A stretch of DNA of 64,000 nt from Paenibacillus donghaensis (lineage in GTDB: Bacteria; Bacillota; Bacilli; Paenibacillales; Paenibacillaceae), in assembly GCF_002192415.1 (NCBI RefSeq), contig NZ_CP021780.1:3596001-3660000 (forward strand), given 5' to 3'. The translations under genes were made by a program, and so were the position numbers. How positions within the stretch are numbered: the first letter of the stretch is position 1; each line of letters opens with the position of its first letter. Below the pieces are notes generated by a model. That model made no database searches. It had not been told where the DNA came from and worked only from the letters and a program-made list of their open reading frames with translations. Positions 1-64,000 of this stretch are shown here, one piece after another.

Positions 1-1
1 G

Positions 2-412
2 CCGCTTACGGTTATAACCAATGATGTTTATATCATCAGCGAGCTGGTCCCGAAGGATCATATCCGTCTGGTCGTCCCCGGCGGCTACCGCGTTCGCAAC
101 ATGCTGGCCGGTCCCGAGGCGGTAGCGTATGTGAAGACTCTGAATATACAAAAAGCTTTTTTGTCGGCTACGGCTGTCAACATCGAGCAAGGCCTCTCCA
201 TTTATACCGGAGATTTCATTGAATACAAGCAAGCGCTTGTCTCTACGGCAAGCCTAGTTTATGCGGTTGTCGACCACCACAAATTTGGCCAAACGGCGCT
301 GCGCACCTTCGCTTCCCTCCAGGAAGTTGACGTGGTGCTGACGGACAAAGGGCTGTCTGCTGAGATTGTAGAGCAGTTTCGCGGTATCGGCGTGAACATT
401 GAATGTGGCTAA
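2..412 (+). CDS. DeoR-family transcriptional regulator, C-terminal part (5' end outside window)
   Basis: The gene enters the window already open; reading from base 2 gives about 136 residues ending in TAA at 410-412. The visible part is the DeoR effector-binding domain. It shows the TND start of the sensor fold, a PGG-Y-R segment, LAGPEA, a KAFLSA strand, and the typical ending VVDHHKFG ... VDVVLTDKG. Members bind a phosphorylated sugar intermediate in this domain and repress sugar-use operons through an N-terminal helix-turn-helix, which is not in the window. The next gene on the same strand is kduD, so regulation of hexuronate or ketogluconate use is a reasonable inference, but the target is not shown by the sequence. 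Confidence 0.85.
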   Translation, partial: PLTVITNDVYIISELVPKDHIRLVVPGGYRVRNMLAGPEAVAYVKTLNIQKAFLSATAVNIEQGLSIYTGDFIEYKQALVSTASLVYAVVDHHKFGQTALRTFASLQEVDVVLTDKGLSAEIVEQFRGIGVNIECG

Positions 413-509
413 GTAGAAACGGCTTCACCGTCCCTTTAGGGACGGTAACCGTTTCTGCGAGAAATAGAAGGATAACTTATAGTGTGCAACATATACATTT
501 TTATATTTT
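413..509 (+). repeat. Dispersed hairpin repeat, copy 1 (AGAAACGG family)
   Basis: An inverted repeat (AGAAACGG ... CCGTTTCT, with an inner GTCCC/GGGAC stem) is followed by a conserved unpaired tail GAGAAATAGAAGGATAACTT then ATAGTGTGCAACATATA. The same hairpin plus tail recurs at 18671-18740 and 53137-53240, with looser relatives at 48504-48547 and 55461-55520. It starts directly after the DeoR stop codon. It could act as a terminator or RNA-stability structure, but the conserved tail is not a run of T, so it behaves like a mobile or RNA-level repeat. Confidence 0.75.
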
Positions 510-546
510 AAACCTAATAACATCAACAATAAAGGGGTAATCAAAT

Positions 547-1302
547 ATGTCAACATTATTCAGCTTGGCAGGTAAAACTGCAATCGTAACGGGCGCAGCC
601 CAAGGTCTTGGACAAGGTATCGCTTTGGCATTCGCTGAAGCAGGCGCAGATGTAATCTCCGCTTCCCTTAACAGCAGTGAAGAAACCGTAAAGGCTGCCG
701 AAGCTTTTGGCGTAAAAGCACTGAGCCTGGAGTCCGACCTGAGTGATCACACTCAGCTGCAGGCTATGTTCGACAAAGCCCTTGAATTCACTGGAAAAGT
801 AGATATCCTTGTGAACTGCGCAGGCATGATCCGCCGTACTCCAGCCAAAGACCACAGCGAAAAAGACTGGTTCGACGTAATCAACCTGAACCAGAACACC
901 GTCTTCCTGTTGTCCCAAATCGCCGGCCGCCACTTCCTGGAAAGAGGAAACGGCAAAATCATCAACATCTGCTCCATGCTCTCCTACCAGGGCGGAATCA
1001 ACGTTCCAGGCTACACTGCAAGTAAACACGCCGTTGCCGGTTTGACCAAAGCCTTCGCCAATGAATGGGCAGGTTCCGGTCTGAACATCAACGCCATTGC
1101 ACCTGGATACATGGCTACTGAGAACACTGCACCAATCCGTGCCGACCAGAGCCGTTCCGACTCCATTCTGGACCGTATTCCAGCAGCTCGTTGGGGAACT
1201 CCTGAAGATCTTAAGGGGCCAGCCGTATTCCTGGCTTCCGCAGCTTCCGACTACCTGAACGGACACATTCTGAATGTAGACGGCGGATGGTTGGCTAGAT
1301 AA
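547..1302 (+). CDS. kduD: 2-dehydro-3-deoxy-D-gluconate 5-dehydrogenase (SDR family)
   Basis: A 251-residue short-chain dehydrogenase that interconverts 2,5-diketo-3-deoxygluconate and 2-keto-3-deoxygluconate with NAD(P) in pectin/hexuronate breakdown. The sequence shows the nucleotide-binding TGAAQGLGQG near residue 16, the NCAG motif near residue 90, the catalytic Ser in ICSML, and Y-x3-K in YTASK. The ending NVDGGWLAR is typical of KduD. The length matches the family. ATG is preceded by AAAGGGG at good spacing. It stands alone between the DeoR gene and a strong terminator; kduI is not adjacent. A generic gluconate 5-dehydrogenase role cannot be excluded. Confidence 0.85.
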   Translation: MSTLFSLAGKTAIVTGAAQGLGQGIALAFAEAGADVISASLNSSEETVKAAEAFGVKALSLESDLSDHTQLQAMFDKALEFTGKVDILVNCAGMIRRTPAKDHSEKDWFDVINLNQNTVFLLSQIAGRHFLERGNGKIINICSMLSYQGGINVPGYTASKHAVAGLTKAFANEWAGSGLNINAIAPGYMATENTAPIRADQSRSDSILDRIPAARWGTPEDLKGPAVFLASAASDYLNGHILNVDGGWLAR

Positions 1303-1326
1303 TTGCTTGTTATTTTGCTTAGAATT

Positions 1327-1363
1327 AAGGGAGACTGTCCACAATGGACAGCCTCCCTTTTTG
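1327..1363 (+). terminator. Intrinsic terminator after kduD
   Basis: AAGGGAG-x-CTGTCC / TGGACAG-x-CTCCC forms a long hairpin around an ACAA loop and is followed by TTTTT. Confidence 0.9.
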
Positions 1364-1454
1364 TATTTATCCTTATTCCTGCGTCTTCTTCCATACTCCT
1401 GCGTATTTCCCTGATTTATTGCCCAACAGTATAATTCATCACCCTGCAGAAATG

Positions 1455-1497
1455 CAAAAAACCGGCAGCCCAGGATAACTCCTGTGAGTGCCGGTTG
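1455..1497 (-). terminator. Intrinsic terminator after the GH42 gene
   Basis: On the minus strand AACCGGCA ... TGCCGGTT pairs around a loop that itself contains a short stem, and the hairpin is followed by TTTTTTGC. It lies 36 bases after the stop codon of the beta-galactosidase gene. Confidence 0.85.
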
Positions 1498-1532
1498 ATT
1501 ACAGCGGGAGATTACTGCCGCCAGTGGATCTA

Positions 1533-3605
1533 TTAAAGTGATTTTCTTCTCAGCATAGCCAGGCCGTTCACCGGCAGCTCCAGCATCTTACCTGCAGCGG
1601 CGCCTGACTCCAGGTCCGTATATTCTCTGCCGTCCAGCTCCACGGTCTGCGGGCTGCCGCTGAAGTTCTGTACGAACACATAATCCTGTTCTCCATCCGA
1701 GCGCAGCGCTGCGGTTACGCCAATCGGCAGCTCGCTATCCAGGGTGCGTCTAATATCAGCCTTATCGGCAATCGCCGCATACAGCTCGGTATAGAAGGCG
1801 TTGTCTTTGACACGTGTAGCCAGGTGGTACGCACGTCCTTCACCCAAACGGTTCACGGTCAGCGCCGGTTGTCCAGCATAGAAATCACTGCGGTAATGGC
1901 CAAGAGCCTCCGCGCCTTCCAGGTGGATCAGCTCAGCAATCTCATGGGCGTCATAATCGCCGCTCAGCTTCAGCATATTGCCCGGCTGCATAACCAAGCC
2001 GTTCAGATCACGGCTGTGTAGTCCTTCCGTCTCTTCTGCCCAGATGCCGAGTGTTCTGCGCAGCGGCCCGGGGAATCCTCCCAGATGGCAGAGATCCGTT
2101 TCGCCGACAACACCAGACCAATAGGTCGCCAGGAAGGTACCGCCCTGCTCTACGAATCGCTCGATCCGTTTGCCGTTGGCTTCGCTGATCAGATAGAGCA
2201 TGGGAGCAATGACCAGCTTGTAGGCGGACAGATCATCATCGATGCCAATAATATCCACCGGAATACCCTGCTCCCAGAGTGCGCGGTAATGCTGCAGAAC
2301 TGTTTCTTCAAAATGAAGCCCGGAATTGCGGATGCCCTGTGCATCCTTCACCGCCCAGCGGTTGTCCCAGTCGTAGATAATCGCTGTCTGTACCGGGGTC
2401 GTCGTACCTACCACCTCGTCCATGCCAGCCAATGTCCGGCCCACTTCGGCCACGTCACGGAAGACACGGGTTTCCGCATGTCCGCTATGGTCGAGGACCG
2501 CACCGTGGAATTTCTCGCTCGAGCCGCGGCTTTTGCGCCACTGGAAATATTGCACCGAATCCGAGCCATGTGCCACGGCCTGAAGCGAGGACAGCTTGTG
2601 CATGCCCGGTCGTTTCAACTTGCTGACAATCTGCCAGTTCGTCAGGGACGGTGTGCTCTCCATCAACAGGAACGGCTTCTGCTTCAGCGTGCGGTACATA
2701 TCGTGGTGCATCGCTGTCCAGGCGGCCAGACGGGCATCGTCGTCATCTGTGGTATAATGCCAATCCGGGTAAGCGTCCCAGGAGACTACGTCGAGAATCT
2801 TGGCCAGCTTGCGGTAATCAATGGCGTCAATCATATGCATATTTGTGGTGATAGGCAGCTCGGGATTGAAGCTGCGCACGGCGTCCATCTCATGCTGGCA
2901 GAAGTTGATCGTCTGGTCGCTGACAAACCGCCGCCAATCCAGATTCAGGCCATGCAGCTGGTTCTCGCCGTGCGGGGCTGGGGATTCCACCTGATCCCAC
3001 GAGGTGTAGGTGTGGCTCCAGAAAGTGGCCCACCAGGCATGGTTCAGTTCTTCCAGATCATTGTTGTATTTGACTTTGAGCCAGTCTCTGAAGGCATTCT
3101 GGCAATAGTCGCAGTGGCATTCGCCACCGAACTCATTGGAGATATGCCAGCCGATTACTGCGGGATGATGAGCGTAGCGCTCAGCGAGCTTGGTGTTGAT
3201 GATCGCTGTTTTGTCCCGGTAGACCGGAGAAGTGAAGCAGTGATTGTGGCGTACCCCATGCAGGTTGCGGACACGGTTGCGTTCCACACGCAGGACTTCA
3301 GGATACTTGTCCGACATCCAGGCCGGACGGGCTCCGCTTGGGGTAGCCAGGAAAGCGTAGATGCCGTTCTTAGCAAAAGAATCTAGCACATGGTCCAGCC
3401 ATTCAAAAGTGAATACGCCTTCCTCACGCTCCAGCGATACCCAGGAGAAAATGCCAACAGACATCACATTGCAGCCTGCCAGCTTCATAAGACGCAGATC
3501 TTCTTCAAAAATATGTGGATATTTCAGCCATTGCTCGGGGTTATAATCGGCTCCGTGCAACATCACTGGCACTTTGCTACTGATTGCCGGAAGTTTTGTA
3601 CTCAT
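1533..3605 (-). CDS. Beta-galactosidase, glycoside hydrolase family 42
   Basis: A 690-residue GH42 enzyme, the usual length, that cleaves terminal beta-galactosides. No signal peptide is seen, so it acts in the cytoplasm. The TIM-barrel domain begins with GADYNPEQW near residue 18. The acid/base is E158 in HISNEFGG and the nucleophile is E316 in FLLMESTPS. A Cys cluster (ECHCDYC, residues 162-168, with an earlier Cys) matches the structural zinc site of the family. A trimerisation domain and a small C-terminal beta domain follow. The gene is divergent from an AraC regulator (intergenic 3606-3791, AT-rich, enough for two promoters), which suggests local control. The natural substrate (lactose, galactan oligosaccharides or arabinogalactan) cannot be read from the sequence. 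Confidence 0.93.
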   Translation of the reverse strand: MSTKLPAISSKVPVMLHGADYNPEQWLKYPHIFEEDLRLMKLAGCNVMSVGIFSWVSLEREEGVFTFEWLDHVLDSFAKNGIYAFLATPSGARPAWMSDKYPEVLRVERNRVRNLHGVRHNHCFTSPVYRDKTAIINTKLAERYAHHPAVIGWHISNEFGGECHCDYCQNAFRDWLKVKYNNDLEELNHAWWATFWSHTYTSWDQVESPAPHGENQLHGLNLDWRRFVSDQTINFCQHEMDAVRSFNPELPITTNMHMIDAIDYRKLAKILDVVSWDAYPDWHYTTDDDDARLAAWTAMHHDMYRTLKQKPFLLMESTPSLTNWQIVSKLKRPGMHKLSSLQAVAHGSDSVQYFQWRKSRGSSEKFHGAVLDHSGHAETRVFRDVAEVGRTLAGMDEVVGTTTPVQTAIIYDWDNRWAVKDAQGIRNSGLHFEETVLQHYRALWEQGIPVDIIGIDDDLSAYKLVIAPMLYLISEANGKRIERFVEQGGTFLATYWSGVVGETDLCHLGGFPGPLRRTLGIWAEETEGLHSRDLNGLVMQPGNMLKLSGDYDAHEIAELIHLEGAEALGHYRSDFYAGQPALTVNRLGEGRAYHLATRVKDNAFYTELYAAIADKADIRRTLDSELPIGVTAALRSDGEQDYVFVQNFSGSPQTVELDGREYTDLESGAAAGKMLELPVNGLAMLRRKSL

Positions 3606-3791
3606 AGGTAGGATTCATCCTTTCATTATAAGCTCATCTATGAATGGGACTAATCTCTGATGAACATCTTCAGTATGCCCTGCATAAATGATGAACTATG
3701 CTTTATACTATTTATAATATACAATAAATAATATATAGCGTTAGGAATATACGCTCTACTTACTAGCACAAATTGAACATGAGGTGTAGTT

Positions 3792-4667
3792 ATGCTCCCT
3801 TTCTCCCTGATCGAGAACCCCCGCGCCCCAGAAGTGTTTCCTGTCTTCCCTTATTCTGTCGGGCGTCATATTCAGTATCATCACGTGCGTCCGGGTGGCT
3901 TCCCGGTGCACCAGGTCTTTATGATCCGCAGCGGCAGCGGGCTGTTCCGGGATATGGAGAACGGCACGGAAACGGAGCTGCTGCCAGGCATGGCGTTTGC
4001 CTTTCCCGGGGATCGTGGCCACGAATATTATCCGCTGTCCCATGAACCGTGGCATATCGCTTTTATCGGGTTTTATGGCGCTGCCGCCGACGGCTTCCTC
4101 CAGGGCGGGGGAACGCTGCCCTCCGTACCTTTCCGCCCGCTGGACTTCGAGCTATGCTGGGAGTCGATAGGCAGTATCTGGCACACCGTCCACCAGCAGG
4201 CCTCCGCCCGTCAGGACGACCATATCATGCTGGAGCTGTCCGTAGCCCTGTACCGCTTGCTCCTGTTGCTTCGCCGTCCGGAAGCGCCTCCAGCCGGTCC
4301 CGGACGGCTGGAGTTTCAGGCCGTGCGCAATGAAGCCCTGCAGAAGGCAGTCCGCCTGATCAACGAGCATTTCACCGAGCCGCTGCTGATCTCCAATCTT
4401 GCCGGAGCGGTCGGTTATTCGGTACAGCATTTTCAGCGGCTGTTCCTGCAGGAATACGGCGTCACACCGCATAAGTACCTGCAGAATCTGCGCCTGCAGC
4501 GAGCGTTGCAGATGATTACCGAGAATGACCAAGTCTCCGTTCAGGATATCGCACTGCAGCTGGGAATGGAGACCAATTACTTCATCCGCGTCTTCCGCAG
4601 CACTTATGGCTGTACGCCGGGTGTTATGCTTAAACGCCTGCATGGGTCGCAAGCGAAGCAGCTTTAA
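3792..4667 (+). CDS. AraC-family transcriptional regulator
   Basis: A 291-residue regulator. Residues 1-150 form a cupin-like sensor (HHVRPGGFPVHQVFMIRSGSG, then PGMAFAFPGDRGHEYYP), which in this family binds a sugar. Residues about 185-285 hold two helix-turn-helix units: ISNLAGAVGYSVQHFQRLF, then VSVQDIALQLGMETNYFIRVF ending in YGCTPGVML. ATG is preceded by GAGGTG. It is divergent from the GH42 gene and upstream of a GH43 gene on the same strand, so it probably activates one or both. The ligand is unknown. Confidence 0.9.
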   Translation: MLPFSLIENPRAPEVFPVFPYSVGRHIQYHHVRPGGFPVHQVFMIRSGSGLFRDMENGTETELLPGMAFAFPGDRGHEYYPLSHEPWHIAFIGFYGAAADGFLQGGGTLPSVPFRPLDFELCWESIGSIWHTVHQQASARQDDHIMLELSVALYRLLLLLRRPEAPPAGPGRLEFQAVRNEALQKAVRLINEHFTEPLLISNLAGAVGYSVQHFQRLFLQEYGVTPHKYLQNLRLQRALQMITENDQVSVQDIALQLGMETNYFIRVFRSTYGCTPGVMLKRLHGSQAKQL

Positions 4668-4802
4668 GCTCTTCTCTTCCCTTCCCATTCAAGTCAGGCT
4701 GATTTATGATACGTAGAGATTGCAAGAAGAAACGACTGTACCGTCCTCTCTCAGAGATGATATCCGTTCCTTAGATTAGAACCAATTCCTAGGAGGCAGT
4801 TT

Positions 4803-5678
4803 ATGATTACTCTATCCGAAATTAATTTCCGCGATCCTTACATCCTGCCTGTTCCCGAGAAGAACCGCTATTATATGTTCGGTACAGCCGGAGCAACCGC
4901 CTGGAGCGGCAGTCCTCAGGGCTTCGATGTGTATGTCAGCGAGGATCTGCAGCTGTGGTCGGGACCTTTGAGCGCGTTTACTCCAGCGGCCGATTTCTGG
5001 GCTGACCATCACTTCTGGGCACCAGAGGTTCACCGCTACAATGGCAAGTACTACATGTTCGCCTCATTTAAGGCCGACGGTATTCCGCGTGCAACACAGA
5101 TTCTGGTTGCAGATCAGCCGGAGGGTCCTTATGTGCCGAACAGTGCCCAGCCGGTAACACCTACGGGCTGGGAATGTCTCGACGGCACGCTCTACGTGGA
5201 TCAGCAGAACAAGCCCTGGATGGTCTTCTGCCGGGAATGGATCGAAGTGACCGACGGCGAGATGTATGCGGTGCAGCTTGCAAACGATTTGAGCGCAGCT
5301 GTAGCTGAGCCTATACTGCTGTTCCGTGCTTCCCAGGCCCCCTGGTCGGTAGGCGGCAAGGAAGGCCAATATGTCACTGACGGTCCATTCCTCTACGCTT
5401 GCGCGAATGGCGAGTTGCTGATGTTATGGTCCAGCAGCGGCGTCAAGGGTTATGCCATGGGCCTGGCGCGTTCCGCCTCCGGTGACATCACCGGTCCGTG
5501 GACCCAGGACGCAACTCCGCTATATGGCGAGGACGGCGGCCACGGTATGCTGTTCCGCGATTTCCAGGACAAGCTGCTGCTGGCGATCCATTCGCCCAAC
5601 ATCAACCCTCAGGAACGTCCGCTGCTGCTGGAGGTAGTTGAGGTGGACGGTACGCTAAGGGTTGTTGCTGCGGAGTAA
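4803..5678 (+). CDS. Glycoside hydrolase family 43 protein
   Basis: A 291-residue single-domain five-bladed propeller of GH43 (arabinanase/arabinofuranosidase/xylosidase group) without a signal peptide. The predicted catalytic base is D11 in FRDPYIL. The pKa-modulating Asp is probably D127 in CLDGTLY. The position often written EGP in the family reads TDGPFLY here, so the general acid is uncertain and might be supplied by another acidic residue. WAPEVHRYNGKYYMF near residue 72 is a classic GH43 signature. It has a strong AGGAGG site six bases before ATG. With the AraC and GH42 genes it looks like a small arabinogalactan or galactan oligosaccharide locus (inference). Confidence 0.85.
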   Translation: MITLSEINFRDPYILPVPEKNRYYMFGTAGATAWSGSPQGFDVYVSEDLQLWSGPLSAFTPAADFWADHHFWAPEVHRYNGKYYMFASFKADGIPRATQILVADQPEGPYVPNSAQPVTPTGWECLDGTLYVDQQNKPWMVFCREWIEVTDGEMYAVQLANDLSAAVAEPILLFRASQAPWSVGGKEGQYVTDGPFLYACANGELLMLWSSSGVKGYAMGLARSASGDITGPWTQDATPLYGEDGGHGMLFRDFQDKLLLAIHSPNINPQERPLLLEVVEVDGTLRVVAAE

Positions 5679-5720
5679 CGCTTGCGCTGCGAGACATTGA
5701 ACCAGCTTAATAAACGGCAA

Positions 5721-5770
5721 GAAGCAGAAGCAGCGAACCTCTTACTTAAGAGGTCCGCTGCTTCTGCTTC
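5721..5770 (+). terminator. Very long hairpin after the GH43 gene
   Basis: A 15-bp arm (GAAGCAGAAGCAGCG / CGCTGCTTCTGCTTC) encloses a second perfect stem CCTCTTA/TAAGAGG. A T run does not follow directly, so termination strength is uncertain, but the fold is exceptionally stable. Confidence 0.75.
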
Positions 5771-5888
5771 CACAATCGTGTCCCATTAGTTGTTTATACG
5801 ACACCAAATGGGTACTTTCAAAAGGGCTACGTAACCATCCAACAAATTCCACCAAGTCTTTCAGTACAGGAATCACAGGCAAGCCGTA

Positions 5889-5951
5889 TAAAGTTGTAGA
5901 CTAGGAAAATAAAGAGTTACACTGAGAAAATAAAGTTCTATACTGACGGAG
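5889..5951. repeat. Three tandem 21-bp repeats
   Basis: Units begin at 5889, 5910 and 5931, each starting TAAAG and followed by an imperfect TTNTANACTGAGGAAAA-like stretch. An inverted partner of the core (AACTTTATT) lies at about 5983-5991. The gene-free stretch 5679-6012 holds only this array and the terminator hairpin at 5721-5770. Tandem ~20-bp sites like these resemble transposase-binding sites at ends of Tn7-like elements or recombinase sites; that reading is speculative. Confidence 0.6.
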
Positions 5952-6012
5952 CGTTATTAAGTTAATGGGCAGGCTAGCGTAACTTTATTGTTATTACAGG
6001 GAGGTGGAACTC

Positions 6013-6309
6013 TTGCGCATTGAGGAATATCGGCTAAACTTATTGCTAAAAAAATTATCTATGGAAGAAACTATTATGATTAAGATTGCGTTTCAGAAAC
6101 TATATGGTGTGAGTATCGGTTTGACGCCAGAGGAATTGTCAGAAATGAAACTGCAAACACTATTTCCTCTGCTTGATATTGTTCGGGGATTGGTACTGAA
6201 CAAACACCACGTCCCAGATATATATGGTGCATCTGATAGTTTGCAGTCCAACACCCTCTCTTCAAAGGTATCGTTCGGAAGGCAGGATAAGTTGGCTAAC
6301 CAGGAGTAA
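6013..6309 (+). CDS. Hypothetical protein, 98 residues
   Basis: I do not recognise this protein. The chosen start is TTG at 6013 because GGGAGG ends about eight bases before it; a GTG at 6004 would overlap the binding site. The N-terminal two thirds are helical and charged (LRIEEYRLNLLLKKL, then TPEELSEMKLQTLFPLLDIVRGLVL), and the C-terminus is Ser/Gln-rich and polar. No membrane segment or Cys cluster is seen. It lies between a repeat array and a convergent small gene in an AT-rich accessory stretch. Confidence 0.5.
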   Translation: MRIEEYRLNLLLKKLSMEETIMIKIAFQKLYGVSIGLTPEELSEMKLQTLFPLLDIVRGLVLNKHHVPDIYGASDSLQSNTLSSKVSFGRQDKLANQE

Positions 6310-6331
6310 GTATAGCTTAAGGATAACCAGG

Positions 6332-6363
6332 ACGAGGCTGCCGGCATACAACGCAAGCCTCGT
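6332..6363. terminator. Hairpin between convergent small genes
   Basis: ACGAGGCT / AGCCTCGT form an 8-bp stem around a 16-base loop between two convergent genes. Neither side has a clear T run, so it is weak evidence for a shared terminator. Confidence 0.4.
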
Positions 6364-6402
6364 TGAGCTAACGCGCAGGATGCTTAAATAGTAATGCCTG
6401 TC

Positions 6403-6702
6403 CTAAAATGTATGGCACCAGCATAAAGGATCATCCCCCCCACAATGAGGGCAACAACCTCCTGTATATGTAAGTCTAATTTGATCTGAATGAAGAACAC
6501 CATAGTCGGTAATCGGTTTGATGGCTGGGCTACTTGGTTCGAAGTTTGTTTGGATATCCTGCACTTTCATGTCCGACCACTTTCCGCTCCAGGAACAGAT
6601 AATGCACTTTAGTCTCTCTTCTGTAGGGTGCAACGCATTCTGGAGGACGATGATACAATCCCTACTGTTGATATTACAAATAGGACATTCGTGAACTTTC
6701 AT
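6403..6702 (-). CDS. Small Cys-rich, probable zinc-ribbon protein
   Basis: A 99-residue protein I cannot assign to a named family. Cys pairs suggest two zinc-binding knuckles: CPIC at residues 6-9 with CIIC near 33-36, and GGCCPHCGG near 81-89 followed by CWCH at the C-terminus. The middle is polar (IQTNFEPSSPAIKPITDYG) with no membrane segment. A good GAGAGGTG site precedes ATG by seven bases, which supports real translation. A possible sigma-A promoter (TTGACG, 17 bases, TAACTT) lies upstream. A nucleic-acid or protein-binding adaptor is possible, but no function is claimed. Confidence 0.65.
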   Translation of the reverse strand: MKVHECPICNINSRDCIIVLQNALHPTEERLKCIICSWSGKWSDMKVQDIQTNFEPSSPAIKPITDYGVLHSDQIRLTYTGGCCPHCGGDDPLCWCHTF

Positions 6703-6810
6703 GATTCTTCACCTCTCATCACCAAAAAAGTTAACATCATTTGGTATTGGCGTCAAGAATTTGATTCATCATTAAACTAACGAAGAACGATAGCTCCATA
6801 AATCAGCAGA

Positions 6811-6832
6811 AGGATCCGCCTTGGCGGGTCCT
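6811..6832. terminator. Short GC-rich hairpin
   Basis: AGGATCCGCC / GGCGGGTCCT pair around TT and are followed by TTGTCTT on the plus strand. It looks like an intrinsic terminator, but no plus-strand gene ends just upstream. Confidence 0.45.
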
Positions 6833-6962
6833 TTGTCTTGGGAATTAAAAACCACCAGGAGATCGTCCAGGTGATCACAATTTTTATATCATGAAAAAAA
6901 ATAAAACCGGGTAATGAGATATTTTGGAATCATCAATCGTGTTGAATGTAGGAGGCGAAAAA

Positions 6963-7466
6963 ATGGAATACAATTCTTTATTGCGTACGGATAAAGAATT
7001 GGCCGAACTCTATCAACGGCGTGCAGATCTAGTTTATAGACTTTGCTTTATATACTTGAAGAATCCCGTTGATGTTGAAGACGCTGTTCAATCTGTATTT
7101 CTAAAACTAATTAAATCCCCCATGGCTTTCAATGACCACGAGCATGAAAAAGCATGGCTGATGGTAACTACCCGAAATCACTGTAAAGACGTTCTTAAAA
7201 ATTGGTGGACAACCCGTCGTGTGGCTTTAGACACTTTGCCGGAAGTTGTTTCTTGGAATGGTAATGAACCATCCGGCAAGGTGCTAGCAAAACTGCTTTC
7301 ACTTCCCGAAAAATACAAAACAGTTTTATATCTATACTATTTCGAGGAGTACACGGTAAAAGAAATAGCAGAGATGTTAGGACACAAAGAAAGCACGATC
7401 CAAACGCAACTATTCAGAGGCCGCAAACGCCTCAAGATGGATTTGGGAGGGAATTATATTGAGTAA
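6963..7466 (+). CDS. ECF-type RNA polymerase sigma factor
   Basis: A 167-residue ECF sigma factor. Region 2 runs from the N-terminus (ADLVYRLCFIYLKNPVDVEDAVQSVFLKL, with the family DAxD/DAVQ pattern, and the WLMVTTRNHCKDVLKNWW segment that contacts the -10 element). Region 4 is at the C-terminus (LPEKYKTVLYLYYFEEYTVKEIAEMLGHKESTIQTQLFRGRKRLK). ATG at 6963 is chosen because TAGGAGG lies seven bases upstream; an upstream TTG at 6924 has no such site. The next gene overlaps it and encodes a membrane protein of the type that accompanies such sigma factors. The inducing signal is unknown. Confidence 0.88.
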   Translation: MEYNSLLRTDKELAELYQRRADLVYRLCFIYLKNPVDVEDAVQSVFLKLIKSPMAFNDHEHEKAWLMVTTRNHCKDVLKNWWTTRRVALDTLPEVVSWNGNEPSGKVLAKLLSLPEKYKTVLYLYYFEEYTVKEIAEMLGHKESTIQTQLFRGRKRLKMDLGGNYIE

Positions 7467-8487
7467 CAAAAATATTAATCAGATTTTTGAAGCTCTTACG
7501 CCAAGAACCGAACAAAAAGAAAAAACGTTTCATAACATTTTAATGCCAAGCCAGGTTGAACATAAAAGGCAAAGAAGATTTACTCCTGTGAAACCTGTAA
7601 GATATGCCCTACTGGCTGCCGTGCTGATGGTTTGTTTAACGACAACGGCTTTTGCAGCGGCATATATGGGATTAGATGAAGCATTTATAAAATTTCTTAA
7701 ACCGGCAAATAACGAGCAGACGGCATATTTGTCCAATGGCGCTTATGTAGTGAACAAAAAAGTGGAAAATGAGTATGGATCACTTACCATTAAGCAAGTG
7801 ATCGGCGACAGCAATCTAACCTATATTTTAATGGACTTTACTGCTCCAGAAGCCACTGTTCTAAATGCGGCGCGATACCGTTTTGATACTATGATTACGA
7901 CAAATCAAAGCTTTCATAGTACAGGATTTGAGGTGCTCGACGATGGGAATCCTAATGACAATAAAATTAGCTTGGTCATGAATATAATGACCGACAGTTC
8001 CTTAGCGGGTCAAACCATTGATTTGAAACTCTATGATTTACAAGCTGCAGATCCGCTTCCCGGCATTTTTGAAACCGTCATTCCGGGTTCTTGGGAAACC
8101 GCTTTTAAGCTAGATTTCAAGAAGTACTCGACCCTTTATCAGATTGATCAAAACATGACGCTGTTTGGTTATAAGGCAATATTAAAAACGATCTCCGTCT
8201 CGCCAATTTCAATTACTTTGATGATTGATAGCGGATCATTGAAGGAGATTAACAATGCCGCCAGCGGATTAAAGGAAATTGGTGAAAACGAATATTTGGA
8301 TAACTTCCCTATCACGATAAAATATAAAGATGGCACCTCAGAAACGACCAGTATTTTTACCGGATTAGCGCGAAGCGATTTATTAAGTAACCAACTGCTT
8401 ACAATTAAAACGTTTGAAAATGTTATAAATGATAAGGAAATCGCGTCTATCGTATTCTTTGACAAAGCATTTCTTATAAAAGACTGA
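7459..8487 (+). CDS. DUF4179-type membrane protein, probable anti-sigma factor
   Basis: A 342-residue protein with a short cytoplasmic N-terminus (about 45 residues), one membrane helix (YALLAAVLMVCLTTTAFA, about residues 50-68) and a large outside domain. DUF4179 proteins follow ECF sigma genes and are thought to hold the sigma factor at the membrane. The start is TTG, 11 bases after GGGAGG, and overlaps the sigma gene by 8 bases, so translation is probably coupled. The first residues (INQIFEALTPRTEQKEKTFHNIL) would be the sigma-binding part. Base composition is AT-richer than the flanking carbohydrate genes. Confidence 0.75.
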   Translation: MSNKNINQIFEALTPRTEQKEKTFHNILMPSQVEHKRQRRFTPVKPVRYALLAAVLMVCLTTTAFAAAYMGLDEAFIKFLKPANNEQTAYLSNGAYVVNKKVENEYGSLTIKQVIGDSNLTYILMDFTAPEATVLNAARYRFDTMITTNQSFHSTGFEVLDDGNPNDNKISLVMNIMTDSSLAGQTIDLKLYDLQAADPLPGIFETVIPGSWETAFKLDFKKYSTLYQIDQNMTLFGYKAILKTISVSPISITLMIDSGSLKEINNAASGLKEIGENEYLDNFPITIKYKDGTSETTSIFTGLARSDLLSNQLLTIKTFENVINDKEIASIVFFDKAFLIKD

Positions 8488-8535
8488 ATCTCCACTACAT
8501 TACTAATAATCTAGCTAGTTAAAGTAAGCTTCAAA

Positions 8536-8576
8536 TGCTCCCCCTTATGTCTAGCTTGGCTAGGCGTGAGGGGGCT
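8536..8576 (+). terminator. Terminator after the sigma/DUF4179 pair
   Basis: GCTCCCCC ... GGGGGC pairs, with an inner CTAGC/GCTAG stem, about 50 bases after the DUF4179 stop. Only a weak T-rich tail (TATTT) follows. Confidence 0.65.
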
Positions 8577-8750
8577 ATTTGGAGTTGTGACAAAGATGGT
8601 TCCGATTTATTAACGGGAAACTTAATGGGGAACGATAGTTAAAAAAACAGCGTCAGTCTAGGACTTTATTCGTCCGTTTCACTTCCTCATTCTCAATTTC
8701 ATATATTGCGTAACGATTGCTTTTGAGCATGGTTCGAGACTTTAGGGCAA

Positions 8751-8934
8751 TTAACTGCGAAAGTGCAACTAATTCCTGCCGAATCATCATCCAACAGGCG
8801 ATTAAGTGCGATTCTGCAACTAATTTCGAATAAATGAGTCCTCTTACGCTCAAACGTCAGAATTAAGTGCCTTTTTGCAACTATTTACTCAAAAATGATA
8901 AAAAACTGCTAATTAGATGCGTATTCGCAACTAA
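8751..8934 (+). repeat. Four-palindrome intergenic element, copy A
   Basis: Four ~22-bp imperfect palindromes of the form TTAGATGC-N6-GCAACTAA begin at 8751, 8802, 8863 and 8913 (steps 51, 61, 50). The 39-base middle spacer contains TACGCTCAAACG. The stretch 8488-9114 between convergent genes otherwise holds only the terminator at 8536-8576; a short minus-strand reading frame at 8653-8853 runs through the repeats and is probably not a gene. Copies B (16834-17017, inverted) and C (46016-46199) share the architecture. Confidence 0.85.
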
Positions 8935-9114
8935 TTCATGAGTCAGAACCTTTGAAGCCACCACCGAGCGGTGTTTTCTGATGTTATCAGCATACCGCGG
9001 CCAAAACAGAAACCCATTTTGTACTTAAAAAAGCTCCAGATTGCTTCGAATCGGAATAGGTCGGCACTTCACTTGTCTTCTCAGCAACTAAACGCCTAAA
9101 AGTCTACGCTCCAA

Positions 9115-10845
9115 CTAGAACTGGCTGTTATACAGCCCCGCATAATAACCGCCTGTTGCCAGCAGTTGCTCATGCGTGCCACTTTCCACAATATCACCGT
9201 CCTTCATGAACAGAATCACATCCGCTTCACGAATCGTCGACAGGCGGTGAGCAATCACGAAGCTGGTGCGCCCGGCCATCATCGCCAGAAAAGCCTTCTG
9301 AATCCGCACCTCGGTCAGCGTATCAATACTGCTGGTCGCTTCATCCAGAATCAGCATCGGCGGATCAGCCAGCATGACACGGGCTATCGTCAGCAGCTGC
9401 TTCTGCCCTTGGGAGAGGTTGTCTCCCGAGGCGCTGATCTTCGTATCGTAGCCTTCCGGCAGGCGCTTGATGAAGCTGTGCGCATTAGCCGCCTTGGCAG
9501 CGGCCACGACCTCTTCGTCTGTAGCCTGCGCGCGGCCGTAAGCGATGTTCTCCTTGATGGTGCCGCCGAACAGCCAGGTCTCCTGCAGCACCATCCCGAA
9601 ATTCCGCCGCAGGCTGTCCCGCGTCAGGGTGTTGATGTTCACACCATCGATCGCGATGGTGCCGCTGTCTACTTCATAGAAGCGCATCAGGAGGTTAACC
9701 AGTGTTGTTTTGCCTGCTCCTGTCTGACCGACGATGGCTACGCGGGTACCTGGCTTGACCTCCAGGCTGAAGTCCTTAATCAACGGCCGGTCCCGTGAAT
9801 ACGCGAAGCTGATCCGGTTGAACGTAATGGTGCCCGCACCGTTACCCATCTCCGGTGCCCCCGGCGCTTCCGGACGTTCCGGCTCCAGGTCCAGCGTCGT
9901 GAAGATCCGCTGTGCAGAGGCTGTCGCCGATTGAAGCTGGGTTACCACACCGGTTATTTCATTGAACGGCTTGGCGAACAGGGTGGAGAAGATCAGGAAG
10001 CTGGACAGATCACCGACACTAAGATGGTTCATTATAACCAGCACACTGCCGATCATCGCGATTACAGAGAAGGTAATATTGTTCACCAGCCGGGTCGACG
10101 GATTAGACAACGAACCGATGAACTGGGATTTCATGCCCGTCTGATACAGCTCGTTATTCTGCCGCTCAAAATCTGCGAAAGCCCGTTCCTCAAATCCATA
10201 GGCTGTAACCACCTTCTGTCCTACCACCATCTCCTCGACATAGCCGTTCAGACCGCCTAGAATCCGCGCCTGCTCCCGGAACAGCTGCTGGGAGCGCTGG
10301 GTAATATATTTGGCTACGTAGAAGGAAGCGGGCGCTGACAGCAGCACTACAACCGTCATGACCGGGCTGATATAGAGCATCAGCGCCACGGCTCCCGCAA
10401 TGGTGATCACACCGGTCAGCAGTGTCGAGAAGCCCTGCAGCAGCCCGTCCGAGACGGCATCCATATCATTGACAAACCGGCTGATGCTGTCCCCCTGCGG
10501 GTGGTTGTCATGAAATTTAAGCGGCAGCACATTCAGCTTGTCGAACAGCTCACTGCGCATATCATAGATCGTACGGTAAGCTAAACGGTTGGTGTAATAG
10601 GTCAACAGCCAGCCAAAGAAGCTGCCGATGAAATAGACCGCTGCCAGTATACCCAGCAGCCGCAGTACAGCCGGGAAGTCAACCTCGCCCGGTCCGGTCA
10701 TGAAATCGACCGCCCGGCCGATCAGCAGCGGCCCGACCAGACTGGCCACCACGCTGAGTACCGCGAAGATGGCGGCGGCCAGCGAAATCCCCCGGTATTG
10801 CCTCATATATACCAATAGTCTGTTCCAGGTCTGTTTGTTATTCAT
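9115..10845 (-). CDS. Heterodimeric ABC exporter subunit, catalytic half
   Basis: A 576-residue half-transporter: six membrane helices in residues 1-300, then an ATPase domain. The ATPase motifs are canonical: Walker A GQTGAGKTT, signature LSQGQKQ, Walker B MLILDEATSS with catalytic Glu, and switch His in VIAHRLST. ATG at 10845 follows GGGAGG and overlaps the upstream ABC gene by 8 bases, indicating coupled translation. Its partner has a degenerate ATP site, so the two should form a heterodimer of the LmrCD/BmrCD/TM287-288 kind, exporting drugs, lipids or peptides. The substrate cannot be told from sequence. Confidence 0.9.
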   Translation of the reverse strand: MNNKQTWNRLLVYMRQYRGISLAAAIFAVLSVVASLVGPLLIGRAVDFMTGPGEVDFPAVLRLLGILAAVYFIGSFFGWLLTYYTNRLAYRTIYDMRSELFDKLNVLPLKFHDNHPQGDSISRFVNDMDAVSDGLLQGFSTLLTGVITIAGAVALMLYISPVMTVVVLLSAPASFYVAKYITQRSQQLFREQARILGGLNGYVEEMVVGQKVVTAYGFEERAFADFERQNNELYQTGMKSQFIGSLSNPSTRLVNNITFSVIAMIGSVLVIMNHLSVGDLSSFLIFSTLFAKPFNEITGVVTQLQSATASAQRIFTTLDLEPERPEAPGAPEMGNGAGTITFNRISFAYSRDRPLIKDFSLEVKPGTRVAIVGQTGAGKTTLVNLLMRFYEVDSGTIAIDGVNINTLTRDSLRRNFGMVLQETWLFGGTIKENIAYGRAQATDEEVVAAAKAANAHSFIKRLPEGYDTKISASGDNLSQGQKQLLTIARVMLADPPMLILDEATSSIDTLTEVRIQKAFLAMMAGRTSFVIAHRLSTIREADVILFMKDGDIVESGTHEQLLATGGYYAGLYNSQF

Positions 10846-12613
10846 TTGCTGCCTCCCTACTAGACAGCTGGGACAGGCAGATTTCCCTGTACTCCGCACA
10901 GCTGTCCATCAGTTGCTCATGCGTGCCCGTCCCGGCAATCCGCCCTTCCTCAAAGACAATGATCCGGTCCGCCTGCCGGACCGTGCTGACCCGCTGGGAT
11001 ACAACCAGCAGCGTAATCTCGCTGCTGCTCTCCTTCAGCGAGCGCCGCAGGGCCGCATCGGTGGCGAAATCCAGCGCGCTGGACGAGTCGTCCAGGATCA
11101 GGATCGGCGGCTGGCCCACAACTGCTCGGGCGATGGTCAGCCGCTGCTTCTGCCCGCCGGACAGATTCAGTCCGCCGCGCGATACCTGGGTGTTCAGGCC
11201 GTCAGGGAGTTTGCTGACGAATTCTTCCGCCTGGGCGATGCGCAGCGCTGCTGCGATTTCCTCTGCGGCAGCGCCCTCCTTGCCCCAGCGGATATTGTCG
11301 GCAATCGTGCCGGTGAACAGCATCGCTTTTTGCGGCACCATCCCGATCTGCTCCCGCAGCTGCCTAAGCTTGTAATCCTTGACATTCTGTCCGCCAACCT
11401 GAACTTCACCCTCCAATACATCATAGAAACGGGGAATCAGGTTGACGAAGGTTGATTTGCCTGAGCCTGTACTGCCGATCAGTCCCACGGTTTCCCCGCG
11501 TTGAATGACCGCCGACACATCCTTCAGCGCATATTCACCGGTCTTGTTGTATCCGAACGACACATGCTCAAAGCGGATCGCCGGAACACTGTTTGCTGCG
11601 GCTGCTGCCTGGATCTGCTCTGAAGCCGCACCAGCCTGCGGAATCCGCGCTGCAGCTGAATCTGAAATCGAAGCCGTGACTGCCAGCACCTCATTTACGC
11701 GGCTCGCGGACGAGGAAGCTTTGGTGAAGATGATCACCAGGTTGGAGACAACGATCAGCGCCAGCAGGATCTGGGTGACATAGTTGATGAAAGCAATGAT
11801 CTCGCCCTGTGAGAGACGACCGCCATCGATATGGATGCCCCCGACCCACAGGATGGCAATAATAGCCGCATTGACCACCAGCGTAGTCAGTGGCCCCAGC
11901 CAGGCCGCTATCCGGCCGACCCGGATCGCCGTCGCCGTCAGATCCTCGGAAGCGGCGCGAAAGCGCTGCTGCTCCTGGCGGCTTTTGGCAAACGCACGGA
12001 TCACGCGGATCCCTGACAGATTCTCGCTCAGCACCAGCGCAAGCCTGTCCAGCTTCTGCTGGTATTTGCGGTAGAGCGGCGAGGTGCGTGTAATGATCAG
12101 ATACAGGATGATGCCAAACACCGGTGTAGCCGCCAGCAGAATCAGTGACAGCCGGAAATCGAGCAGCATCGACATGATGATTGCTCCAATACAGATGAAC
12201 GGCGCACGGATTACCAGCCGGATCAGCATCGCCACCGCCAGTTGCAGCTGGTTGACATCGCTTGTGATCCGGTTGATCAGCGAGGACGCACCAAAGGTAT
12301 CCAGCTCCGCATAGGACAGGCCGGTAATATGCCGGAACAGCTTATTGCGCAGGTTCGTGCCGAAGCCCTGAGAAGCGCGCGCAGCGTAATACTGGCAGAT
12401 CATGGAGCAGCCGAAGCCAAGCACTGACATTAACACCATCAGCCCTCCCATCCTGTACACATATCCGCTGTCCTGGTTGCCGATGCCGTTATTGATAATG
12501 AGGGCGACAATCGTCGGCAGCAGCAGCTCAAGGATCGCCTCGAGCAGCTTGAAGATAGGTCCGATGATTGCCTCTTTCCGGTAAGGTTTTAGATATACTG
12601 CAATTTTGAACAC
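10838..12613 (-). CDS. Heterodimeric ABC exporter subunit, degenerate-site half
   Basis: A 591-residue half-transporter with six N-terminal membrane helices (to about residue 300) and an ATPase domain. Walker A is GSTGSGKST and the signature LSGGQKQR is intact. The residue after Walker B is Asp rather than Glu (LILDDSSSALD), and the switch His is replaced by Gln (VVSQRVST). Those two changes mark the non-hydrolysing composite site of heterodimeric exporters. A linker rich in Ala (AAAAANSV) precedes the ATPase domain. It overlaps the downstream ABC gene by 8 bases, and no third gene is attached. Confidence 0.9.
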   Translation of the reverse strand: MFKIAVYLKPYRKEAIIGPIFKLLEAILELLLPTIVALIINNGIGNQDSGYVYRMGGLMVLMSVLGFGCSMICQYYAARASQGFGTNLRNKLFRHITGLSYAELDTFGASSLINRITSDVNQLQLAVAMLIRLVIRAPFICIGAIIMSMLLDFRLSLILLAATPVFGIILYLIITRTSPLYRKYQQKLDRLALVLSENLSGIRVIRAFAKSRQEQQRFRAASEDLTATAIRVGRIAAWLGPLTTLVVNAAIIAILWVGGIHIDGGRLSQGEIIAFINYVTQILLALIVVSNLVIIFTKASSSASRVNEVLAVTASISDSAAARIPQAGAASEQIQAAAAANSVPAIRFEHVSFGYNKTGEYALKDVSAVIQRGETVGLIGSTGSGKSTFVNLIPRFYDVLEGEVQVGGQNVKDYKLRQLREQIGMVPQKAMLFTGTIADNIRWGKEGAAAEEIAAALRIAQAEEFVSKLPDGLNTQVSRGGLNLSGGQKQRLTIARAVVGQPPILILDDSSSALDFATDAALRRSLKESSSEITLLVVSQRVSTVRQADRIIVFEEGRIAGTGTHEQLMDSCAEYREICLSQLSSREAANE

Positions 12614-12754
12614 AACAATTCACACCCAATATTAATAGTATTGTAGAACCTGAATTATGTAAGCATCAATTATGATTATGCCATATCTGCTTTCATATTC
12701 ATACACCGCTTCATACACCGTCCTGCGGGACAGGCTTCAATATAGTCATAAAAA

Positions 12755-12786
12755 CAAATCCCCCCGGCTGCCCGGGAGGGAATTTG
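12755..12786 (-). terminator. Terminator after htpG
   Basis: On the minus strand CAAATTCCCTCCCGGGC pairs with GCCGGGGGGATTTG and is followed by TTTTTATG, about 30 bases after the htpG stop. Confidence 0.85.
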
Positions 12787-12816
12787 CATGGATACGATAT
12801 CCGTAACGGACACCGT

Positions 12817-14700
12817 TTAGACCATAATTTTGCAGATATCGTTGGTGAACTGCACCGGATCATTGACCTGCAAACCTTCGATCAGGAGCGCCTGATTGTA
12901 GAGCAGATGCGTGTACAGGGCAAGCTTCTCTTGATCCTTATCGGACGCAGCCTTCAGCGACTGGAACACCTCATGATGAATGTTGATTTCCAGCACCTTG
13001 TCCGCTTCCACTTCCTGGCCGCCGTTAGGCATCGACTTCAGGATTTTCTCCATTTCAATCGTCAGCTCGCCTTCTGTGGACAGGCAGACCGGATGCGTCT
13101 TCAGCCGCTTGGAGGCTTTGACATTCTTGACCTTGCCGGACAGGATGCCCTTCATCGCTTCAAAAAGCTCCTTGTTCTCATTCTCTTCCGCTTCCGTTGG
13201 CTTGTCCGCCGCATCCGCTTCGATTCCGAGGTCGCCGCTGGAGACCGATTTGAATTCTTTTTCCTTATAGGACTGGATCATCTTGATCGCAAATTCATCA
13301 ATATCGTCGGTGAAATAGAGAATCTCAAATCCCTTATCGGAAACCATTTCCGTCTGCGGCAGCTTCTCAATCCGTTCGATCGACTCACCGGAAGCGTAAT
13401 AGATGAACTTCTGGTCTTCAGGCATTCCCGATACATATTCGTCCAGCGTAACCAGCTTCTTCTCCTTGGAGGTGTGGAACATCAGCAGGTCCTGCAGCGT
13501 ATCCTTGTGCATGCCGTAATCGTTGTAGACCCCGAATTTCAGCTGTCTGCCAAAAGACTTGTAGAACAGTTCATATTTGTCTCTCTCGTCCTTCAAGAGG
13601 CTCTGCAGCTGGCCCTTGACCTTGTTCTTGATATTCTTCGCGATCAGCGTCAGCTGGCGGTCATGCTGCAGCATCTCACGGGAGATGTTCAGCGACAGAT
13701 CCTCGGAATCGACCATTCCTTTGACGAAGCTAAAGTAGTCCGGCAGCAGATCGCCGCATTTGTTCATAATCAGCACGCCGTTTGAGTACAGCTCCAGCCC
13801 TTTTTCATACTCTTTGGTGTAGTAGTCAAAAGGGGTGTTCTCCGGGATAAACAGAATCGCGTTGTAAACCACGGCACCGTCGGCGCTGATGTGGATATGC
13901 TTAAGCGGCTTGTCGAAGCCGTAACGTTTCTCTGCATAGAAGTTGTCGTAATCTTCAGCGGTCAGCTCGTTTTTGTTCTTACGCCAGATCGGCACCATGC
14001 TGTTGACCGTCTGCTCCTGGACAATTTCTTCGAATTCGCCTTCGGCGCCTTCCTTGGGCTTCTGCTCCTTGACGTCCATCTTGATCGGGAAGCGGATAAA
14101 GTCGGAGTATTTCTTGATGATCGACTTCAGGCGGTATTCTTCCAGATACTCGTCGTATTGGTCGTCTTCGGTGTTCTCTTTGATCTTCAGCGTAACGATG
14201 GTACCTACGGTGTCCTTCTCGTAAGGCTCAATCGTATACCCGTCCGCACCCTTCGATTCCCATTTAAAAGCTTCTGCGCTGCCCAGCGCCTTGCTCACCA
14301 CCGTCACATCATCCGCCACCATAAACGAGGAATAGAAGCCTACCCCAAACTGGCCGATAATGTTGTGTCCGTCCTGGGCTTCGTTCTCTTTCTTAAAAGC
14401 TAGCGAGCCACTCTTGGCGATAATACCCAGATTGTTCTCCAGCTCCTCCTGGGTCATCCCGATTCCGGAATCCTCAATCGTCAGCGTTCTGGTCGCCTTA
14501 TCGGCGGTTACTTTAATGTAATAATCCTCTTTATTGAACACCAGGCCTTCATCGGAGAGGGCTTTGTAATAGATTTTGTCAATGGCGTCACTTGCATTGG
14601 AGATCAGTTCGCGCAGGAAAATTTCCCGCTGGGTGTAGATGGAGTTAATCATCATTTCAAGCAATCGTTTGGATTCCGCTTTGAACTCTTTTTTAGCCAT
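12817..14700 (-). CDS. htpG: Chaperone protein HtpG (Hsp90)
   Basis: A 627-residue cytoplasmic Hsp90. The N-terminal GHKL ATPase domain (to about 230) shows [12 protein letters not shown], the DSGIGMT motif and [13 protein letters not shown]. The middle domain carries the catalytic Arg region ([10 protein letters not shown] near 350), and a C-terminal dimerisation domain follows. Length matches bacterial HtpG. GGAGATTTACG precedes the ATG. It is a single-gene unit: a sigma-A promoter and a perfect CIRCE operator lie upstream and a strong terminator downstream, so it should be repressed by HrcA and induced by heat. B. subtilis htpG is not CIRCE-controlled, so this arrangement differs from that model. 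Confidence 0.97.
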
Positions 14701-14750
14701 GAATACGTAAATCTCCTTTCAGAATAAACAGTTTGTCCAGCATCGAAGTG

Positions 14751-14777
14751 TTAGCACTCCGCTATCATGAGTGCTAA
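14751..14777 (-). promoter_or_regulatory. CIRCE operator (HrcA-binding) upstream of htpG
   Basis: TTAGCACTC-N9-GAGTGCTAA is present with no mismatch. It lies about 50 bases upstream of the htpG ATG and just downstream of the -10 element, the usual place for HrcA repression. Confidence 0.95.
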
Positions 14778-14787
14778 TCCTTCTTTT

Positions 14788-14816
14788 ATATAACACGATC
14801 TGTTTTTTGTTGTCAA
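14788..14816 (-). promoter_or_regulatory. Sigma-A promoter of htpG
   Basis: On the minus strand TTGACA (14811-14816) and TTATAT (14788-14793) are separated by exactly 17 bases. The -35 element abuts the stop codon of the upstream LysR gene. Confidence 0.85.
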
Positions 14817-14820
14817 TATC

Positions 14821-15735
14821 TTACTCAGAAATAGCCGGTTTCAAGGCCGCAGCCTCTGCCTGGGCATCCGCCAGCAGCATCTGAATCAGAAATTGCAAGG
14901 GCTGTGACTTCCACTTCTTGGGATGAAGCAGCAGTTGCAGATCCAGATAAATCTCCGGGTGCACAAAAGGCAAGGCCGTCAGCGAGCCGCGCCGGATCTC
15001 CTCTTCCGCCACAATCCTTGGCAAAAGCGCAATGCCCAGCCCGTTCATCACACAGCGCTTGATCGCCTCCAGATTGGACAGCTCGAAGCCGATCCGGAAA
15101 TTGATGCCATGTGTCTTGAGCAGATTCTCGAACAGGCTGCGGTAGATGCAGCTCTCCTCGGAGACGATGAACTCGCAATTGTTGAGATCCGGCAGCGTGA
15201 CATTCGGCTGAAGCGCCAGACTATGGCTGCTTGGTGCGACAAGCACCAGCGGCTCCTCGCGGATGGTGGTACGCTCCAGCTGTGAATCCGCCGTGCCCCG
15301 GTCCAGCATCAAGCCAATATCGACCTCGCCGTCTTTGATTTTGGACAACAGATTCGCTTCTTGTTCGGTCTGCAGATGAATGTTCAGCCCCGGAAACTTC
15401 GTACGGAGCTGCTGCAGGAACGGCGGCAGATAGAAGGCAGCGAGCGAATCAATGGTGCCAATCGTCAGTGTTCCCCCGATCTGCTGGGCAATGGTTTCCT
15501 TGGACCGGTCATACAGATCCAGTATCTCCACAAACAGCTTCAGCAGCTCTTCCCCCGGCGGGGTAAGCCGCAGCTGTCTGCCATGCCGCTCGATCAGCGG
15601 AACCCCATATTCCTTCTCGATCTTCTGAATCTGCATGGTGACACTGGACTGGGCATAACCCAGCTCCTCGGCAGCCCGTGTGAAGCTCTGCCGCTTCGCC
15701 ACTTCACGAAAGGTTCTTAAATAGGTTAAATCCAT
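14821..15735 (-). CDS. LysR-family transcriptional regulator
   Basis: A 304-residue LysR regulator. The winged helix-turn-helix is at residues 1-60 (FREVAKRQSFTRAAEELGYAQSSVTMQIQKIEKEYGVPLIER). The two-lobed effector domain is about 88-290 (GGTLTIGTIDSLAAFYLPPFL; later IGFELSNLEAIKRCVMNGLGIALLP). It is divergent from a dapA-like gene with a 120-base shared promoter region containing a palindrome, the classic LysR-target arrangement. It probably controls that gene and itself. The effector is unknown; a dihydrodipicolinate-type or sialate/ketoacid substrate of the neighbour is a guess. Confidence 0.92.
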   Translation of the reverse strand: MDLTYLRTFREVAKRQSFTRAAEELGYAQSSVTMQIQKIEKEYGVPLIERHGRQLRLTPPGEELLKLFVEILDLYDRSKETIAQQIGGTLTIGTIDSLAAFYLPPFLQQLRTKFPGLNIHLQTEQEANLLSKIKDGEVDIGLMLDRGTADSQLERTTIREEPLVLVAPSSHSLALQPNVTLPDLNNCEFIVSEESCIYRSLFENLLKTHGINFRIGFELSNLEAIKRCVMNGLGIALLPRIVAEEEIRRGSLTALPFVHPEIYLDLQLLLHPKKWKSQPLQFLIQMLLADAQAEAAALKPAISE

Positions 15736-15749
15736 GACCTCACCCTAAC

Positions 15750-15764
15750 ATCAACATTATTGAT
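15750..15764. promoter_or_regulatory. Probable LysR operator
   Basis: ATCAA-N5-TTGAT, a 15-bp dyad, lies between the divergent LysR and dapA-like genes, close to the LysR start codon. LysR proteins typically bind such short interrupted dyads. Confidence 0.55.
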
Positions 15765-15855
15765 GATACCTATCACTTATTATAGCTAACGCCGATGAAA
15801 TAATCCATGTTAGAGTATGATTAGAAGAACTAAATCTTTTGGAGGCCGATAATTT

Positions 15856-16755
15856 ATGTTAACAGAACAGCAGATTTATGGAGTGTACGTACCTGTAGTA
15901 ACCCCGTTCAGCACTGCCGGTGAAGTTGATCTGGATTCGTATCAGCGTTATGTGAAGAACATAGTCAACAACAGCATTCAAGGTCTGGTCGTCAATGGGA
16001 CTACTGGAGAATCCCCAACCGTATCTCTGGATGAACTGCAGCTTCTGGTCGGCGTATCCCGTGAGTTATTGAAATCCACAACGATTCCGCTGGTCGTGGG
16101 TACCGGCACGAATGATACACGCTCCACCGTGAAGCGGACAGAGCTGGCCGCCAATCTTGGCGCTGATGCCGCGCTGGTCGTTGTGCCTTATTACAGCCGC
16201 CCCTCGCAGGAAGGCATCATTGCCCACTTCCGCAAGGCGGCAGAGGTAGGCCTGCCGATCATTGCCTATGACATTCCGGGCCGTTCCGGCGTAGGCATGA
16301 CCCTGGATACGGCGCGGACCATCCTCGAGATGGAGCATGTCGTTGGCCTGAAGGACTGCTCCGGCAGTCCGAACCTGGTAACCGAGCTGGCCCGTCTGCG
16401 CTCCAAGCCGGTATTATGCGGCGATGATCTGCATTTCCTGGAGATGCTCGGCTGTGGTGCTGCCGGCGGCATGCTGGCTTCCGCCAATGTGCAGACCGCC
16501 GATTTCCTGCAGATCTACCATTATTTCGCCGCTGGTCAGCAGGAGCTGGCTGAAGCCGCCTTTGAACAGCTGCGCTCCTTGATGACCCTGCTGTTCAAGG
16601 AATCCAATCCGGCTCCGATCAAATGGCTGCTCCAGGAGCAGGGCGAGATCGCCTCGGATACACTGCGGCTGCCCCTGACCTCCATCACAAGCGCACTGGC
16701 CGAGGAGCTGCAGGTTCATCTGCAACAGCCGGATGCGGTCAGGCTGACTTCCTGA
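15856..16755 (+). CDS. DapA-family aldolase/lyase (second dihydrodipicolinate-synthase-like gene)
   Basis: A 299-residue TIM-barrel class I aldolase of the DapA/NAL family. It has GTTGESPT (residues 43-50), the Tyr of IAYDIPGRSG, and the Schiff-base Lys in HVVGLKDCSG, so it is expected to be active. GGAGG lies eight bases before ATG. A second family member at 46309-47184 sits in the lysine/dipicolinate cluster and is the better dapA. This copy stands alone opposite a LysR regulator, which points to a conditional or different role, for example another keto-acid aldolase. Automatic annotation as dapA would be tempting but is not proved. Confidence 0.8.
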   Translation: MLTEQQIYGVYVPVVTPFSTAGEVDLDSYQRYVKNIVNNSIQGLVVNGTTGESPTVSLDELQLLVGVSRELLKSTTIPLVVGTGTNDTRSTVKRTELAANLGADAALVVVPYYSRPSQEGIIAHFRKAAEVGLPIIAYDIPGRSGVGMTLDTARTILEMEHVVGLKDCSGSPNLVTELARLRSKPVLCGDDLHFLEMLGCGAAGGMLASANVQTADFLQIYHYFAAGQQELAEAAFEQLRSLMTLLFKESNPAPIKWLLQEQGEIASDTLRLPLTSITSALAEELQVHLQQPDAVRLTS

Positions 16756-16784
16756 TTGCGAGAATTGCATACTAATTTTATTGA

Positions 16785-16828
16785 GAAGGTTATCTGCGGA
16801 GTTAGACTCTCCGGGATAACCTTTTTTT
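16785..16828 (+). terminator. Terminator after the second dapA-like gene
   Basis: AAGGTTATC-x2-CGGAG / CTCCG-x-GATAACC hairpin followed by TTTTTTT. Confidence 0.92.
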
Positions 16829-16833
16829 GTGTA

Positions 16834-17017
16834 TAGAGTGCAAATCAGCACTTAAATCCGCACAAATGTGAGTTTTTGAGGAAATAAGTGCCAAAGCGCA
16901 ACTAAATTCCCACACCGGAGCGTTAACTGCTCAATTTGGCAGAATTAGATGCACTTTTGCACTAAAACTAGTTGAAAGTCTGAAATGAGACGAAATTAGT
17001 TGCTGGTTTGCACTTAA
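16834..17017 (-). repeat. Four-palindrome intergenic element, copy B (inverted)
   Basis: Palindromes begin at 16834, 16884, 16945 and 16996 (steps 50, 61, 51), the mirror order of copies A and C. The reverse complement of the 39-base middle spacer carries AACGCTCC, also present in copy C. It lies between two terminators in a convergent gap; the gene-free stretch 16756-17135 holds nothing else. Confidence 0.85.
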
Positions 17018-17094
17018 CTGTTAGGCCGGGGTGCGCTCGATACTCAGGCAGGCTTGGCCTCCAGCATTTCTGCATTCAGGAAATATACGCAGCA

Positions 17095-17126
17095 AAAAAC
17101 CGCCAGGATCCCATCCCGGCGGCTGT
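17095..17126 (-). terminator. Terminator after the DEAD-box helicase gene
   Basis: On the minus strand AGCCGCCGGGAT pairs with ATCCTGGCGG and is followed by TTTTTTGC, ten bases after the stop. Confidence 0.88.
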
Positions 17127-17135
17127 TACATACAA

Positions 17136-18569
17136 TTATTTACTGACTTTTCTGTCTTGGGAGAACCATTGTTTCTTCGGCTTCGACGATGGGTTGGCCT
17201 TGGCTGCAGCCGGTCTGAAATCGGTCTGCTTCGCGCCGGAAGGTCTGGCAGATGCCGACGCTGTACCGGCTGATCTCGCGCCTGTGGCTGCGGAAGGTCT
17301 TCCACCTGCTGTTGGCTTCGCGGAGGACGGTCTGCCCGCAGACGGCTTGCTAGCGGCTGCTGCCGGTCTGCCGGAGCCGGATCGACCGGCAGCCTGCTTG
17401 GAAGGCTGTGATTTGGCAGCCTGTGGTTTGTTTTTCATCGGATAAGCATGGTCCTTGATCTCGGGAATGCTCTTGCCGATCAGCTTCTCGATATCCTTCA
17501 GGAATGGCAGTTCCTCTGTCTCACAGAAGGAGATTGCCGTTCCACTTAAGCCCGCTCTGCCTGTCCGTCCAATCCGGTGCACGTAGGTTTCCGGGATGTT
17601 CGGCAGGTTGAAGTTAATCACATGGGACAGCTCATCGATATCGATCCCGCGTGCCGCAATATCGGTTGCCACAAGCACACGGGTTGCTCCACTCTTGAAA
17701 TTACGCAGTGCGTTCTGGCGGTCATTCTGCGATTTGTTGCCATGGATCGCCTGGGCTGATACGTTCACCTTGGTCAGATCACGGGTCACACGGTCCGCGC
17801 CGCGTTTGGTGCGGGTAAATACAAGCGCTGAAACAATCGATGGATCCTGCAGCAGCTTGTTCAGCTGGTTCTGCTTGTTGCCATCCTCCATCAGATAGAT
17901 ATATTGCTCAATCCGGTCCACGGTGGAAGATACAGGTGTAATTTCGACCTTCACCGGATCTACCAGCAGTGTTTTGACCAGCTTATTGATCTCCGGAGGC
18001 ATGGTTGCCGAGAAGAATAACGTCTGTTTCTTGGCTGGCATCTTGGCAATAATCTTCTTCACGTCATTGATGAAGCCCATATCCAGCATGCGGTCTGCTT
18101 CATCCAGGACGAGAATTTGCACAAACTGCAGATCTACACGTTTCTGGTTAATCAGGTCAATCAGACGGCCCGGTGTGGCAATCAGAATATCCGGCCCTTG
18201 GCTCAGCGCACGTTCCTGTGATTTCTGGGACACACCGCCTACGATGGCTGTACAGCGCATTGTAGTGAACTGGCTGTAAGCTTGAATGTTGTCGGCAATC
18301 TGCAGCGCAAGTTCTCTCGTTGGCGTCAGGATCAGCGAGCGGATGCGGCGCATCGTGCCCGGTTTATGGGACTGCTGGCTCAGCAGCTGAATGATTGGTA
18401 AAGAGAATGCAGCCGTTTTGCCTGTACCTGTCTGGGCACAGCCCAGCAGATCCTTGCCTGCCAGCACAGCCGGAATCGACTGCTCCTGAATCGGCGTGGG
18501 CGAAGTATAGTTCTCTTTGGCGAGAGCTTTTAGAATAGGGGGTATAAGATTCAATTCGTTAAATGTCAT
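17136..18569 (-). CDS. DEAD-box ATP-dependent RNA helicase
   Basis: A 477-residue RhlE-like RNA helicase. In order: Q motif (SPTPIQEQSIP, near 25), motif I AQTGTGKT, Ia PTRELALQ, motif II DEAD (LVLDEADRMLDMGF), motif III SAT, motif V ATDIAARGIDI and motif VI HRIGRTGRAG. From about residue 375 the tail is low-complexity and basic (PAAAASKPSAGRPSSAKPT), as in cold-associated or ribosome-assembly helicases where the tail binds RNA. AAGGAG precedes ATG closely. It is monocistronic, ending in its own terminator. Confidence 0.95.
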   Translation of the reverse strand: MTFNELNLIPPILKALAKENYTSPTPIQEQSIPAVLAGKDLLGCAQTGTGKTAAFSLPIIQLLSQQSHKPGTMRRIRSLILTPTRELALQIADNIQAYSQFTTMRCTAIVGGVSQKSQERALSQGPDILIATPGRLIDLINQKRVDLQFVQILVLDEADRMLDMGFINDVKKIIAKMPAKKQTLFFSATMPPEINKLVKTLLVDPVKVEITPVSSTVDRIEQYIYLMEDGNKQNQLNKLLQDPSIVSALVFTRTKRGADRVTRDLTKVNVSAQAIHGNKSQNDRQNALRNFKSGATRVLVATDIAARGIDIDELSHVINFNLPNIPETYVHRIGRTGRAGLSGTAISFCETEELPFLKDIEKLIGKSIPEIKDHAYPMKNKPQAAKSQPSKQAAGRSGSGRPAAAASKPSAGRPSSAKPTAGGRPSAATGARSAGTASASARPSGAKQTDFRPAAAKANPSSKPKKQWFSQDRKVSK

Positions 18570-18670
18570 GGGGTCTCCTTAATTTCTAATACATATATTG
18601 TGAATCCTCGAACGTCATTTTATCAAACAACACATAAGGATAACATATCTGAAGCTAAATAGATAGGGCA

Positions 18671-18740
18671 AGCAGAAACGGCTTCGCCGTCTCTGCGAGA
18701 AATAGAAGGTAACTTATGGCGTGAAACATATAAATTCTTT
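18671..18740 (+). repeat. Dispersed hairpin repeat, copy 2 (AGAAACGG family)
   Basis: GCAGAAACGGC-TTC-GCCGTCTCTGC forms a shortened hairpin. The tail GAGAAATAGAAGGTAACTT then ATGGCGTGAAACATATAAATTC matches copies 1 and 3. It sits between the helicase promoter and the pduL terminator. Confidence 0.75.
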
Positions 18741-18744
18741 GCAG

Positions 18745-18776
18745 CAAAAAAGAGCAAGGGATTTCTCCCCGCTCTT
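18745..18776 (-). terminator. Terminator after pduL
   Basis: On the minus strand AAGAGCGGGGAG pairs with CCCTTGCTCTT and is followed by TTTTGC. Confidence 0.82.
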
Positions 18777-18790
18777 CTTCTAAGATAAGT

Positions 18791-19363
18791 CTAGTCTAAA
18801 ATTTCAGCTGTGTCGCCATTGTTGGCTGCTGCAGCGTTTGCTTCATCCGTATCAATGTGCATATCAAGCTTGAAGCTGTCGGATACGCGGGCAAGCACAT
18901 TCTCCAGAACAAGACCACGGTCTCCGCCCAGGCGAACCTTAAGCAATTGCTTGTCGGCAATGCCCCAGGCTTCAGCTTCGGAGGTGTGGAAGTGGATGTG
19001 GCGAGCTGCGATGATTACACCCGTTTCCAGTTCAACTTCACCGACTGGTCCTTTAAGGGTAATGCCTGGTGTACCTTCAATATTGCCGGATTCGCGAACA
19101 GGTGCCTTCACGCCAAGCGCGAACGAATCTGTGCGGGAAATTTCCAGCTGGGAGGCCGGTCGTGCAGGTCCAAGAATTCTGACCTTGTCGAATTTGCCTT
19201 TGCTGCCGATAACCGCTACCTGCTCATTGGCGGCGAATTGTCCGGGTTGGGAGAGCGGTTTGAACTCAGTCAATTGATAACCTGCGCCAAACAACGCTTC
19301 CACATGCTCCTGCGTTAGGTGAATATGTCGGGCCGACACACCTACGGGTACAGTCTTGCTCAT
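18791..19363 (-). CDS. pduL: Phosphate propanoyl/acetyltransferase (PduL family)
   Basis: A 190-residue PduL phosphotransacylase, converting acyl-CoA plus phosphate to acyl-phosphate plus CoA. The paired PduL domains carry the metal-binding motifs SARHIHLT (near residue 9) and AARHIHFHTSEAEAWGI (near residue 120). ATG at 19363 is preferred over an upstream start because AAGGAGTG lies seven bases before it. There is no N-terminal microcompartment-targeting extension and no shell gene nearby, so this is a free cytosolic enzyme, probably feeding acetate or propionate kinase rather than a propanediol compartment. Confidence 0.9.
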   Translation of the reverse strand: MSKTVPVGVSARHIHLTQEHVEALFGAGYQLTEFKPLSQPGQFAANEQVAVIGSKGKFDKVRILGPARPASQLEISRTDSFALGVKAPVRESGNIEGTPGITLKGPVGEVELETGVIIAARHIHFHTSEAEAWGIADKQLLKVRLGGDRGLVLENVLARVSDSFKLDMHIDTDEANAAAANNGDTAEILD

Positions 19364-19436
19364 TGTAAAGTCACTCCTTGTATTTTCTCTAGTATCTGTA
19401 CAAGCCATTGAACATTATACCTCTTCTTACCCCAAA

Positions 19437-19474
19437 ATAAAAAGGATCCCCCTCACTTTGGGCATCCTTTTTTC
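19437..19474 (-). terminator. Terminator after the M19 dipeptidase gene
   Basis: AAAAAGGATCCCC ... GGGCATCCTTTTTT forms a hairpin with T runs on both sides. It serves the minus-strand dipeptidase gene ending at 19503. Confidence 0.85.
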
Positions 19475-19502
19475 GACAAATTCTCATTTCGGAACGAAAT
19501 TG

Positions 19503-20470
19503 TCACGTTTGGGCAGGTCTTTGCGGCAAATGGGCCGCCAGGAACGAGCAGGCATTGCCATATAGCCAGCCTCTGACCGATTCCTCCGGATAATGGCGCA
19601 GCAGCAGCTCGGCGAACTGCGGATAGTGGCCAGGGTGCTCCAGTCCCTCTACCCAGGAGTCAATGCCGTCAAAATCTGATCCAAACATCAGCTGCTTGTC
19701 GCCGCCCAGTGCACAGATATGCTCAATATGCTTCAGCAGATCCTCCATTTTGGCCTTACCGTCCTCCCTTACAAACCAAGGGAAAAAGGTCAGTCCGATT
19801 CGCCCGCCCTTGCGGATCAGCGCTTCAATCTGCGCATCCTGCAGATTGCGCGGATGGCCGCAGATGGCGGCCGCATTGGAGTGTGATGCAATAAACGGGT
19901 GTGCGCTCAGCTCCGTCAGCTCCCAGAAGCCTGCTTCTGACAGATGGGACACGTCCAGCAGCATCCCGCTTTTGTTGCACCATTCCACCAGCTGCCGTCC
20001 TTTTTGCGTAAATCCGCCATTGCGCACCTCCAGCACCCCGTCAGCCGCCCAGTTGGCGTAATTCCAGGTCACCCCCAGAAATCGCACTCCAAGCTCATAA
20101 CACAGCTGGGCATAGAACAGGTTGCCCTCCAGGCCGTCTACGCCCTCCAGAGAGAGCATTCCCCAGCTTCCGGGTCCTGTTTCACATTTATGCACTTCAT
20201 CCCGCCAGCGCAGCCACTGCAGTCCTCCTGAGCCTGTTACCTTATCTCTGAATAACTCGATCTGCCCCAGCACCCGCTCAAAGGCAGGCCGGCCATAACC
20301 AGCAGACAGATAGATAGCGAAACATTGCAGACTCACCCCCCTGCGGCCAACCGATCGCCACTGGCATCTAGGCGGGGATCACTGCCGAAATCCAATTCCG
20401 GGAACACCTGCAGCTTACTCAGTACATCACAATGGAAATCCGCAACTTGCAGCTTGTCGGCTCTCATCAT
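19503..20470 (-). pseudogene. Membrane dipeptidase (peptidase M19), frameshifted near the N-terminus
   Basis: The coding information for an M19 zinc dipeptidase is split between two frames. The first 45 codons start at ATG 20470 and give MMRADKLQVADFHCDVLSKL, with the N-terminal HxD metal motif, and end at a TGA at 20333-20335. The rest (from GTG 20336, about 277 residues) reads VSLQCFAIYLSAGYGRP onward, with LSLEG, DVSHLSEAGF, ASHSN and FGSDFDG motifs. The break is at a run of six G (20336-20341 on the minus strand). Seven G would join the frames as ...AAGGVSLQCF..., as the family expects. It is a real pseudogene, a phase-variable tract or a sequencing error; the downstream part alone would lack the first metal ligands. 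Confidence 0.8.
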
Positions 20471-20555
20471 CAAGGACCTGCCTTTCCTATCGCAATATAG
20501 CAAAAAACCCATCCACTATTGCAGACAGGTTTAATCCAACCATACTATTAATCTA

Positions 20556-20816
20556 TTATCTGGGCTCTACGATAAGCTTAATTGCGGTTCGGTCCTCGCC
20601 ATCAATAACAATGTCTGTGAAAGCAGGAATGCAGATCAGATCTACACCACTAGGCGCTACAAATCCCCGGGCAATGGCAACGGCTTTGACTGCTTGATTC
20701 AGTGCTCCAGCTCCAATAGCCTGTAGTTCAGCTGTTCCGCGTTCACGAAGAACACCCGCCAAAGCGCCGGCGACGGAATTTGGATTGGATTTTGCTGATA
20801 CTTTTAATACATCCAT
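20556..20816 (-). CDS. spoVS: Stage V sporulation protein S
   Basis: An 86-residue SpoVS, a small Alba-like protein needed for late sporulation and affecting septation. The sequence (MDVLKVSAKSNPNSVAGALAG, then GAGALNQAVKAVAIARGFVAPSG) is nearly invariant in spore formers and full length. GGGGAGG precedes ATG. It follows rny-ymdB as in B. subtilis, but with a 200-base gap that contains a probable sigma-H promoter, so it can be transcribed alone. Confidence 0.97.
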   Translation of the reverse strand: MDVLKVSAKSNPNSVAGALAGVLRERGTAELQAIGAGALNQAVKAVAIARGFVAPSGVDLICIPAFTDIVIDGEDRTAIKLIVEPR

Positions 20817-20868
20817 AGTAAGTACCTCCCCTGGGAAAAATGTTGGTGTTCTTCCACTACTGTAGATG

Positions 20869-20897
20869 TTATTCGCGAGCGAAGAAATAATTCCTTC
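20869..20897 (-). promoter_or_regulatory. Possible sigma-H promoter of spoVS
   Basis: On the minus strand GAAGGAATT (-35) and GAATAA (-10) are separated by about 14 bases. They fit the sigma-H pattern RNAGGAWWW / GAAT; the purine at the start of the -10 consensus is missing. spoVS is sigma-H controlled in B. subtilis. Confidence 0.55.
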
Positions 20898-21018
20898 TTT
20901 TTGCGAACCATTTCAGCGAAATTGGTACAAAAGTTACGGTTTTCCGATATTAAAAATATCACAATTTACCCAGTTTCCACGAAATTCCCCGAGATACCGA
21001 AATTAGGTCAGCTTATCG

Positions 21019-21813
21019 TCAGCTCATCACCCATTCATCTTCGCGAAGTCTGATCTTCTCCAGCCGTGTAGCTCTGCCGGTGGCTTCATCCAATTCCGCG
21101 AACAATCCGTGCAGCTGCCATTTGCCCTCATCGACTACGAATCTCGCAGGAAGCTGGGTTGTAAACTTGTAGATTACTGCATCTTTCTCCATACCCAGTA
21201 TTCCTTCACTTGAACCAACCATGCCGGCATCCGTCAAATACGCGGTCCCTCCGGGCAGAATAACATCATCGTTGCTCTGCACATGGGTATGCGTCCCTAC
21301 TACGATCGAGGCCAGGCCATCCATGAAATAACCCATGGCGATTTTCTCGGAAGTCGCTTCCGCATGGAAATCCACCAGAATACAGTTATGCTCTCTGCGC
21401 AGTTCCTCGACAATGGCTTCACCCGTCCGGAACGGGCAGTCAATCGCCGGCAAAAAAGTGCGGCCCTGCAGGTTCACAATGGCCAGCTCCTTGCCGCCGC
21501 CTTTAACCACGGTATACCCCCTGCCCGGTGTTCCCGGCGGGAAGTTGGCCGGACGGATCAGCCGCGGCTCATCGTCGATGAACTCGAAAACATCCTTGTT
21601 ATCCCACGTATGATTGCCCATTGTAATCCCGTGAACGCCCCAGTTGAAGAACTCATTGGCAATAGCTTTGGTAATCCCCCGACCCGCGGCAGCGTTCTCG
21701 CCGTTGACAATGATGATATGTGGCTGATATTTGGTTTTCAGTGAAGGCAGCATTTCACGCAACGCCTTTCGGCCCGTGTTGCCGCAGATATCTCCAATAA
21801 ATAAAACTTTAAT
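21019..21813 (-). CDS. ymdB: YmdB metallophosphoesterase (cyclic-nucleotide phosphodiesterase), AUU start
   Basis: A 264-residue binuclear metallophosphoesterase that controls biofilm versus motility in B. subtilis. The frame extends upstream of the first standard start (TTG at 21762) to give IKVLFIGDICGNTGRKAL. The only start fitting the AGGAGG site (21822-21827) is ATT at 21813, eight bases away. Numbered from there, metal and catalytic residues fall at D8, E39 (NGEN) and N67 (MGNH), the same numbers as in B. subtilis YmdB. VDFHAEATSEK and VVGTHTHVQSND supply the remaining His ligands. A start at 21762 would delete D8 and the first strand, so it is unlikely. A hairpin with a U run lies just upstream, so expression seems doubly restrained. 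Confidence 0.9.
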   Translation of the reverse strand: MKVLFIGDICGNTGRKALREMLPSLKTKYQPHIIIVNGENAAAGRGITKAIANEFFNWGVHGITMGNHTWDNKDVFEFIDDEPRLIRPANFPPGTPGRGYTVVKGGGKELAIVNLQGRTFLPAIDCPFRTGEAIVEELRREHNCILVDFHAEATSEKIAMGYFMDGLASIVVGTHTHVQSNDDVILPGGTAYLTDAGMVGSSEGILGMEKDAVIYKFTTQLPARFVVDEGKWQLHGLFAELDEATGRATRLEKIRLREDEWVMS

Positions 21814-21845
21814 CTTAATCTCCTCCTAATGTGCTCTCTATCAAA

Positions 21846-21869
21846 GAAAAAAGGCCCCGCGTAGGGGCC
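21846..21869 (-). terminator. Hairpin with T run between rny and ymdB
   Basis: On the minus strand GGCCCC-TACGC-GGGGCC is followed by TTTTTTC. It terminates after rny but lies only about 30 bases before the ymdB start, so ymdB must rely on readthrough or on a promoter overlapping the hairpin. Confidence 0.85.
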
Positions 21870-21950
21870 GATTTACTTTCGATATAAGAAAGTATAAGTT
21901 TCACCTTATGCTTTAGTCTTATATTTCTTGCAGCAATTATGCTTGTTTGC

Positions 21951-23492
21951 TTATTTAGCGTATTCCACTGCCCGGGTCTCGCGAATAACGGTGACCTTGA
22001 TGTGTCCCGGATAATCCAGTTCACTCTCAATTTTCTTCGTAATATCGCGGGCCAGACGGAAAGCTTCCGCATCATCAATCTTCTCGGGCTGCACCATTAC
22101 GCGGACCTCACGGCCTGCCTGAATGGCATAACATTTCTCCACGCCTTCGAACGATTCGGAGATTTCCTCAAGCTTCTCCAGACGTTTGATGTACGTTTCC
22201 AGTGTTTCGCGGCGGGCACCAGGACGTGCAGCTGACAATGCATCTGCGGCACCAACCAGCATGGCAATGACAGAAGTTGCTTCGCAGTCTCCATGGTGAG
22301 AAGCGATACTGTTAATTACAACCGGATGTTCCTTGTATTTCTTAGCCAATTCTACGCCGATTTCGACGTGAGAGCCTTCCACTTCATGATCCAGCGCTTT
22401 GCCGATATCATGCAGCAGACCGGCACGTTTCGCAAGCACGATGTCTTCCCCAAGCTCACCGGCCATCAGTCCAGTCAGATAAGCAACCTCCATGGAGTGC
22501 TTCAATACGTTCTGACCGTAGCTCGTACGGAATTTCAGACGTCCCAGAATCTTGATCAGGTCCGGATGCAAGCCGTGAACGCCTACCTCGAAGGTAGCCT
22601 GCTCACCGTATTCGCGAATCCGTTCGTCCACTTCCTTGCGGGATTTCTCCACCATCTCTTCAATACGCGCCGGATGGATACGGCCGTCGGCCACCAGCTT
22701 CTCAAGTGCCGTACGGGCCACTTCGCGGCGGATCGGATCGAATCCGGATAGAATAACCGCTTCCGGCGTATCATCGATGATCAGGTCAATCCCAGTAAGA
22801 GTTTCCAGTGCACGGATATTGCGGCCTTCGCGGCCGATAATCCGTCCCTTCATCTCTTCATTCGGCAAAGTAACTACTGATACTGTGGTTTCAGCCACAT
22901 GATCGGCAGCACAGCGCTGAATGGCAAGGGTGATGATTTCGCGGGCCTTCTTATCCGCTTCCTCTTTCGCCTGCTGCTCAATTTCTTTGATCATCTGAGC
23001 CGTTTCATGGCGAACTTCTTGCTCTACATTGCTGAGAATAATGCTTCTTGCATCGTCAATGCTGAGGTTGGAGATACGCTCCAGCTCAGTGACTTGTTTT
23101 TTGTAAATAACATCAATTTGCTGTTGGGTCTCATCAATTCGTTTCTCTTTGTTAGCTACTTGTTCTTCTTTTCTTTCGAGCGATTCCATTTTTTTATCCA
23201 GCGATTCTTCCTTTTGCAGCAAACGTCTCTCTTGCCGTTGGATTTCATTCCGACGTTCACGAGTATCCTTTTCAGCTTCGGCACGGATTCTATGGACTTC
23301 GTCCTTAGCTTCCAGCACCGTTTCCTTCTTGAGCGCCTCCGCCTCTTTCTTCGCGTTGTCCACGATGACTACGGCTTCCTTCTCAGCACTTGAAATCTTA
23401 GCTTCTGCAATGGATTTACGAATAGAATAACCCAACCAAAAGAATAATGCAGCTACAACGAGAATGATAAGGACCCAGATCAAATACTCCAT
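21951..23492 (-). CDS. rny: Ribonuclease Y
   Basis: A 513-residue membrane-anchored endoribonuclease that starts bulk mRNA decay. An N-terminal membrane helix (about 3-22, [20 protein letters not shown]) is followed by a long charged coiled coil (25-190), a KH domain with [15 protein letters not shown], and an HD domain with catalytic [10 protein letters not shown]. Full length for the family. GGAGGTG precedes ATG. The next gene downstream is ymdB, as in B. subtilis. The 280-base upstream gap (23493-23772) is AT-rich and probably holds its promoter; no clear operator is seen. Confidence 0.97.
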
Positions 23493-23772
23493 CTGTTCAC
23501 CTCCTCGTTGATTCTTCCTCCAGGTTTATCCTGGGAATTTGTGCAGTTGAAATTTCGTTTTGCCCTACTGCACATCCTGCACATGGTGCTTAAGCACACT
23601 GCCCGCCTTATCCGGCGATTACATTTCATATGAGTTGTACGTGAACCGTAATAAAAGTCTCCTCTTTTGGGAAGGAAAAAGGAGCCTGATTTTATGGCGA
23701 TTCATGTTATATTTTATTATTTATAAAAAGACATTGTCAATAGAGATGAAATACAGATTAAAGTCAAGACAA

Positions 23773-24510
23773 TCAATCGGTGTCATAAGTTTCCTCTATT
23801 TCACCTTCGTATTTCTCTTCCTGAAGCAGCATATTCAGCACCTGCCGTACCATTTCGCCCGAGAAACCGCGGCGCATTAAGAAAGCACCGGTCTTTCTAC
23901 GCTTGTCCTGAACCTCTCCGCGAATCAGATTCCATTTCTTGCGCCCCGTCTGCAGTGCGCTCTCCAGCTCCTGCTCCGGGCTGATGTTCTCCAGCGCTTC
24001 CGAGATCAGCGATTTATCTATGCCTTTCTCCCGCAGCTCCTGCCTGATCCACATCTTGCCTTTACGCTGATTGGTGATCCGCTGCTCGGCCCATTGCTTG
24101 GCATACAGCGGATCATCTACCAGTCGCTCCTGCTGCAATCGCTGGACCACTTCGCCTATAATAGTCTCTCCTATTTCTTTCTCCCGTAAACGACGCGTGA
24201 TTTCCATAGCTGTCCGCGGCTTGCGTTCCAGGTAACGCAGACCTTCCACATAAGCCCGCTGGCGTTCGTCGGCGACAACGATTTCCTCCAGATCGGCTTT
24301 GACGAAGCTGCTCCCTGTAATCATCCGATATTTAATCATGACATCTTCATGAACAGTCATATTGTAAACTCCAAAATGAATCACATACCGGCGATCTGAT
24401 TTCTTCTTACGTTCCACCTTGGTAATCTCAAGTAGTGTATCTTCCGGAAAATCACCAAGCACCTGGTCATCTTCATGTTCCTCGAACTCCATATCCAGCT
24501 GTATAACCAT
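23773..24510 (-). CDS. recX: Regulatory protein RecX
   Basis: A 245-residue RecX, a cytoplasmic modulator that binds RecA filaments. The N-terminus carries the Firmicute extension (IQLDMEFEEHEDDQVLGDF). It is followed by three-helix repeats: GLRYLERKPRTAMEITRRLREKEI, LVDDPLYAKQWAEQRI and the C-terminal RGFSGEMVRQVLNML. GAGGTG precedes ATG. It lies directly downstream of recA on the same strand, but a terminator-like hairpin separates them. Confidence 0.93.
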   Translation of the reverse strand: MVIQLDMEFEEHEDDQVLGDFPEDTLLEITKVERKKKSDRRYVIHFGVYNMTVHEDVMIKYRMITGSSFVKADLEEIVVADERQRAYVEGLRYLERKPRTAMEITRRLREKEIGETIIGEVVQRLQQERLVDDPLYAKQWAEQRITNQRKGKMWIRQELREKGIDKSLISEALENISPEQELESALQTGRKKWNLIRGEVQDKRRKTGAFLMRRGFSGEMVRQVLNMLLQEEKYEGEIEETYDTD

Positions 24511-24551
24511 AGTGAGCTCACCTCATTGCATACAAAAGATATATTTTAAGA

Positions 24552-24587
24552 AAAAAACACCCTGCTGAAATCATTCACAGGGCGTTC
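24552..24587 (-). terminator. Terminator after recA
   Basis: On the minus strand ACGCCCTG ... CAGGGTGT pairs and is followed by TTTTTTC. It would limit readthrough from recA into recX. Confidence 0.8.
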
Positions 24588-24619
24588 ATACTGTTCAACT
24601 GAATTATTGGAATGGCTAG

Positions 24620-25681
24620 TTATTCAATTTCAAGCAACAGCTTCTCTTCTTCTTCTTCGGCAGCAAGATCTGCTTCCTTAGGAGCTGCGACAACCGTGCT
24701 GAGATTGCTTGCTTCACGGATCTTGTTCTCGATAATAAGCGCAATATCCTGATGCTCCTTCAGGAACTGCTTCGCATTCTCACGTCCCTGGCCCAGACGT
24801 TCACCCTCATAAGAGTACCATGCCCCGCTCTTGATGACGATGTCCATGTCTGTACCCATGTCCACAAGACTGCCTTCCTTGGAAATTCCTTCGCCGTACA
24901 TAATATCGACATCAGCCTGCTTGAACGGAGGAGCCACCTTATTCTTCACAACCTTGATCTTGGTACGGTTGCCCACCACATCGTTACCCATCTTGATGCT
25001 CTCTACGCGGCGCACATCCAGCCGTACCGAAGAGTAGAACTTTAATGCGCGTCCGCCCGGTGTTGTTTCGGGGTTGCCGAACATTACGCCGATCTTCTCA
25101 CGCAGCTGGTTGATAAAGATGGCAATGGTGTTGGATTTGCTGATTGCTCCAGACAACTTGCGCAGCGCCTGCGACATTAGACGCGCCTGCAGACCCATGT
25201 GGGAATCGCCCATGTCTCCTTCGATTTCTGCTTTCGGAACCAAAGCCGCTACGGAGTCAACGACAATAATGTCTACCGCGCCGCTGCGTACCAGCGCTTC
25301 AGCGATTTCAAGCGCCTGCTCGCCGGTGTCCGGCTGGGACAGGAGCAGCTCATCAATATTTACACCAAGGTTCTTGGCATACTTCGGATCAAGCGCATGC
25401 TCGGCATCGATGAATGCAGCTTGTCCGCCTAGCTTCTGAACTTCTGCAATAGCATGAAGCGCAACCGTTGTCTTACCCGACGATTCTGGCCCGTATATTT
25501 CGATAATCCGGCCTTTAGGGAATCCGCCTATTCCAAGTGCGATATCAAGGGCCAAAGCTCCGCTGGGCACAACCTCCACCTGCATATGCGTGGATTCTCC
25601 CAATTTCATAATCGAACCTTTACCAAATTGTTTCTCTATTTGACGAAGCGCCATATCCAACGCTGCACGACGATCTGACAA
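24620..25681 (-). CDS. recA: Recombinase RecA
   Basis: A 353-residue RecA, central to homologous recombination and the SOS response. Walker A is GPESSGKTT (near residue 64). DNA-binding loops L1 and L2 ([20 protein letters not shown]) are intact, and the acidic C-terminal tail (EEEEEK) is typical. The start is TTG ([12 protein letters not shown]), preceded by AAGGAAGTGG. Upstream are a sigma-A promoter and a LexA box, so it is damage-inducible. Confidence 0.98.
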
Positions 25682-25712
25682 TCAGACCACTTCCTTCACT
25701 GTTTATAGTAAT

Positions 25713-25741
25713 ATAATAACGTGTTACCGGGGTCTTGCCAA
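25713..25741 (-). promoter_or_regulatory. Sigma-A promoter of recA
   Basis: TTGGCA (25736-25741) and TATTAT (25713-25718) on the minus strand are separated by 17 bases. Confidence 0.8.
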
Positions 25742-25750
25742 GCTTTTTTT

Positions 25751-25764
25751 CGAACATACATTCG
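25751..25764 (-). promoter_or_regulatory. LexA/DinR box upstream of recA
   Basis: CGAATGTATGTTCG on the minus strand matches CGAAC-N4-GTTCG with one change. The change is the same as in the B. subtilis recA box (CGAAT...GTTCG). It lies ten bases upstream of the -35 element. The gap 25682-26004 holds this promoter and the cinA terminator only. Confidence 0.88.
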
Positions 25765-25929
25765 TTTTTTTTGTTCCCGGGGCGTTTTATCCCTTTTATT
25801 GTAAGCCTCCTTCCGGATATAGAAGCCAGCTCGATTTCTGCGCTTCACCGGAATTCTTGATCCGTGTCCCAAGACACCTCTGACCTGCGTTTTGTAACGG
25901 ATTATTGTTGAGAATGCTTATAATTATAC

Positions 25930-25966
25930 AAAAAACCGCAGCAAAGATAACTCAGTGCCACGGTTC
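25930..25966 (-). terminator. Terminator after cinA
   Basis: AACCGTGGCA ... TGCTGCGGTT pairs with G-U steps on the minus strand and is followed by TTTTTGT. It separates cinA from recA. Confidence 0.75.
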
Positions 25967-26004
25967 TTCCGTATGATCTAATTATATACTGGGCACAGCT
26001 GCCA

Positions 26005-27291
26005 TTACAAGTCCGAGCCTTCAAGCGGTGTAGCTACCCTGCGCTCCTCAAGTCTCCGCCATAGACGGTACAGCAGTGCCTTCACGGAGCGCAGGCGGAT
26101 ATTCTCACGGGTTCCCTTAAGATTCAGCTCGAATACCTCGGTTGCCTTGCCCCGCTCTGCAATAGCGACGAACACCAGACCTACCGGCTTGCGCTCGGAA
26201 TACCCCGGACCGGCAACGCCTGTCACCGACAATCCAAAATCCGTATCAGCCGTCATTCTCACCTGCTCGGCTAGCACTTCGGCTACTTGACGGCTTACCG
26301 CTCCGGGTGCATCCACGCCTTCCAGAAATGCGCTTGGAACATTCAGCAGCTTCATCTTCATCTCATTGGAATAGCAGACGATGCCGCCCTTGAACATCGA
26401 TGCGCTGCCCGGCACATTGGTGATACTCTGCATCAGCAGGCCTCCGGTGCAACTCTCCGCTGCACTGAGCGTCAGCCCCGCATCCGCCATCCAGTCCACA
26501 ATCAGCTGCTCCAGCGGCACATCGATGTTGGCATACATATGTTCAGGCAGAATTGCCTTGATCTGCTCCTCAAGCACGGTGAGCTTCTCCATCGCCTCAC
26601 GCTCGGAAGGCGCTTTGGTTGAGATGCGGACGGTAACCTCACCTTCCTTGGCATAAGGAGCTATGGTAGGGTCCGTCTGGCTGTGGATGAGGTCAATCAG
26701 CTTGTCCTCCAGCAGCGATTCGCCGATCCCGGCGAACTTCAGCATTTTGGAGTAGATCGGCATTTCATTCGTCAGCGCATGCTGCTGCAGCCATGGCTTG
26801 GCCTTGTCGGTGAACATGGGCTTCATCTCGCGCGGCGGTCCGGGCAGAACGATATAATATTTATCCTTTTCAGCAAAAGCAAGCCCGACCGCAAGTCCGA
26901 TTTCATTGGCCAGCGGTGTAGTGCCTTCAATGATAATTGCCTGCTTACGATTGTTCTCGGTCATAAATACCTTGCGCTCATCGAAGAAACGCTGGACATG
27001 GTCCATGGCCAGCTGGTCGATATGCAGCGAGCGGCGGAGTGAAGCAGCCAGCGCTTCTTTGGTAAGATCGTCTTCCGTAGGCCCGATGCCTCCCGTGAAC
27101 AGAATCACATCCGCACGGCTGCGGGCAATCTCTATAGCCTCCTGCAGACGGCTGCTGTTATCGCCGACCACAGTCTGGAAATACACATCGATTCCAAGGG
27201 CAGCAAGCTCCACGGACAGGAACTGCGCGTTGCTGTTTACGATTTGGCCAAGCAAAAGCTCCGTACCAACTGCGATGATTTCTGCTTTCAT
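26005..27291 (-). CDS. cinA: Competence/damage-inducible protein CinA (NMN deamidase type)
   Basis: A 428-residue protein with an N-terminal MoCF-like domain (1-170; GTELLLGQIVNSNAQFL and FTGGIGPTEDDLTKEA) and a C-terminal CinA domain with nicotinamide-mononucleotide amidohydrolase signature LSAAESCTGGLL (near 270) and TGVAGPG. It recycles NMN and is associated with competence. It lies in the conserved order pgsA-cinA-recA. Confidence 0.95.
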   Translation of the reverse strand: MKAEIIAVGTELLLGQIVNSNAQFLSVELAALGIDVYFQTVVGDNSSRLQEAIEIARSRADVILFTGGIGPTEDDLTKEALAASLRRSLHIDQLAMDHVQRFFDERKVFMTENNRKQAIIIEGTTPLANEIGLAVGLAFAEKDKYYIVLPGPPREMKPMFTDKAKPWLQQHALTNEMPIYSKMLKFAGIGESLLEDKLIDLIHSQTDPTIAPYAKEGEVTVRISTKAPSEREAMEKLTVLEEQIKAILPEHMYANIDVPLEQLIVDWMADAGLTLSAAESCTGGLLMQSITNVPGSASMFKGGIVCYSNEMKMKLLNVPSAFLEGVDAPGAVSRQVAEVLAEQVRMTADTDFGLSVTGVAGPGYSERKPVGLVFVAIAERGKATEVFELNLKGTRENIRLRSVKALLYRLWRRLEERRVATPLEGSDL

Positions 27292-27344
27292 AGCTGGCTC
27301 ATGCCTCCTATAGGGTCTGTGGGTAGTTGAGAGTGTCAGTAGTT

Positions 27345-27932
27345 CTAAGAATTATGCAACTGCAGCAAGTGTTTGTTCTTTACGAAATAATCCACTCCGG
27401 AGTAAATCGTAATCAGGGCTGCCGCCCAGATTGCAATATCATCCACCGGAATGCTGATAAATTGGAACGGGAAGTTATTCAGGAGCAGCAGCGAGATCGC
27501 TACAATCTGGACAACAGTCTTAATCTTGCCCCATTTACTCGCGGCGACGACCTTGCCTTCCAGCAGCGCTACCTGGCGCAGTCCGGTTACAGCAAACTCC
27601 CGGCTGATAATAATCACAGCAAGCAGTGAATCACATCTGCCCAGTTCGACAAGCGAGATCAGCACGGCCGAAACCAGCAGCTTGTCCGCGAGCGGGTCCA
27701 GCAGCTTGCCCAGATTGGTGACCATATTATATTTCCTGGCAATATAGCCATCTATTCCGTCCGTACTGGCGGCAAGCAGGAAGATTACTGCCGCAATCAG
27801 GTGGTTGAAGGATAGCTGGAACGAGCCCCAGTGTATAGGTTCAGGGTAGAAACTGAAATTAACCAGCAGAAAAAACATCATTATCGGGATAAGACAAATG
27901 CGGGCAAGTGTGATACGGTTGGGCAAATTCAC
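27345..27932 (-). CDS. pgsA: CDP-diacylglycerol--glycerol-3-phosphate 3-phosphatidyltransferase
   Basis: A 195-residue integral membrane enzyme that makes phosphatidylglycerolphosphate, the first step to phosphatidylglycerol. The CDP-alcohol transferase signature is complete: DGIDGYIARKYNMVTNLG with the downstream LLDPLAD, giving the D-x2-DG-x2-AR-x8-G-x3-D-x3-D pattern. Several hydrophobic helices flank it. GTG at 27932 is chosen as start (VNLPNRITLAR) because GGGGAGG lies seven bases before it; the upstream ATG at 27959 has no such site. Confidence 0.95.
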   Translation of the reverse strand: MNLPNRITLARICLIPIMMFFLLVNFSFYPEPIHWGSFQLSFNHLIAAVIFLLAASTDGIDGYIARKYNMVTNLGKLLDPLADKLLVSAVLISLVELGRCDSLLAVIIISREFAVTGLRQVALLEGKVVAASKWGKIKTVVQIVAISLLLLNNFPFQFISIPVDDIAIWAAALITIYSGVDYFVKNKHLLQLHNS

Positions 27933-27984
27933 TGAAGTTCCTCCCCTTGAATCTTTCATTTCTCTTTTACAATCCTACATTTAG

Positions 27985-28025
27985 GAAAAATCACCCCGCA
28001 AGCAGCTGATCAGCTATGCGGGGCA
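27985..28025 (-). terminator. Terminator after yajQ
   Basis: CCCCGCA-TA-GCTGATCAGC-x-TGCGGGG, a hairpin with a self-complementary inner segment, is followed by TGATTTTTCC on the minus strand. Confidence 0.82.
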
Positions 28026-28042
28026 TCAGAACGGCTCCGCCG

Positions 28043-28534
28043 TTACTTTAAGTTATTAAACTGCAAATCCAGCGGCAAATCCGCCTTGCGCAGCAGTTGG
28101 ATAATCTGCTGCAGATCATCGCGGTTCTTGCCGGTTACGCGGATCTGGTCACCCTGGATCTGGCTCTTCACCTTCAGCTTGGAGTCACGGATCAGAATGT
28201 TGATCTTTTTGGCGTTGTCCTGGTCAATCCCCTGTTTAAGCCCGAGGCGTTGACGTACGCTTCCCATGGAAGCCGGCTCTATTTTGCCGAAATCGAGGTT
28301 CTTCAGGGTAATGCCCCGCTTCACCATCTTGGTCTGCAGAATATCAATCACCGCATTCAGCTTATATTCATCCTCCGAAGCGATGATGAGGGCATCCTTC
28401 TCCAGCTTCAGACTGCTTTTGCTGTTCTTGAAATCAAAGCGGTTGTCGATTTCCTTCTCCGTCTGGTTGATGGCGTTGGTTAATTCCTGCATATCCATCT
28501 TGGATACAATATCAAACGAACTTTCCGAACTCAT
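28043..28534 (-). CDS. YajQ-family nucleotide-binding protein
   Basis: A 163-residue protein of the YajQ/UPF0234 family: two ferredoxin-like folds starting SSFDIVSKMDMQELTNAINQ and ending KADLPLDLQFNNLK. Some members bind cyclic di-GMP; others bind tRNA or other nucleotides. ATG at 28534 fits an upstream AAAGGA and gives the family length; an in-frame ATG at 28594 would add an unrelated tail. It sits between pgsA and a small membrane protein gene. Confidence 0.92.
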   Translation of the reverse strand: MSSESSFDIVSKMDMQELTNAINQTEKEIDNRFDFKNSKSSLKLEKDALIIASEDEYKLNAVIDILQTKMVKRGITLKNLDFGKIEPASMGSVRQRLGLKQGIDQDNAKKINILIRDSKLKVKSQIQGDQIRVTGKNRDDLQQIIQLLRKADLPLDLQFNNLK

Positions 28535-28709
28535 TACTCCACGTCCTTTGCATACATTTATTCTGCTACCATTATATGAGAAAGGGACTCGCAAGTCTAA
28601 TTATGTATAAGCACTTCATCCTCCGGCACACAAAACAGCCCCACCAGGTGGAGCTTTCCGTGAACCGGCTCCAACTGCGGGAGCAATATCCCTCAAGTCT
28701 CTAAGGGCA

Positions 28710-28744
28710 AAAATACGTCCCCCGAACCAGCTTCCGGGAGACGT
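28710..28744 (-). terminator. Terminator after the 53-residue membrane protein gene
   Basis: ACGTCTCCCGGAA pairs with TTCGGGGGACGT on the minus strand and is followed by ATTTTTGC. Confidence 0.8.
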
Positions 28745-28758
28745 TCATTCAGCGGATT

Positions 28759-28920
28759 CTATCTGCTGCGGGCAGGGGACCGGAACATGTCCAGCAACCC
28801 CAGCACAATATGTGCCAGTCCAAAGCCAAGAATTCCATAACCCCAGGCGTTCGGCATCAAATAATATCCGAGAAGACTGACGATCACGCCCAGTCCTGTT
28901 ACGATCCAACTGACGGTCAT
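28759..28920 (-). CDS. Small two-helix membrane protein, 53 residues
   Basis: A short reading frame with good signals: GAGGTG nine bases before ATG at 28920, and a strong terminator 15 bases after TAG at 28759. The product starts MTVSWIVTGLGVIVSLLGYY, continues MPNAWGYGILGFGLAHIVLG and ends in a basic tail FRSPARSR. It has two hydrophobic segments joined by a short Pro/Asn turn, a hairpin membrane protein. I do not recognise a named family. It lies between rodZ and yajQ. Confidence 0.75.
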   Translation of the reverse strand: MTVSWIVTGLGVIVSLLGYYLMPNAWGYGILGFGLAHIVLGLLDMFRSPARSR

Positions 28921-29004
28921 AAGAGAAAACACCTCACTTTGGCGTAAGAACTGTTAAATCAGTTTTAGGTTCTCCATAATGCCAAAGTCTATACAGGTTC
29001 CCTC

Positions 29005-29967
29005 TTATTCGCCTGCCGCTTCATCACTTCCAGTGTTACTGCCGGTTTCTGCCCCGCTGTTGTCCAGTTCCAGCAGAATACGCGACGAGGTTTTGCCGTC
29101 GGTAACAGGCTGGCCGTTGACTGTAATTGCCGTAGCTGGCGCATAACCGGATTTGATGTACATGTTCTCGCTGCCCAGGACAAAGGTACCGCTATAGCCG
29201 GCTTCCGTGTTGTCGAAGTACAGCTTCTCACCCTTGGAGTTCTCCCCGTTGTACACTTCAAGCCAACTCTTGCCGGTAGCTTCAATCTTAACCTCTACTT
29301 GACTCCCGGTCGGTGCCGCTACCTTGAAAATAGTCGTCTTGCCTGACTTCCGGTCTTCAGTGACAGTAACCGCACCGCTCTCTGGCGAAGGGGTAGGAGA
29401 TACTTCAGGAGAAGCTGTAGGCGCTACGGTGGCTCCCGGAGTCGCCTCGCCCCCTTCACTTCCCGGCGATGCCGATGGCGCTGTTACACCGCCCCCAGCC
29501 GCCGTGGGAGACGGCTGCACCTTAGCCGGGTCCTGCTGCTCGTCCGTCATGCTTGACGGAGGCGCTGTTTCAGGGTCTGGCTTATTTAAGCTCGAAGCAT
29601 ACATGTAGATCACCGCAACAATCAATATCGGGAAGGTCCACATCAGCAGCGTAGGCAGCCATTTATTGTTACGTTCCGTTTCCGGCCTGCGACTGCGCTT
29701 CTGAATGACGGTTTCCATGGTGGTATCCACCGGAGGCGCAGGCACATTCCCGTGCTCTTCCAGTAGTTCATCGGGATTAACGCCCACCGCCTCCGCGTAG
29801 GTTTTGATAAAGGCCCGGACATAAAAACTTCCCGGCAGCACCTTGTAATCCCCCGCTTCGATGGCTTCTAAATATTTTTTGCGAATTTTTGTTACTTCCT
29901 GGACATCGTCAAGACTCATCCCTTTTTGCAGGCGTGCCTCCTTCAATTGCCGGCCCAGTTCCGACAT
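29005..29967 (-). CDS. rodZ: Cell-shape protein RodZ-like, HTH and C-terminal DUF4115 domain
   Basis: A 320-residue bitopic protein (YmfM/RodZ type) linking the elongation machinery to the membrane. Residues 1-80 are the cytoplasmic helix-turn-helix (LGRQLKEARLQKGMSLDDVQEVTKI). One membrane helix is at about 105-123 (WLPTLLMWTFPILIVAVIYMYA). A Pro/Thr/Ser-rich linker (130-205) and an outside beta domain (DUF4115, KSWLEVYNGENSKGE) follow. AGGAGGTG precedes ATG. Position between ymfK and pgsA matches B. subtilis. Confidence 0.92.
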   Translation of the reverse strand: MSELGRQLKEARLQKGMSLDDVQEVTKIRKKYLEAIEAGDYKVLPGSFYVRAFIKTYAEAVGVNPDELLEEHGNVPAPPVDTTMETVIQKRSRRPETERNNKWLPTLLMWTFPILIVAVIYMYASSLNKPDPETAPPSSMTDEQQDPAKVQPSPTAAGGGVTAPSASPGSEGGEATPGATVAPTASPEVSPTPSPESGAVTVTEDRKSGKTTIFKVAAPTGSQVEVKIEATGKSWLEVYNGENSKGEKLYFDNTEAGYSGTFVLGSENMYIKSGYAPATAITVNGQPVTDGKTSSRILLELDNSGAETGSNTGSDEAAGE

Positions 29968-29994
29968 ACCATCACCTCCTCTTTCATAGTGGCT

Positions 29995-30762
29995 CTATAG
30001 ATCATCGCTATAGTTTGTAGTAAAGGTCTCATACAGAATTTCTTCATTCGGATTGCTGCGCAGTTCAATAATGATATTGAAATCATCGAAGCTGTACTGT
30101 GACTCCCGCACAAAAATATCCGGGTGCTCGATCACCTTGGTGCTTGGCATGCTCATCACATTCTGCAGCAGATTATAATGCTTCTCATTGGAACGAATCG
30201 TGCTTACAATACCGTCAATGATAAATACATTGTTCGGATTCAGCTCATCATCGGCCAGCTGGCTGCGAACCGTCTGGCGGAGCAGGGTGGAAGATACGAA
30301 GGTCCACCGCTTCATGGCGCAGACGCTGCCTGCGATGATCGATTCCGTCTTGCCCACACGCGGCATCCCGCGCAGTCCGATTACCTGATTGCCTTCCCTT
30401 TTGAACAATTCACCAAGAAAATCAACCAGCAGTCCTAGCTCGTCGCGGGTAAAGCGGAAGGTCTTCCGGTCATCCGAATCCCGGTCAATGTACCGTCCGT
30501 GACGCACAGCAAGCTTGTCTACAAGCTTTGGGGTGCGCAGCGCGGTGACGGTTATATTATCCACCTTTTTGAGCATTTCGCCCATCAGCATGATTTTGTC
30601 GTCATCATTGGTTTCGAGCAGCATTCCGCGGGTTTTGCCTTCAACGCCATTGATTGTGAGGATGTTGACTTCAAGCATCCCCAGCATGGAAGCGATATCA
30701 CCTAACAGACCGGGTCTGTTTTTGTGTATCTTGTATTCCATGTACCATTGTTTATACTCCAC
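29995..30762 (-). CDS. ymfK: YmfK-type protein (DUF3388)
   Basis: A 255-residue conserved cytoplasmic protein of unknown function. Residues 10-75 look like an ACT fold (YKIHKNRPGLLGDIASMLGML, then ILTINGVEGKTRGMLL). The second half has a P-loop-like IGLRGMPRVGKTES near residue 125 and an Asp-containing strand NNVFIIDGI, suggesting nucleotide binding. The start is GTG after GAGGTG. It lies in the invariant ymfJ-ymfK-rodZ order. Confidence 0.88.
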   Translation of the reverse strand: MEYKQWYMEYKIHKNRPGLLGDIASMLGMLEVNILTINGVEGKTRGMLLETNDDDKIMLMGEMLKKVDNITVTALRTPKLVDKLAVRHGRYIDRDSDDRKTFRFTRDELGLLVDFLGELFKREGNQVIGLRGMPRVGKTESIIAGSVCAMKRWTFVSSTLLRQTVRSQLADDELNPNNVFIIDGIVSTIRSNEKHYNLLQNVMSMPSTKVIEHPDIFVRESQYSFDDFNIIIELRSNPNEEILYETFTTNYSDDL

Positions 30763-30771
30763 TTCTACACC

Positions 30772-30924
30772 TCATAGATTCCTTTTCCCTGCGTTTTGCC
30801 ACATGCGAAGTAGAAGCGGCTCAGCCAATCCTGATAAAAGGCCTCCGCTGCTGATAGGCAGAACGGTCCAAAGACACGGGTCACGTTTAATGATATATAA
30901 AATAAAAATGAAAAACAAGGACAC
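30772..30924 (-). CDS. Doubtful 50-residue hydrophobic reading frame
   Basis: A frame starting GTG at 30924 (VSLFFIFILYIIKRDP...) ends at TGA 30772, ten bases before ymfK. The N-terminus is a membrane-like stretch and the end is basic. It fills the gap between the ymfJ terminator and ymfK, but no ribosome-binding site precedes the GTG, so it may not be a gene. Confidence 0.25.
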   Translation of the reverse strand: MSLFFIFILYIIKRDPCLWTVLPISSGGLLSGLAEPLLLRMWQNAGKRNL

Positions 30925-30943
30925 GGCTGTAATAATTGCAGAA

Positions 30944-30964
30944 AAGCTCCCGCGAGGGGAGCTT
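30944..30964 (-). terminator. Terminator after ymfJ
   Basis: AAGCTCCCC-TCG-CGGGAGCTT on the minus strand, followed by TTC. It lies 13 bases after the ymfJ stop. Confidence 0.78.
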
Positions 30965-30976
30965 GTTCCGTGAAGC

Positions 30977-31237
30977 CTATGCGTTTTCTTTCGCAAGCTT
31001 GACCATGAGAGTGGCAATAGTATGCTTTTCGGCATCATTACCAACATCCCACAGCTCTTTGATAGCCCGGTTCGAGGTGTTTGCCGGATCGACCTTTTTA
31101 TCGAGGAATTCCCCGATTTCAAAAGCCAGCTTGGAGATGGTTTCATCATTCATCCCCATTTTTTCAGCCTGAATGACCCGTTTCCCGAGAAAGCTTTTCC
31201 AGGTATCAAAATTCTTAATTACGGAGTCCGTTGACAT
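30977..31237 (-). CDS. ymfJ: YmfJ-type protein (DUF3243)
   Basis: An 86-residue helical, charged protein (MSTDSVIKNFDTWKSFLGKRVIQ; later KLAFEIGEFLDKKVDPANTSNRAIKELWDVG). It is conserved in bacilli without a known function. GGAGGATTTAAG precedes ATG. It is preceded by ymfI and followed by a terminator. Confidence 0.9.
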   Translation of the reverse strand: MSTDSVIKNFDTWKSFLGKRVIQAEKMGMNDETISKLAFEIGEFLDKKVDPANTSNRAIKELWDVGNDAEKHTIATLMVKLAKENA

Positions 31238-31378
31238 CTTAAATCCTCCTTCATGTTTACGGTCAGATACCCGGTTACAGATATCCGCCGCCTTACGTGA
31301 GATTTAATAGCAACACTATTAATATGTCACGGCTCCGTATTTCTTATGCTGGAGCATTTCTCCAGCTTCCCCGTAGAC

Positions 31379-32146
31379 TCAGGTAATCCATCCGCCATTC
31401 GGACTGATCACCTGACCGGTGATATACCCTGATTCAGGCAGTGCCAGAAAATAAATAAGCGAAGAGATTTCATGGGGCGTAGCCAGGCGCCCGGCAGGAA
31501 TCTCCTCCTCCAGCATCCGCATCTCATCGGCCTCCAGATTCGACAGCATGGCCGTATTGACCGCTCCCGGCGCAACGGCGTTCACCGTCACCCCCGATGG
31601 AGCCAGCTCCTTGGCCAGTGCCTTGGTGAAGGCGTTGATCCCACCCTTGCTTGCGGAATAAGCCACCTCGCAGGACGCGCCGGAGATGCCCCATACCGAC
31701 GAAACGTTGATGATACGTCCGTACCGCTGGGATACCATATGCTGCATAAAGATCTGGCTGCACATAAAAGTCCCTTTCAGATTCACCGCCATCAGCTCAT
31801 CCCAGGTTTCTTCCGTAACGTCGGCAAGCATCCCGTAATGGGAGATGCCGGCATTGTTGACCAGGATATCCGGCAGCATGCCGCTGCTTTCCAGCTTCTC
31901 GGCCATACGCAAAAGCTGGCTGCGGTCTTTCATATCCGCAGCCACCGTCATCACCTTTGCGCCCAGCGCCATACACCGCCTTGCCACATCGTTGGCGGCT
32001 TCATGCGAGTGCATATAATGAATCACAATATTCATGCCAACAGAAGCAAAGCGTTCGGCGATGGCTCCGCCGATTCCCCCGCTGCCTCCGGTAACCAGTA
32101 CCGTCATTTCTCCTATGGGCTTGCCATTCTCTCCCGGTAAGTTCAT
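31379..32146 (-). CDS. ymfI: Short-chain dehydrogenase YmfI (FabG-like)
   Basis: A 255-residue SDR oxidoreductase. The cofactor motif is VTGGSGGIGGA (near 19), then NNAG (near 95), catalytic Ser in INVSSVWG, and YSASKGG. It resembles 3-oxoacyl-ACP reductase but sits in the ymf cluster rather than with fatty-acid genes, and its substrate is unknown. Its start follows the ymfH stop directly, so the two are co-translated. Confidence 0.9.
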   Translation of the reverse strand: MNLPGENGKPIGEMTVLVTGGSGGIGGAIAERFASVGMNIVIHYMHSHEAANDVARRCMALGAKVMTVAADMKDRSQLLRMAEKLESSGMLPDILVNNAGISHYGMLADVTEETWDELMAVNLKGTFMCSQIFMQHMVSQRYGRIINVSSVWGISGASCEVAYSASKGGINAFTKALAKELAPSGVTVNAVAPGAVNTAMLSNLEADEMRMLEEEIPAGRLATPHEISSLIYFLALPESGYITGQVISPNGGWIT

Positions 32147-33427
32147 TTAGGGGCTCACCACAAGCGAAACGGCCAGCTGATCCCAGTCCACATGCGCCCG
32201 CAGGCGTTCGTTGACTTCAGCCAGTGTAATCGATTCATACAGCGGCAGTACCTCAAACAGATCTCCGCCGCGGAACTGGTATCTGGTGAATTCATGGGCA
32301 ATGCTCTCCGGGGAGTTCAGCATGCGCAGGAAGCCGCCGATTTTCTTCTTGCGGGCGCGCTCAAAGTCCTTCTCGGCGAAGCCGGATTTCAGCATCGGCT
32401 CCACTTCTTCCTTGATCCGCTTCAGCAGCAGATCCGGGTCCTTCGTATCGCCACCGATGGCTGAGAAAGCATATTGCGGTGAGCTGTTGAATTCATGCCC
32501 GAAGCTGTCCGAGATCAATTCCTCATCATACAGCTTCTGGTACAGCGCGGTGCTGCTGCCCAGCAGCAGATCCAGCATCAGTTTGGTCGTAAGATCACGG
32601 CGGACGGCAGCCTTACCGGTCAAACCTTCCGTTTTTTCCTTAAATCCGAACAGACATTTAGGCATCGATACCGCCAGCTTGCTCTCCAGCCGTTCTGTGG
32701 CCACCGGACCAGGCTCCTGCTCAAAGATCCGTTTGATCTCCCCTTGCGCCTCATAGTTCTTGGCCTGCTGATTATTCCGGATCAGCGAGAATACCTTCTC
32801 CGGCTCTACCCCGCCGACCACGAACAGCAGCATATTGCTGGGATGATAAAAGGAGTTGTAGCAGGTATAAAGTGTTTCCTTCGTAATGGTGCCAATCGAT
32901 TCGACCGTGCCGGCAATATCAATCCTTACCGGATGTTTGGCGTACATCGCTTCAATCAGCCCGAAATACACCCGCCAGTCGGGATTATCTGCATACATAT
33001 TGATTTCCTGGCCGATAATGCCTTTCTCCTTCTCCACATTCTCGTCCGTGAAATAAGGATGCTGCACGAAATCCACCAGCGTGTTCAGATTGGCCTCAAT
33101 ATTCTCGGTAGCCGAGAACAGATAGACTGTCTGGTCAAAGCTGGTAAATGCATTGGCCGATGCGCCGTTCGACGCAAAGGTAGCGAAGATGTCGCCTTCC
33201 GGCTCCTCAAACATTTTATGCTCCAGGAAATGGGCAATCCCGTCGGGAACGGTTGTTTCTTCGCCTCCGGCGACATGAAAATGATTATCCACGGAACCGT
33301 ATTTCGTAGCAAAGGTGGCATAGGTTTTTTGGAAGGCCGGCTTTGGCAGCACATAAACCTGAAGACCATTGTCCATAACCTCGTGATAGAGCGTTTCCTG
33401 CAGTCTCTCGTAATGTTTCTGTTCCAC
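32147..33427 (-). CDS. ymfH: M16 zinc peptidase YmfH
   Basis: A 426-residue M16 peptidase with the inverted zinc motif HFLEH (in DGIAHFLEHKMFE, near residue 70) and a downstream Glu in the NTLVDFV...KEKGIIGQEINMY region, so it should be active. The start is GTG after AGGAGG. It pairs with the adjacent ymfF product, which lacks the zinc motif; such active/inactive pairs form the functional M16 chamber. Confidence 0.93.
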   Translation of the reverse strand: MEQKHYERLQETLYHEVMDNGLQVYVLPKPAFQKTYATFATKYGSVDNHFHVAGGEETTVPDGIAHFLEHKMFEEPEGDIFATFASNGASANAFTSFDQTVYLFSATENIEANLNTLVDFVQHPYFTDENVEKEKGIIGQEINMYADNPDWRVYFGLIEAMYAKHPVRIDIAGTVESIGTITKETLYTCYNSFYHPSNMLLFVVGGVEPEKVFSLIRNNQQAKNYEAQGEIKRIFEQEPGPVATERLESKLAVSMPKCLFGFKEKTEGLTGKAAVRRDLTTKLMLDLLLGSSTALYQKLYDEELISDSFGHEFNSSPQYAFSAIGGDTKDPDLLLKRIKEEVEPMLKSGFAEKDFERARKKKIGGFLRMLNSPESIAHEFTRYQFRGGDLFEVLPLYESITLAEVNERLRAHVDWDQLAVSLVVSP

Positions 33428-33429
33428 GG

Positions 33430-34710
33430 CTATTCCTCCTTCTGCCCTGTCAGGAAATAAATCGTATCAAGCTGGAACGTTTCCGCTGCAGCCTTGACCT
33501 CAGCCGCACCGGTCTGCTCCACTTGAGCAAGCAGTTCCATAGCCGATCTGTCTTTGCCGGACAGCTGGCGGTTGAAATCAAAAGAAATCAGCTCAAAGGC
33601 GGAATCCTGGATTTCAGAAAGCAGGTTGCGGATCATCGCCTGGGTCTGGCTCAACTCCAGGTCACTGATATTGCCCGCTTTCAGCTCTTCCAGCTGCTTG
33701 CGGATAATATCAACGGCTTTGCCGTAGTTCTGGGTCTCAATACCGGACTGGATCGTTCCAATGCCCTTGTGCCCGTCATATCGGGAGGATGCATAATAAG
33801 CAAGGCTCTCCTTCTCGCGCACATTGACGAACAGCTTGGAATGGGGGTAGCCACCCAGGATGCCGTTATACATCAGCGCAGAGGCATAATTGTCATCTTT
33901 ATAGGTAATTGAAGTGCGCAGACCCATATTCAGCTTGCCCTGGTTCACATCCAGCCGTTCTTCCACCGTCCGCACTTCGCTGACTGCTGCAGGCTTAAAC
34001 TTGGAAGAATAAGCTGCAACCGGCGAAGGTGCGCGGCCGAAATGGCGTTCCACCAGCTTCTCCACCTCTTCAGGCGTAGTATCGCCAACCACGTACAGAT
34101 CAAGGATGGCGCCATCCAGCCACGATTGGTAAGATTCGTAAAGATTGTCTGGAGTGATTGCGTCCAGATCAGCCCGCTGCCCTAGCGGATGCAGACGGTA
34201 TGGCTCGCTATGGCACATTTCCTCAATGCAGCGTTCAGCGGCATAACGGATCTTGTCGTTAACGATTGCCTCCAGCTTCTTGCGGACGGTTTCCCGTTCG
34301 GTGGCCACATAAGAAGTGCGGAATTTCCCGCTTTCCAGCAGCGGCTTGGTTAGCACTTCTCCCAGAAAAGCGAAGGATTCGCCCAGCAGGCTCTCCTTGC
34401 TCTGCACAAAGGAGTCGTTGATCGTGTCCATGCGGAACTGGACGATCTGGTAATCGCCTCTTTTGTAGACATCAAAACCGAAGCCGGCTCCGTACAGCTC
34501 CTCGAGCTGTTCCCTGAACTGGGTAGTCTCCGGATAAGAGGCTGTGCCTCTGCGAAGCACAAAGGGAATCAGTGCAGTCGGAGTGACGGTATGCTCTTCA
34601 AGCGGAACACCGGCATACAGTGAAATGGCGAAAGTCTTGAACGCCTTTGTCGGCAACACGTGAATCCGCATCCCTGCGGCGCTGCCATGCTGGAAACCAT
34701 TATTAGTCAA
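33430..34710 (-). CDS. ymfF: M16-family protein YmfF (inactive-type subunit)
   Basis: A 426-residue M16 homologue. At the place of HxxEH the sequence reads TALIPFVLRRGTASYPE, so zinc cannot be bound. The R/Y-type substrate-clamp region of inactive M16 subunits (YASSRYDGHKGIGTIQSG) is present. TTG at 34710 is preferred because AAAGGAG lies eight bases before it; another TTG six bases upstream is too close. It is followed by ymfH with a two-base gap. Confidence 0.9.
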   Translation of the reverse strand: MTNNGFQHGSAAGMRIHVLPTKAFKTFAISLYAGVPLEEHTVTPTALIPFVLRRGTASYPETTQFREQLEELYGAGFGFDVYKRGDYQIVQFRMDTINDSFVQSKESLLGESFAFLGEVLTKPLLESGKFRTSYVATERETVRKKLEAIVNDKIRYAAERCIEEMCHSEPYRLHPLGQRADLDAITPDNLYESYQSWLDGAILDLYVVGDTTPEEVEKLVERHFGRAPSPVAAYSSKFKPAAVSEVRTVEERLDVNQGKLNMGLRTSITYKDDNYASALMYNGILGGYPHSKLFVNVREKESLAYYASSRYDGHKGIGTIQSGIETQNYGKAVDIIRKQLEELKAGNISDLELSQTQAMIRNLLSEIQDSAFELISFDFNRQLSGKDRSAMELLAQVEQTGAAEVKAAAETFQLDTIYFLTGQKEE

Positions 34711-34795
34711 GTCCAAAACTCCTTTACGGCGTGGATAGATGCTCTACAATTACTTTATGAAGTATTATCCATTCTAAACCATTCCAAAGTAAGGA

Positions 34796-34823
34796 AGCAA
34801 CCGGAGGTCCATTACCGGTTGCT
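34796..34823 (-). terminator. Hairpin after sleB
   Basis: AGCAACCGG-N10-CCGGTTGCT is a perfect 9-bp stem 19 bases after the sleB stop. The T-rich tail is weak. Confidence 0.7.
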
Positions 34824-34841
34824 CTTACCCATCATTTCAGC

Positions 34842-35702
34842 TTACATACAGAAAATGTGCTCACCGATCGTCTTCACCTGCGGACGGCCCCAGATCCATT
34901 TCGAAGTGGCCGTTTTGGGATTGAAATAATAGAGGCAGCCCCCGGAAGGGTCCCAGCCGTTCAAGGCCTGCTGCACGGCCTTACGGGCCTGCTGATTCGG
35001 CTCCAGATAAATCTGCCCGTCAGCCACGGCAGTGAAAGCTCCGGGTTGGAAGATTACGCCGGATGGTGTGTTTGGGAAGCTTGGCGACTTCACACGGTTC
35101 AGAATAACGGCAGCTACAGCGACCTGCCCTTCAAACGGCTCGCCGCGTGATTCGCCATAGACCGCATTCGCCATAATCTTCAGATCATTCTCCGACAAGC
35201 CCATCGAATTGCCGGAGGACAGCTGGGCAGTATTGGATTTGGCGCCGGCTCCGGTGTTGCCTGATTTGGCGGCCGTTTTGTTGCCGGCTCCGGTGGCAGG
35301 TTCTGTAGGTTTCCAGGACTTGGATGCGTTGTACAGCTTCAGCTTGGTTTTGGCGCCGACGACTCCATCGGCCTTCATGCCAAATTTCCACTGAAACCAT
35401 TTCACGGAATTCAGCGTTTTGCTGCCAAACTGACTGTCTATAGCTCCGGAATAGAAGCCAAGAAATTTCAAACGGCCCTGTAGTTCATACACATCCTTGC
35501 CCGACGCTCCCAACTTAAACGTAGTTGTGCCAAAAACAGGCATCGCTTCCTCTTCGGCAAGATTATTCTCCGAAGTGTCAGGCACGGATAGACTTTGCTC
35601 CCGGCTTGCGGCATGGTTGTTCACAAGTAGTCTGCCTGAGAACGGCGCAGCCGCCAAGGCAAGGGTTAGTGCGGCAATAATCCACAGCTTTGTTTTTTTC
35701 AT
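34842..35702 (-). CDS. sleB: Spore cortex-lytic enzyme SleB-type cell wall hydrolase
   Basis: A 286-residue exported hydrolase. It has a signal peptide (KKTKLWIIAALTLALAAAP), a peptidoglycan-binding domain at about 75-135 (LGASGKDVYELQGRLKFLGFY...), a Thr/Ala/Gly-rich linker, and a Hydrolase_2 domain with catalytic Glu in AVYGESRGEPFEGQVAV. SleB breaks cortex peptidoglycan in germination. No ypeB follows, unlike the sleB-ypeB operon of B. subtilis, so a vegetative or SwlC-like role is possible. ATG at 35702 is chosen because it begins the signal peptide. Confidence 0.85.
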   Translation of the reverse strand: MKKTKLWIIAALTLALAAAPFSGRLLVNNHAASREQSLSVPDTSENNLAEEEAMPVFGTTTFKLGASGKDVYELQGRLKFLGFYSGAIDSQFGSKTLNSVKWFQWKFGMKADGVVGAKTKLKLYNASKSWKPTEPATGAGNKTAAKSGNTGAGAKSNTAQLSSGNSMGLSENDLKIMANAVYGESRGEPFEGQVAVAAVILNRVKSPSFPNTPSGVIFQPGAFTAVADGQIYLEPNQQARKAVQQALNGWDPSGGCLYYFNPKTATSKWIWGRPQVKTIGEHIFCM

Positions 35703-35809
35703 AAGATTCGCTCTACCTTTCTCTGGTAAGTTCAACATGGATGGCTAAAGTTATTATGACGACTGTCAGCTCTTCCTATGCATGGCAGTGCAGAGAGAAC
35801 GCTTATGGA

Positions 35810-35839
35810 TTGCCACTGAGAACGATTATCATCTATAAT
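35810..35839 (+). promoter_or_regulatory. Promoter with Fur box before the AraC/lipoprotein locus
   Basis: TTGCCA (35810-35815) and TATAAT (35834-35839) are 18 bases apart. Across the spacer, 35817-35831 matches the Fur consensus TGATAAT-N-ATTATCA with two mismatches. Iron-replete repression is expected. Confidence 0.75.
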
Positions 35840-35871
35840 GACAACAGAAAAGCGCAGGAGTTGATCTGGAT

Positions 35872-37839
35872 ATGGATATGAAAAAGCACATCTTGTTATG
35901 GAATCAGGCTTCCGTGGAAGTTATAGATATACGACTGATTACCTTGGTTCCGGGTGAACCTGCAGTTCCCTACCGTCTTCCGGCCAGCGCCTACCTGTAT
36001 GCCACACGGGGCCAAGCCAAGGTAATGCTGGATCATACCTTGCATGTCTTCAGCGCTTCCTGGATTATTCACGGGGGCAAGGGTGATGTACTGGAATTTA
36101 TGCCGGGGCAAGAAGTGCTGGAGTATTATTTAATTCTTTACAGAGCCAGACTCACCCTGTCTGCCCGCAAGGAGCTGCTGGCTGCGATGGAGCGGGACAA
36201 TCCGCTGCAAATGCCATACGGCTTCAGACCGGAGAATCCGGTCAGTCTGTATGTTCACGCCGAAGCTATGCTGAACAGTTGGCAGCTGCAGACACCGCTT
36301 CGGAGGCTGCAGGTTAAAGGTCTCTTCTACCAGTGGGGTTATGAGCTGCTACATCAGCTTCAGAAGCAGAGCACCACTCAGAAGGACCAACCGGATTTGC
36401 TGGAGCAAGCACTCACTTACATGCAGCAGCATTATCACCGCAATTTCACGCTGCAGCAGCTCGCGGATGCTGTCTCAAGCAGCCCCAGAACGTTGTCTAG
36501 ACTGTACAAATCCCGGCTGCAGACCAGCCCTGCCCAATATCTGATAAGAATCCGCATGGAGAAGGCGCATCAGTTGCTGCTGAACACCGATGCCGGACTG
36601 GAGGATATTGCCCAGAGATTAGGGTATCCGGATGCCTATTCCTTCGGGCGGACGTTTAAGAAATATTACGGACTGTCTCCGATTCGTTATAAGAAACAGC
36701 AGGCCCGCCACAGCCACTGGCCGGATATGCCATTTCCCGTGACCCAAAGTGACATTGTGGATCGTTCTCTTCTCCGTTATATTGACTATGATAATCATTA
36801 TCAATATAACCAAAAAGGAGAATTACCGATGTATAGAAACACTAAGCCGTCCTTGCTTCTGATCCTGATGCTCTGCTGCACCTTGCTATTGAGCGCCTGC
36901 GCTCCAGGGGCTGCCAATTCCGCTAATTCCACTCCAACGCCTGCAGCTGCAACGTCTCCGGCGCCCTCTGCTCCGGCCAACTCAGCTGATGTAGTTACGT
37001 CTGAAGCAGAGACACGCACAATTGCCACTGTTAAAGGAGACATTGTCGTGCCTGCACAGCCGCAGCGTGTAGTTGTACTCTATCTGCTCGGCGATGTGCT
37101 GGCGCTGGGCATTAAACCGATTGGTGTATCCGACGTATCCGAAGGTGCCGCCTTTGAGAATGAACTGAAGGATGTGCAGAAGCTTGGCAGCTGGTTTGAA
37201 GCCAGTCCGGAAGCCATACTCGCGCTGGACCCGGATCTGATCATCGTGCCTTCCGAAGAAACGTATGAAGCTCTGCATCTGATCGCCCCTACTGTACTTG
37301 TTCCTTATGAGAAAATGACAGCGGAAGAACGGGTATCCTTCATCGGCCAGGTTGTTGGTAAAGAGGATCAGGCACAGACCCTGTTTGACAACTTCAATAC
37401 AAAAGTGGAGGATGCCAAGCAGAAGCTCCAAGCCGCAGGCATTCTGGACAAAACCGTGTCGATCATGGAAGGCGGCAAAGACCGCAGTATGGCCGTGGTA
37501 TCCAGCAAGCAGTTCGGACGCGGCTCACAGGTCATTTATGAATATCTGGGGATGAAGGCACCGAAGATTGTCCAGGACAAGATTGACATCTCGACCGGAG
37601 CGGATGGTGAGTCGGTTTCATTCGAAGTGCTGGCCGATTACAGCGGCGACTATATCTTCCGCTCCTCCTATGATGGCATGGCTGATCTAACGAGTGATCC
37701 GTTATGGAACAGCCTGCCAGCAGTCCAACAAGGACATCTGATTGAGATTGACTTCGGACTGGCATACTACAGTGATATCTTCTCAATGGATGCGCAGCTG
37801 GACTATATCGTGAAGGAGCTGCTGGCTACAGTGGAGTAA
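35872..37839 (+). CDS. AraC-family regulator reading in frame into a siderophore-binding lipoprotein
   Basis: The open frame runs 655 codons without a stop. Residues 1-170 are a cupin-like sensor. Residues 195-295 are an AraC DNA-binding domain (LQQLADAVSSSPRTLSRLYK; LEDIAQRLGYPDAYSFGRTF; YYGLSPIRYKK). Residues 296-319 are an unconserved bridge, and 320-655 is a complete lipoprotein with its own signal peptide. AraC-plus-binding-protein fusions exist (B. subtilis Btr, the bacillibactin sensor). Here the internal lipobox, ribosome-binding site and Fur promoter point to separate expression of the second part. In the shifted frame the bridge holds TGA TAA within the Fur box. Either the AraC stop was lost, or a membrane-anchored fusion with cytoplasmic AraC and outside binding domain is made. 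Confidence 0.8.
   Translation: MDMKKHILLWNQASVEVIDIRLITLVPGEPAVPYRLPASAYLYATRGQAKVMLDHTLHVFSASWIIHGGKGDVLEFMPGQEVLEYYLILYRARLTLSARKELLAAMERDNPLQMPYGFRPENPVSLYVHAEAMLNSWQLQTPLRRLQVKGLFYQWGYELLHQLQKQSTTQKDQPDLLEQALTYMQQHYHRNFTLQQLADAVSSSPRTLSRLYKSRLQTSPAQYLIRIRMEKAHQLLLNTDAGLEDIAQRLGYPDAYSFGRTFKKYYGLSPIRYKKQQARHSHWPDMPFPVTQSDIVDRSLLRYIDYDNHYQYNQKGELPMYRNTKPSLLLILMLCCTLLLSACAPGAANSANSTPTPAAATSPAPSAPANSADVVTSEAETRTIATVKGDIVVPAQPQRVVVLYLLGDVLALGIKPIGVSDVSEGAAFENELKDVQKLGSWFEASPEAILALDPDLIIVPSEETYEALHLIAPTVLVPYEKMTAEERVSFIGQVVGKEDQAQTLFDNFNTKVEDAKQKLQAAGILDKTVSIMEGGKDRSMAVVSSKQFGRGSQVIYEYLGMKAPKIVQDKIDISTGADGESVSFEVLADYSGDYIFRSSYDGMADLTSDPLWNSLPAVQQGHLIEIDFGLAYYSDIFSMDAQLDYIVKELLATVE
36782..36810 (+). 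promoter_or_regulatory. Perfect Fur-box promoter inside the AraC reading frame
   Basis: TTGACT (36782-36787), 17 bases, TATAAC (36805-36810). The spacer is a mismatch-free Fur box TGATAATCATTATCA at 36789-36803. It drives the lipoprotein start at 36829. Confidence 0.92.
36829..37839 (+). CDS. Iron-siderophore ABC transporter substrate-binding lipoprotein
   Basis: Read from the internal ATG at 36829, this is a 336-residue FhuD/FeuA-type binding protein. AAGGAG lies eight bases upstream. The signal peptide ends in lipobox LLSAC with Cys24 as lipidation site. A Pro/Ala/Ser linker leads to the binding domain (PQRVVVLYLLGDVLALGIKPIGVSD; EAILALDPDLIIVPS; the family pattern NPEAILALxPDLII). It should hand ferric siderophore to a permease, which is not in the window. 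Fur control at 36782-36810 supports an iron role. Confidence 0.9.
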   Translation: MYRNTKPSLLLILMLCCTLLLSACAPGAANSANSTPTPAAATSPAPSAPANSADVVTSEAETRTIATVKGDIVVPAQPQRVVVLYLLGDVLALGIKPIGVSDVSEGAAFENELKDVQKLGSWFEASPEAILALDPDLIIVPSEETYEALHLIAPTVLVPYEKMTAEERVSFIGQVVGKEDQAQTLFDNFNTKVEDAKQKLQAAGILDKTVSIMEGGKDRSMAVVSSKQFGRGSQVIYEYLGMKAPKIVQDKIDISTGADGESVSFEVLADYSGDYIFRSSYDGMADLTSDPLWNSLPAVQQGHLIEIDFGLAYYSDIFSMDAQLDYIVKELLATVE

Positions 37840-37855
37840 TTCCAAGCATATATTT

Positions 37856-37905
37856 AAAAAAGGTCGCAGAATGAGGGGATAACCCGTCATTACTGCGACC
37901 TTTTT
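37856..37905. terminator. Bidirectional terminator between the lipoprotein and ftsK
   Basis: AAAAAGGTCGCAG ... CTGCGACCTTTTT, a hairpin with A and T runs on both sides, lies between convergent genes. Confidence 0.92.
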
Positions 37906-37940
37906 GTTTGTTGTTATCCATAATATTCCAGCTCGTATAT

Positions 37941-40583
37941 TTAAGAACTGATCCGGCCAATCTGGTACTGCTCCAGCGAGACCAGCACTTCACGGGGCTT
38001 GCTGCCCTCGTAAGGCCCGATAACCCCCCGGGCTTCCATAGAGTCGATTAAGCGTGCCGCACGTGTGTAGCCCACTCTCATGCGCCGCTGAAGCAAGGAT
38101 ACGGAGGCCTGCTTCGCTTCCAGGATGATCTGCACCGCTTGCTCATACAATGCATCCTGGGGCTCCTGGTCTTCCTCTACGGTATCGTCTACTTCAGGAA
38201 CAATGGACTCATCATAAGTGGCCTCGCCCTGGCTGCTGACATATTGTACAATGGTCTCCACTTCCTGATCACTCATGAAAGCGCCCTGTACACGTACTGG
38301 CTTGGAAGCTCCCATGGGCAGGAAGAGCATATCTCCGCGACCCAGCAGCTTCTCCGCACCCGGCATATCCAGAATGGTGCGGGAATCCACATTGGAGGAT
38401 ACCCCAAAGGCAATCCGCGAAGGGATATTCGCTTTGATCAGTCCTGTGATAACGTCGACGGATGGACGCTGTGTTGCAATAATCAGATGGATGCCTGCAG
38501 CACGGGCCATCTGGGCCAGCCGGCAGATTGCATCCTCCACATCGCTCGCAGCAACCATCATCAGATCGGCAAGCTCGTCCACCACTACAACGATGTAAGG
38601 CAGCACTGCAGCCGGATTATCCTTCATCAGGTTGTTGTAGCCTTCAAGATTGCGCGTTCCCGATTTGGAGAACAGGTCATATCTCTTCTCCATCTCTACA
38701 ACAATCTTCTTGAGCGCCAGACTGGCCCGCTTCGGATCGGTAACCACCGGTGCCAGCAGATGCGGAATTCCGTTATAGATGTTCAGCTCGACCATCTTGG
38801 GGTCGACCATCAGAAACTTGACTTCGTTCGGTTTCGCTTTATAGAGAATACTGGTGATGATACCGTTGATACATACAGACTTGCCTGAACCTGTGGCACC
38901 TGCCACCAATAGATGGGGCATCTTGGCCAGGTTGCCGATAATCGTCTGGCCCGAAATATCGCGTCCAAAGGCGATGGTCAGTTTGGATTCGGCCTCCTGG
39001 AAAATCTGGGTCTCCATCACCTCACGCATGGTCACCACCGAGACCTCGGAGTTCGGCACCTCGATACCGATTGCCGATTTGCCGGGAATCGGCGCCTCCA
39101 TACGGATATCCTTGGCTGCCAGCGCCAGCGCGATGTCATCCGTAAGGTTGACAATCCGGCTGACCTTAACGCCGATATCCGGCTGAATCTCATATCTTGT
39201 CACTGCCGGACCGCGGACTACCTCCAGCACCTTGGCCCGGACACCGAAGCTCTCCAGTGTGGCTTCAAGCTTGCGGGCCGTCTGCATATAATCATTCTGG
39301 TCCCCCGCCTTAGAGCCGTTATTGGGCTTGGCCAGCAGCCGGAATGACGGCAGCTTATAGGGCTTCGGAGGCGGTGGCGGCGGCACGACTACCTGGCCTT
39401 CGCCCAGCTCATCAAGCAGCCCGGCCAGCTCAAGCGGAGCCACCCCCTCTTCCCCGTCAGCTGCAGGAGCCTGATTAGGATCAGCTTGAACCTGACCCGC
39501 TGATGGCTGGGCAGCAGGCATGCTGCCGCTGCGCGCCGCCGGTGAGAATTCACTCCACTCCTCGCGGTCCTCTTCGTTCAGGCCTTCTGAGCGGATATGC
39601 TCAAAGAAATCGCGGATAATCGGTGTCACCGGCTCAAGCTCAGCTTCATCAGCCTCCTCCATTCCGGCGTAGGGCGCTGAAGAAGTTGGAATGGAGGAGA
39701 GGCCAGAAATCAGCGGACCGTCGGCCAGTCCGAAATCGTCATCCTCGTCCATGTCTTCCGCTGCACCTGCCCGTTCCGGTGTTGAGCCTTTGAACCAGCC
39801 GGTGAGCCGCTGAATAATAGTCGGCTGGCTGCGATCAGGAAGCAACGGGTCTTCCTCCACATAGTCCTCGTCATCATCGGGCAGCACCGGAGGCGCCGCA
39901 GCACGGCTTCTGGATGGCTTGGCTGCAACCGGAACGGCCTTCGGCCGGTTAGCCGCTTTCTTGCGGATTCCCTCCACAAGCTTGACGCCACGGACCCGCA
40001 GCAGGGTGAACAGCTCCACGTAGGAGAGGTTCGTTACCAGCATGAAGCTGATCGCCAGCATGACAATCATCAGCAGCTTGGCTCCAAGACTGCCGAAGAG
40101 AAACAGCAGAGCTGAATATTCCAGTGCTCCGATATACCCGCCGCTGATGTCCTTGCCCAGCATATACACCGTGCTGCCGTCGGCACCCGGCTTCAGCGCA
40201 CCGGATAAATCATTATGTATTTGAGCCATTACATTGCTCGGATGCAGCAGGGACAGCGGTCCCAGCTTCTGCTCCATGGCAGAGATCGTGCTCATCAGAC
40301 AGAGTGAGCATACCAGCAACAGTCCGCCTGTATGACGGCTGGTCCATGCTGAAGGCCATTTGCGGTGAATCATCACCATCAAACCGTAGATAATACCGGC
40401 CAGCGGCAGCACAAAATAGAATCTCCCCAATAAATAACCTGCCATGCTGGAGAGAGAACGTCCAACTGCCGCTTCGCCGGATAAGGCAATAACTGAAATT
40501 GTAATCAGCATAATGCCGTAGATTTCATATTTTAAAACGCTGCCTAGCAGCGCTTTTTTCTTCTTTTTTCTTCGTTTAGCCAC
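37941..40583 (-). CDS. ftsK: DNA translocase FtsK/SpoIIIE
   Basis: An 880-residue septal DNA pump. Four N-terminal membrane helices (about 20-190) are followed by an acidic, Pro-rich linker (about 215-420, with PPPPPPKP) and the RecA-like motor with Walker [11 protein letters not shown] and Walker [17 protein letters not shown]-terminal gamma winged helix (about 815-880, [20 protein letters not shown]) reads KOPS/SRS sites. It is in the spoIIIE position (between tepA/ylzJ and ymfF in B. subtilis), so it probably moves the forespore chromosome. The start is GTG with GGGGGTGG upstream. Confidence 0.95.
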
Positions 40584-40660
40584 AGTAGAGCCACCCCCGG
40601 AACAACATTATACCATATAATGGCGTGGCGTACCTATGTTCTGTTTTGTAAAAAGATGTA

Positions 40661-40876
40661 TCATTTCAGCAAAGAGACCACCGCCCCCGGAGAGAGGGCA
40701 GGATTGAGGTAGCTGTCCAGCGGACACTGCAGCAGCCGCACGATCCGGCCCCTGCCCTGCTCCAGCGGCTCTACCTCCATCACCACCCCTGCTACGCTGA
40801 CCTCCATAGTCGGAGCACTGGTATGAATAGCCCCTTCCCAAATTTCTTCCATCGGCATTACTGTATAAAAGATCAT
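40661..40876 (-). CDS. ylzJ: YlzJ-like protein
   Basis: A 71-residue protein ([15 protein letters not shown] ... [21 protein letters not shown]) of the YlzJ family, function unknown. Its ATG overlaps the tepA TGA by four bases (ATGA), so translation is coupled. ylzJ accompanies tepA next to spoIIIE in bacilli. Confidence 0.88.
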
Positions 40877-41649
40877 TGTGTCAGCCCTCCTGCCACGCCC
40901 ACTACAGGCATCATTACATCCTGACCGGCGATCATGTCGTTCAGCCGCTTAAGCGCGGCGCCAATTCCGCCCACCTCATCCATCAGCCCGTATTTGACCG
41001 CATCCAGCCCGCCGACCGCAGTGCCGATGTCACGGTTCAGCTCGCCGGTCTGGAACATCAGGCTCTTGAATTGCCCCTCGGTAATCCGTGAGTGGGAGGT
41101 GACAAATTTGACGACACGCTCCTGCATTTTCTCCATATACTCAAACGTCTGGGGCACCCCGATAATAAGTCCGTTCATGCGGATGGGATGAATCGTCATT
41201 GTGGCGCTTTCGGCAATGATGGAGTAGCTGGAAGCTACGGCAATCGGCACCCCGATGCTGTGTCCGCCTCCAATGACCACCGTCACGGTTGGTTTGGATA
41301 AGGAAGCGATCATTTCGGCAATCGCCAGCCCTGCCTCCACATCGCCTCCAACCGTATTCAGGATGATCAGCAGCCCTTTGATGCCTTTATTCTGCTCTGC
41401 AGCCACCAGCTGCGGAATAATATGCTCATATTTTGTTGTTTTGTTATGGGGCGGCATCACAATATGCCCTTCAATCTGGCCGATAATCGTCAGACAGAAA
41501 ATATCCGGCTCCCCGCTTGGAACCACCGTCTGTCCCAGTTCCTTCAGTGCGTTGATCGCAGTTGGGGCCATCATTTCATTGACACCCGGCTTCTCGGCGG
41601 GATTCAGCTCCTCATTGGCACTCTCACTATTGCTTCTGTTGTACTCCAT
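40873..41649 (-). CDS. tepA: ClpP-class protease TepA
   Basis: A 258-residue ClpP-like serine protease (YmfB/TepA) thought to act on signal peptides or in export during spore development. The catalytic Ser lies in [14 protein letters not shown] (near 130) and the His in MTIHPIRM (near 155). There is no N-terminal membrane helix; the first 35 residues are polar. ATG at 41649 is preferred because GGGGGAG lies eight bases upstream; GTG at 41655 is too near. Confidence 0.9.
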
Positions 41650-41772
41650 ATTCACGACTCCCCCTTTTTGCTTGCAGCCTGATACCTGTGCTGCCGCTTA
41701 ACTTGGCTTTTCGTTAGTATGACAATCAGGGGGAGTCTCTTATACAGTTATTTGCTATTCCTTAACATTTGC

Positions 41773-42789
41773 TTAATATTTGTCTACGACAGCACCCAGG
41801 GCTGCTCCCCGAATATAGGTTTGCCCATTCAGACTGCTCAGCGAAGCAGGTGTTCCCGTGACAACGACACCCAAGATCCGTATGTTTTCAGCCTTCGGTT
41901 CGGAGTTATCTGGACTGAGGTATTTTGATATCCTTTTATATTCACTGTAATAATTGTCTTTCCGTTCGAGTCCATACTGAATAGCACCGATAAAATCTTT
42001 CGGTTCCACCTGATCCGTATCCGGTCGGATTCTAAAACCGTAAACGCCAAAGGAAGAGGACAGGGGTCGTGGATAAATCAGTTTGCCAACGCCATCCTTG
42101 TGAGGCTCAGAATCAAATCCCTTCGGGTCATCATACGTATCGACCCAATACCATACCGGCTTAATGCCTGCAGGGAGCATGTTCTTCACCTCGTCGAAGG
42201 AATAGTCCTTGTTGAACGACAAAGCCAGCTCTGCCAATTTTTCGTTACCCATCTGTGTGATTGCAGGCAGATCGTTGAGGATTTTGCCATTGTAATCGAC
42301 ATCCGGGACGTAATAAGCCATCTCCTTCTGGCCGTTATAGGGGTTATACTGGCGGTGATATTCAAGCTCTTCGTTTTCTTGATAACCCGATCCCTTAACC
42401 GTCAAGTTGCTTATTCCACCATAGGCGCCTGTAGCGAAGGGAAACCACCATTCATTGTAATTAAACCATTTCTCCTGCCAGGGAATGGGTACGTTCTCGA
42501 TTATCTTATAGGTATTGATCTCCAACACGCCCGACAGAAATCCACGGTTATCCTTGAAGCCAGATTCATACTCATTGGGACTGCTGATTGACATATACAG
42601 CTGTTCACTGAAATGAGCCTCCCTTGATTGCCGTTCAACAAGCTGTGCAGCGCCGAAAAAAACAACGATTAGTGTAACAATACTTACGATAAATGAAATG
42701 CTGATACTACGGAACATGCTTCTCCGTTTAGCCTTTTTTAAGGTCTGTGCCAGTTGCTGATCTTCTTTCTCTTCCCATGGAGCGGTCAT
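41773..42789 (-). CDS. Sigma-factor regulator (anti-sigma) membrane protein
   Basis: A 338-residue protein with the layout of Sigma_reg_N/Sigma_reg_C anti-sigma proteins. A short cytoplasmic part (WEEKEDQQLAQTLKKAKRR) leads to one membrane helix (about 27-50, SISISFIVSIVTLIVVFFGAA) and then an outside domain (60-338) with VWYWVDTYDDP and YGFRIRP motifs. It overlaps the ECF sigma gene by four bases. It interrupts the tepA-rnj order found in B. subtilis, so the pair looks inserted. Confidence 0.82.
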   Translation of the reverse strand: MTAPWEEKEDQQLAQTLKKAKRRSMFRSISISFIVSIVTLIVVFFGAAQLVERQSREAHFSEQLYMSISSPNEYESGFKDNRGFLSGVLEINTYKIIENVPIPWQEKWFNYNEWWFPFATGAYGGISNLTVKGSGYQENEELEYHRQYNPYNGQKEMAYYVPDVDYNGKILNDLPAITQMGNEKLAELALSFNKDYSFDEVKNMLPAGIKPVWYWVDTYDDPKGFDSEPHKDGVGKLIYPRPLSSSFGVYGFRIRPDTDQVEPKDFIGAIQYGLERKDNYYSEYKRISKYLSPDNSEPKAENIRILGVVVTGTPASLSSLNGQTYIRGAALGAVVDKY

Positions 42790-43283
42790 TGCTCCTCACC
42801 TCCGTAGATTTGTTGAAATTGCTGTCTGGCACGATATAACGATGCTTTTACCGTTCCTTCACTGATGCCCAACAGTGACGAAATTTCCTTATAGGACAGC
42901 TCCATCTCATATTTGAGCAGGATCAGCTGCCTGCTCGCCGGCTTCAGCTTGCCGAGAACTCGCTCAATCAATTCTTTCTGTTCCTGCCGAAGCAGCAGTG
43001 AATCCGGCTGCTCAGACTCCGAAGCAGCTTGTTCAGCCGCTTCATCCATATACTGAAACCGTTTATGCTTGCGACACATATCATAGTAAGCATTAATCGC
43101 CACCTTATAGAGCCATGCGCTAAACTTGCGTTCATCGATTCCCTCAAGGTATAACAACGCCTTGTACAATGTGTCCTGCACGATATCCTCCGCATCAGCG
43201 GTGCCAGCGCCTAAACGGATTAAGTATCGCCGAATCTCTGCCATTTTGGATTGAAGCTGCTGCTCCTTGTTGAATGGCCTCAT
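42786..43283 (-). CDS. ECF-type RNA polymerase sigma factor
   Basis: A 165-residue ECF sigma factor. Region 2 has AEDIVQDTLYKALLYLEGIDERKFSAWLYKVAINAYYD; region 4 has LKPASRQLILLKYEMELSYKEISSLLGISEGTVKASLYRARQQF. AGGAGGTGG precedes ATG. The downstream membrane protein overlaps it and probably restrains it. A palindrome-bearing ECF-like promoter lies 20 bases upstream, which suggests autoregulation. Confidence 0.92.
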   Translation of the reverse strand: MRPFNKEQQLQSKMAEIRRYLIRLGAGTADAEDIVQDTLYKALLYLEGIDERKFSAWLYKVAINAYYDMCRKHKRFQYMDEAAEQAASESEQPDSLLLRQEQKELIERVLGKLKPASRQLILLKYEMELSYKEISSLLGISEGTVKASLYRARQQFQQIYGGEEQ

Positions 43284-43305
43284 GCTCCACCTCCTTGGCT
43301 ATATA

Positions 43306-43320
43306 ACGATTGGATCGTTT
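43306..43320 (-). promoter_or_regulatory. Possible autoregulatory ECF promoter/operator
   Basis: AACGAT-CCA-ATCGTT is a perfect dyad. It is embedded in a minus-strand GACAAC-N16-CGTTAT arrangement (the AAC ... CGT pattern of ECF promoters) just upstream of the sigma gene. Confidence 0.5.
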
Positions 43321-43382
43321 AAATGTTGTCCCCGCTTCCGCAAATATTTCTGTGCATTCTATTCAACGCAAGAAAACGCAAA

Positions 43383-43431
43383 AACCCCTTCTCCCGTGGA
43401 AACCGTCCAATATTTCCGGGGAAAAGGGGTT
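43383..43431 (-). terminator. Terminator after the RNase J gene
   Basis: AACCCCTTTTCCCC ... GGGAGAAGGGGTTTTTG forms a long hairpin with a T run on the minus strand. Confidence 0.88.
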
Positions 43432-43468
43432 ATGCTTATTAAGCTTATAGTGAAGTAGACGGGTCTAC

Positions 43469-45151
43469 TCAGACTTCCATAATAATTGGCAGGATCATCG
43501 GTCTGCGGCGGGTCTGTTCATATAGGAACCGGCCGAGCGAATCCTTCACGCTGGTCTTCAGTGATGCCCATTCGTTGACTTTCTCGCTCATCAGGCGCTG
43601 CAGAGTGCTGGATACAATCCGGTTCGCCTCGTCGAGCAGTCCTTCGGATTCACGAACATAGACAAATCCGCGGGAGATGATGTCCGGTCCGGAGACAATC
43701 GCACCATTCTGCTTGCTCAGTGTAACAACCACGACCAGAATTCCGTCCTGGGAGAGCAGCTTACGGTCACGCAACACAATATTGCCGACATCGCCTACAC
43801 CCAGTCCATCGATCAAGACGTTGCCTGCCGTTACCTTACCGGCTCTGCGGGCGGCTCCGCCTGAAATTTCGATAACCTCACCGATTTCAGTGATGAAGAT
43901 GTTGCCTGGTTCTACGCCGACAGATTCTGCGAGGATGGCGTGTCTGCGCTGCATACGGTATTCACCGTGAATCGGCAGGAAGAACTTCGGTTTCATCAGG
44001 TTGAGCATCAGCTTGAGCTCTTCCTGGCTGCCGTGTCCAGATACGTGAACCCCGGAGTTGGAGCCGCTGTAAATTACATTGGCGCCAAGACGGAACAGCT
44101 CATCAATGGTACGGCCGACATATTTCTCGTTGCCTGGTACCGGCGTTGCCGCAATAATAACGGTATCGCCCGGCAGAATATCCACCTTGCGGTGACTGGA
44201 GCGTGCCATACGTGTCAGAGCGGACATTGGCTCGCCCTGGCTGCCTGTGCACAGAACCACTACACGGTTGCCCGCCATCCGGTTCATTTCTTCAGTTTCA
44301 ATAAGCATACCATCCGGCACATTCAGATATCCTAGCTCGGAAGCGATCGATACCACGTTGACCATACTGCGGCCAATAACGGTAATCTTGCGGCCGGTTG
44401 ATTCGGCAGCATTGACGACCTGCTGGATACGGTGCACGTTGGAAGCAAAGGTAGCTACAACCACACGCTGCTCCGCCTTGCGGAAAATGTCTTCAAGCAC
44501 AATGCCGACATTCTTCTCGGATGGAGTGAAGCCCGGTTTCTCGGCGTTGGTACTGTCTGACAGCAGGGCAAGTACACCTTTTTGGCCGATTTCAGCCATG
44601 CGGTGCAGGTTCGCAAATTGACCGTTGACTGGGGTGTGGTCGAATTTGAAGTCACCTGTGTGCACTACATTGCCTTCTGGTGTCTCAATGCACACGCCGA
44701 CAGAATCGGGAATGCTGTGATTAGTTCTAAAGAAGGTGGCTGTCAGGTTGCCAAGCTCAATTTCGGAATCTTCATGAATCAGAATCCGCGTGGTATCGCC
44801 CAGCAGGTTGGCTTCCTTCAATTTATTCTCTACAAGGCCTAAAGTCAGTCTGGTTCCGTATATGGGAACGTTCAGATTCTTCAGCACATAAGGGAGTCCC
44901 CCGATGTGATCCTCGTGCCCGTGGGTAAGCACAATTCCTCTTACCTTGTCACGGTTCTCCGTCAAATAAGAAATATCAGGAATAACAATATCAATACCGA
45001 GCATATCCTCTTCTGGGAACTTCAGTCCCGAGTCTACGACTACAATGTCAGCTCCATATTGAATGACATACATGTTTTTCCCGATTTCCCCGACCCCGCC
45101 CAATGCGAAAATCGTCAGTTTATCGTTGTTGTTATTATTTTTTTTGGACAA
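43469..45151 (-). CDS. rnj: Ribonuclease J
   Basis: A 560-residue metallo-beta-lactamase/beta-CASP nuclease. The metal motif THGHEDHIGG is intact near residue 75, and TGDFKFD, the ALLSDSTNAE region and the VSGHGSQEE beta-CASP motif follow. The C-terminus ends PIIMEV. The place between dapA and tepA is that of B. subtilis rnjB, whose motif is degenerate (HGHDEN). This one should be an active 5'-exo/endonuclease and may be the main RNase J. The N-terminal SKKNNNNNDK is Asn-rich. The start is TTG, ten bases after AGGAGGG. Confidence 0.94.
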   Translation of the reverse strand: MSKKNNNNNDKLTIFALGGVGEIGKNMYVIQYGADIVVVDSGLKFPEEDMLGIDIVIPDISYLTENRDKVRGIVLTHGHEDHIGGLPYVLKNLNVPIYGTRLTLGLVENKLKEANLLGDTTRILIHEDSEIELGNLTATFFRTNHSIPDSVGVCIETPEGNVVHTGDFKFDHTPVNGQFANLHRMAEIGQKGVLALLSDSTNAEKPGFTPSEKNVGIVLEDIFRKAEQRVVVATFASNVHRIQQVVNAAESTGRKITVIGRSMVNVVSIASELGYLNVPDGMLIETEEMNRMAGNRVVVLCTGSQGEPMSALTRMARSSHRKVDILPGDTVIIAATPVPGNEKYVGRTIDELFRLGANVIYSGSNSGVHVSGHGSQEELKLMLNLMKPKFFLPIHGEYRMQRRHAILAESVGVEPGNIFITEIGEVIEISGGAARRAGKVTAGNVLIDGLGVGDVGNIVLRDRKLLSQDGILVVVVTLSKQNGAIVSGPDIISRGFVYVRESEGLLDEANRIVSSTLQRLMSEKVNEWASLKTSVKDSLGRFLYEQTRRRPMILPIIMEV

Positions 45152-45436
45152 ATGAATCTAACCCTCCTATGATGTTGGATGTCATACTTTTATTGGTAAA
45201 CATTGAACTTCGATAATTTCAGCGGCGCTGAACACATTCTTCAAACAGCTGTTATCTTCCACTAATCAACTAGGAAATTCCGAAAGTCTGTAAAATATTC
45301 AATGACAAATCTCCCGATTCCGGGCAGTAATATTGTTATTGAAGCGGATAAACACCCGTCAAAATTCACCGCCGCGCCCCGCGCGCGAAGAGAATCAACA
45401 ATTCCACAGACTCATCCAGGGACCTATCCTGTCTCA

Positions 45437-45452
45437 CAATGTAAATACATTG
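45437..45452. repeat. Short perfect inverted repeat
   Basis: CAATGTA-AA-TACATTG, a 7-bp dyad in the promoter-distal gap upstream of RNase J. It could bind a regulator; nothing else supports a function. Confidence 0.35.
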
Positions 45453-45590
45453 ACGGAAGATTACCGCATATTTAATTTTAACCGCACCCAGTCACTTAAG
45501 GACATTATACATGATTTTTTTGGCAAAAGACAAGTCACTCTGCCTGATAACGATATTCTTTCCGTAAAACGTGGATCGATCCCTCCCAAA

Positions 45591-45610
45591 CCCTCCCTTC
45601 CAAGGGAGGG
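45591..45610. repeat. GC-rich hairpin in the 45.2-46.3 kb gap
   Basis: CCCTCCCTTCCAAGGGAGGG is a near-perfect 10-bp dyad, followed by CCCCAAAGGG and further G/C-rich dyads. The whole gene-free stretch 45152-46308 holds this hairpin, the dyad at 45437, a direct repeat at 45775-45848, a terminator and the four-palindrome element C. Reading frames such as 45333-45656 look like noise. Confidence 0.5.
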
Positions 45611-45774
45611 CCCCAAAGGGTTGCACCCTCTGGACTCCTGCAAGTTTGGCGAATGAGTCTGGCGGTACTGTGATTAGGTAGGTGGGAGCGAGGAGCGCTT
45701 ATCCCTGGGGGACCGCTTGAACGTCGCTGGGCTGGCCTGCGATCCCTGACGGGATGCACGGCCGGGAGTTAAGA

Positions 45775-45848
45775 TCAAAAGCGGGCTGTTCCTGCGGAAT
45801 GCGCAAAGACCCTAAGGTCAAAAGCGGGCTGTTCCTGCGGAATGCGCA
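45775..45848. repeat. 31-bp direct repeat, two copies
   Basis: TCAAAAGCGGGCTGTTCCTG followed by CGGAATGCGCA occurs at 45775-45805 and again, without change, at 45818-45848, a 43-base step. The 12-base spacer is AAGACCCTAAGG. Confidence 0.85.
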
Positions 45849-45886
45849 CAAAAAAACCGGTGATCACGAAGATCATCCGGTTGTGC
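45846..45886 (-). terminator. Probable terminator of the dapG-dapA transcript
   Basis: GCACAACCGGATGATC-TTCG-TGATCACCGGTT on the minus strand, followed by TTTTTTGTGC. It is the first strong terminator after dapA. Confidence 0.8.
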
Positions 45887-46015
45887 CATTCTTTTACTTA
45901 GAGACCCTTGCCTGCTCCCAACGCAGTTTGCGCCATTGAAGGAAATAAAGGAAATAATAGTGGTGGAAACTCCCTATAGAACCTCTGAAATGTTGCACTA
46001 GAGCTTCCAAAGAAA

Positions 46016-46199
46016 TTAGATGCAAAAATGCATTTAATTTCAGCTGTAATGGGTGTTATTGGGCAAATAAGTGCGAATCTGCAACTATTTTCGAAAAAAT
46101 TGCTTGTTGAACGCTCCAAATCGGAAATTAGATGCGTATTTGCACTTATTTGCTCCGAAATGGGAAAAATCGCTGAATTAGATGCGTATTCGCACTTAA
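46016..46199 (+). repeat. Four-palindrome intergenic element, copy C
   Basis: Palindromes begin at 46016, 46067, 46128 and 46178 (steps 51, 61, 50), identical to copy A. Units read TTAGATGC-N6-GCACTTAA and close variants. The middle spacer starts TTTCGAA as in copy A and contains AACGCTCC as in copy B. Confidence 0.87.
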
Positions 46200-46308
46200 A
46201 TTGGCGGCGGCTGGACTATGGTGGTGATCAAACAACCAAACCTTGGCCGCTCCTATCTTATGAAGTCCGCTCCTAACTTGTAACTCAAACTGTGCTGAGC
46301 AATCCAGG

Positions 46309-47184
46309 TTACTTGAAAAGTGCGGCAATAAAAGCCGCCTCTTCCTCCGTAGGCGAGACGAGCGGCAGTCTGACCGAGCCGACATTCAGCCCGCGCAGGT
46401 TCAGCGCATATTTGACAGCCGAGGGGTTAGGCAGTGGCTGGGGACATTCAAACAGTCCCTTGAACACAGGGAACAGCTGCCGATGCAAGGCTCCGGCACG
46501 CTTGATGTCTCCTGCGGTAAAGCTTGCGATCATCTCCGACATTTGCGCGCCTACCACATGGCTGGCCACGCTGATAATCCCGTGTCCTCCCACCGCCAGT
46601 GCGGCAAGCCCAGCCGAGTCATCCCCGGTGTATACACGGAAATCCTGCGGACACGCCGCACAGATCAGTGTGATCTGGTCAACAGAAGCACACTCCTTGG
46701 TAGCCACAATGTTAGGGATTTCAGCGAGACGCAGTGTAGTTGTCACGCTCATGCTTACACTGGTGCGGCCGGGAACATTATAGAGAATAACCGGAAGCTT
46801 CGTTGCGGCGGCAATGGCTGCGAAATGCTGGAACAGTCCCTCCTGGTTCGGTTTGTTGTAGTAAGGAACGACCAGCAGCACACCGTCCACGCCGATCCTC
46901 TCCGCTTCCTGTGTGAGGTGAATCGAATGGCGCGTATTGTTGCTGCCGGTGCCTGCTATGACCTTACAGCGTCCGGCCGCCTGCTTCCGCACGAACGCAA
47001 ACAGCTGCAGCTTCTCCTCATCGCTTAACGTTGGTGATTCTCCGGTAGTACCGCAGACGACCAGCGCCTCGGACTTCTGCTCTTCAATTAAATAATCCAC
47101 AAGCTGTGCTGCAGCGTTCCAGTTGATCTCTCCCTCGCCGTCAAACGGGGTAACCATGGCTGTTATTAATCTTCCGAAATCCAT
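46309..47184 (-). CDS. dapA: 4-hydroxy-tetrahydrodipicolinate synthase
   Basis: A 291-residue DapA that condenses aspartate semialdehyde with pyruvate, the branch step to lysine, diaminopimelate and dipicolinate. Motifs: CGTTGESPT (44-52), the catalytic Tyr in ILYNVPGRTSV, and the Schiff-base Lys in IVATKECASVD. GGAGG precedes ATG. It follows dapG and the dipicolinate synthase genes, the canonical sporulation-linked position, so this is the true dapA of the window. Confidence 0.95.
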   Translation of the reverse strand: MDFGRLITAMVTPFDGEGEINWNAAAQLVDYLIEEQKSEALVVCGTTGESPTLSDEEKLQLFAFVRKQAAGRCKVIAGTGSNNTRHSIHLTQEAERIGVDGVLLVVPYYNKPNQEGLFQHFAAIAAATKLPVILYNVPGRTSVSMSVTTTLRLAEIPNIVATKECASVDQITLICAACPQDFRVYTGDDSAGLAALAVGGHGIISVASHVVGAQMSEMIASFTAGDIKRAGALHRQLFPVFKGLFECPQPLPNPSAVKYALNLRGLNVGSVRLPLVSPTEEEAAFIAALFK

Positions 47185-47200
47185 TTTGAATTCCTCCTAG

Positions 47201-48421
47201 TTAGCGGTGTAATTCAAATTTGGCATGCAGGGAGCGCAGCGACTGCACCATATCTTCTTTCTTGACCAGAACCCAGATCGTTGTGTTGGAGTCGGCAGAC
47301 TGCAGAATCTGGATATTCTGCGAGCTGAGCGCCTCTACAATCCGGGCCATAATGCCGGGAACTCCATTGATACCACCGCCAATAACGGAAACCTTGGCAC
47401 AGCCGGACAAGCTCCGGGGACGCAGACCCAGCTCCTGGAGTGCGGCAATGGCCTTCTCCGACCGGTCGTCAAACACGGTATAGATCGCTTCCGTAGGCGT
47501 CACATTGATGAAATCAACGCTGATGCCGTTGTCGGCCATCGTTTTGAAGATCTGCAGCTGCACACCGGTTCCGTTGCCGTCCGGGCACTCCACAGAGATT
47601 TGCGTAATATTGCTCACATAAGCAATCCCGGTGACGAAACGATCGATGATGCCTGCCTGCACATCGCTGAAGCCTTCCGGATTGGTAACAAGGGTCCCTT
47701 CGCTCTCGGAAAAGGTTGAACGTACACGCACAGGAATCTGTGCCTGCATCGCAATCTCCACTGCGCGCGGGTGGATAACCTTGGCCCCCTGATAGGCCAT
47801 ATTGCAGATTTCGGTATAGCTGACATAAGTCAGCGGCTTCGCATCTTCAACTATGCGCGGGTCTGCCGTAAGGATACCGTTAACATCGGTATAGATGTCA
47901 ACCATATCCGCGCGCAGAGCGGCCCCAAGCGCCGTAGCGGAGGTGTCGCTGCCCCCTCTGCCCAGGGTCGTCAAATCACCGGCTTCGGTCTGTCCCTGGA
48001 AGCCAGTGACGATAACAACCTTGCCCTCGCGCAGCTCGCGGTGAACCCGCTCAGGACGCACATCGAGAATTCTGGCATTGCCATAGTTGCTGTCTGTCAG
48101 AAATCCAGCCTGTGCGCCTGTCAGCACGGTAGAGGAAATGCCTTCACTCTCCAGCAGTCCGCATAAGGTCGTAGCGGAAATAATCTCTCCGCAGCACATC
48201 AATAGATCCTTCTCCCGGTCAGGCAGCGCGTTGCCGTTCTGCACTGCCCAATCCAGCAGTGTATCGGTAGCATAGGCTTCACCCCGGCGGCCCATGGCCG
48301 AAACTACAATGACCAGGCTGAACCCGCTGGCAAGCTCGCGTTTGACGTGGCGGATCACATGTTCTCTAGACCCCGGTGTGGACAGTGAGGTTCCGCCGAA
48401 TTTTTGCACCAAAATACCCAT
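47201..48421 (-). CDS. dapG: Aspartate kinase I
   Basis: A 406-residue aspartokinase. The N-terminal kinase domain starts MGILVQKFGGTSLS and contains GRGGSDTSATALGAAL. Two ACT domains follow from about residue 265 (ISVECPDGNGTGVQLQIF; VSVIGGGINGVPGIMARI) and give diaminopimelate-type feedback control. ATG at 48421 is chosen because GGAGG lies seven bases upstream and it begins the conserved kinase start. It is followed by dapA at a 16-base gap. The asd gene that lies before dapG in B. subtilis is absent here. Confidence 0.95.
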   Translation of the reverse strand: MGILVQKFGGTSLSTPGSREHVIRHVKRELASGFSLVIVVSAMGRRGEAYATDTLLDWAVQNGNALPDREKDLLMCCGEIISATTLCGLLESEGISSTVLTGAQAGFLTDSNYGNARILDVRPERVHRELREGKVVIVTGFQGQTEAGDLTTLGRGGSDTSATALGAALRADMVDIYTDVNGILTADPRIVEDAKPLTYVSYTEICNMAYQGAKVIHPRAVEIAMQAQIPVRVRSTFSESEGTLVTNPEGFSDVQAGIIDRFVTGIAYVSNITQISVECPDGNGTGVQLQIFKTMADNGISVDFINVTPTEAIYTVFDDRSEKAIAALQELGLRPRSLSGCAKVSVIGGGINGVPGIMARIVEALSSQNIQILQSADSNTTIWVLVKKEDMVQSLRSLHAKFELHR

Positions 48422-48503
48422 TATAATTCCTCCAATATTCTCAAAGCAGACATAAAAACAAGTGCAGACATCCCACTCTGCACAGCCCGGAATCACCAAG
48501 CAA

Positions 48504-48547
48504 GCAGAAACGGCTGCCAGGCCCCTTGAGGCGGCATCCGTTTCTGC
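48504..48547. repeat. AGAAACGG-family hairpin, diverged copy 4
   Basis: GCAGAAACGG ... CCGTTTCTGC, a perfect 10-bp stem with an inner GCC/GGC stem, lies between spoVFB and dapG. The conserved tail of copies 1-3 is lost, leaving GGAAATTCAATAAATC. It may act as a terminator or processing site inside the operon. Confidence 0.65.
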
Positions 48548-48577
48548 CGGAAATTCAATAAATCTATAAAGGATGCC

Positions 48578-49174
48578 CTAAGCGGAATGAAACCGCTCCA
48601 CAATCATCGGCTGCAGCTGGTTGCCCTGAAGCGCAGCGTAGCAGGCTTCGGGAATCAGATCCATCCGCGCGACCAGTGAATTGGGTTTGCCCTGCGGGTT
48701 GTCTTGGCCAAACGGCACAAAATAAATATGTTTGGCTACCAGAAGCTTCGCAATGTTGGCGGCGTTAAGCCCGAGGCCGTCATTCGTGGAAATGGCCAGC
48801 ACCAGCGGGCGTCCGTTGCGCATCTGGGATTTGGCTGCCATCAGCACCGGACTGTCGGTCATGGCGTTGGCCAATTTGCTGGTGGTATTGCCCGTGCACG
48901 GCGCAATCGTCAGTACGTCCAGCAGCTTGGATGGACCAAGCGGCTCTGCGTCAACAATTGTAGAAATGATATCATTACCTGTTATATCTTTCAACTGTTT
49001 TAGCCAATTTTCCGAGGTACCAAAGCGGGTGTCCGTTCCCATCACCGAGGCGGAAACGATCGGCACCACGTTCGCACCGCCATCCATGAAGCGCTGAATC
49101 TGCGGCATCACTTCGGCCAAGGTGCAATGCGAGCCGGTTATTGCATAACCTACTGTTTTTCCATGCCAATCCAT
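48578..49174 (-). CDS. spoVFB: Dipicolinate synthase subunit B
   Basis: A 198-residue flavoprotein-like subunit (DpaB) that with SpoVFA makes dipicolinic acid in the mother cell. Signatures: KTVGYAITGSHCTLAEVMPQ, IAPCTGNTTSKLANAMTDSPV and VLAISTNDGLG. It starts two bases after spoVFA ends. The pathway draws on the DapA product, and dapG/dapA lie just downstream. Confidence 0.96.
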   Translation of the reverse strand: MDWHGKTVGYAITGSHCTLAEVMPQIQRFMDGGANVVPIVSASVMGTDTRFGTSENWLKQLKDITGNDIISTIVDAEPLGPSKLLDVLTIAPCTGNTTSKLANAMTDSPVLMAAKSQMRNGRPLVLAISTNDGLGLNAANIAKLLVAKHIYFVPFGQDNPQGKPNSLVARMDLIPEACYAALQGNQLQPMIVERFHSA

Positions 49175-49176
49175 AT

Positions 49177-50073
49177 TTATTCATCCCCCTTGATTATAGC
49201 CTCGTCTGCGATCGACTGCACCAGCGCATTTGCCATAATAATTCCGGCACTCTTAGGGGCAACAATTCCGGGCAGGCCCGGAGCAAGCATCGCCTTGATC
49301 CCGCGTTTCTCTGCATAACGGAAATCGCAACCGCCCGGTGCGGAGGCCAGATCGATAATTACACAGTGCGGGTCGATCCGGGAGAGCACCTGTGCAGTGA
49401 TAATCATATTAGGTATGGTATTGAAGATCAGGTCGGTCTGCGGCACCTGCAACAGCAGTTCCGACGTCATGAACGGCTCCCAGCCCATCTCCTTGGCACG
49501 GGCATAATGCTCCTGTCTTCTCACGCCCACCTTCACCCGCGCTCCCAATCCCTGAAGGCTTCTGGCCATTGTGAATCCGGTACGTCCCAGGCCGAGCACC
49601 ATGGAAGTGGAGCCGTGAATGGTAAAGTCTGTGTTCTGAATCGCCATCACCAGCGCCCCTTCCGCCGTCGGAATGGAATTATAGATAGCTACATCATCAC
49701 GGTTCAGCAGCTCTATAAGCTGCAAGGAATGTTTGGCGCACTGCTGGCGCAAATAGCTTTTGGCCATGCCTGTATACACCTTGCAGGATGGCGGCAATGC
49801 GGCGAAATGCTCCTCCTTCATTTCAAGACGGTCCGTAGACAATAGCGCGTTGATGTTCCCGCTGTCGTCGCAGCCTACCGTAGGCAATACCAGAATATCT
49901 GCATGGCCGAGCAGTCCCACCGTTAAAGGTTCCAGGATCACCCCTGGGCTGGGGGCCTCCCACTTGTCGAACCCGGCAGCGCTTACCGCAGCATCCAGTT
50001 CCACACATTTTCGAATCACTTCAAGCTGTCTCGCGTCCCCGCCCAGGAACACGATCCTGATGCCAGTAAGCAT
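49177..50073 (-). CDS. spoVFA: Dipicolinate synthase subunit A
   Basis: A 298-residue DpaA with an NAD(P)-binding second half (MVLGLGRTGFTMARSL near 155) and the family start IRIVFLGGDARQLEVI. ATG at 50073 is preferred because AAAGGAG lies ten bases upstream. A tentative sigma-K promoter lies at 50115-50143, as expected for a mother-cell gene. Confidence 0.95.
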   Translation of the reverse strand: MLTGIRIVFLGGDARQLEVIRKCVELDAAVSAAGFDKWEAPSPGVILEPLTVGLLGHADILVLPTVGCDDSGNINALLSTDRLEMKEEHFAALPPSCKVYTGMAKSYLRQQCAKHSLQLIELLNRDDVAIYNSIPTAEGALVMAIQNTDFTIHGSTSMVLGLGRTGFTMARSLQGLGARVKVGVRRQEHYARAKEMGWEPFMTSELLLQVPQTDLIFNTIPNMIITAQVLSRIDPHCVIIDLASAPGGCDFRYAEKRGIKAMLAPGLPGIVAPKSAGIIMANALVQSIADEAIIKGDE

Positions 50074-50114
50074 AGGGTTGACGCTCCTTTCAACATACAC
50101 TCTCGACTATAGAG

Positions 50115-50143
50115 CATCTTATGCGGGCGGTTCGGAATGGGTG
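50115..50143 (-). promoter_or_regulatory. Possible sigma-K promoter of spoVFA
   Basis: On the minus strand CACC and CATAAGATG are 17 bases apart; sigma-K consensus is AC and CATA-N3-TA. One mismatch in the -10. Dipicolinate synthase genes are sigma-K-dependent in B. subtilis. Confidence 0.4.
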
Positions 50144-50210
50144 AACTAAAGCGGCAAGAAGAATGGGCTTCTCCGTCGATCAGGTGAGGCCAGTCCTATC
50201 TTCTATTTCA

Positions 50211-50253
50211 AGCAAAAAACCGCTTGGCCCTTATAGGGCCAAGCGGTTTTTTG
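50211..50253. terminator. Bidirectional terminator after dut
   Basis: AAAAAACCGCTTGGCCC-TTATA-GGGCCAAGCGGTTTTTT, a perfect 12-bp stem with A and T runs. Confidence 0.95.
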
Positions 50254-50265
50254 TGGTTAAGCCTT

Positions 50266-50712
50266 TTATTTGCCGGTATGTCCAAAACCTCCGGCACCGC
50301 GCTCGGTGTCGGACAGCTGCTCCACCTCAACCAGCGTGACGGCAGGCACGGCCTGGAAGACCATCTGCGCAATCCGCTCATTACGGGCAATCGCAAACGG
50401 CTCCTCCCCCAGATTGATCAGCAGCACCTTGATCTCTCCACGGTAATCCGCATCAATCGTTCCGGGTGTGTTGAGGCAGGTAATGCCATGCTTCAACGCC
50501 AGCCCGCTGCGCGGACGGATCTGCGCCTCCAGCCCATCCGGCATCGCCAGCGAGATTCCGGTAGGAATCAGCGCCCGCGCTCCCGGAGACAGCACAACGT
50601 CGCTCTCCACGGCGGCATAGAGATCATACCCGGAGGCCTGCTCTGACATTTTGCGGGGCAGCTGCACATCTTCTGTTCCGGCAAGTTTGTTAATTTGAAC
50701 GTAATAAGACAA
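50266..50712 (-). CDS. dut: dUTP diphosphatase
   Basis: A 148-residue trimeric dUTPase. All five family motifs are present: [31 protein letters not shown] with the catalytic Asp, NERIAQMVF, and the C-terminal GAGGFGHTG arm. TTG at 50712 is chosen because AGGAG lies eight bases upstream; ATG at 50718 is too close to it. The start overlaps the mlpA end by 23 bases. In B. subtilis this position holds ymxH instead. Confidence 0.93.
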
Positions 50713-51955
50713 GATCATCTCTCCTGACATTGGCAATCGCTTTATCGTTTGAGCCTACCATCGCAACGGACAGCGGCTCGGCAAACATGATATCAAGCAC
50801 CTGATTCAGATCATCCATGGTGACCTGCTGAATCCGGGAAATCATCTCGCCTTGCGAGCTGTGACGGCCAAGCATCAGCTCATTCTTGCCGATCCGGTTC
50901 ATCCGGCTGCTGGTGCTCTCCAGACTGAGGATCAGACTTCCCTTAAGCTGCTCCTTGCCCTTGCGAAGCTCATCTTCGCTGAGTCCCTTCGCGACCAGAT
51001 CATGCAGCATCTCCTTGGTCAGCTCCATGACCTCTTTGGTCTGCTTGGGAGCCGTTCCGGCGTAGACCGTGAACAGGCCGCTGTCGGCCTGCGAGCTGTG
51101 GTAGGAGAAGACGGAATACGCCAGACCCCGCTTCTCGCGGATCTCTTGGAACATCCGCGAGCTCATGCCTCCGCCAACGGCATTGTTCAGCAGCACCATT
51201 GCATATTGCAGCGGGTCGCCGGTACGAATGCCGGGCAGGGACAGGCAGATATGGTTCTGCTCGGTTTTTTTGCGATGAAACAGTAATTCTCCATGATATT
51301 CCGGCGCTGTAAGCGCAGCGGATGTGCCATGGTTGGCGAACGATCCAAAATGCTTCTCCAGCAGCTCGACCAGACCTTCACTAATATTGCCGGCCACACT
51401 GATGACCGTATTCTCAATCGTATATTGAGCTTTCATATAATTGCGCAGATCATCTGGGGTCATCTCATGCAGGCGTTCCTTGAGGCCAAGGATCGTATAA
51501 GCCAACGGGTGATCGCCGTAAGCTGCAGCGCACATCAGATCATGCACCAGATCATCCGGCGTATCCTCGCACATTGAGATTTCTTCCAGAATCACATTTT
51601 TCTCTTTCTCCAGCTCTGCAGCTTCCATCCGCGAACGGAAGAACATATCTGCCAGCACATCGACGGCAATCGGAAGATGCTCATCCAGCACTTTGGCATA
51701 ATAACACGTATATTCCTTGGAGGTGAACGCATTGACGTTCCCGCCTATGGCATCAAACTGCTCAGCAATATCCTTGGCACTGAAGCGGTCCGTTCCTTTG
51801 AATAGCATATGTTCCACAAAATGGGAAATTCCGTTGTTCTCCGGCCGTTCATTGCGGGAGCCTGTTTTCACCCAAATGCCGAAGGATACGGATCTTCCCG
51901 TTGGAATCTCCTCCATGACGACACGCAAGCCGTTCGATAATTCTATTTTTCTCAA
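50690..51955 (-). CDS. mlpA: M16 zinc peptidase MlpA/YmxG
   Basis: A 421-residue M16B peptidase. The zinc motif HFVEH occurs in [15 protein letters not shown] (near 48), and the third ligand Glu in [12 protein letters not shown]. An R/Y-pair region ([12 protein letters not shown]) is present in the C-terminal half. Single-chain mitochondrial-processing-peptidase type. It starts at TTG after AGGGGG. It sits between ylxY and dut as in other bacilli. Confidence 0.93.
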
Positions 51956-52034
51956 GTTTCAAGTCCCCCTAGCATAGCCGTATCAATTCAAAAATGTAAC
52001 ACGCATGAGTTTTATACTAACAGAAAGCGCCAGC

Positions 52035-53015
52035 TCACTCAACTCCCGAAGGCATCACGCGCTCCGCCGACAACGTCTGGCTGACTGTTCCCAGCTGCAG
52101 TCCCTTGCTCTTGATTCCGTGGATCATCCCCTTCAGCGCCCTGGAGGAAGAGGAAGTTGGATGCATTAGAATTAATGTGCCCGGTTCAGCTTGCGTGGTG
52201 ATCTTGGCAACGACTGATTCCGGCGAAGGGTTTCGCCAGTCGACCGTGTCGAGGGTCCAGAGCACCGTTCCCAGTCCCAAGCTGTGGGCAATCTCTACAG
52301 TTTTTTGGTTGAAGTCACCAGAAGGGGGCGCGAACCATTTGTTCGTTACACCCAGACTCTGCTTCAGCAACTGCTGGGTTCGGGCAATCTCAGCGGTTGC
52401 TCTGGCGGTGCTCAGATTACTCATGTTCGGATGGGTATAGGCATGGTTCTCCATTTCATGTCCGCGCCGCAGCATCTCACCAGCGAGCTCGGCATTCTTG
52501 TTCAGCCAGCTTCCATCGAGGAAAAAAGTAACCTTCACCTGCTCCTCGTCGAGAATGTCCAGCATGGGAATAATATACTCATTCCCCCAGGCGACATTTA
52601 TCATCAGCGACACCATCGGCTTCGCCGGATTACCCCGGTACACCGGCTGCGCCCCCAGATCCTTCAGCGATACGGCAGGCGGATGCTGGCGGTAAATATA
52701 TTGCAGCGGACTGCCGGGCATCAGCATAGCCTTGCGGTAGGTGGCTTCCACATCAATCTCCAGCCCGTTGTAACCCGGAATGGCCTTCCAGACCCGGTCA
52801 ACCACAGCATCCACCGGCGGCGCATTCAGTCTGGCAGCAGCCTGCTCGATGGTCCCTCGCAGCTCTTCACGGGCCTGCCCGGGGTTCTTTGCCCACACGG
52901 CAAGCGCCTGTTGCTCTTTCATCGGCGCCAGCACATCCTTCAGCGGTCCGCTGCTGTATGCTCCTATGACGATGGCGATAACCGCGAGCGCCCAAGCCGC
53001 TTTTTCCGTTCTCAT
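52035..53015 (-). CDS. ylxY: Polysaccharide deacetylase-like sporulation protein YlxY
   Basis: A 326-residue NodB-fold protein. The N-terminal signal/anchor (KAAWALAVIAIVIGAYSSG) shows it is exported. The NodB domain spans about 135-315 with EMENHAYTHPNM (metal His pair) and FAPPSGDFN. The usual TFDDG metal/base motif reads INVAWGNEY, so the first Asp pair is missing and activity is doubtful. ATG at 53015 follows GGAGGGG. It is placed between pnp and mlpA as in B. subtilis. Confidence 0.9.
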   Translation of the reverse strand: MRTEKAAWALAVIAIVIGAYSSGPLKDVLAPMKEQQALAVWAKNPGQAREELRGTIEQAAARLNAPPVDAVVDRVWKAIPGYNGLEIDVEATYRKAMLMPGSPLQYIYRQHPPAVSLKDLGAQPVYRGNPAKPMVSLMINVAWGNEYIIPMLDILDEEQVKVTFFLDGSWLNKNAELAGEMLRRGHEMENHAYTHPNMSNLSTARATAEIARTQQLLKQSLGVTNKWFAPPSGDFNQKTVEIAHSLGLGTVLWTLDTVDWRNPSPESVVAKITTQAEPGTLILMHPTSSSSRALKGMIHGIKSKGLQLGTVSQTLSAERVMPSGVE

Positions 53016-53136
53016 AATCGTTCCCCTCCGCAACATACGGTCTTAGGTTGCCGCCCTTGCCCACAGCAAGGACGCCTCGTCCAAGCCTATGCGTTGCCTC
53101 GACTAATTATTCATCTCTAGCGCCGAATGGGGAAAC

Positions 53137-53240
53137 AAGTAGAAACGGCTTCGCCGTCCTTTGTATATGAGGCGGCGTCCGTTTCTGCGAGAAATAGAAG
53201 GATAATTTATAGCGTGAAACATATAAATTCTTATATTTTT
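53137..53240 (+). repeat. Dispersed hairpin repeat, copy 3 (AGAAACGG family)
   Basis: GTAGAAACGGC ... GTCCGTTTCTGC with a loop stem, then tail GAGAAATAGAAGGATAATTT, ATAGCGTGAAACATATAAATTC and TTATATTTTT. The tail matches copy 1 almost base for base. It lies between pnp's terminator and the ylxY promoter region (53016-53313 holds nothing else). Confidence 0.8.
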
Positions 53241-53241
53241 A

Positions 53242-53278
53242 AAAAAAAGAGCCAGAACGATAATCGCTTCTGTCTCTC
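53242..53278 (-). terminator. Terminator after pnp
   Basis: AGAGACAGAA ... TTCTGGCTCT on the minus strand followed by TTTTTTT. Confidence 0.85.
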
Positions 53279-53313
53279 TTGAACATGCCCTTTAGCAGAC
53301 CGGAACCGGGTTC

Positions 53314-55413
53314 TTAAGCCTTCGCTGTTTCGGAAGTTAATACCGCCTTGCGGGACAGGTTGACACGACCCTGCTGGTCGATTTCAGTAACCTTGACGGT
53401 GATGGTATCGCCGATTGCCACAACATCCTCAACCTTGGCTACACGTTCAGTGGACAGCTGGGAGATGTGCACCAATCCGTCTTTGCCGGGAATCAGCTCG
53501 ACAAATGCGCCAAACTTCTCAATCCGCCGCACGGTACCCACGTAAATTTCGCCGACCTGCACCTCACGCACAATGCCTTCGATAATCGAACGGGCTTTTT
53601 GGATCATTTCTTCGTTGGAAGAACCGATGAACACACGGCCGTCCTGCTCGATGTCGATCTTTACGCCGGTTTCTTCGATGATTTTATTGATAATTTTACC
53701 ACCAGCACCAATAACATCACGGATTTTATCCGGATTGATATTGATGATGATGATTTTGGGAGCATATTTGGACAGGTTCGGTCTAGGCTCGGAGATCACT
53801 TCCAGCATTTTACCCAGAATGAACATCCGTCCTTCCTTGGCCTGCTGCAGCGCTTCCTGCAGAATCTCACGGTCAATACCGTTGATCTTGATATCCATCT
53901 GGATCGCAGTAACCCCTGCCGCTGTACCTGCTACCTTAAAGTCCATATCGCCGAGGTGATCTTCCATCCCCTGGATATCGGTCAGGATCGATACATGCTC
54001 GCCGTCCTTGATCAGACCCATCGCCACACCGGCAACCGGCGCTTTGATTGGCACACCCGCATCCATCATGGCCAGGATACTGGCGCAGATGCTGGCCTGC
54101 GAGGTCGAACCGTTGGATTCGATGGCTTCGGATACGAGGCGGATCGTGTACGGGAATTCAGTTTCGCTAGGAATGACTTTGGACAATGCGCGTTCTCCGA
54201 GTGCTCCGTGGCCGATCTCGCGACGTCCCGGTGCTCTTAACGGACGCGCTTCCCCTACGCTGAATGGAGGGAAGTTGTAATGGTGCATGAAACGTTTGGT
54301 TTCAGCCAGATCAATACCGTCCAGAATCTGAACATCTCCAAGAGCGCCTAGCGTACATACGCTGAGGATCTGTGTTTGTCCGCGTGTGAACAGACCGGAG
54401 CCGTGCGTGCGCGGCAGCAGGTTAGTGTCACATTCAATCGGACGAATCTCATCAAGCTTGCGGCCATCCGGACGAATCTTATCGTGGGTGATCAGACGTC
54501 TGACTTCTTCCTTCACGATATCATGCAGGACTTCCTTGACATCCTTAAGCAGTTCAGGGGCTTCTATGTATTTCTCTGCGAAATACGCAACCGCCTCATC
54601 ATTCACAAGGTCAATGGCTTCCTGACGGGCATGTTTCTCGGCAATTTTCACTGCGTCGATCAGACGGGTCGAAGCATAGCCGCGAACCTCCTGGTTCACC
54701 TCAGCATCAACAGCATGCAACTTGACTGCCATCTTCTCCTTGCCGGCAAGCTTCACCAGTTCTTCAATGGTAGCAACAATCTTGCGGACCTCATCATGTC
54801 CGAACATAATGGCTTCGAGCATAACTTCTTCCGTCACTTCATTGGCTTCCGCTTCCACCATCATAATGGCGTCTTTCGTTCCGGCAACTACGACATGAAT
54901 TTCGCTGACAGCCTGCTGGGCAATATCAGGGTTGATGATAAACTCGCCATTGATCAGGCCTACTTCAACTCCGCCGATCGGTCCGTTGAAAGGAACATCC
55001 GAAATGCTCAGTGCAGCGGAGGTACCGATCATCGCGGCAATTTCAGGTGCGCAGTCTTGATCCACACTCATTACCATATTCAACACCTGTACATCATTAC
55101 GGAAACCTTCCGGGAACAAAGGACGAATTGGACGGTCAGTCAAGCGGCTGGACAGAATCGCCTTCTCACTGGGTCTGCCTTCACGTTTAATGAATCCGCC
55201 GGGGATTTTGCCCACCGAATACAATCTCTCTTCATAATTGACAGTCAGCGGGAAAAAGTCCAGGTCCTTCGGCTCTTTCGAGGCTGTAACCGTACACAAT
55301 ACTGCAGTATCTCCATAACGCACCATAACAGCTGCATTGGCCTGCTTGGCCAAACGGCCGGTTTCCAGCACCAGGCGTCTTCCGCCGAGCTGCATTTCCA
55401 CACGTTGTTCCAT
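53314..55413 (-). CDS. pnp: Polynucleotide phosphorylase
   Basis: A 699-residue 3'-5' phosphorolytic exoribonuclease. Two RNase PH domains (about 10-145 and 310-545, the second with the active-site [10 protein letters not shown]) flank a helical linker. They are followed by KH ([20 protein letters not shown]) and S1 ([20 protein letters not shown]) domains. Full length. GGAGGGG precedes ATG. It lies downstream of rpsO with its own gap containing a repeat copy. Confidence 0.98.
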
Positions 55414-55460
55414 AAAACCCCTCCTTGGTATGATAGATAGTCAACCCGATCTGTATACAA

Positions 55461-55520
55461 CAAGCAAAAACGGCTTGGCCTCTTGGATGAGGAAAAGCAG
55501 CCGTTTAGCGAATAATATAA
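55461..55520. repeat. AGAAACGG-family hairpin, diverged copy 5
   Basis: GCAAAAACGGCT ... AGCCGTTTAGC, with inner CCTC/GAGG, lies between rpsO's terminator and pnp. The tail of copies 1-3 is not conserved, so membership is tentative. Confidence 0.4.
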
Positions 55521-55554
55521 TCATCTGTACTTGTAAAGTTATGCCCCAATTTTC

Positions 55555-55622
55555 AAAAAGCAACCCGGCTGTCCCGCTTGTCGCTCCGAGAAGGACATAC
55601 GGTGAACAACCAGGCTGCTTTA
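55555..55622 (-). terminator. Terminator after rpsO
   Basis: AAAGCAGCCTGG ... CCGGGTTGCTTT with an inner TGTCC/GGACA stem, followed by TTTGA on the minus strand. Confidence 0.78.
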
Positions 55623-55641
55623 AGGGTAATCTTATGAGATA

Positions 55642-55911
55642 TTAACGACGCAATCCCAGTCTTTCGATCAGGGCGCTGTAACGTCTAATATCCTTGTTCT
55701 TCAGATAAGCCAAAAGTTTACGACGTTGTCCAACCATCTTCAGCAGTCCGCGACGGGAATGATGATCCTTCTTGTGCGTACGCAGGTGGTCAGTCAAATT
55801 AACGATGTTCTCCGTTAGGATAGCAACTTGCACCTCAGGGGATCCAGTATCGGATTCGTGAGTTTTGTGCTCGTCGATCAATTGGTGTTTACGTTCTTGA
55901 GTCAATGCCAT
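55642..55911 (-). CDS. rpsO: 30S ribosomal protein S15
   Basis: An 89-residue S15 ([29 protein letters not shown] ... LIERLGLRR), the primary binder of the central 16S domain. ATG at 55911 is preceded by AAGGAGGTG; an upstream in-frame ATG lies before that site. The 150-base leader may hold S15 autoregulation, but no specific fold is claimed. Confidence 0.98.
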
Positions 55912-56061
55912 CCTGTTCACCTCCTTCATTATAATCGCCATTAGCCTCGTAACCGTCGGTGAGAACGAGCAACCAAGCTAAGGTTAATATGCTGTCAATC
56001 CAGCAACGTTAATCAGTATAGCACCTTCATAGCCAAAAGTAAACGGCTTGTCCGGCCTAGC

Positions 56062-57009
56062 TTATGAATTAGTTTCCAGCAAGCCTTTGGCCGTTTCAGC
56101 ATCCGCGCCAATCTGGGCAATCAGCGCCCCAATGGAATCGAATTTACGCTCCGGCCGAATATAAGCTACAAGCTCCACCTTAAGCTCCTGATCATACAGG
56201 TCCCCTTCGAAATCAAACAGGTGAACCTCAAAGCTGGGTGCAATCACACCCTCATGAAAGGTAGGTTTCACACCCACATTCATAACGCCGCAGAGTGCCT
56301 GATCCTTATAAAAAGCCTTCACGGCATAAACGCCTTTGGCCGGAACCACAAAAGGGTCGTCCAGTCTAAGGTTAGCCGTCGGAAATCCAATCGTCCGGCC
56401 GCGCTTCTCGCCGTGCGAAACCGTCCCGCGCAGGTGATAATTACGTCCGAACCAGGAATTGGCCAGCGTGATATTTCCTTGCTGCAGGCTTTTGCGGATA
56501 CCGGAGCTGCTGACCTTGACGCCATCCAGCAGGAACGGTGGAGCCGTCTCTACCTTCATCACACCTTGCCCCAGCTCACGCAAGGTGTCGGTGTCCCCTT
56601 CTCCACGGTAGCCGAAGCGGAAATCGAAGCCCACTACCGCCGTGCTAATCTGCAGCGGCAGCAGCATTCCGGCTACGAAGTTCTGCGGGCTGACACGGGA
56701 CAGCTGCTCATTGAATTCTATAATGTACAAAATATCGACACCCATATCGAATAGCAGCTCCTGCTTGTCAGGCTGGGGAGTCAAATAACCTTCATAGTCC
56801 CCTTTGCCCATAACATCCTTGGGATGGGGATGAAAGGTGATGACTGCAGCCGGCACTTCTTCCTTGCGTGCCAAAGCTACTGCCGAGTGAATCACACTGG
56901 CATGTCCACGGTGCAGCCCGTCGAACTGCCCGAGGGCAGCCACCTGCGGCTGCGCCCACTGCGCTGCGGTTTCGGGCGGCATCGGATAGGTTAACGTTAC
57001 AGTTCTCAC
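56062..57009 (-). CDS. ribF: Bifunctional riboflavin kinase/FAD synthetase
   Basis: A 315-residue enzyme making FMN and FAD. The N-terminal adenylyltransferase domain has GQFDGLHRGHAS (HxGH type) and SSSGIRKSL. The C-terminal kinase domain (about 185-310) has GRTIGFPTANL. GTG at 57009 is chosen because AGGTGAG lies seven bases upstream; an earlier GTG at 57021 has no site. It is located between truB and rpsO as in many Firmicutes. Confidence 0.95.
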   Translation of the reverse strand: MRTVTLTYPMPPETAAQWAQPQVAALGQFDGLHRGHASVIHSAVALARKEEVPAAVITFHPHPKDVMGKGDYEGYLTPQPDKQELLFDMGVDILYIIEFNEQLSRVSPQNFVAGMLLPLQISTAVVGFDFRFGYRGEGDTDTLRELGQGVMKVETAPPFLLDGVKVSSSGIRKSLQQGNITLANSWFGRNYHLRGTVSHGEKRGRTIGFPTANLRLDDPFVVPAKGVYAVKAFYKDQALCGVMNVGVKPTFHEGVIAPSFEVHLFDFEGDLYDQELKVELVAYIRPERKFDSIGALIAQIGADAETAKGLLETNS

Positions 57010-57052
57010 GCAGTTTCTCACCTACAATTCACTTGATAAAATTAATCATTCA

Positions 57053-57967
57053 TCAGGCCCCGGAAAAAACCTTGACCGGAGCAATCGCACCTGATTCATC
57101 CAGCTCATAGATTCCCAGAAATACGTCCTGGAGATCATATAGCCTGAAATGTCCCGATTGCTTCACTTCCGGCGCTACATAACGCAAGGAAAGACGCTGG
57201 CCCTGCAGGGCCGCCTTCTTCTTCTCCTCACTAACAGTATGCTTCGGCAGATGCGCAATGGCTTCATCGGCGGGAATCAGCTGAGCCTCCAGTGTTCCTG
57301 CTGTCATATGCTCGGCAATCTGCTCCAGCGTCAGGCAATGGCTGGCCGAAATACCGGCCGACATCGTCCGCTCAAGCTTCACCATCACACCCGGCAGCCC
57401 CAGGGCACGGCCGATGTCGACACAAAGCGTACGAATATAGGTGCCTTTGGAGCATAACACACGGAACGATATCTCAGGGTAAGGTCCTTCCCAGACCATG
57501 TCCGTCATTTCAATCTCGTAAATCTCCACCTCGCGGCTTTTGCGTTCGACCGTCTTGCCCTCGCGGGCCAGTTCATACAGGCGTTTGCCGTCAACCTTGA
57601 CTGCGGAATACATCGGTGGGACCTGGGAGATCACTCCCTGGAAGGAATTCAGTACAGCCTGCACCTCTTCACGGCTAACCTGCACCTCTTCCAAAGCTTC
57701 GGTAATTGTACCGGTCATATCCTCAGTATCGCTTGACATACCCAGTCTCAGGGTTGCCACATATTCCTTGGGCAGCTCCTGAATATATTCTACCACTCGG
57801 GTGGCTTTACCCAAGCATAACGGCAGCACACCGGTCACCTGCGGGTCCAGCGTCCCGGTGTGGCCGATCCGCTTCATGCCAAGAATGCGTCTGGCTTTGG
57901 CCACAACATCATGTGAAGTGAACCCTGCCGGCTTGTAGACAGCCAGAACTCCTGTTAGCTCACTCAT
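57053..57967 (-). CDS. truB: tRNA pseudouridine-55 synthase
   Basis: A 304-residue TruB. The catalytic Asp lies in HTGTLDPQVTGVLPLCLG (near 40), and YSAVKVDGKRLYELAR and a C-terminal PUA-like domain follow. The start overlaps the nrnA stop by four bases, so translation is coupled. Confidence 0.97.
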   Translation of the reverse strand: MSELTGVLAVYKPAGFTSHDVVAKARRILGMKRIGHTGTLDPQVTGVLPLCLGKATRVVEYIQELPKEYVATLRLGMSSDTEDMTGTITEALEEVQVSREEVQAVLNSFQGVISQVPPMYSAVKVDGKRLYELAREGKTVERKSREVEIYEIEMTDMVWEGPYPEISFRVLCSKGTYIRTLCVDIGRALGLPGVMVKLERTMSAGISASHCLTLEQIAEHMTAGTLEAQLIPADEAIAHLPKHTVSEEKKKAALQGQRLSLRYVAPEVKQSGHFRLYDLQDVFLGIYELDESGAIAPVKVFSGA

Positions 57968-58941
57968 AAATAACGTCTGACCTCCTCCAGCACCTGCGGA
58001 ATCACTTCTTCCAGAGCAGCTTCAATCTTGGCTCCGGCAGCGCGTGTATGTCCGCCGCCCCCGAAGGTCTGGGCCAAGGCAGCAACATCCACCTTGCCAG
58101 CCGAACGCAGGCTGACCTTCACTGCGCCCGGATGGATTACCTTGAACAGAATGCCTACCTCAACCCCTTGAATATTACGGGGATAATTCACAATGCCTTC
58201 AAGGTCTTCATTGGAAGCTCCGCAGGCAATCATATCCTCAGGAGTAACATGGACCCAGGCGACATCCCCTTCAGGAGAGAGCTGCAGGGTACTCAGTGCC
58301 CGGTTCAGCACCTTGACCTGTGCCAGCGTCATCTCTTCCAGCAAGGTTTCAGCTAGCTCCGGCCCGTTTACGCCAAGCTTCAGCAGCTCGGACACAGCTG
58401 CCATTACTTTAGGGGAGGTATTCGTATAACGAAACCCGCCGGTATCGGTAAGCAGTCCGGTATAAATTGCTGTGGCAATATCGGTGTTCCACTCCAGAGC
58501 AAACAGCTGGAGCAGATCAAATAATATCTCTGCGGTTGCAGCGGCATCCGGCTTGATCAGATTAACCGCGCCATAACCGTTATTGGTCGGATGATGGTCA
58601 ATATTGGCGATCAGCGCATCGGCAGCAAAATAGCGGTGCGTCAATCCTACACGCTGAAAATCGGCACAATCCACACAAATGACATGCTTGAATTCACGGT
58701 CCGGTCCGGCCAACGTCATATTCAGAATCTGATCGGCATGCCACAGATACTCCATCCGTTTCGGAATCGGTCCTTCATTCAGCATACAATATTTTTTGCC
58801 CAGACATGAGAGAAGCCAGCCCACCGCAAGGGTGGAGCTGACTGCATCTCCGTCCGGCTGAACATGCGACACTACAAGATAATCGTCGTGTTCCAGCAGA
58901 AAGTCACGGGTCTGCTGGAGACTTTGTTCATAGCTCTGCAT
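57964..58941 (-). CDS. nrnA: DHH-family phosphoesterase (oligoribonuclease/pAp phosphatase, NrnA type)
   Basis: A 325-residue DHH-DHHA1 enzyme that degrades nanoRNA and pAp. Metal motifs: SHVQPDGDAVSS (near 25), VDCADF, IDHHPTN and DTGGFRYT. The C-terminal GGGGHTRAAG is the DHHA1 substrate loop. In the rbfA-nrnA-truB order it completes the RNA turnover set of this operon. Confidence 0.95.
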   Translation of the reverse strand: MQSYEQSLQQTRDFLLEHDDYLVVSHVQPDGDAVSSTLAVGWLLSCLGKKYCMLNEGPIPKRMEYLWHADQILNMTLAGPDREFKHVICVDCADFQRVGLTHRYFAADALIANIDHHPTNNGYGAVNLIKPDAAATAEILFDLLQLFALEWNTDIATAIYTGLLTDTGGFRYTNTSPKVMAAVSELLKLGVNGPELAETLLEEMTLAQVKVLNRALSTLQLSPEGDVAWVHVTPEDMIACGASNEDLEGIVNYPRNIQGVEVGILFKVIHPGAVKVSLRSAGKVDVAALAQTFGGGGHTRAAGAKIEAALEEVIPQVLEEVRRYL

Positions 58942-58980
58942 TCGCCGTCTCCTTTATAACGAGATTCACTGCCCTGCAGC

Positions 58981-59334
58981 TTATCTCTTTTCGCTCTTGC
59001 CCAGGTCGCCGAGCAGCTTCTCAATATGGCTGCCGTACGCGACCGATTCATCAAGCTTGAAGATCAGTTCCGGGGTATGGCGAAGGCGGATGGCCTTGCC
59101 CAACTCCGAGCGAAGGAAGCCGTTGGCTTTCTCTATCGCTTTAAGCGATCCGCTCTTCTGCTCTTCATCCCCCAAGACACTCAGGTATACCTTGGCCTGC
59201 GAAAGATCGTTGGTCACGTCTACGCCGGTTATGGTAACAAACCCGATCCGGGGGTCCTTCAGTTCGCTTTGGATCAGCAGGCTCAGCTCTTTCTTGATCT
59301 GCTCGCCTACGCGTCCCGCTCTAATTTTGGACAT
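58981..59334 (-). CDS. rbfA: Ribosome-binding factor A
   Basis: A 117-residue RbfA ([27 protein letters not shown]-like fold) for 30S maturation and cold adaptation. It follows infB by 18 bases. The ylxP gene that lies between infB and rbfA in B. subtilis is absent. Confidence 0.97.
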
Positions 59335-59352
59335 CTGTATTCACCTCTTTGC

Positions 59353-62115
59353 TTAGCGCTCTACCGTTTCCATGATGAACGCTTCGATAATGTCGCCTTC
59401 TTTGACATCGTTATAGCGTTCCAAAGTAATCCCGCACTCATACCCCTGTGCGACTTCCTTGGCATCATCCTTGAAACGTTTCAGGGTATCAATCTTGCCT
59501 TCAAATACAACGATACCGCCACGGATCAAGCGCATTTCAGCATTGCGGGTGATTTTGCCGGAAGTAACCATACATCCTGCAATAGTACCCACCTTGCTGA
59601 TTGTGAAGACGTTGCGCACTTCAGCATGGCCGATAATGCTTTCTTTGAAGATCGGATCAAGCATGCCCTTCATCGCACTTTCGATTTCTTCAATTACGTT
59701 GTAAATAACGTTGTGCAGGCGAACATCAACCTTCTCCTGATCAGCCGCTGCTTTGGTCTGTGCATCCGGACGAACGTTAAAGCCGATAACAATCGCGTTA
59801 GACGCTGCTGCCAAGGCAATATCGGACTCCGTAATGGCACCGGCACCGCTGTGAAGAATCTTCACGCGTACGCCTTCGACTTCAATTTTGGCCAAGGAAC
59901 CTTTCAGCGCCTCGATAGAACCTTGAACGTCACCTTTGATGATTACATTCAGGTCTTTAATCTCGCCATCCTTGATATGCTTGAACAGATCATCCAGTGT
60001 TACACGGGTGTTCGTGTTCAGCTCGGATACACGCTGGGTGGTCGAACGTCTATCGGCAATGGCACGGGCTTTACGCTCGTCTTCAAAAGCCATAAACGGA
60101 TCGCCTGCCTGCGGCACCTCAGTCAGGCCGGTAATTTCAACTGGTGTTGAAGGTCCCGCTTCCTTGAGACGGCGTCCCTTGTCGTTCACCATGGCGCGGA
60201 CACGTCCGAAGCAGTTACCCGCTACAAAGGCATCGCCCACTTTCAGTGTACCGTGCTGTACGAGAATCCGGGCAACCGGGCCGCGGCTCTTATCAAGCTC
60301 GGCTTCAATAACCGTTCCGCGTGCCCGTTTGTCCGGGTTCGCTTTATATTCGTTCACTTCGGCAACCAGCAGAATCATCTCCAGCAATTCTTCGAGGTTT
60401 ATGCGCTGTTTGGCGGACAGATTAACGAAAATGGTGTCGCCACCCCACTCTTCGGGAACCAGTTCGTAACCAGTAAGCTCCTGCTTCACCTTATCAGGAT
60501 CAGCGCCTTCCTTGTCAATCTTGTTGACAGCTACGATAATTGGCAGTCCAGCAGCTTTGGCATGGTTGATCGCTTCCACTGTCTGTGGCATTACACCGTC
60601 ATCGGCAGCTACGACAATAATGGTCATATCCGTAACCTGTGCTCCGCGAGCACGCATAGCGGTAAACGCTTCGTGACCCGGGGTATCCAGGAAAGTGATT
60701 TTCTTATGGTTGATCTCTACCTGGTAAGCACCGATGTGCTGCGTAATTCCGCCGGCTTCGCCGCCGCTTACATTGGTGGAGCGAATGGCATCAAGCAATG
60801 TTGTTTTACCATGATCGACGTGACCCATGATGGTAACAACCGGAGGACGACTCTGAAGCTCTTCATCCGTATCATTTTCTTCCACGGTTTCGAAGCTGTC
60901 TTCGTCGACCGGAATCTTCACTTCTACTTCTACGCCGAACTCGCCGGCAAGCAGCAGGATGGTGTCGATATCCAGTTCCTGGTTGATCGTGGCCATTACG
61001 CCCATGGAGATCAACTTCTTGATCACTTCCGAAGCATCCTTGTGCAGCAGTTTTGCCGTTTCACCAACGGTCATGCTGCCGCGCACGATAATCTTCTTCG
61101 GTGTGTTGTCAATCTTCTCGCGGCGTTCCATCTGCTGGTTTTTGCCACGGCCGTTTTTGCCGCCGCGTCCACGGTAATTACCGCCTTTGCCATCGTCAAA
61201 ACGTCGTTGGCCCGTGCCGGGTCTGCCCCCGCCGCCAGTAGTGTTCTTCTTCGGTCCACCCTTGTCGCCGCCACGGGAGAAATCTCCGCCAGTGCCGCCT
61301 TGACCTGTACGTGGTGCTCCGCCTTGTCCTTGCGGACGGCTGCCGGGACTGCTGCCCTGCGGACGTGCGCCTGCTGTGCCGCTGCCCTGTGGACGAGTAC
61401 CGCCAGTGCTGCTGCCCTGTGGACGTGCGCCTGCTGTGCTGCTGCCCTGTGGACGAGTACCGCCAGTGCTGCTGCCCTGTGGACGTGCGCCTGTAGTGCT
61501 GCTGCCCTGTGGACGAGTGCCGCCGGTGCTGCTGCCTTGTGGACGTGTGCCGCCAGTGCTGCTGCCTTGCGGACGAGTGCCGCCGGTGCTGCTGCCTTGC
61601 GGACGGTTGCCGCCAGTACTGCTGCCTTGTGGACGGTTGCCACCGGTGCTGCTGCCTTGTGGGCGTGGTGAAGATGTCGAGCTTGTTCTTGGCGCTCCGC
61701 TTTGCTGCGGACGCGAATTTTGCGTAGTACCTGATTGTGCTGAGCGGGAATCTTGTCCGCTTTGGGGCCTTGGGGACGTCGTCGATTGGTTGTTGTTTTG
61801 GTTACTGTTCATACCTACCTGCTTTTCCGGTTGATTTTTGTTGGCATTCTGAGCGCTTGCGGGTTCGGCGGTTACCGCGCCGGCTGCTGCCGGACGGCTG
61901 CTGGTGCCCGTATCCCGCTTCGCTGCAGCGTTTGATTTGACATCCTTGAAGAACTGCTCTACTTTGTTCACGGAACCATTCTCCATGACACTCATATGAT
62001 TGTTCACAGGCACATCCAGACGCTTCAGAATTGTAATGATCTCTTTACTGCTCATGTTCAATGACTTCGCGTACTCATAAACGCGTAGTTTATCTTTATT
62101 ATCTTCTTTAGTCAA
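59353..62115 (-). CDS. infB: Translation initiation factor IF-2 with decapeptide repeats
   Basis: A 920-residue IF-2. An IF2_N module (residues 1-55) is followed by a long low-complexity region (about 60-330). That contains ten 10-residue repeats [10 protein letters not shown] and Gly/Arg-rich stretches. A second IF2_N, the GTPase domain (G1 [10 protein letters not shown]3 DTPGHEAF, G4 NKID) and the C1/C2 tRNA-binding domains complete it. TTG at 62115 is chosen because GGAGGTG lies six bases upstream. It overlaps ylxQ by 8 bases. Confidence 0.96.
61366..61665 (-). repeat. Ten 30-bp tandem repeats inside infB
   Basis: RPQ codons recur exactly every 30 bases from 61657-61665 down to 61357-61365 (eleven RPQ, ten full units). 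Variation is concentrated at the ninth-to-tenth codons (GN, GT, TGA, AGA). A 60-bp higher-order pattern (GGT alternating with A/T-GA) suggests recent duplication of paired units. Confidence 0.95.
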
Positions 62116-62431
62116 TAACTCCACCTCCGACAGTATCTCCAAGCACTCTGGAGATCATTTCCGCGAATCCTTTATCCGTAACGGCCAGCACAACGCGCTG
62201 ATCCTTACCAATACTTGCACCGAGGCTGTCCCGGTGAAATGCGATTACTAGTGGAATATCGTAGGTTCCGCATTTATCACGGAACTTTTTTTGGGTATTA
62301 TCTGAAGCGTCACCTGCCAGAACGACCAGCTTCGCCTCTGAAGACCGCACTGCCTTAAGTACAGCCTCATCGCCGGTGACAATCTTGCCTGCTCTCATCG
62401 CAAGCCCTAAATAAGAAAGTGCCTTACTCAT
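62108..62431 (-). CDS. ylxQ: YlxQ, L7Ae-family RNA-binding protein
   Basis: A 107-residue L7Ae/L30e-fold protein that binds kink-turn RNA ([40 protein letters not shown]). ATG at 62431 overlaps the ylxR end by 8 bases and the gene overlaps infB by 8 bases, a tightly coupled operon. Confidence 0.93.
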
Positions 62432-62732
62432 TGTCCTCACTATCCTTCGCTGCCAAAAACTGTTCCTCCACGGAAACAAAGTCCCGGGCCAGCTGGGCAT
62501 AGATTTCAGGACTCACCTGACATTTAAGTGCTCTGTCAAATGCTTTGGTCTTTTGTGCCAGCTTGAAATACTCCAGCTTGCCGCAGATATATGCGCCGCG
62601 CCCGGACTTCTTGCCTGTCAGGTCGATAAGCACTTCACCCTCGGGGGTTCTGACCACACGGATCAGCTCCTTCTTGGGCATCATCTCCTGACTGGCGACG
62701 CATTTGCGCAGCGGCACCTTACGTTGCTTCAT
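62424..62732 (-). CDS. ylxR: YlxR/RnpM, RNase P modulator family
   Basis: A 102-residue DUF448 protein (KVPLRKCVASQEMMPKKELIRVVRTPEG; GRGAYICGKLEYFK). The family binds RNA, and in B. subtilis it modulates RNase P (RnpM). It follows nusA with a 27-base gap and contains the conserved GRGAY. Confidence 0.95.
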   Translation of the reverse strand: MKQRKVPLRKCVASQEMMPKKELIRVVRTPEGEVLIDLTGKKSGRGAYICGKLEYFKLAQKTKAFDRALKCQVSPEIYAQLARDFVSVEEQFLAAKDSEDNE

Positions 62733-62759
62733 CTTAAACCTCCCGCCTTAACAGGATAA

Positions 62760-63857
62760 TTAGTCAATAGAGACGGAATCCTGATGCATTTCATCAATGG
62801 AAGTGCGCGGTCTGCCGTATTCCTGCTCCGCCTGGGTTTCGCTCTTGATGTCGATCTTCCAGCCGGTAAGTTTGGCGGCGAGGCGCGCATTCTGTCCCTT
62901 GATCCCAATGGCCAGCGACAGCTGGTAATCAGGAACAATGACCCGGGCCATCTTCTCGGCTTCAAACACCTGAACCTCAAGCACCTTCGACGGGCTGAGT
63001 GCATTGGCCACATATTCCTGCACAAGCTCGGAATAACGGACAATGTCAATCTTCTCGCCGCGCAGCTCGGTAACAATGGTCTGAACACGCGTGCCTCTCG
63101 GACCCACACACGAGCCGACCGGGTCTACTTCAGGATTGCGTGAGTACACAGCAATCTTGGAGCGGAAGCCGGCTTCGCGGGCTACGGAGCGGATCTCAAC
63201 GACCCCGTCGAAGATCTCGGGAACCTCAAGCTCGAACAGACGCTTCAGCAGACCGGGATGACTGCGGGACAACATGATCTGCGGCCCTTTGGTCGTATTC
63301 TCCACCTTGGTGATATAAGCCTTGATGCGCTCGCTCTGCTTGAACTTCTCACCCGGCATCAGCTCGCTCAGCGGCAGAACCGCTTCGATTTTGCCAAGGT
63401 CGATGTAAATGTTCCGCATATCCTGACGCTGTACAAGCCCTGTAACGATATCATCTTCCTTGTCGATAAACGCGTTATAGATAAGTCCGCGCTCAGCCTC
63501 GCGAATGCGCTGGGTAACGACCTGCTTCGCCGTCTGGGCGGCAATACGCCCGAAATCACGCGGCGTCACTTCAAGCTCGGCGATATCCTCCAGCTGAAAA
63601 TGCGGGTTGATCTCCCTGGCGGAAGGAAGCGAGATCTCGGTCCGGATATCAAGAACCTCTTCCACGATGAGCTTGCGGGCATAAACCTTGATAACACCGG
63701 TGTTGCGGTTCATGTCTACCCGCACGTTCTGTGCAGCATTGAAATTGCGTTTATAGCTGGAGATCAGCGCAGCTTCAATGGCTTCAAACAGCACATCCTT
63801 GCTGATGCCTTTCTCCCTTTCCAGTTCATTCATAGCATCAATAAACTCCATACTCAT
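62760..63857 (-). CDS. nusA: Transcription termination/antitermination protein NusA
   Basis: A 365-residue NusA: an N-terminal RNAP-binding domain (1-125), S1 (about 130-200; GLVQRQDMRNIYIDLGKIEAVLP), then KH1 and KH2 (SCVGPRGTRVQTIVTEL; AIGIKGQNARLAAKLTGW). The acidic C-terminal repeats of proteobacterial NusA are absent, as usual in Firmicutes. AAAGGGGGA precedes ATG. Confidence 0.97.
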   Translation of the reverse strand: MSMEFIDAMNELEREKGISKDVLFEAIEAALISSYKRNFNAAQNVRVDMNRNTGVIKVYARKLIVEEVLDIRTEISLPSAREINPHFQLEDIAELEVTPRDFGRIAAQTAKQVVTQRIREAERGLIYNAFIDKEDDIVTGLVQRQDMRNIYIDLGKIEAVLPLSELMPGEKFKQSERIKAYITKVENTTKGPQIMLSRSHPGLLKRLFELEVPEIFDGVVEIRSVAREAGFRSKIAVYSRNPEVDPVGSCVGPRGTRVQTIVTELRGEKIDIVRYSELVQEYVANALSPSKVLEVQVFEAEKMARVIVPDYQLSLAIGIKGQNARLAAKLTGWKIDIKSETQAEQEYGRPRTSIDEMHQDSVSID

Positions 63858-63883
63858 GAAATTCCGGTCCCCCTTTCAGTACA

Positions 63884-64000
63884 TTAAAAAATAATGGCCA
63901 ATCTCGCACTGGCGACTCTGGCATACGGTACCACATGTTGTTTCTTGCCCGCGGAGATGAGCAGCTCCTCATTCTCGAACGAGAGCAAACGGCCTTCGAA
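63884..64000 (-). CDS. rimP: Ribosome maturation factor RimP, C-terminal end
   Basis: The last 38 codons (FEGRLLSFENEELLISAGKK, then VVPYARVASARLAIIF) end in TAA at 63884-63886; the rest is beyond the window. They fit the Sm-like C-terminal domain of RimP. It lies 26 bases upstream of nusA, the standard operon head. Confidence 0.85.
   Translation of the reverse strand, partial: FEGRLLSFENEELLISAGKKQHVVPYARVASARLAIIF

Follow-up and report, generated by a model that had tools for sequence, protein, structure and literature searches.

Dispersed four-site palindrome arrays of fixed geometry in Paenibacillus donghaensis and their association with IS66-type ends

The DNA analyzed here, referred to as the window, is a 64-kb stretch (positions 3,596,001 to 3,660,000) of the genome of Paenibacillus donghaensis, a single contig of 8,542,333 bp. 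It contains three copies of an array of four imperfect palindromes, designated A, B, and C (Table 1). Arrays A and B lie between convergent open reading frames, and a dapA-type gene has array C on its 3' side, as the initial annotation had placed them; array C is also upstream of an RNase J gene. The window was searched with the pattern WTARNTGCN6GCANYTAW, allowing up to two mismatches, and 13 matches were obtained, 12 of them in the three arrays and one a stray. Shuffled controls gave a mean of 2.35 matches, and 0 of 100 shuffles reached 13. The positions that the initial annotation had given for the 12 palindromes were all correct, the steps between them were confirmed, and the motif ACGCTC that it had read in the middle spacer was seen in A, in C, and in the reverse complement of B. 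Array B belongs to an older subtype, and IS66-type ends were not found around it. The inverted ends of the window copies are decayed, including those flanking array A, and a remnant of the right end is recognizable next to array C. The two dapA-family genes in the window are different from each other and each has an array just 3' of it (B and C), possibly by coincidence.

Table 1. Arrays and associated features in the 64-kb window
Feature	Position	Strand	Sites or sequence	Steps (bp)
Array A	8751..8934	+	8751-8772, 8802-8823, 8863-8884, 8913-8934	51/61/50
dapA-family gene	15856-16755
Array B	16834..17017	- (inverted)	16834-16855 (2 mismatches), 16884-16905, 16945-16966 (1 mismatch), 16996-17017	50/61/51
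Stray palindrome match	45478
Array C	46016..46199	+	46016-46037, 46067-46088, 46128-46149, 46178-46199	51/61/50
Right inverted-end remnant of array C	46272..46284	+	CCTAACTTGTAAC vs CCTAAGTAGTAAC, 2 mismatches
dapA-family gene	46309-47184

A genome-wide search established that the three copies are members of a family dispersed across the chromosome. The palindrome, with up to one mismatch, was matched 922 times in P. donghaensis, compared to 5 times for a reversed control, and the 8.54-Mb chromosome contains 158 exact 61-bp middle pairs, with 0 in the control. Sixty-five arrays were found in 1.2 Mb of sampled sequence. The four sites of an array are called P1 to P4, in order. In a tally of 56 four-site arrays from the sampled genome, which admitted only outer steps of 49 to 52 bp and middle steps of 60 to 62 bp, the steps were 51/61/50 in 27 arrays, 50/61/51 in 23, 50/61/50 in 5, and 50/60/51 in 1. 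When no limits were set on the steps, in a search of the window and 60 stretches of 20 kb each, many site clusters were partial, and four consecutive detected sites were always arranged as 50-51/61/50-51. The spacing is rigid genome-wide; random spacing would have spoken against the layout described in the initial annotation. Gaps between convergent genes are enriched among the P. donghaensis loci (31/82, versus 118/473 of the gaps of ≥250 bp), and such gaps are not overrepresented among the loci of other genomes (11/80).

Each 20-bp site consists of two half-sites (TARNTGC in family 1, to which the palindromes above belong) that flank an asymmetric 6-bp center, and the asymmetry gives each site a direction. 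The order of directions is > > < <, with 50 to 51 bp within a pair and 61 bp across the center of the array. In the five genomes tabulated, the 6-bp center mostly starts with a purine on the top strand in P1 and P2 and on the bottom strand in P3 and P4, a pattern that is clearest in P. donghaensis and Saccharibacillus alkalitolerans. The half-arrays of S. alkalitolerans follow the same rule: a few have no exact partner, and all those with a pattern-matching partner (21 of 21) occur as plus then minus at exactly +111 bp, with none reversed.

The sites are far more conserved than the DNA between them. In a parsimony analysis of 53 gap-free family 1 copies (30 of 83 loci were dropped as interrupted or having other steps), the number of terminal-branch changes per position was 0.65 in the core, 5.23 in the spacer, 4.17 in the center, and 2.38 at the free fourth base. 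Twelve P. donghaensis copies have both ends decayed, and the ten that remain when two truncated ones are left out are intact at 474 of the 480 specified site positions. At four loci common to different species, 38, 40, 39, and 39 of 40 core positions are the same and spacer agreement is 0.80, 0.64, 0.68, and 0.64, respectively; at the shared locus of a Cohnella pair the neighboring DNA is 92 to 95% identical, and at the two P. phocaensis loci (L221 and L223) several arrays stand side by side, so that array-to-array orthology is uncertain at both. Fixed steps and conserved cores between diverging spacers bear out the selection on sites and spacing that the initial annotation had proposed.

The geometry is not tied to one site sequence. 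A motif-blind scan, which scored the mutual similarity of four windows of 20 bp (two taken forward and two reversed), gave 147 hits in 2.07 Mb of P. donghaensis sequence and none at threshold in 624 kb of shuffled sequence. With tandem repeats removed, an outer step of 50 to 51 bp yielded 134 arrays in the 2.07 Mb, and eleven control outer steps yielded 0, 0, 0, 1, 1, 1, 1, 2, 3, 3, and 4. At least five different site sequences share the geometry in this genome. At a slightly lower threshold, which gave 137 arrays, 65 belong to family 1, 37 to family 3, 11 to family 5, 10 to family 4, and 9 to family 2, and 5 are other arrays; the 10 scan calls of families 6 to 8 were dropped, being 51-bp direct tandem repeats. 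Examples of the sites are ATAGGGAAATTCTACCGCTA (family 2), AACGGACTCAGGAGCCTCTA (family 3), TAACTGTATTTCGTACAGCTA (family 4), and TACCTGCAAATGTGCAGGTA (family 5). Among arrays with readable edges, and with 40 to 42 bp allowed by the scan, the inner edges of P2 and P3 are separated by 41 bp in 58/60 arrays of family 1, 8/9 of family 2, 37/37 of family 3, and 10/10 of family 4.

The filtered scan was also run on five other Paenibacillaceae genomes (400 kb in all) and found 6 arrays, versus 0 to 1 at other steps, and some of these carry yet other motifs; 50 kb of Escherichia coli gave 0. Before removal of tandem repeats, the five genomes and E. coli together gave 8 hits, compared to 0, 6, 0, and 4 at other outer steps. 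Two controls did not discriminate: a changed middle step gave 67 to 149 hits versus 147, and other site orders gave 70 to 130. These are uninformative because near-symmetric sites let the windows slide or flip, and the middle step therefore rests on the site positions and the direction on the oriented centers and half-arrays. Taken at the level of sequence, these comparisons demonstrate a fixed geometry, diversification of the site sequence, and constraint on both sites and spacing.

When the flanks of 40 copies were aligned, conservation did not stop at the 184-bp core but reached as far as two inverted ends, GTTACTACTTAGGNCC and GGNCCTAAGTAGTAAC. The ~184-bp element of the initial annotation thus stands as a core and not as a full length, which in this genome is usually ~306 bp to the inverted ends. 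The resulting MITE has inverted ends GTTACTACTTAGG and 8-bp target duplications, the terminal duplications for which the initial annotation had suggested a search, and no transposase is encoded within it, which upholds the nonautonomous nature proposed there. Two further element types, of ~270 to 280 bp and ~300 to 480 bp, have the same ends and other internal motifs. With up to 3 mismatches allowed in arrays with full flanks, both ends were recognizable in 30/63 arrays of family 1 (one end in 24 and neither in 9), 5/9 of family 2, and 25/37 of family 3, compared to 1/400 random places; both IS66-type ends were found in 0/9 arrays of family 4 and 0/11 of family 5.

The genome contains six IS66 (PF03050) matches, four of them without internal stops. 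Three of these four sit within MITE-type ends, as elements of 1,602, 1,603, and 1,627 bp, each with 8 of 8 matching target duplication bases; one IS66 copy was scanned and encodes a 501-amino-acid transposase (NF033517; E value, 5.5e-92). IS66-family ends generally begin with GTAA, unlike the ends in P. donghaensis, which begin with GTTAC. A nonredundant set of 58 elements has these ends together with target duplications in which 6 or more of 8 bases match. In 37 of the 58, the three IS copies among them, the element is located at the exact center of a family 1 site, which indicates that the transposase responsible for moving family 1 targets this site preferentially. In the remaining 21 insertions, the left arm leans toward TA--TG (T in 17, A in 16, T in 12, and G in 12 of 21). 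As judged from these insertion signatures, families 1 to 3 are mobile in P. donghaensis through IS66-type ends, with a target preference for site centers. The mobility that the initial annotation had raised as one option is borne out by the inverted ends, the 8-bp duplications, and an IS66-family partner with the same ends. Its account did not include terminal inverted repeats, target duplications, an IS66-family partner, or palindromes as insertion targets, nor the directional order, other site families of the same geometry, or other genera. In a congener (G027), MITEs of ~184 to 186 bp with the same inverted ends were observed at five loci (L117, L124, L128, L132, and L136), and no four-site array was seen in them by eye.

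Outside P. donghaensis, a scan of GTDB representatives for the exact 61-bp pair returned 93 stretches, and the 80 matches listed are from Paenibacillus, Saccharibacillus, and Cohnella. Around these 80 loci, 148 of 167 neighboring sites are at 50 to 51 bp, one each is at 48 and 49 bp, and none is at 52 to 94 bp. At the genus level the exact middle pair was found in 2/100 genomes, at the order level in 10/392, and at the phylum level in 1/398, the last being P. donghaensis itself. Since arrays are absent from most relatives, any role in the host would not be essential. At one S. alkalitolerans locus five other Saccharibacillus genomes have gaps of 29 to 124 bp without an array, and arrays thus come or go. 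At least five other S. alkalitolerans copies align with the query over exactly the core (query 1244-1429), at 74 to 78% identity. A viral origin was rejected, as 0 IMG/VR contigs contained the exact pair. Arrays of five sites occur at two loci, L199 and L260. A further Saccharibacillus locus (L332 to L336; G287 C1 near 1.380 Mb) has 21 sites with steps of mostly 50, 61, 50, and 49 bp, apparently from an ~210-bp duplication; S. alkalitolerans has five sites there (L260), and the flanks are 79 to 87% alike. A second short interspersed repeat lies beside an S. alkalitolerans array (L241, ~5765 to 5893) and has many partial matches in other Saccharibacillus genomes, for example, G193 and G308.

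The initial annotation had named selection on structure or protein binding, and of these two binding is now the likelier. Hairpins of RNA or single-stranded DNA, whether REP/REPIN-like or a structured RNA, would account for the palindromic form of the sites, and when four single sites were folded, two did clearly better than shuffles and two did not. This reading is disfavored, and we consider it very improbable. Covariation in the stems, which the initial annotation had proposed to check, was not found where sampling is best: pairs 3-18 and 4-17 showed no excess over independent columns in P. donghaensis, S. alkalitolerans, and P. sacheonensis, the only genomes given weight in the pairing test (55 to 129 unique sites), and one center pair is anti-paired in each (8-13 in S. 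alkalitolerans, 0.04 versus 0.43 expected; 9-12 in P. donghaensis, 0.20 versus 0.43, and in P. sacheonensis, 0.22 versus 0.41). In small samples of 9 to 19 sites, from P. rubinfantis, Cohnella OV330, and Cohnella JJ-181, some pairs exceed expectation (4-17 in P. rubinfantis, 0.53 versus 0.32 [n = 19]; Cohnella JJ-181, 0.56 versus 0.35 [n = 9]). No copy-by-copy matching was found between P1 and P4 or between P2 and P3, in a comparison that left out the P. donghaensis rows, where two orientations are mixed; P1 and P2 are alike in P. sacheonensis (z = 2.9). Rfam gave 0 matches in the 64-kb window and 0 in four other loci (L188, L189, L233, and L251). The Y1/RAYT transposase domain PF01797 is present in P. 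donghaensis and in G112, G096, and G071, and it is absent from three array-rich genomes (G177, G287, and G413). A REPIN/RAYT model was rejected on this absence and because the arrays lacked the REP features tested. The lack of excess pairing favors recognition of two half-sites on double-stranded DNA.

The arrays are probably docking platforms for a putative protein. With a probability of roughly 0.6, we propose that each is a dyad-symmetric, double-stranded docking array for four dimers of such a protein, spread in this genome by the IS66 transposase. Four dimers of a putative sequence-specific DNA-binding protein would assemble on one array as a defined complex, and related proteins of other specificity would bind the identically spaced arrays of the remaining site families. 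As seen from the sequence, the transposase favors the family 1 site, TARNTG-8 bp-CANYTA; copies consequently nest at site centers, and the element brings along its own landing pads. By arithmetic, the difference between 50.5 and 61 bp is one helical turn, so that each step rotates the next site alike. On that arithmetic, an equal rotation per step would suit an assembly that is wrapped or stacked. From the geometry one can predict how four dimers would be seated on 184 bp, and the combination of site sequences that vary between families with a fixed architecture points to a conserved protein assembly. As to function, a platform that anchors or insulates the chromosome seems to us likelier than one that regulates single genes. 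A cognate protein was not evident among ten proteins beside single-array loci, at six loci; these were unremarkable, and one is a TetR-type regulator. More tentatively, the arrays could represent a Paenibacillaceae-wide nucleoprotein platform, in which the conserved geometry and at least five site families within one genome would imply paralogous binders and from which IS66-type transposons would have captured arrays as portable landing pads. Against the platform as a whole stands the spread of families 4 and 5 without IS66-type ends.

A purely selfish origin, in which the arrays are landing pads or transposition sites of IS66-driven MITEs and look conserved as only copies with good sites multiply, would explain why so many insertions lie at site centers and why the target-bearing family 1 is the commonest in P. 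donghaensis, and the terminal branches, drawn from roughly one quarter of the genome, also cover the period preceding a copy's last move. We regard it as unlikely, since families 4 and 5 and the S. alkalitolerans arrays keep the geometry without such ends on the evidence seen, cores are kept at loci common to different species, and the end-decayed copies have retained nearly all of their specified site positions. A slightly less probable reading takes P1-P2 and P3-P4 as the ends of a minimal nonautonomous transposon, each with two transposase-dimer sites 50 bp apart, and likens it to elements with repeated transposase-binding sites. The S. alkalitolerans copies that align over exactly the core, the locus lacking an array in five relatives, and the > > < < order, which suits two ends, agree with it. 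However, no autonomous form was seen, in that the paired half-arrays of S. alkalitolerans were all partnered at +111 bp and no array-framed gene of that kind was present in the sampled P. donghaensis sequence; extra sites come in 50-bp steps, and arrays are retained at loci shared between species. Likewise, neither the partial clusters in the sampled P. donghaensis sequence nor the half-array pairs of S. alkalitolerans supported an autonomous array whose two halves enclose a gene. It is least probable, to the point of being hardly tenable, that the spacing is merely inherited from a recent common ancestor with rare insertions and deletions. The family 1 copies of P. donghaensis are indeed related (median spacer identity, 0.63), but the S. 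alkalitolerans spacers are nearly saturated (median, 0.40, versus 0.28 when shuffled) and yet 24 of 24 callable arrays there are 50/61/50. Moreover, the same steps recur in different site families and across genera, and the arms flanking the core are of varying length.

If the docking arrays act as a chromosome organizer, they would constitute a new kind of bacterial locus; if the minimal mobile element were the true reading, it would be a new kind of transposon end. An element that moves with its own preferred target in four copies provides a concrete example of self-targeted nesting. Dispersed repeats of bacteria are usually defined by sequence. In keeping with the initial annotation, which knew of no named family with this layout, a literature search, mostly without subscription papers, found no description of such arrays. 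The vehicle is an IS66 MITE, a known kind of element; no named kind was found for the geometry-defined four-site array, and we therefore rate that layer as categorically new.

Like MITEs of the IS66 family (ISBst12-like, with a single transposase gene), the elements have inverted ends and 8-bp duplications, lack genes, and have an intact IS partner; passages of PMC8024623 treat IS66/ISBst12, and passages of PMC3189936 treat IS66 and MITEs. The arrays differ in adding four directional sites of fixed spacing, at which the transposase also prefers to insert, and in that other families and genera have the array with no such ends. With REP, BIME, and REPIN sequences (treated in parts of PMC3733652, PMC3116915, and PMC8266576) they share high-copy, intergenic palindromic sites in ordered groups, and the abstract of PMC8450116 describes insertion of IS elements into REP palindromes. 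In contrast to those RAYT-associated repeats, there are four sites rather than inverted doublets, there is no hairpin covariation, and in place of the GTAG/CGTC foot tag of REPs, five genomes have (A/T)TAR...YTA(A/T) as their site consensus, with no GTAG foot. The bcr repeats of the Bacillus cereus group are likewise dispersed chromosomal repeats, of 100 to 400 bp, in a Gram-positive lineage, and their mobility is linked to a TTTAT motif; the relevant passages of PMC6542083 do not describe four sites of fixed spacing.

The core sites of tyrosine recombinases have inverted arms around an asymmetric 6- to 8-bp center that partner sites share, together with a cognate recombinase. Arms and an asymmetric center are present in the array sites, and the centers differ between the sites of one array. 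Resolvase res sites and the Fis enhancer of DNA invertases have several dimer sites at helically set distances and are single control sites. The arrays, in contrast, are dispersed in tens to hundreds, with no recombinase beside the loci looked at. Two further observations concern the P. donghaensis chromosome. Palindromes also occur there as direct tandem repeats with a period of 51 bp (or 50 to 53 bp), at 349432, 758731, 1475145, 3163685, 4613385, 5618234, and 67788; the spacers are alike, and the arrays have a within-pair step of the same length as this period. At ~499.7 to 501.3 kb, a transposase-like open frame of 448 codons, which looks IS4-like, splits a family 1 array in its middle spacer.
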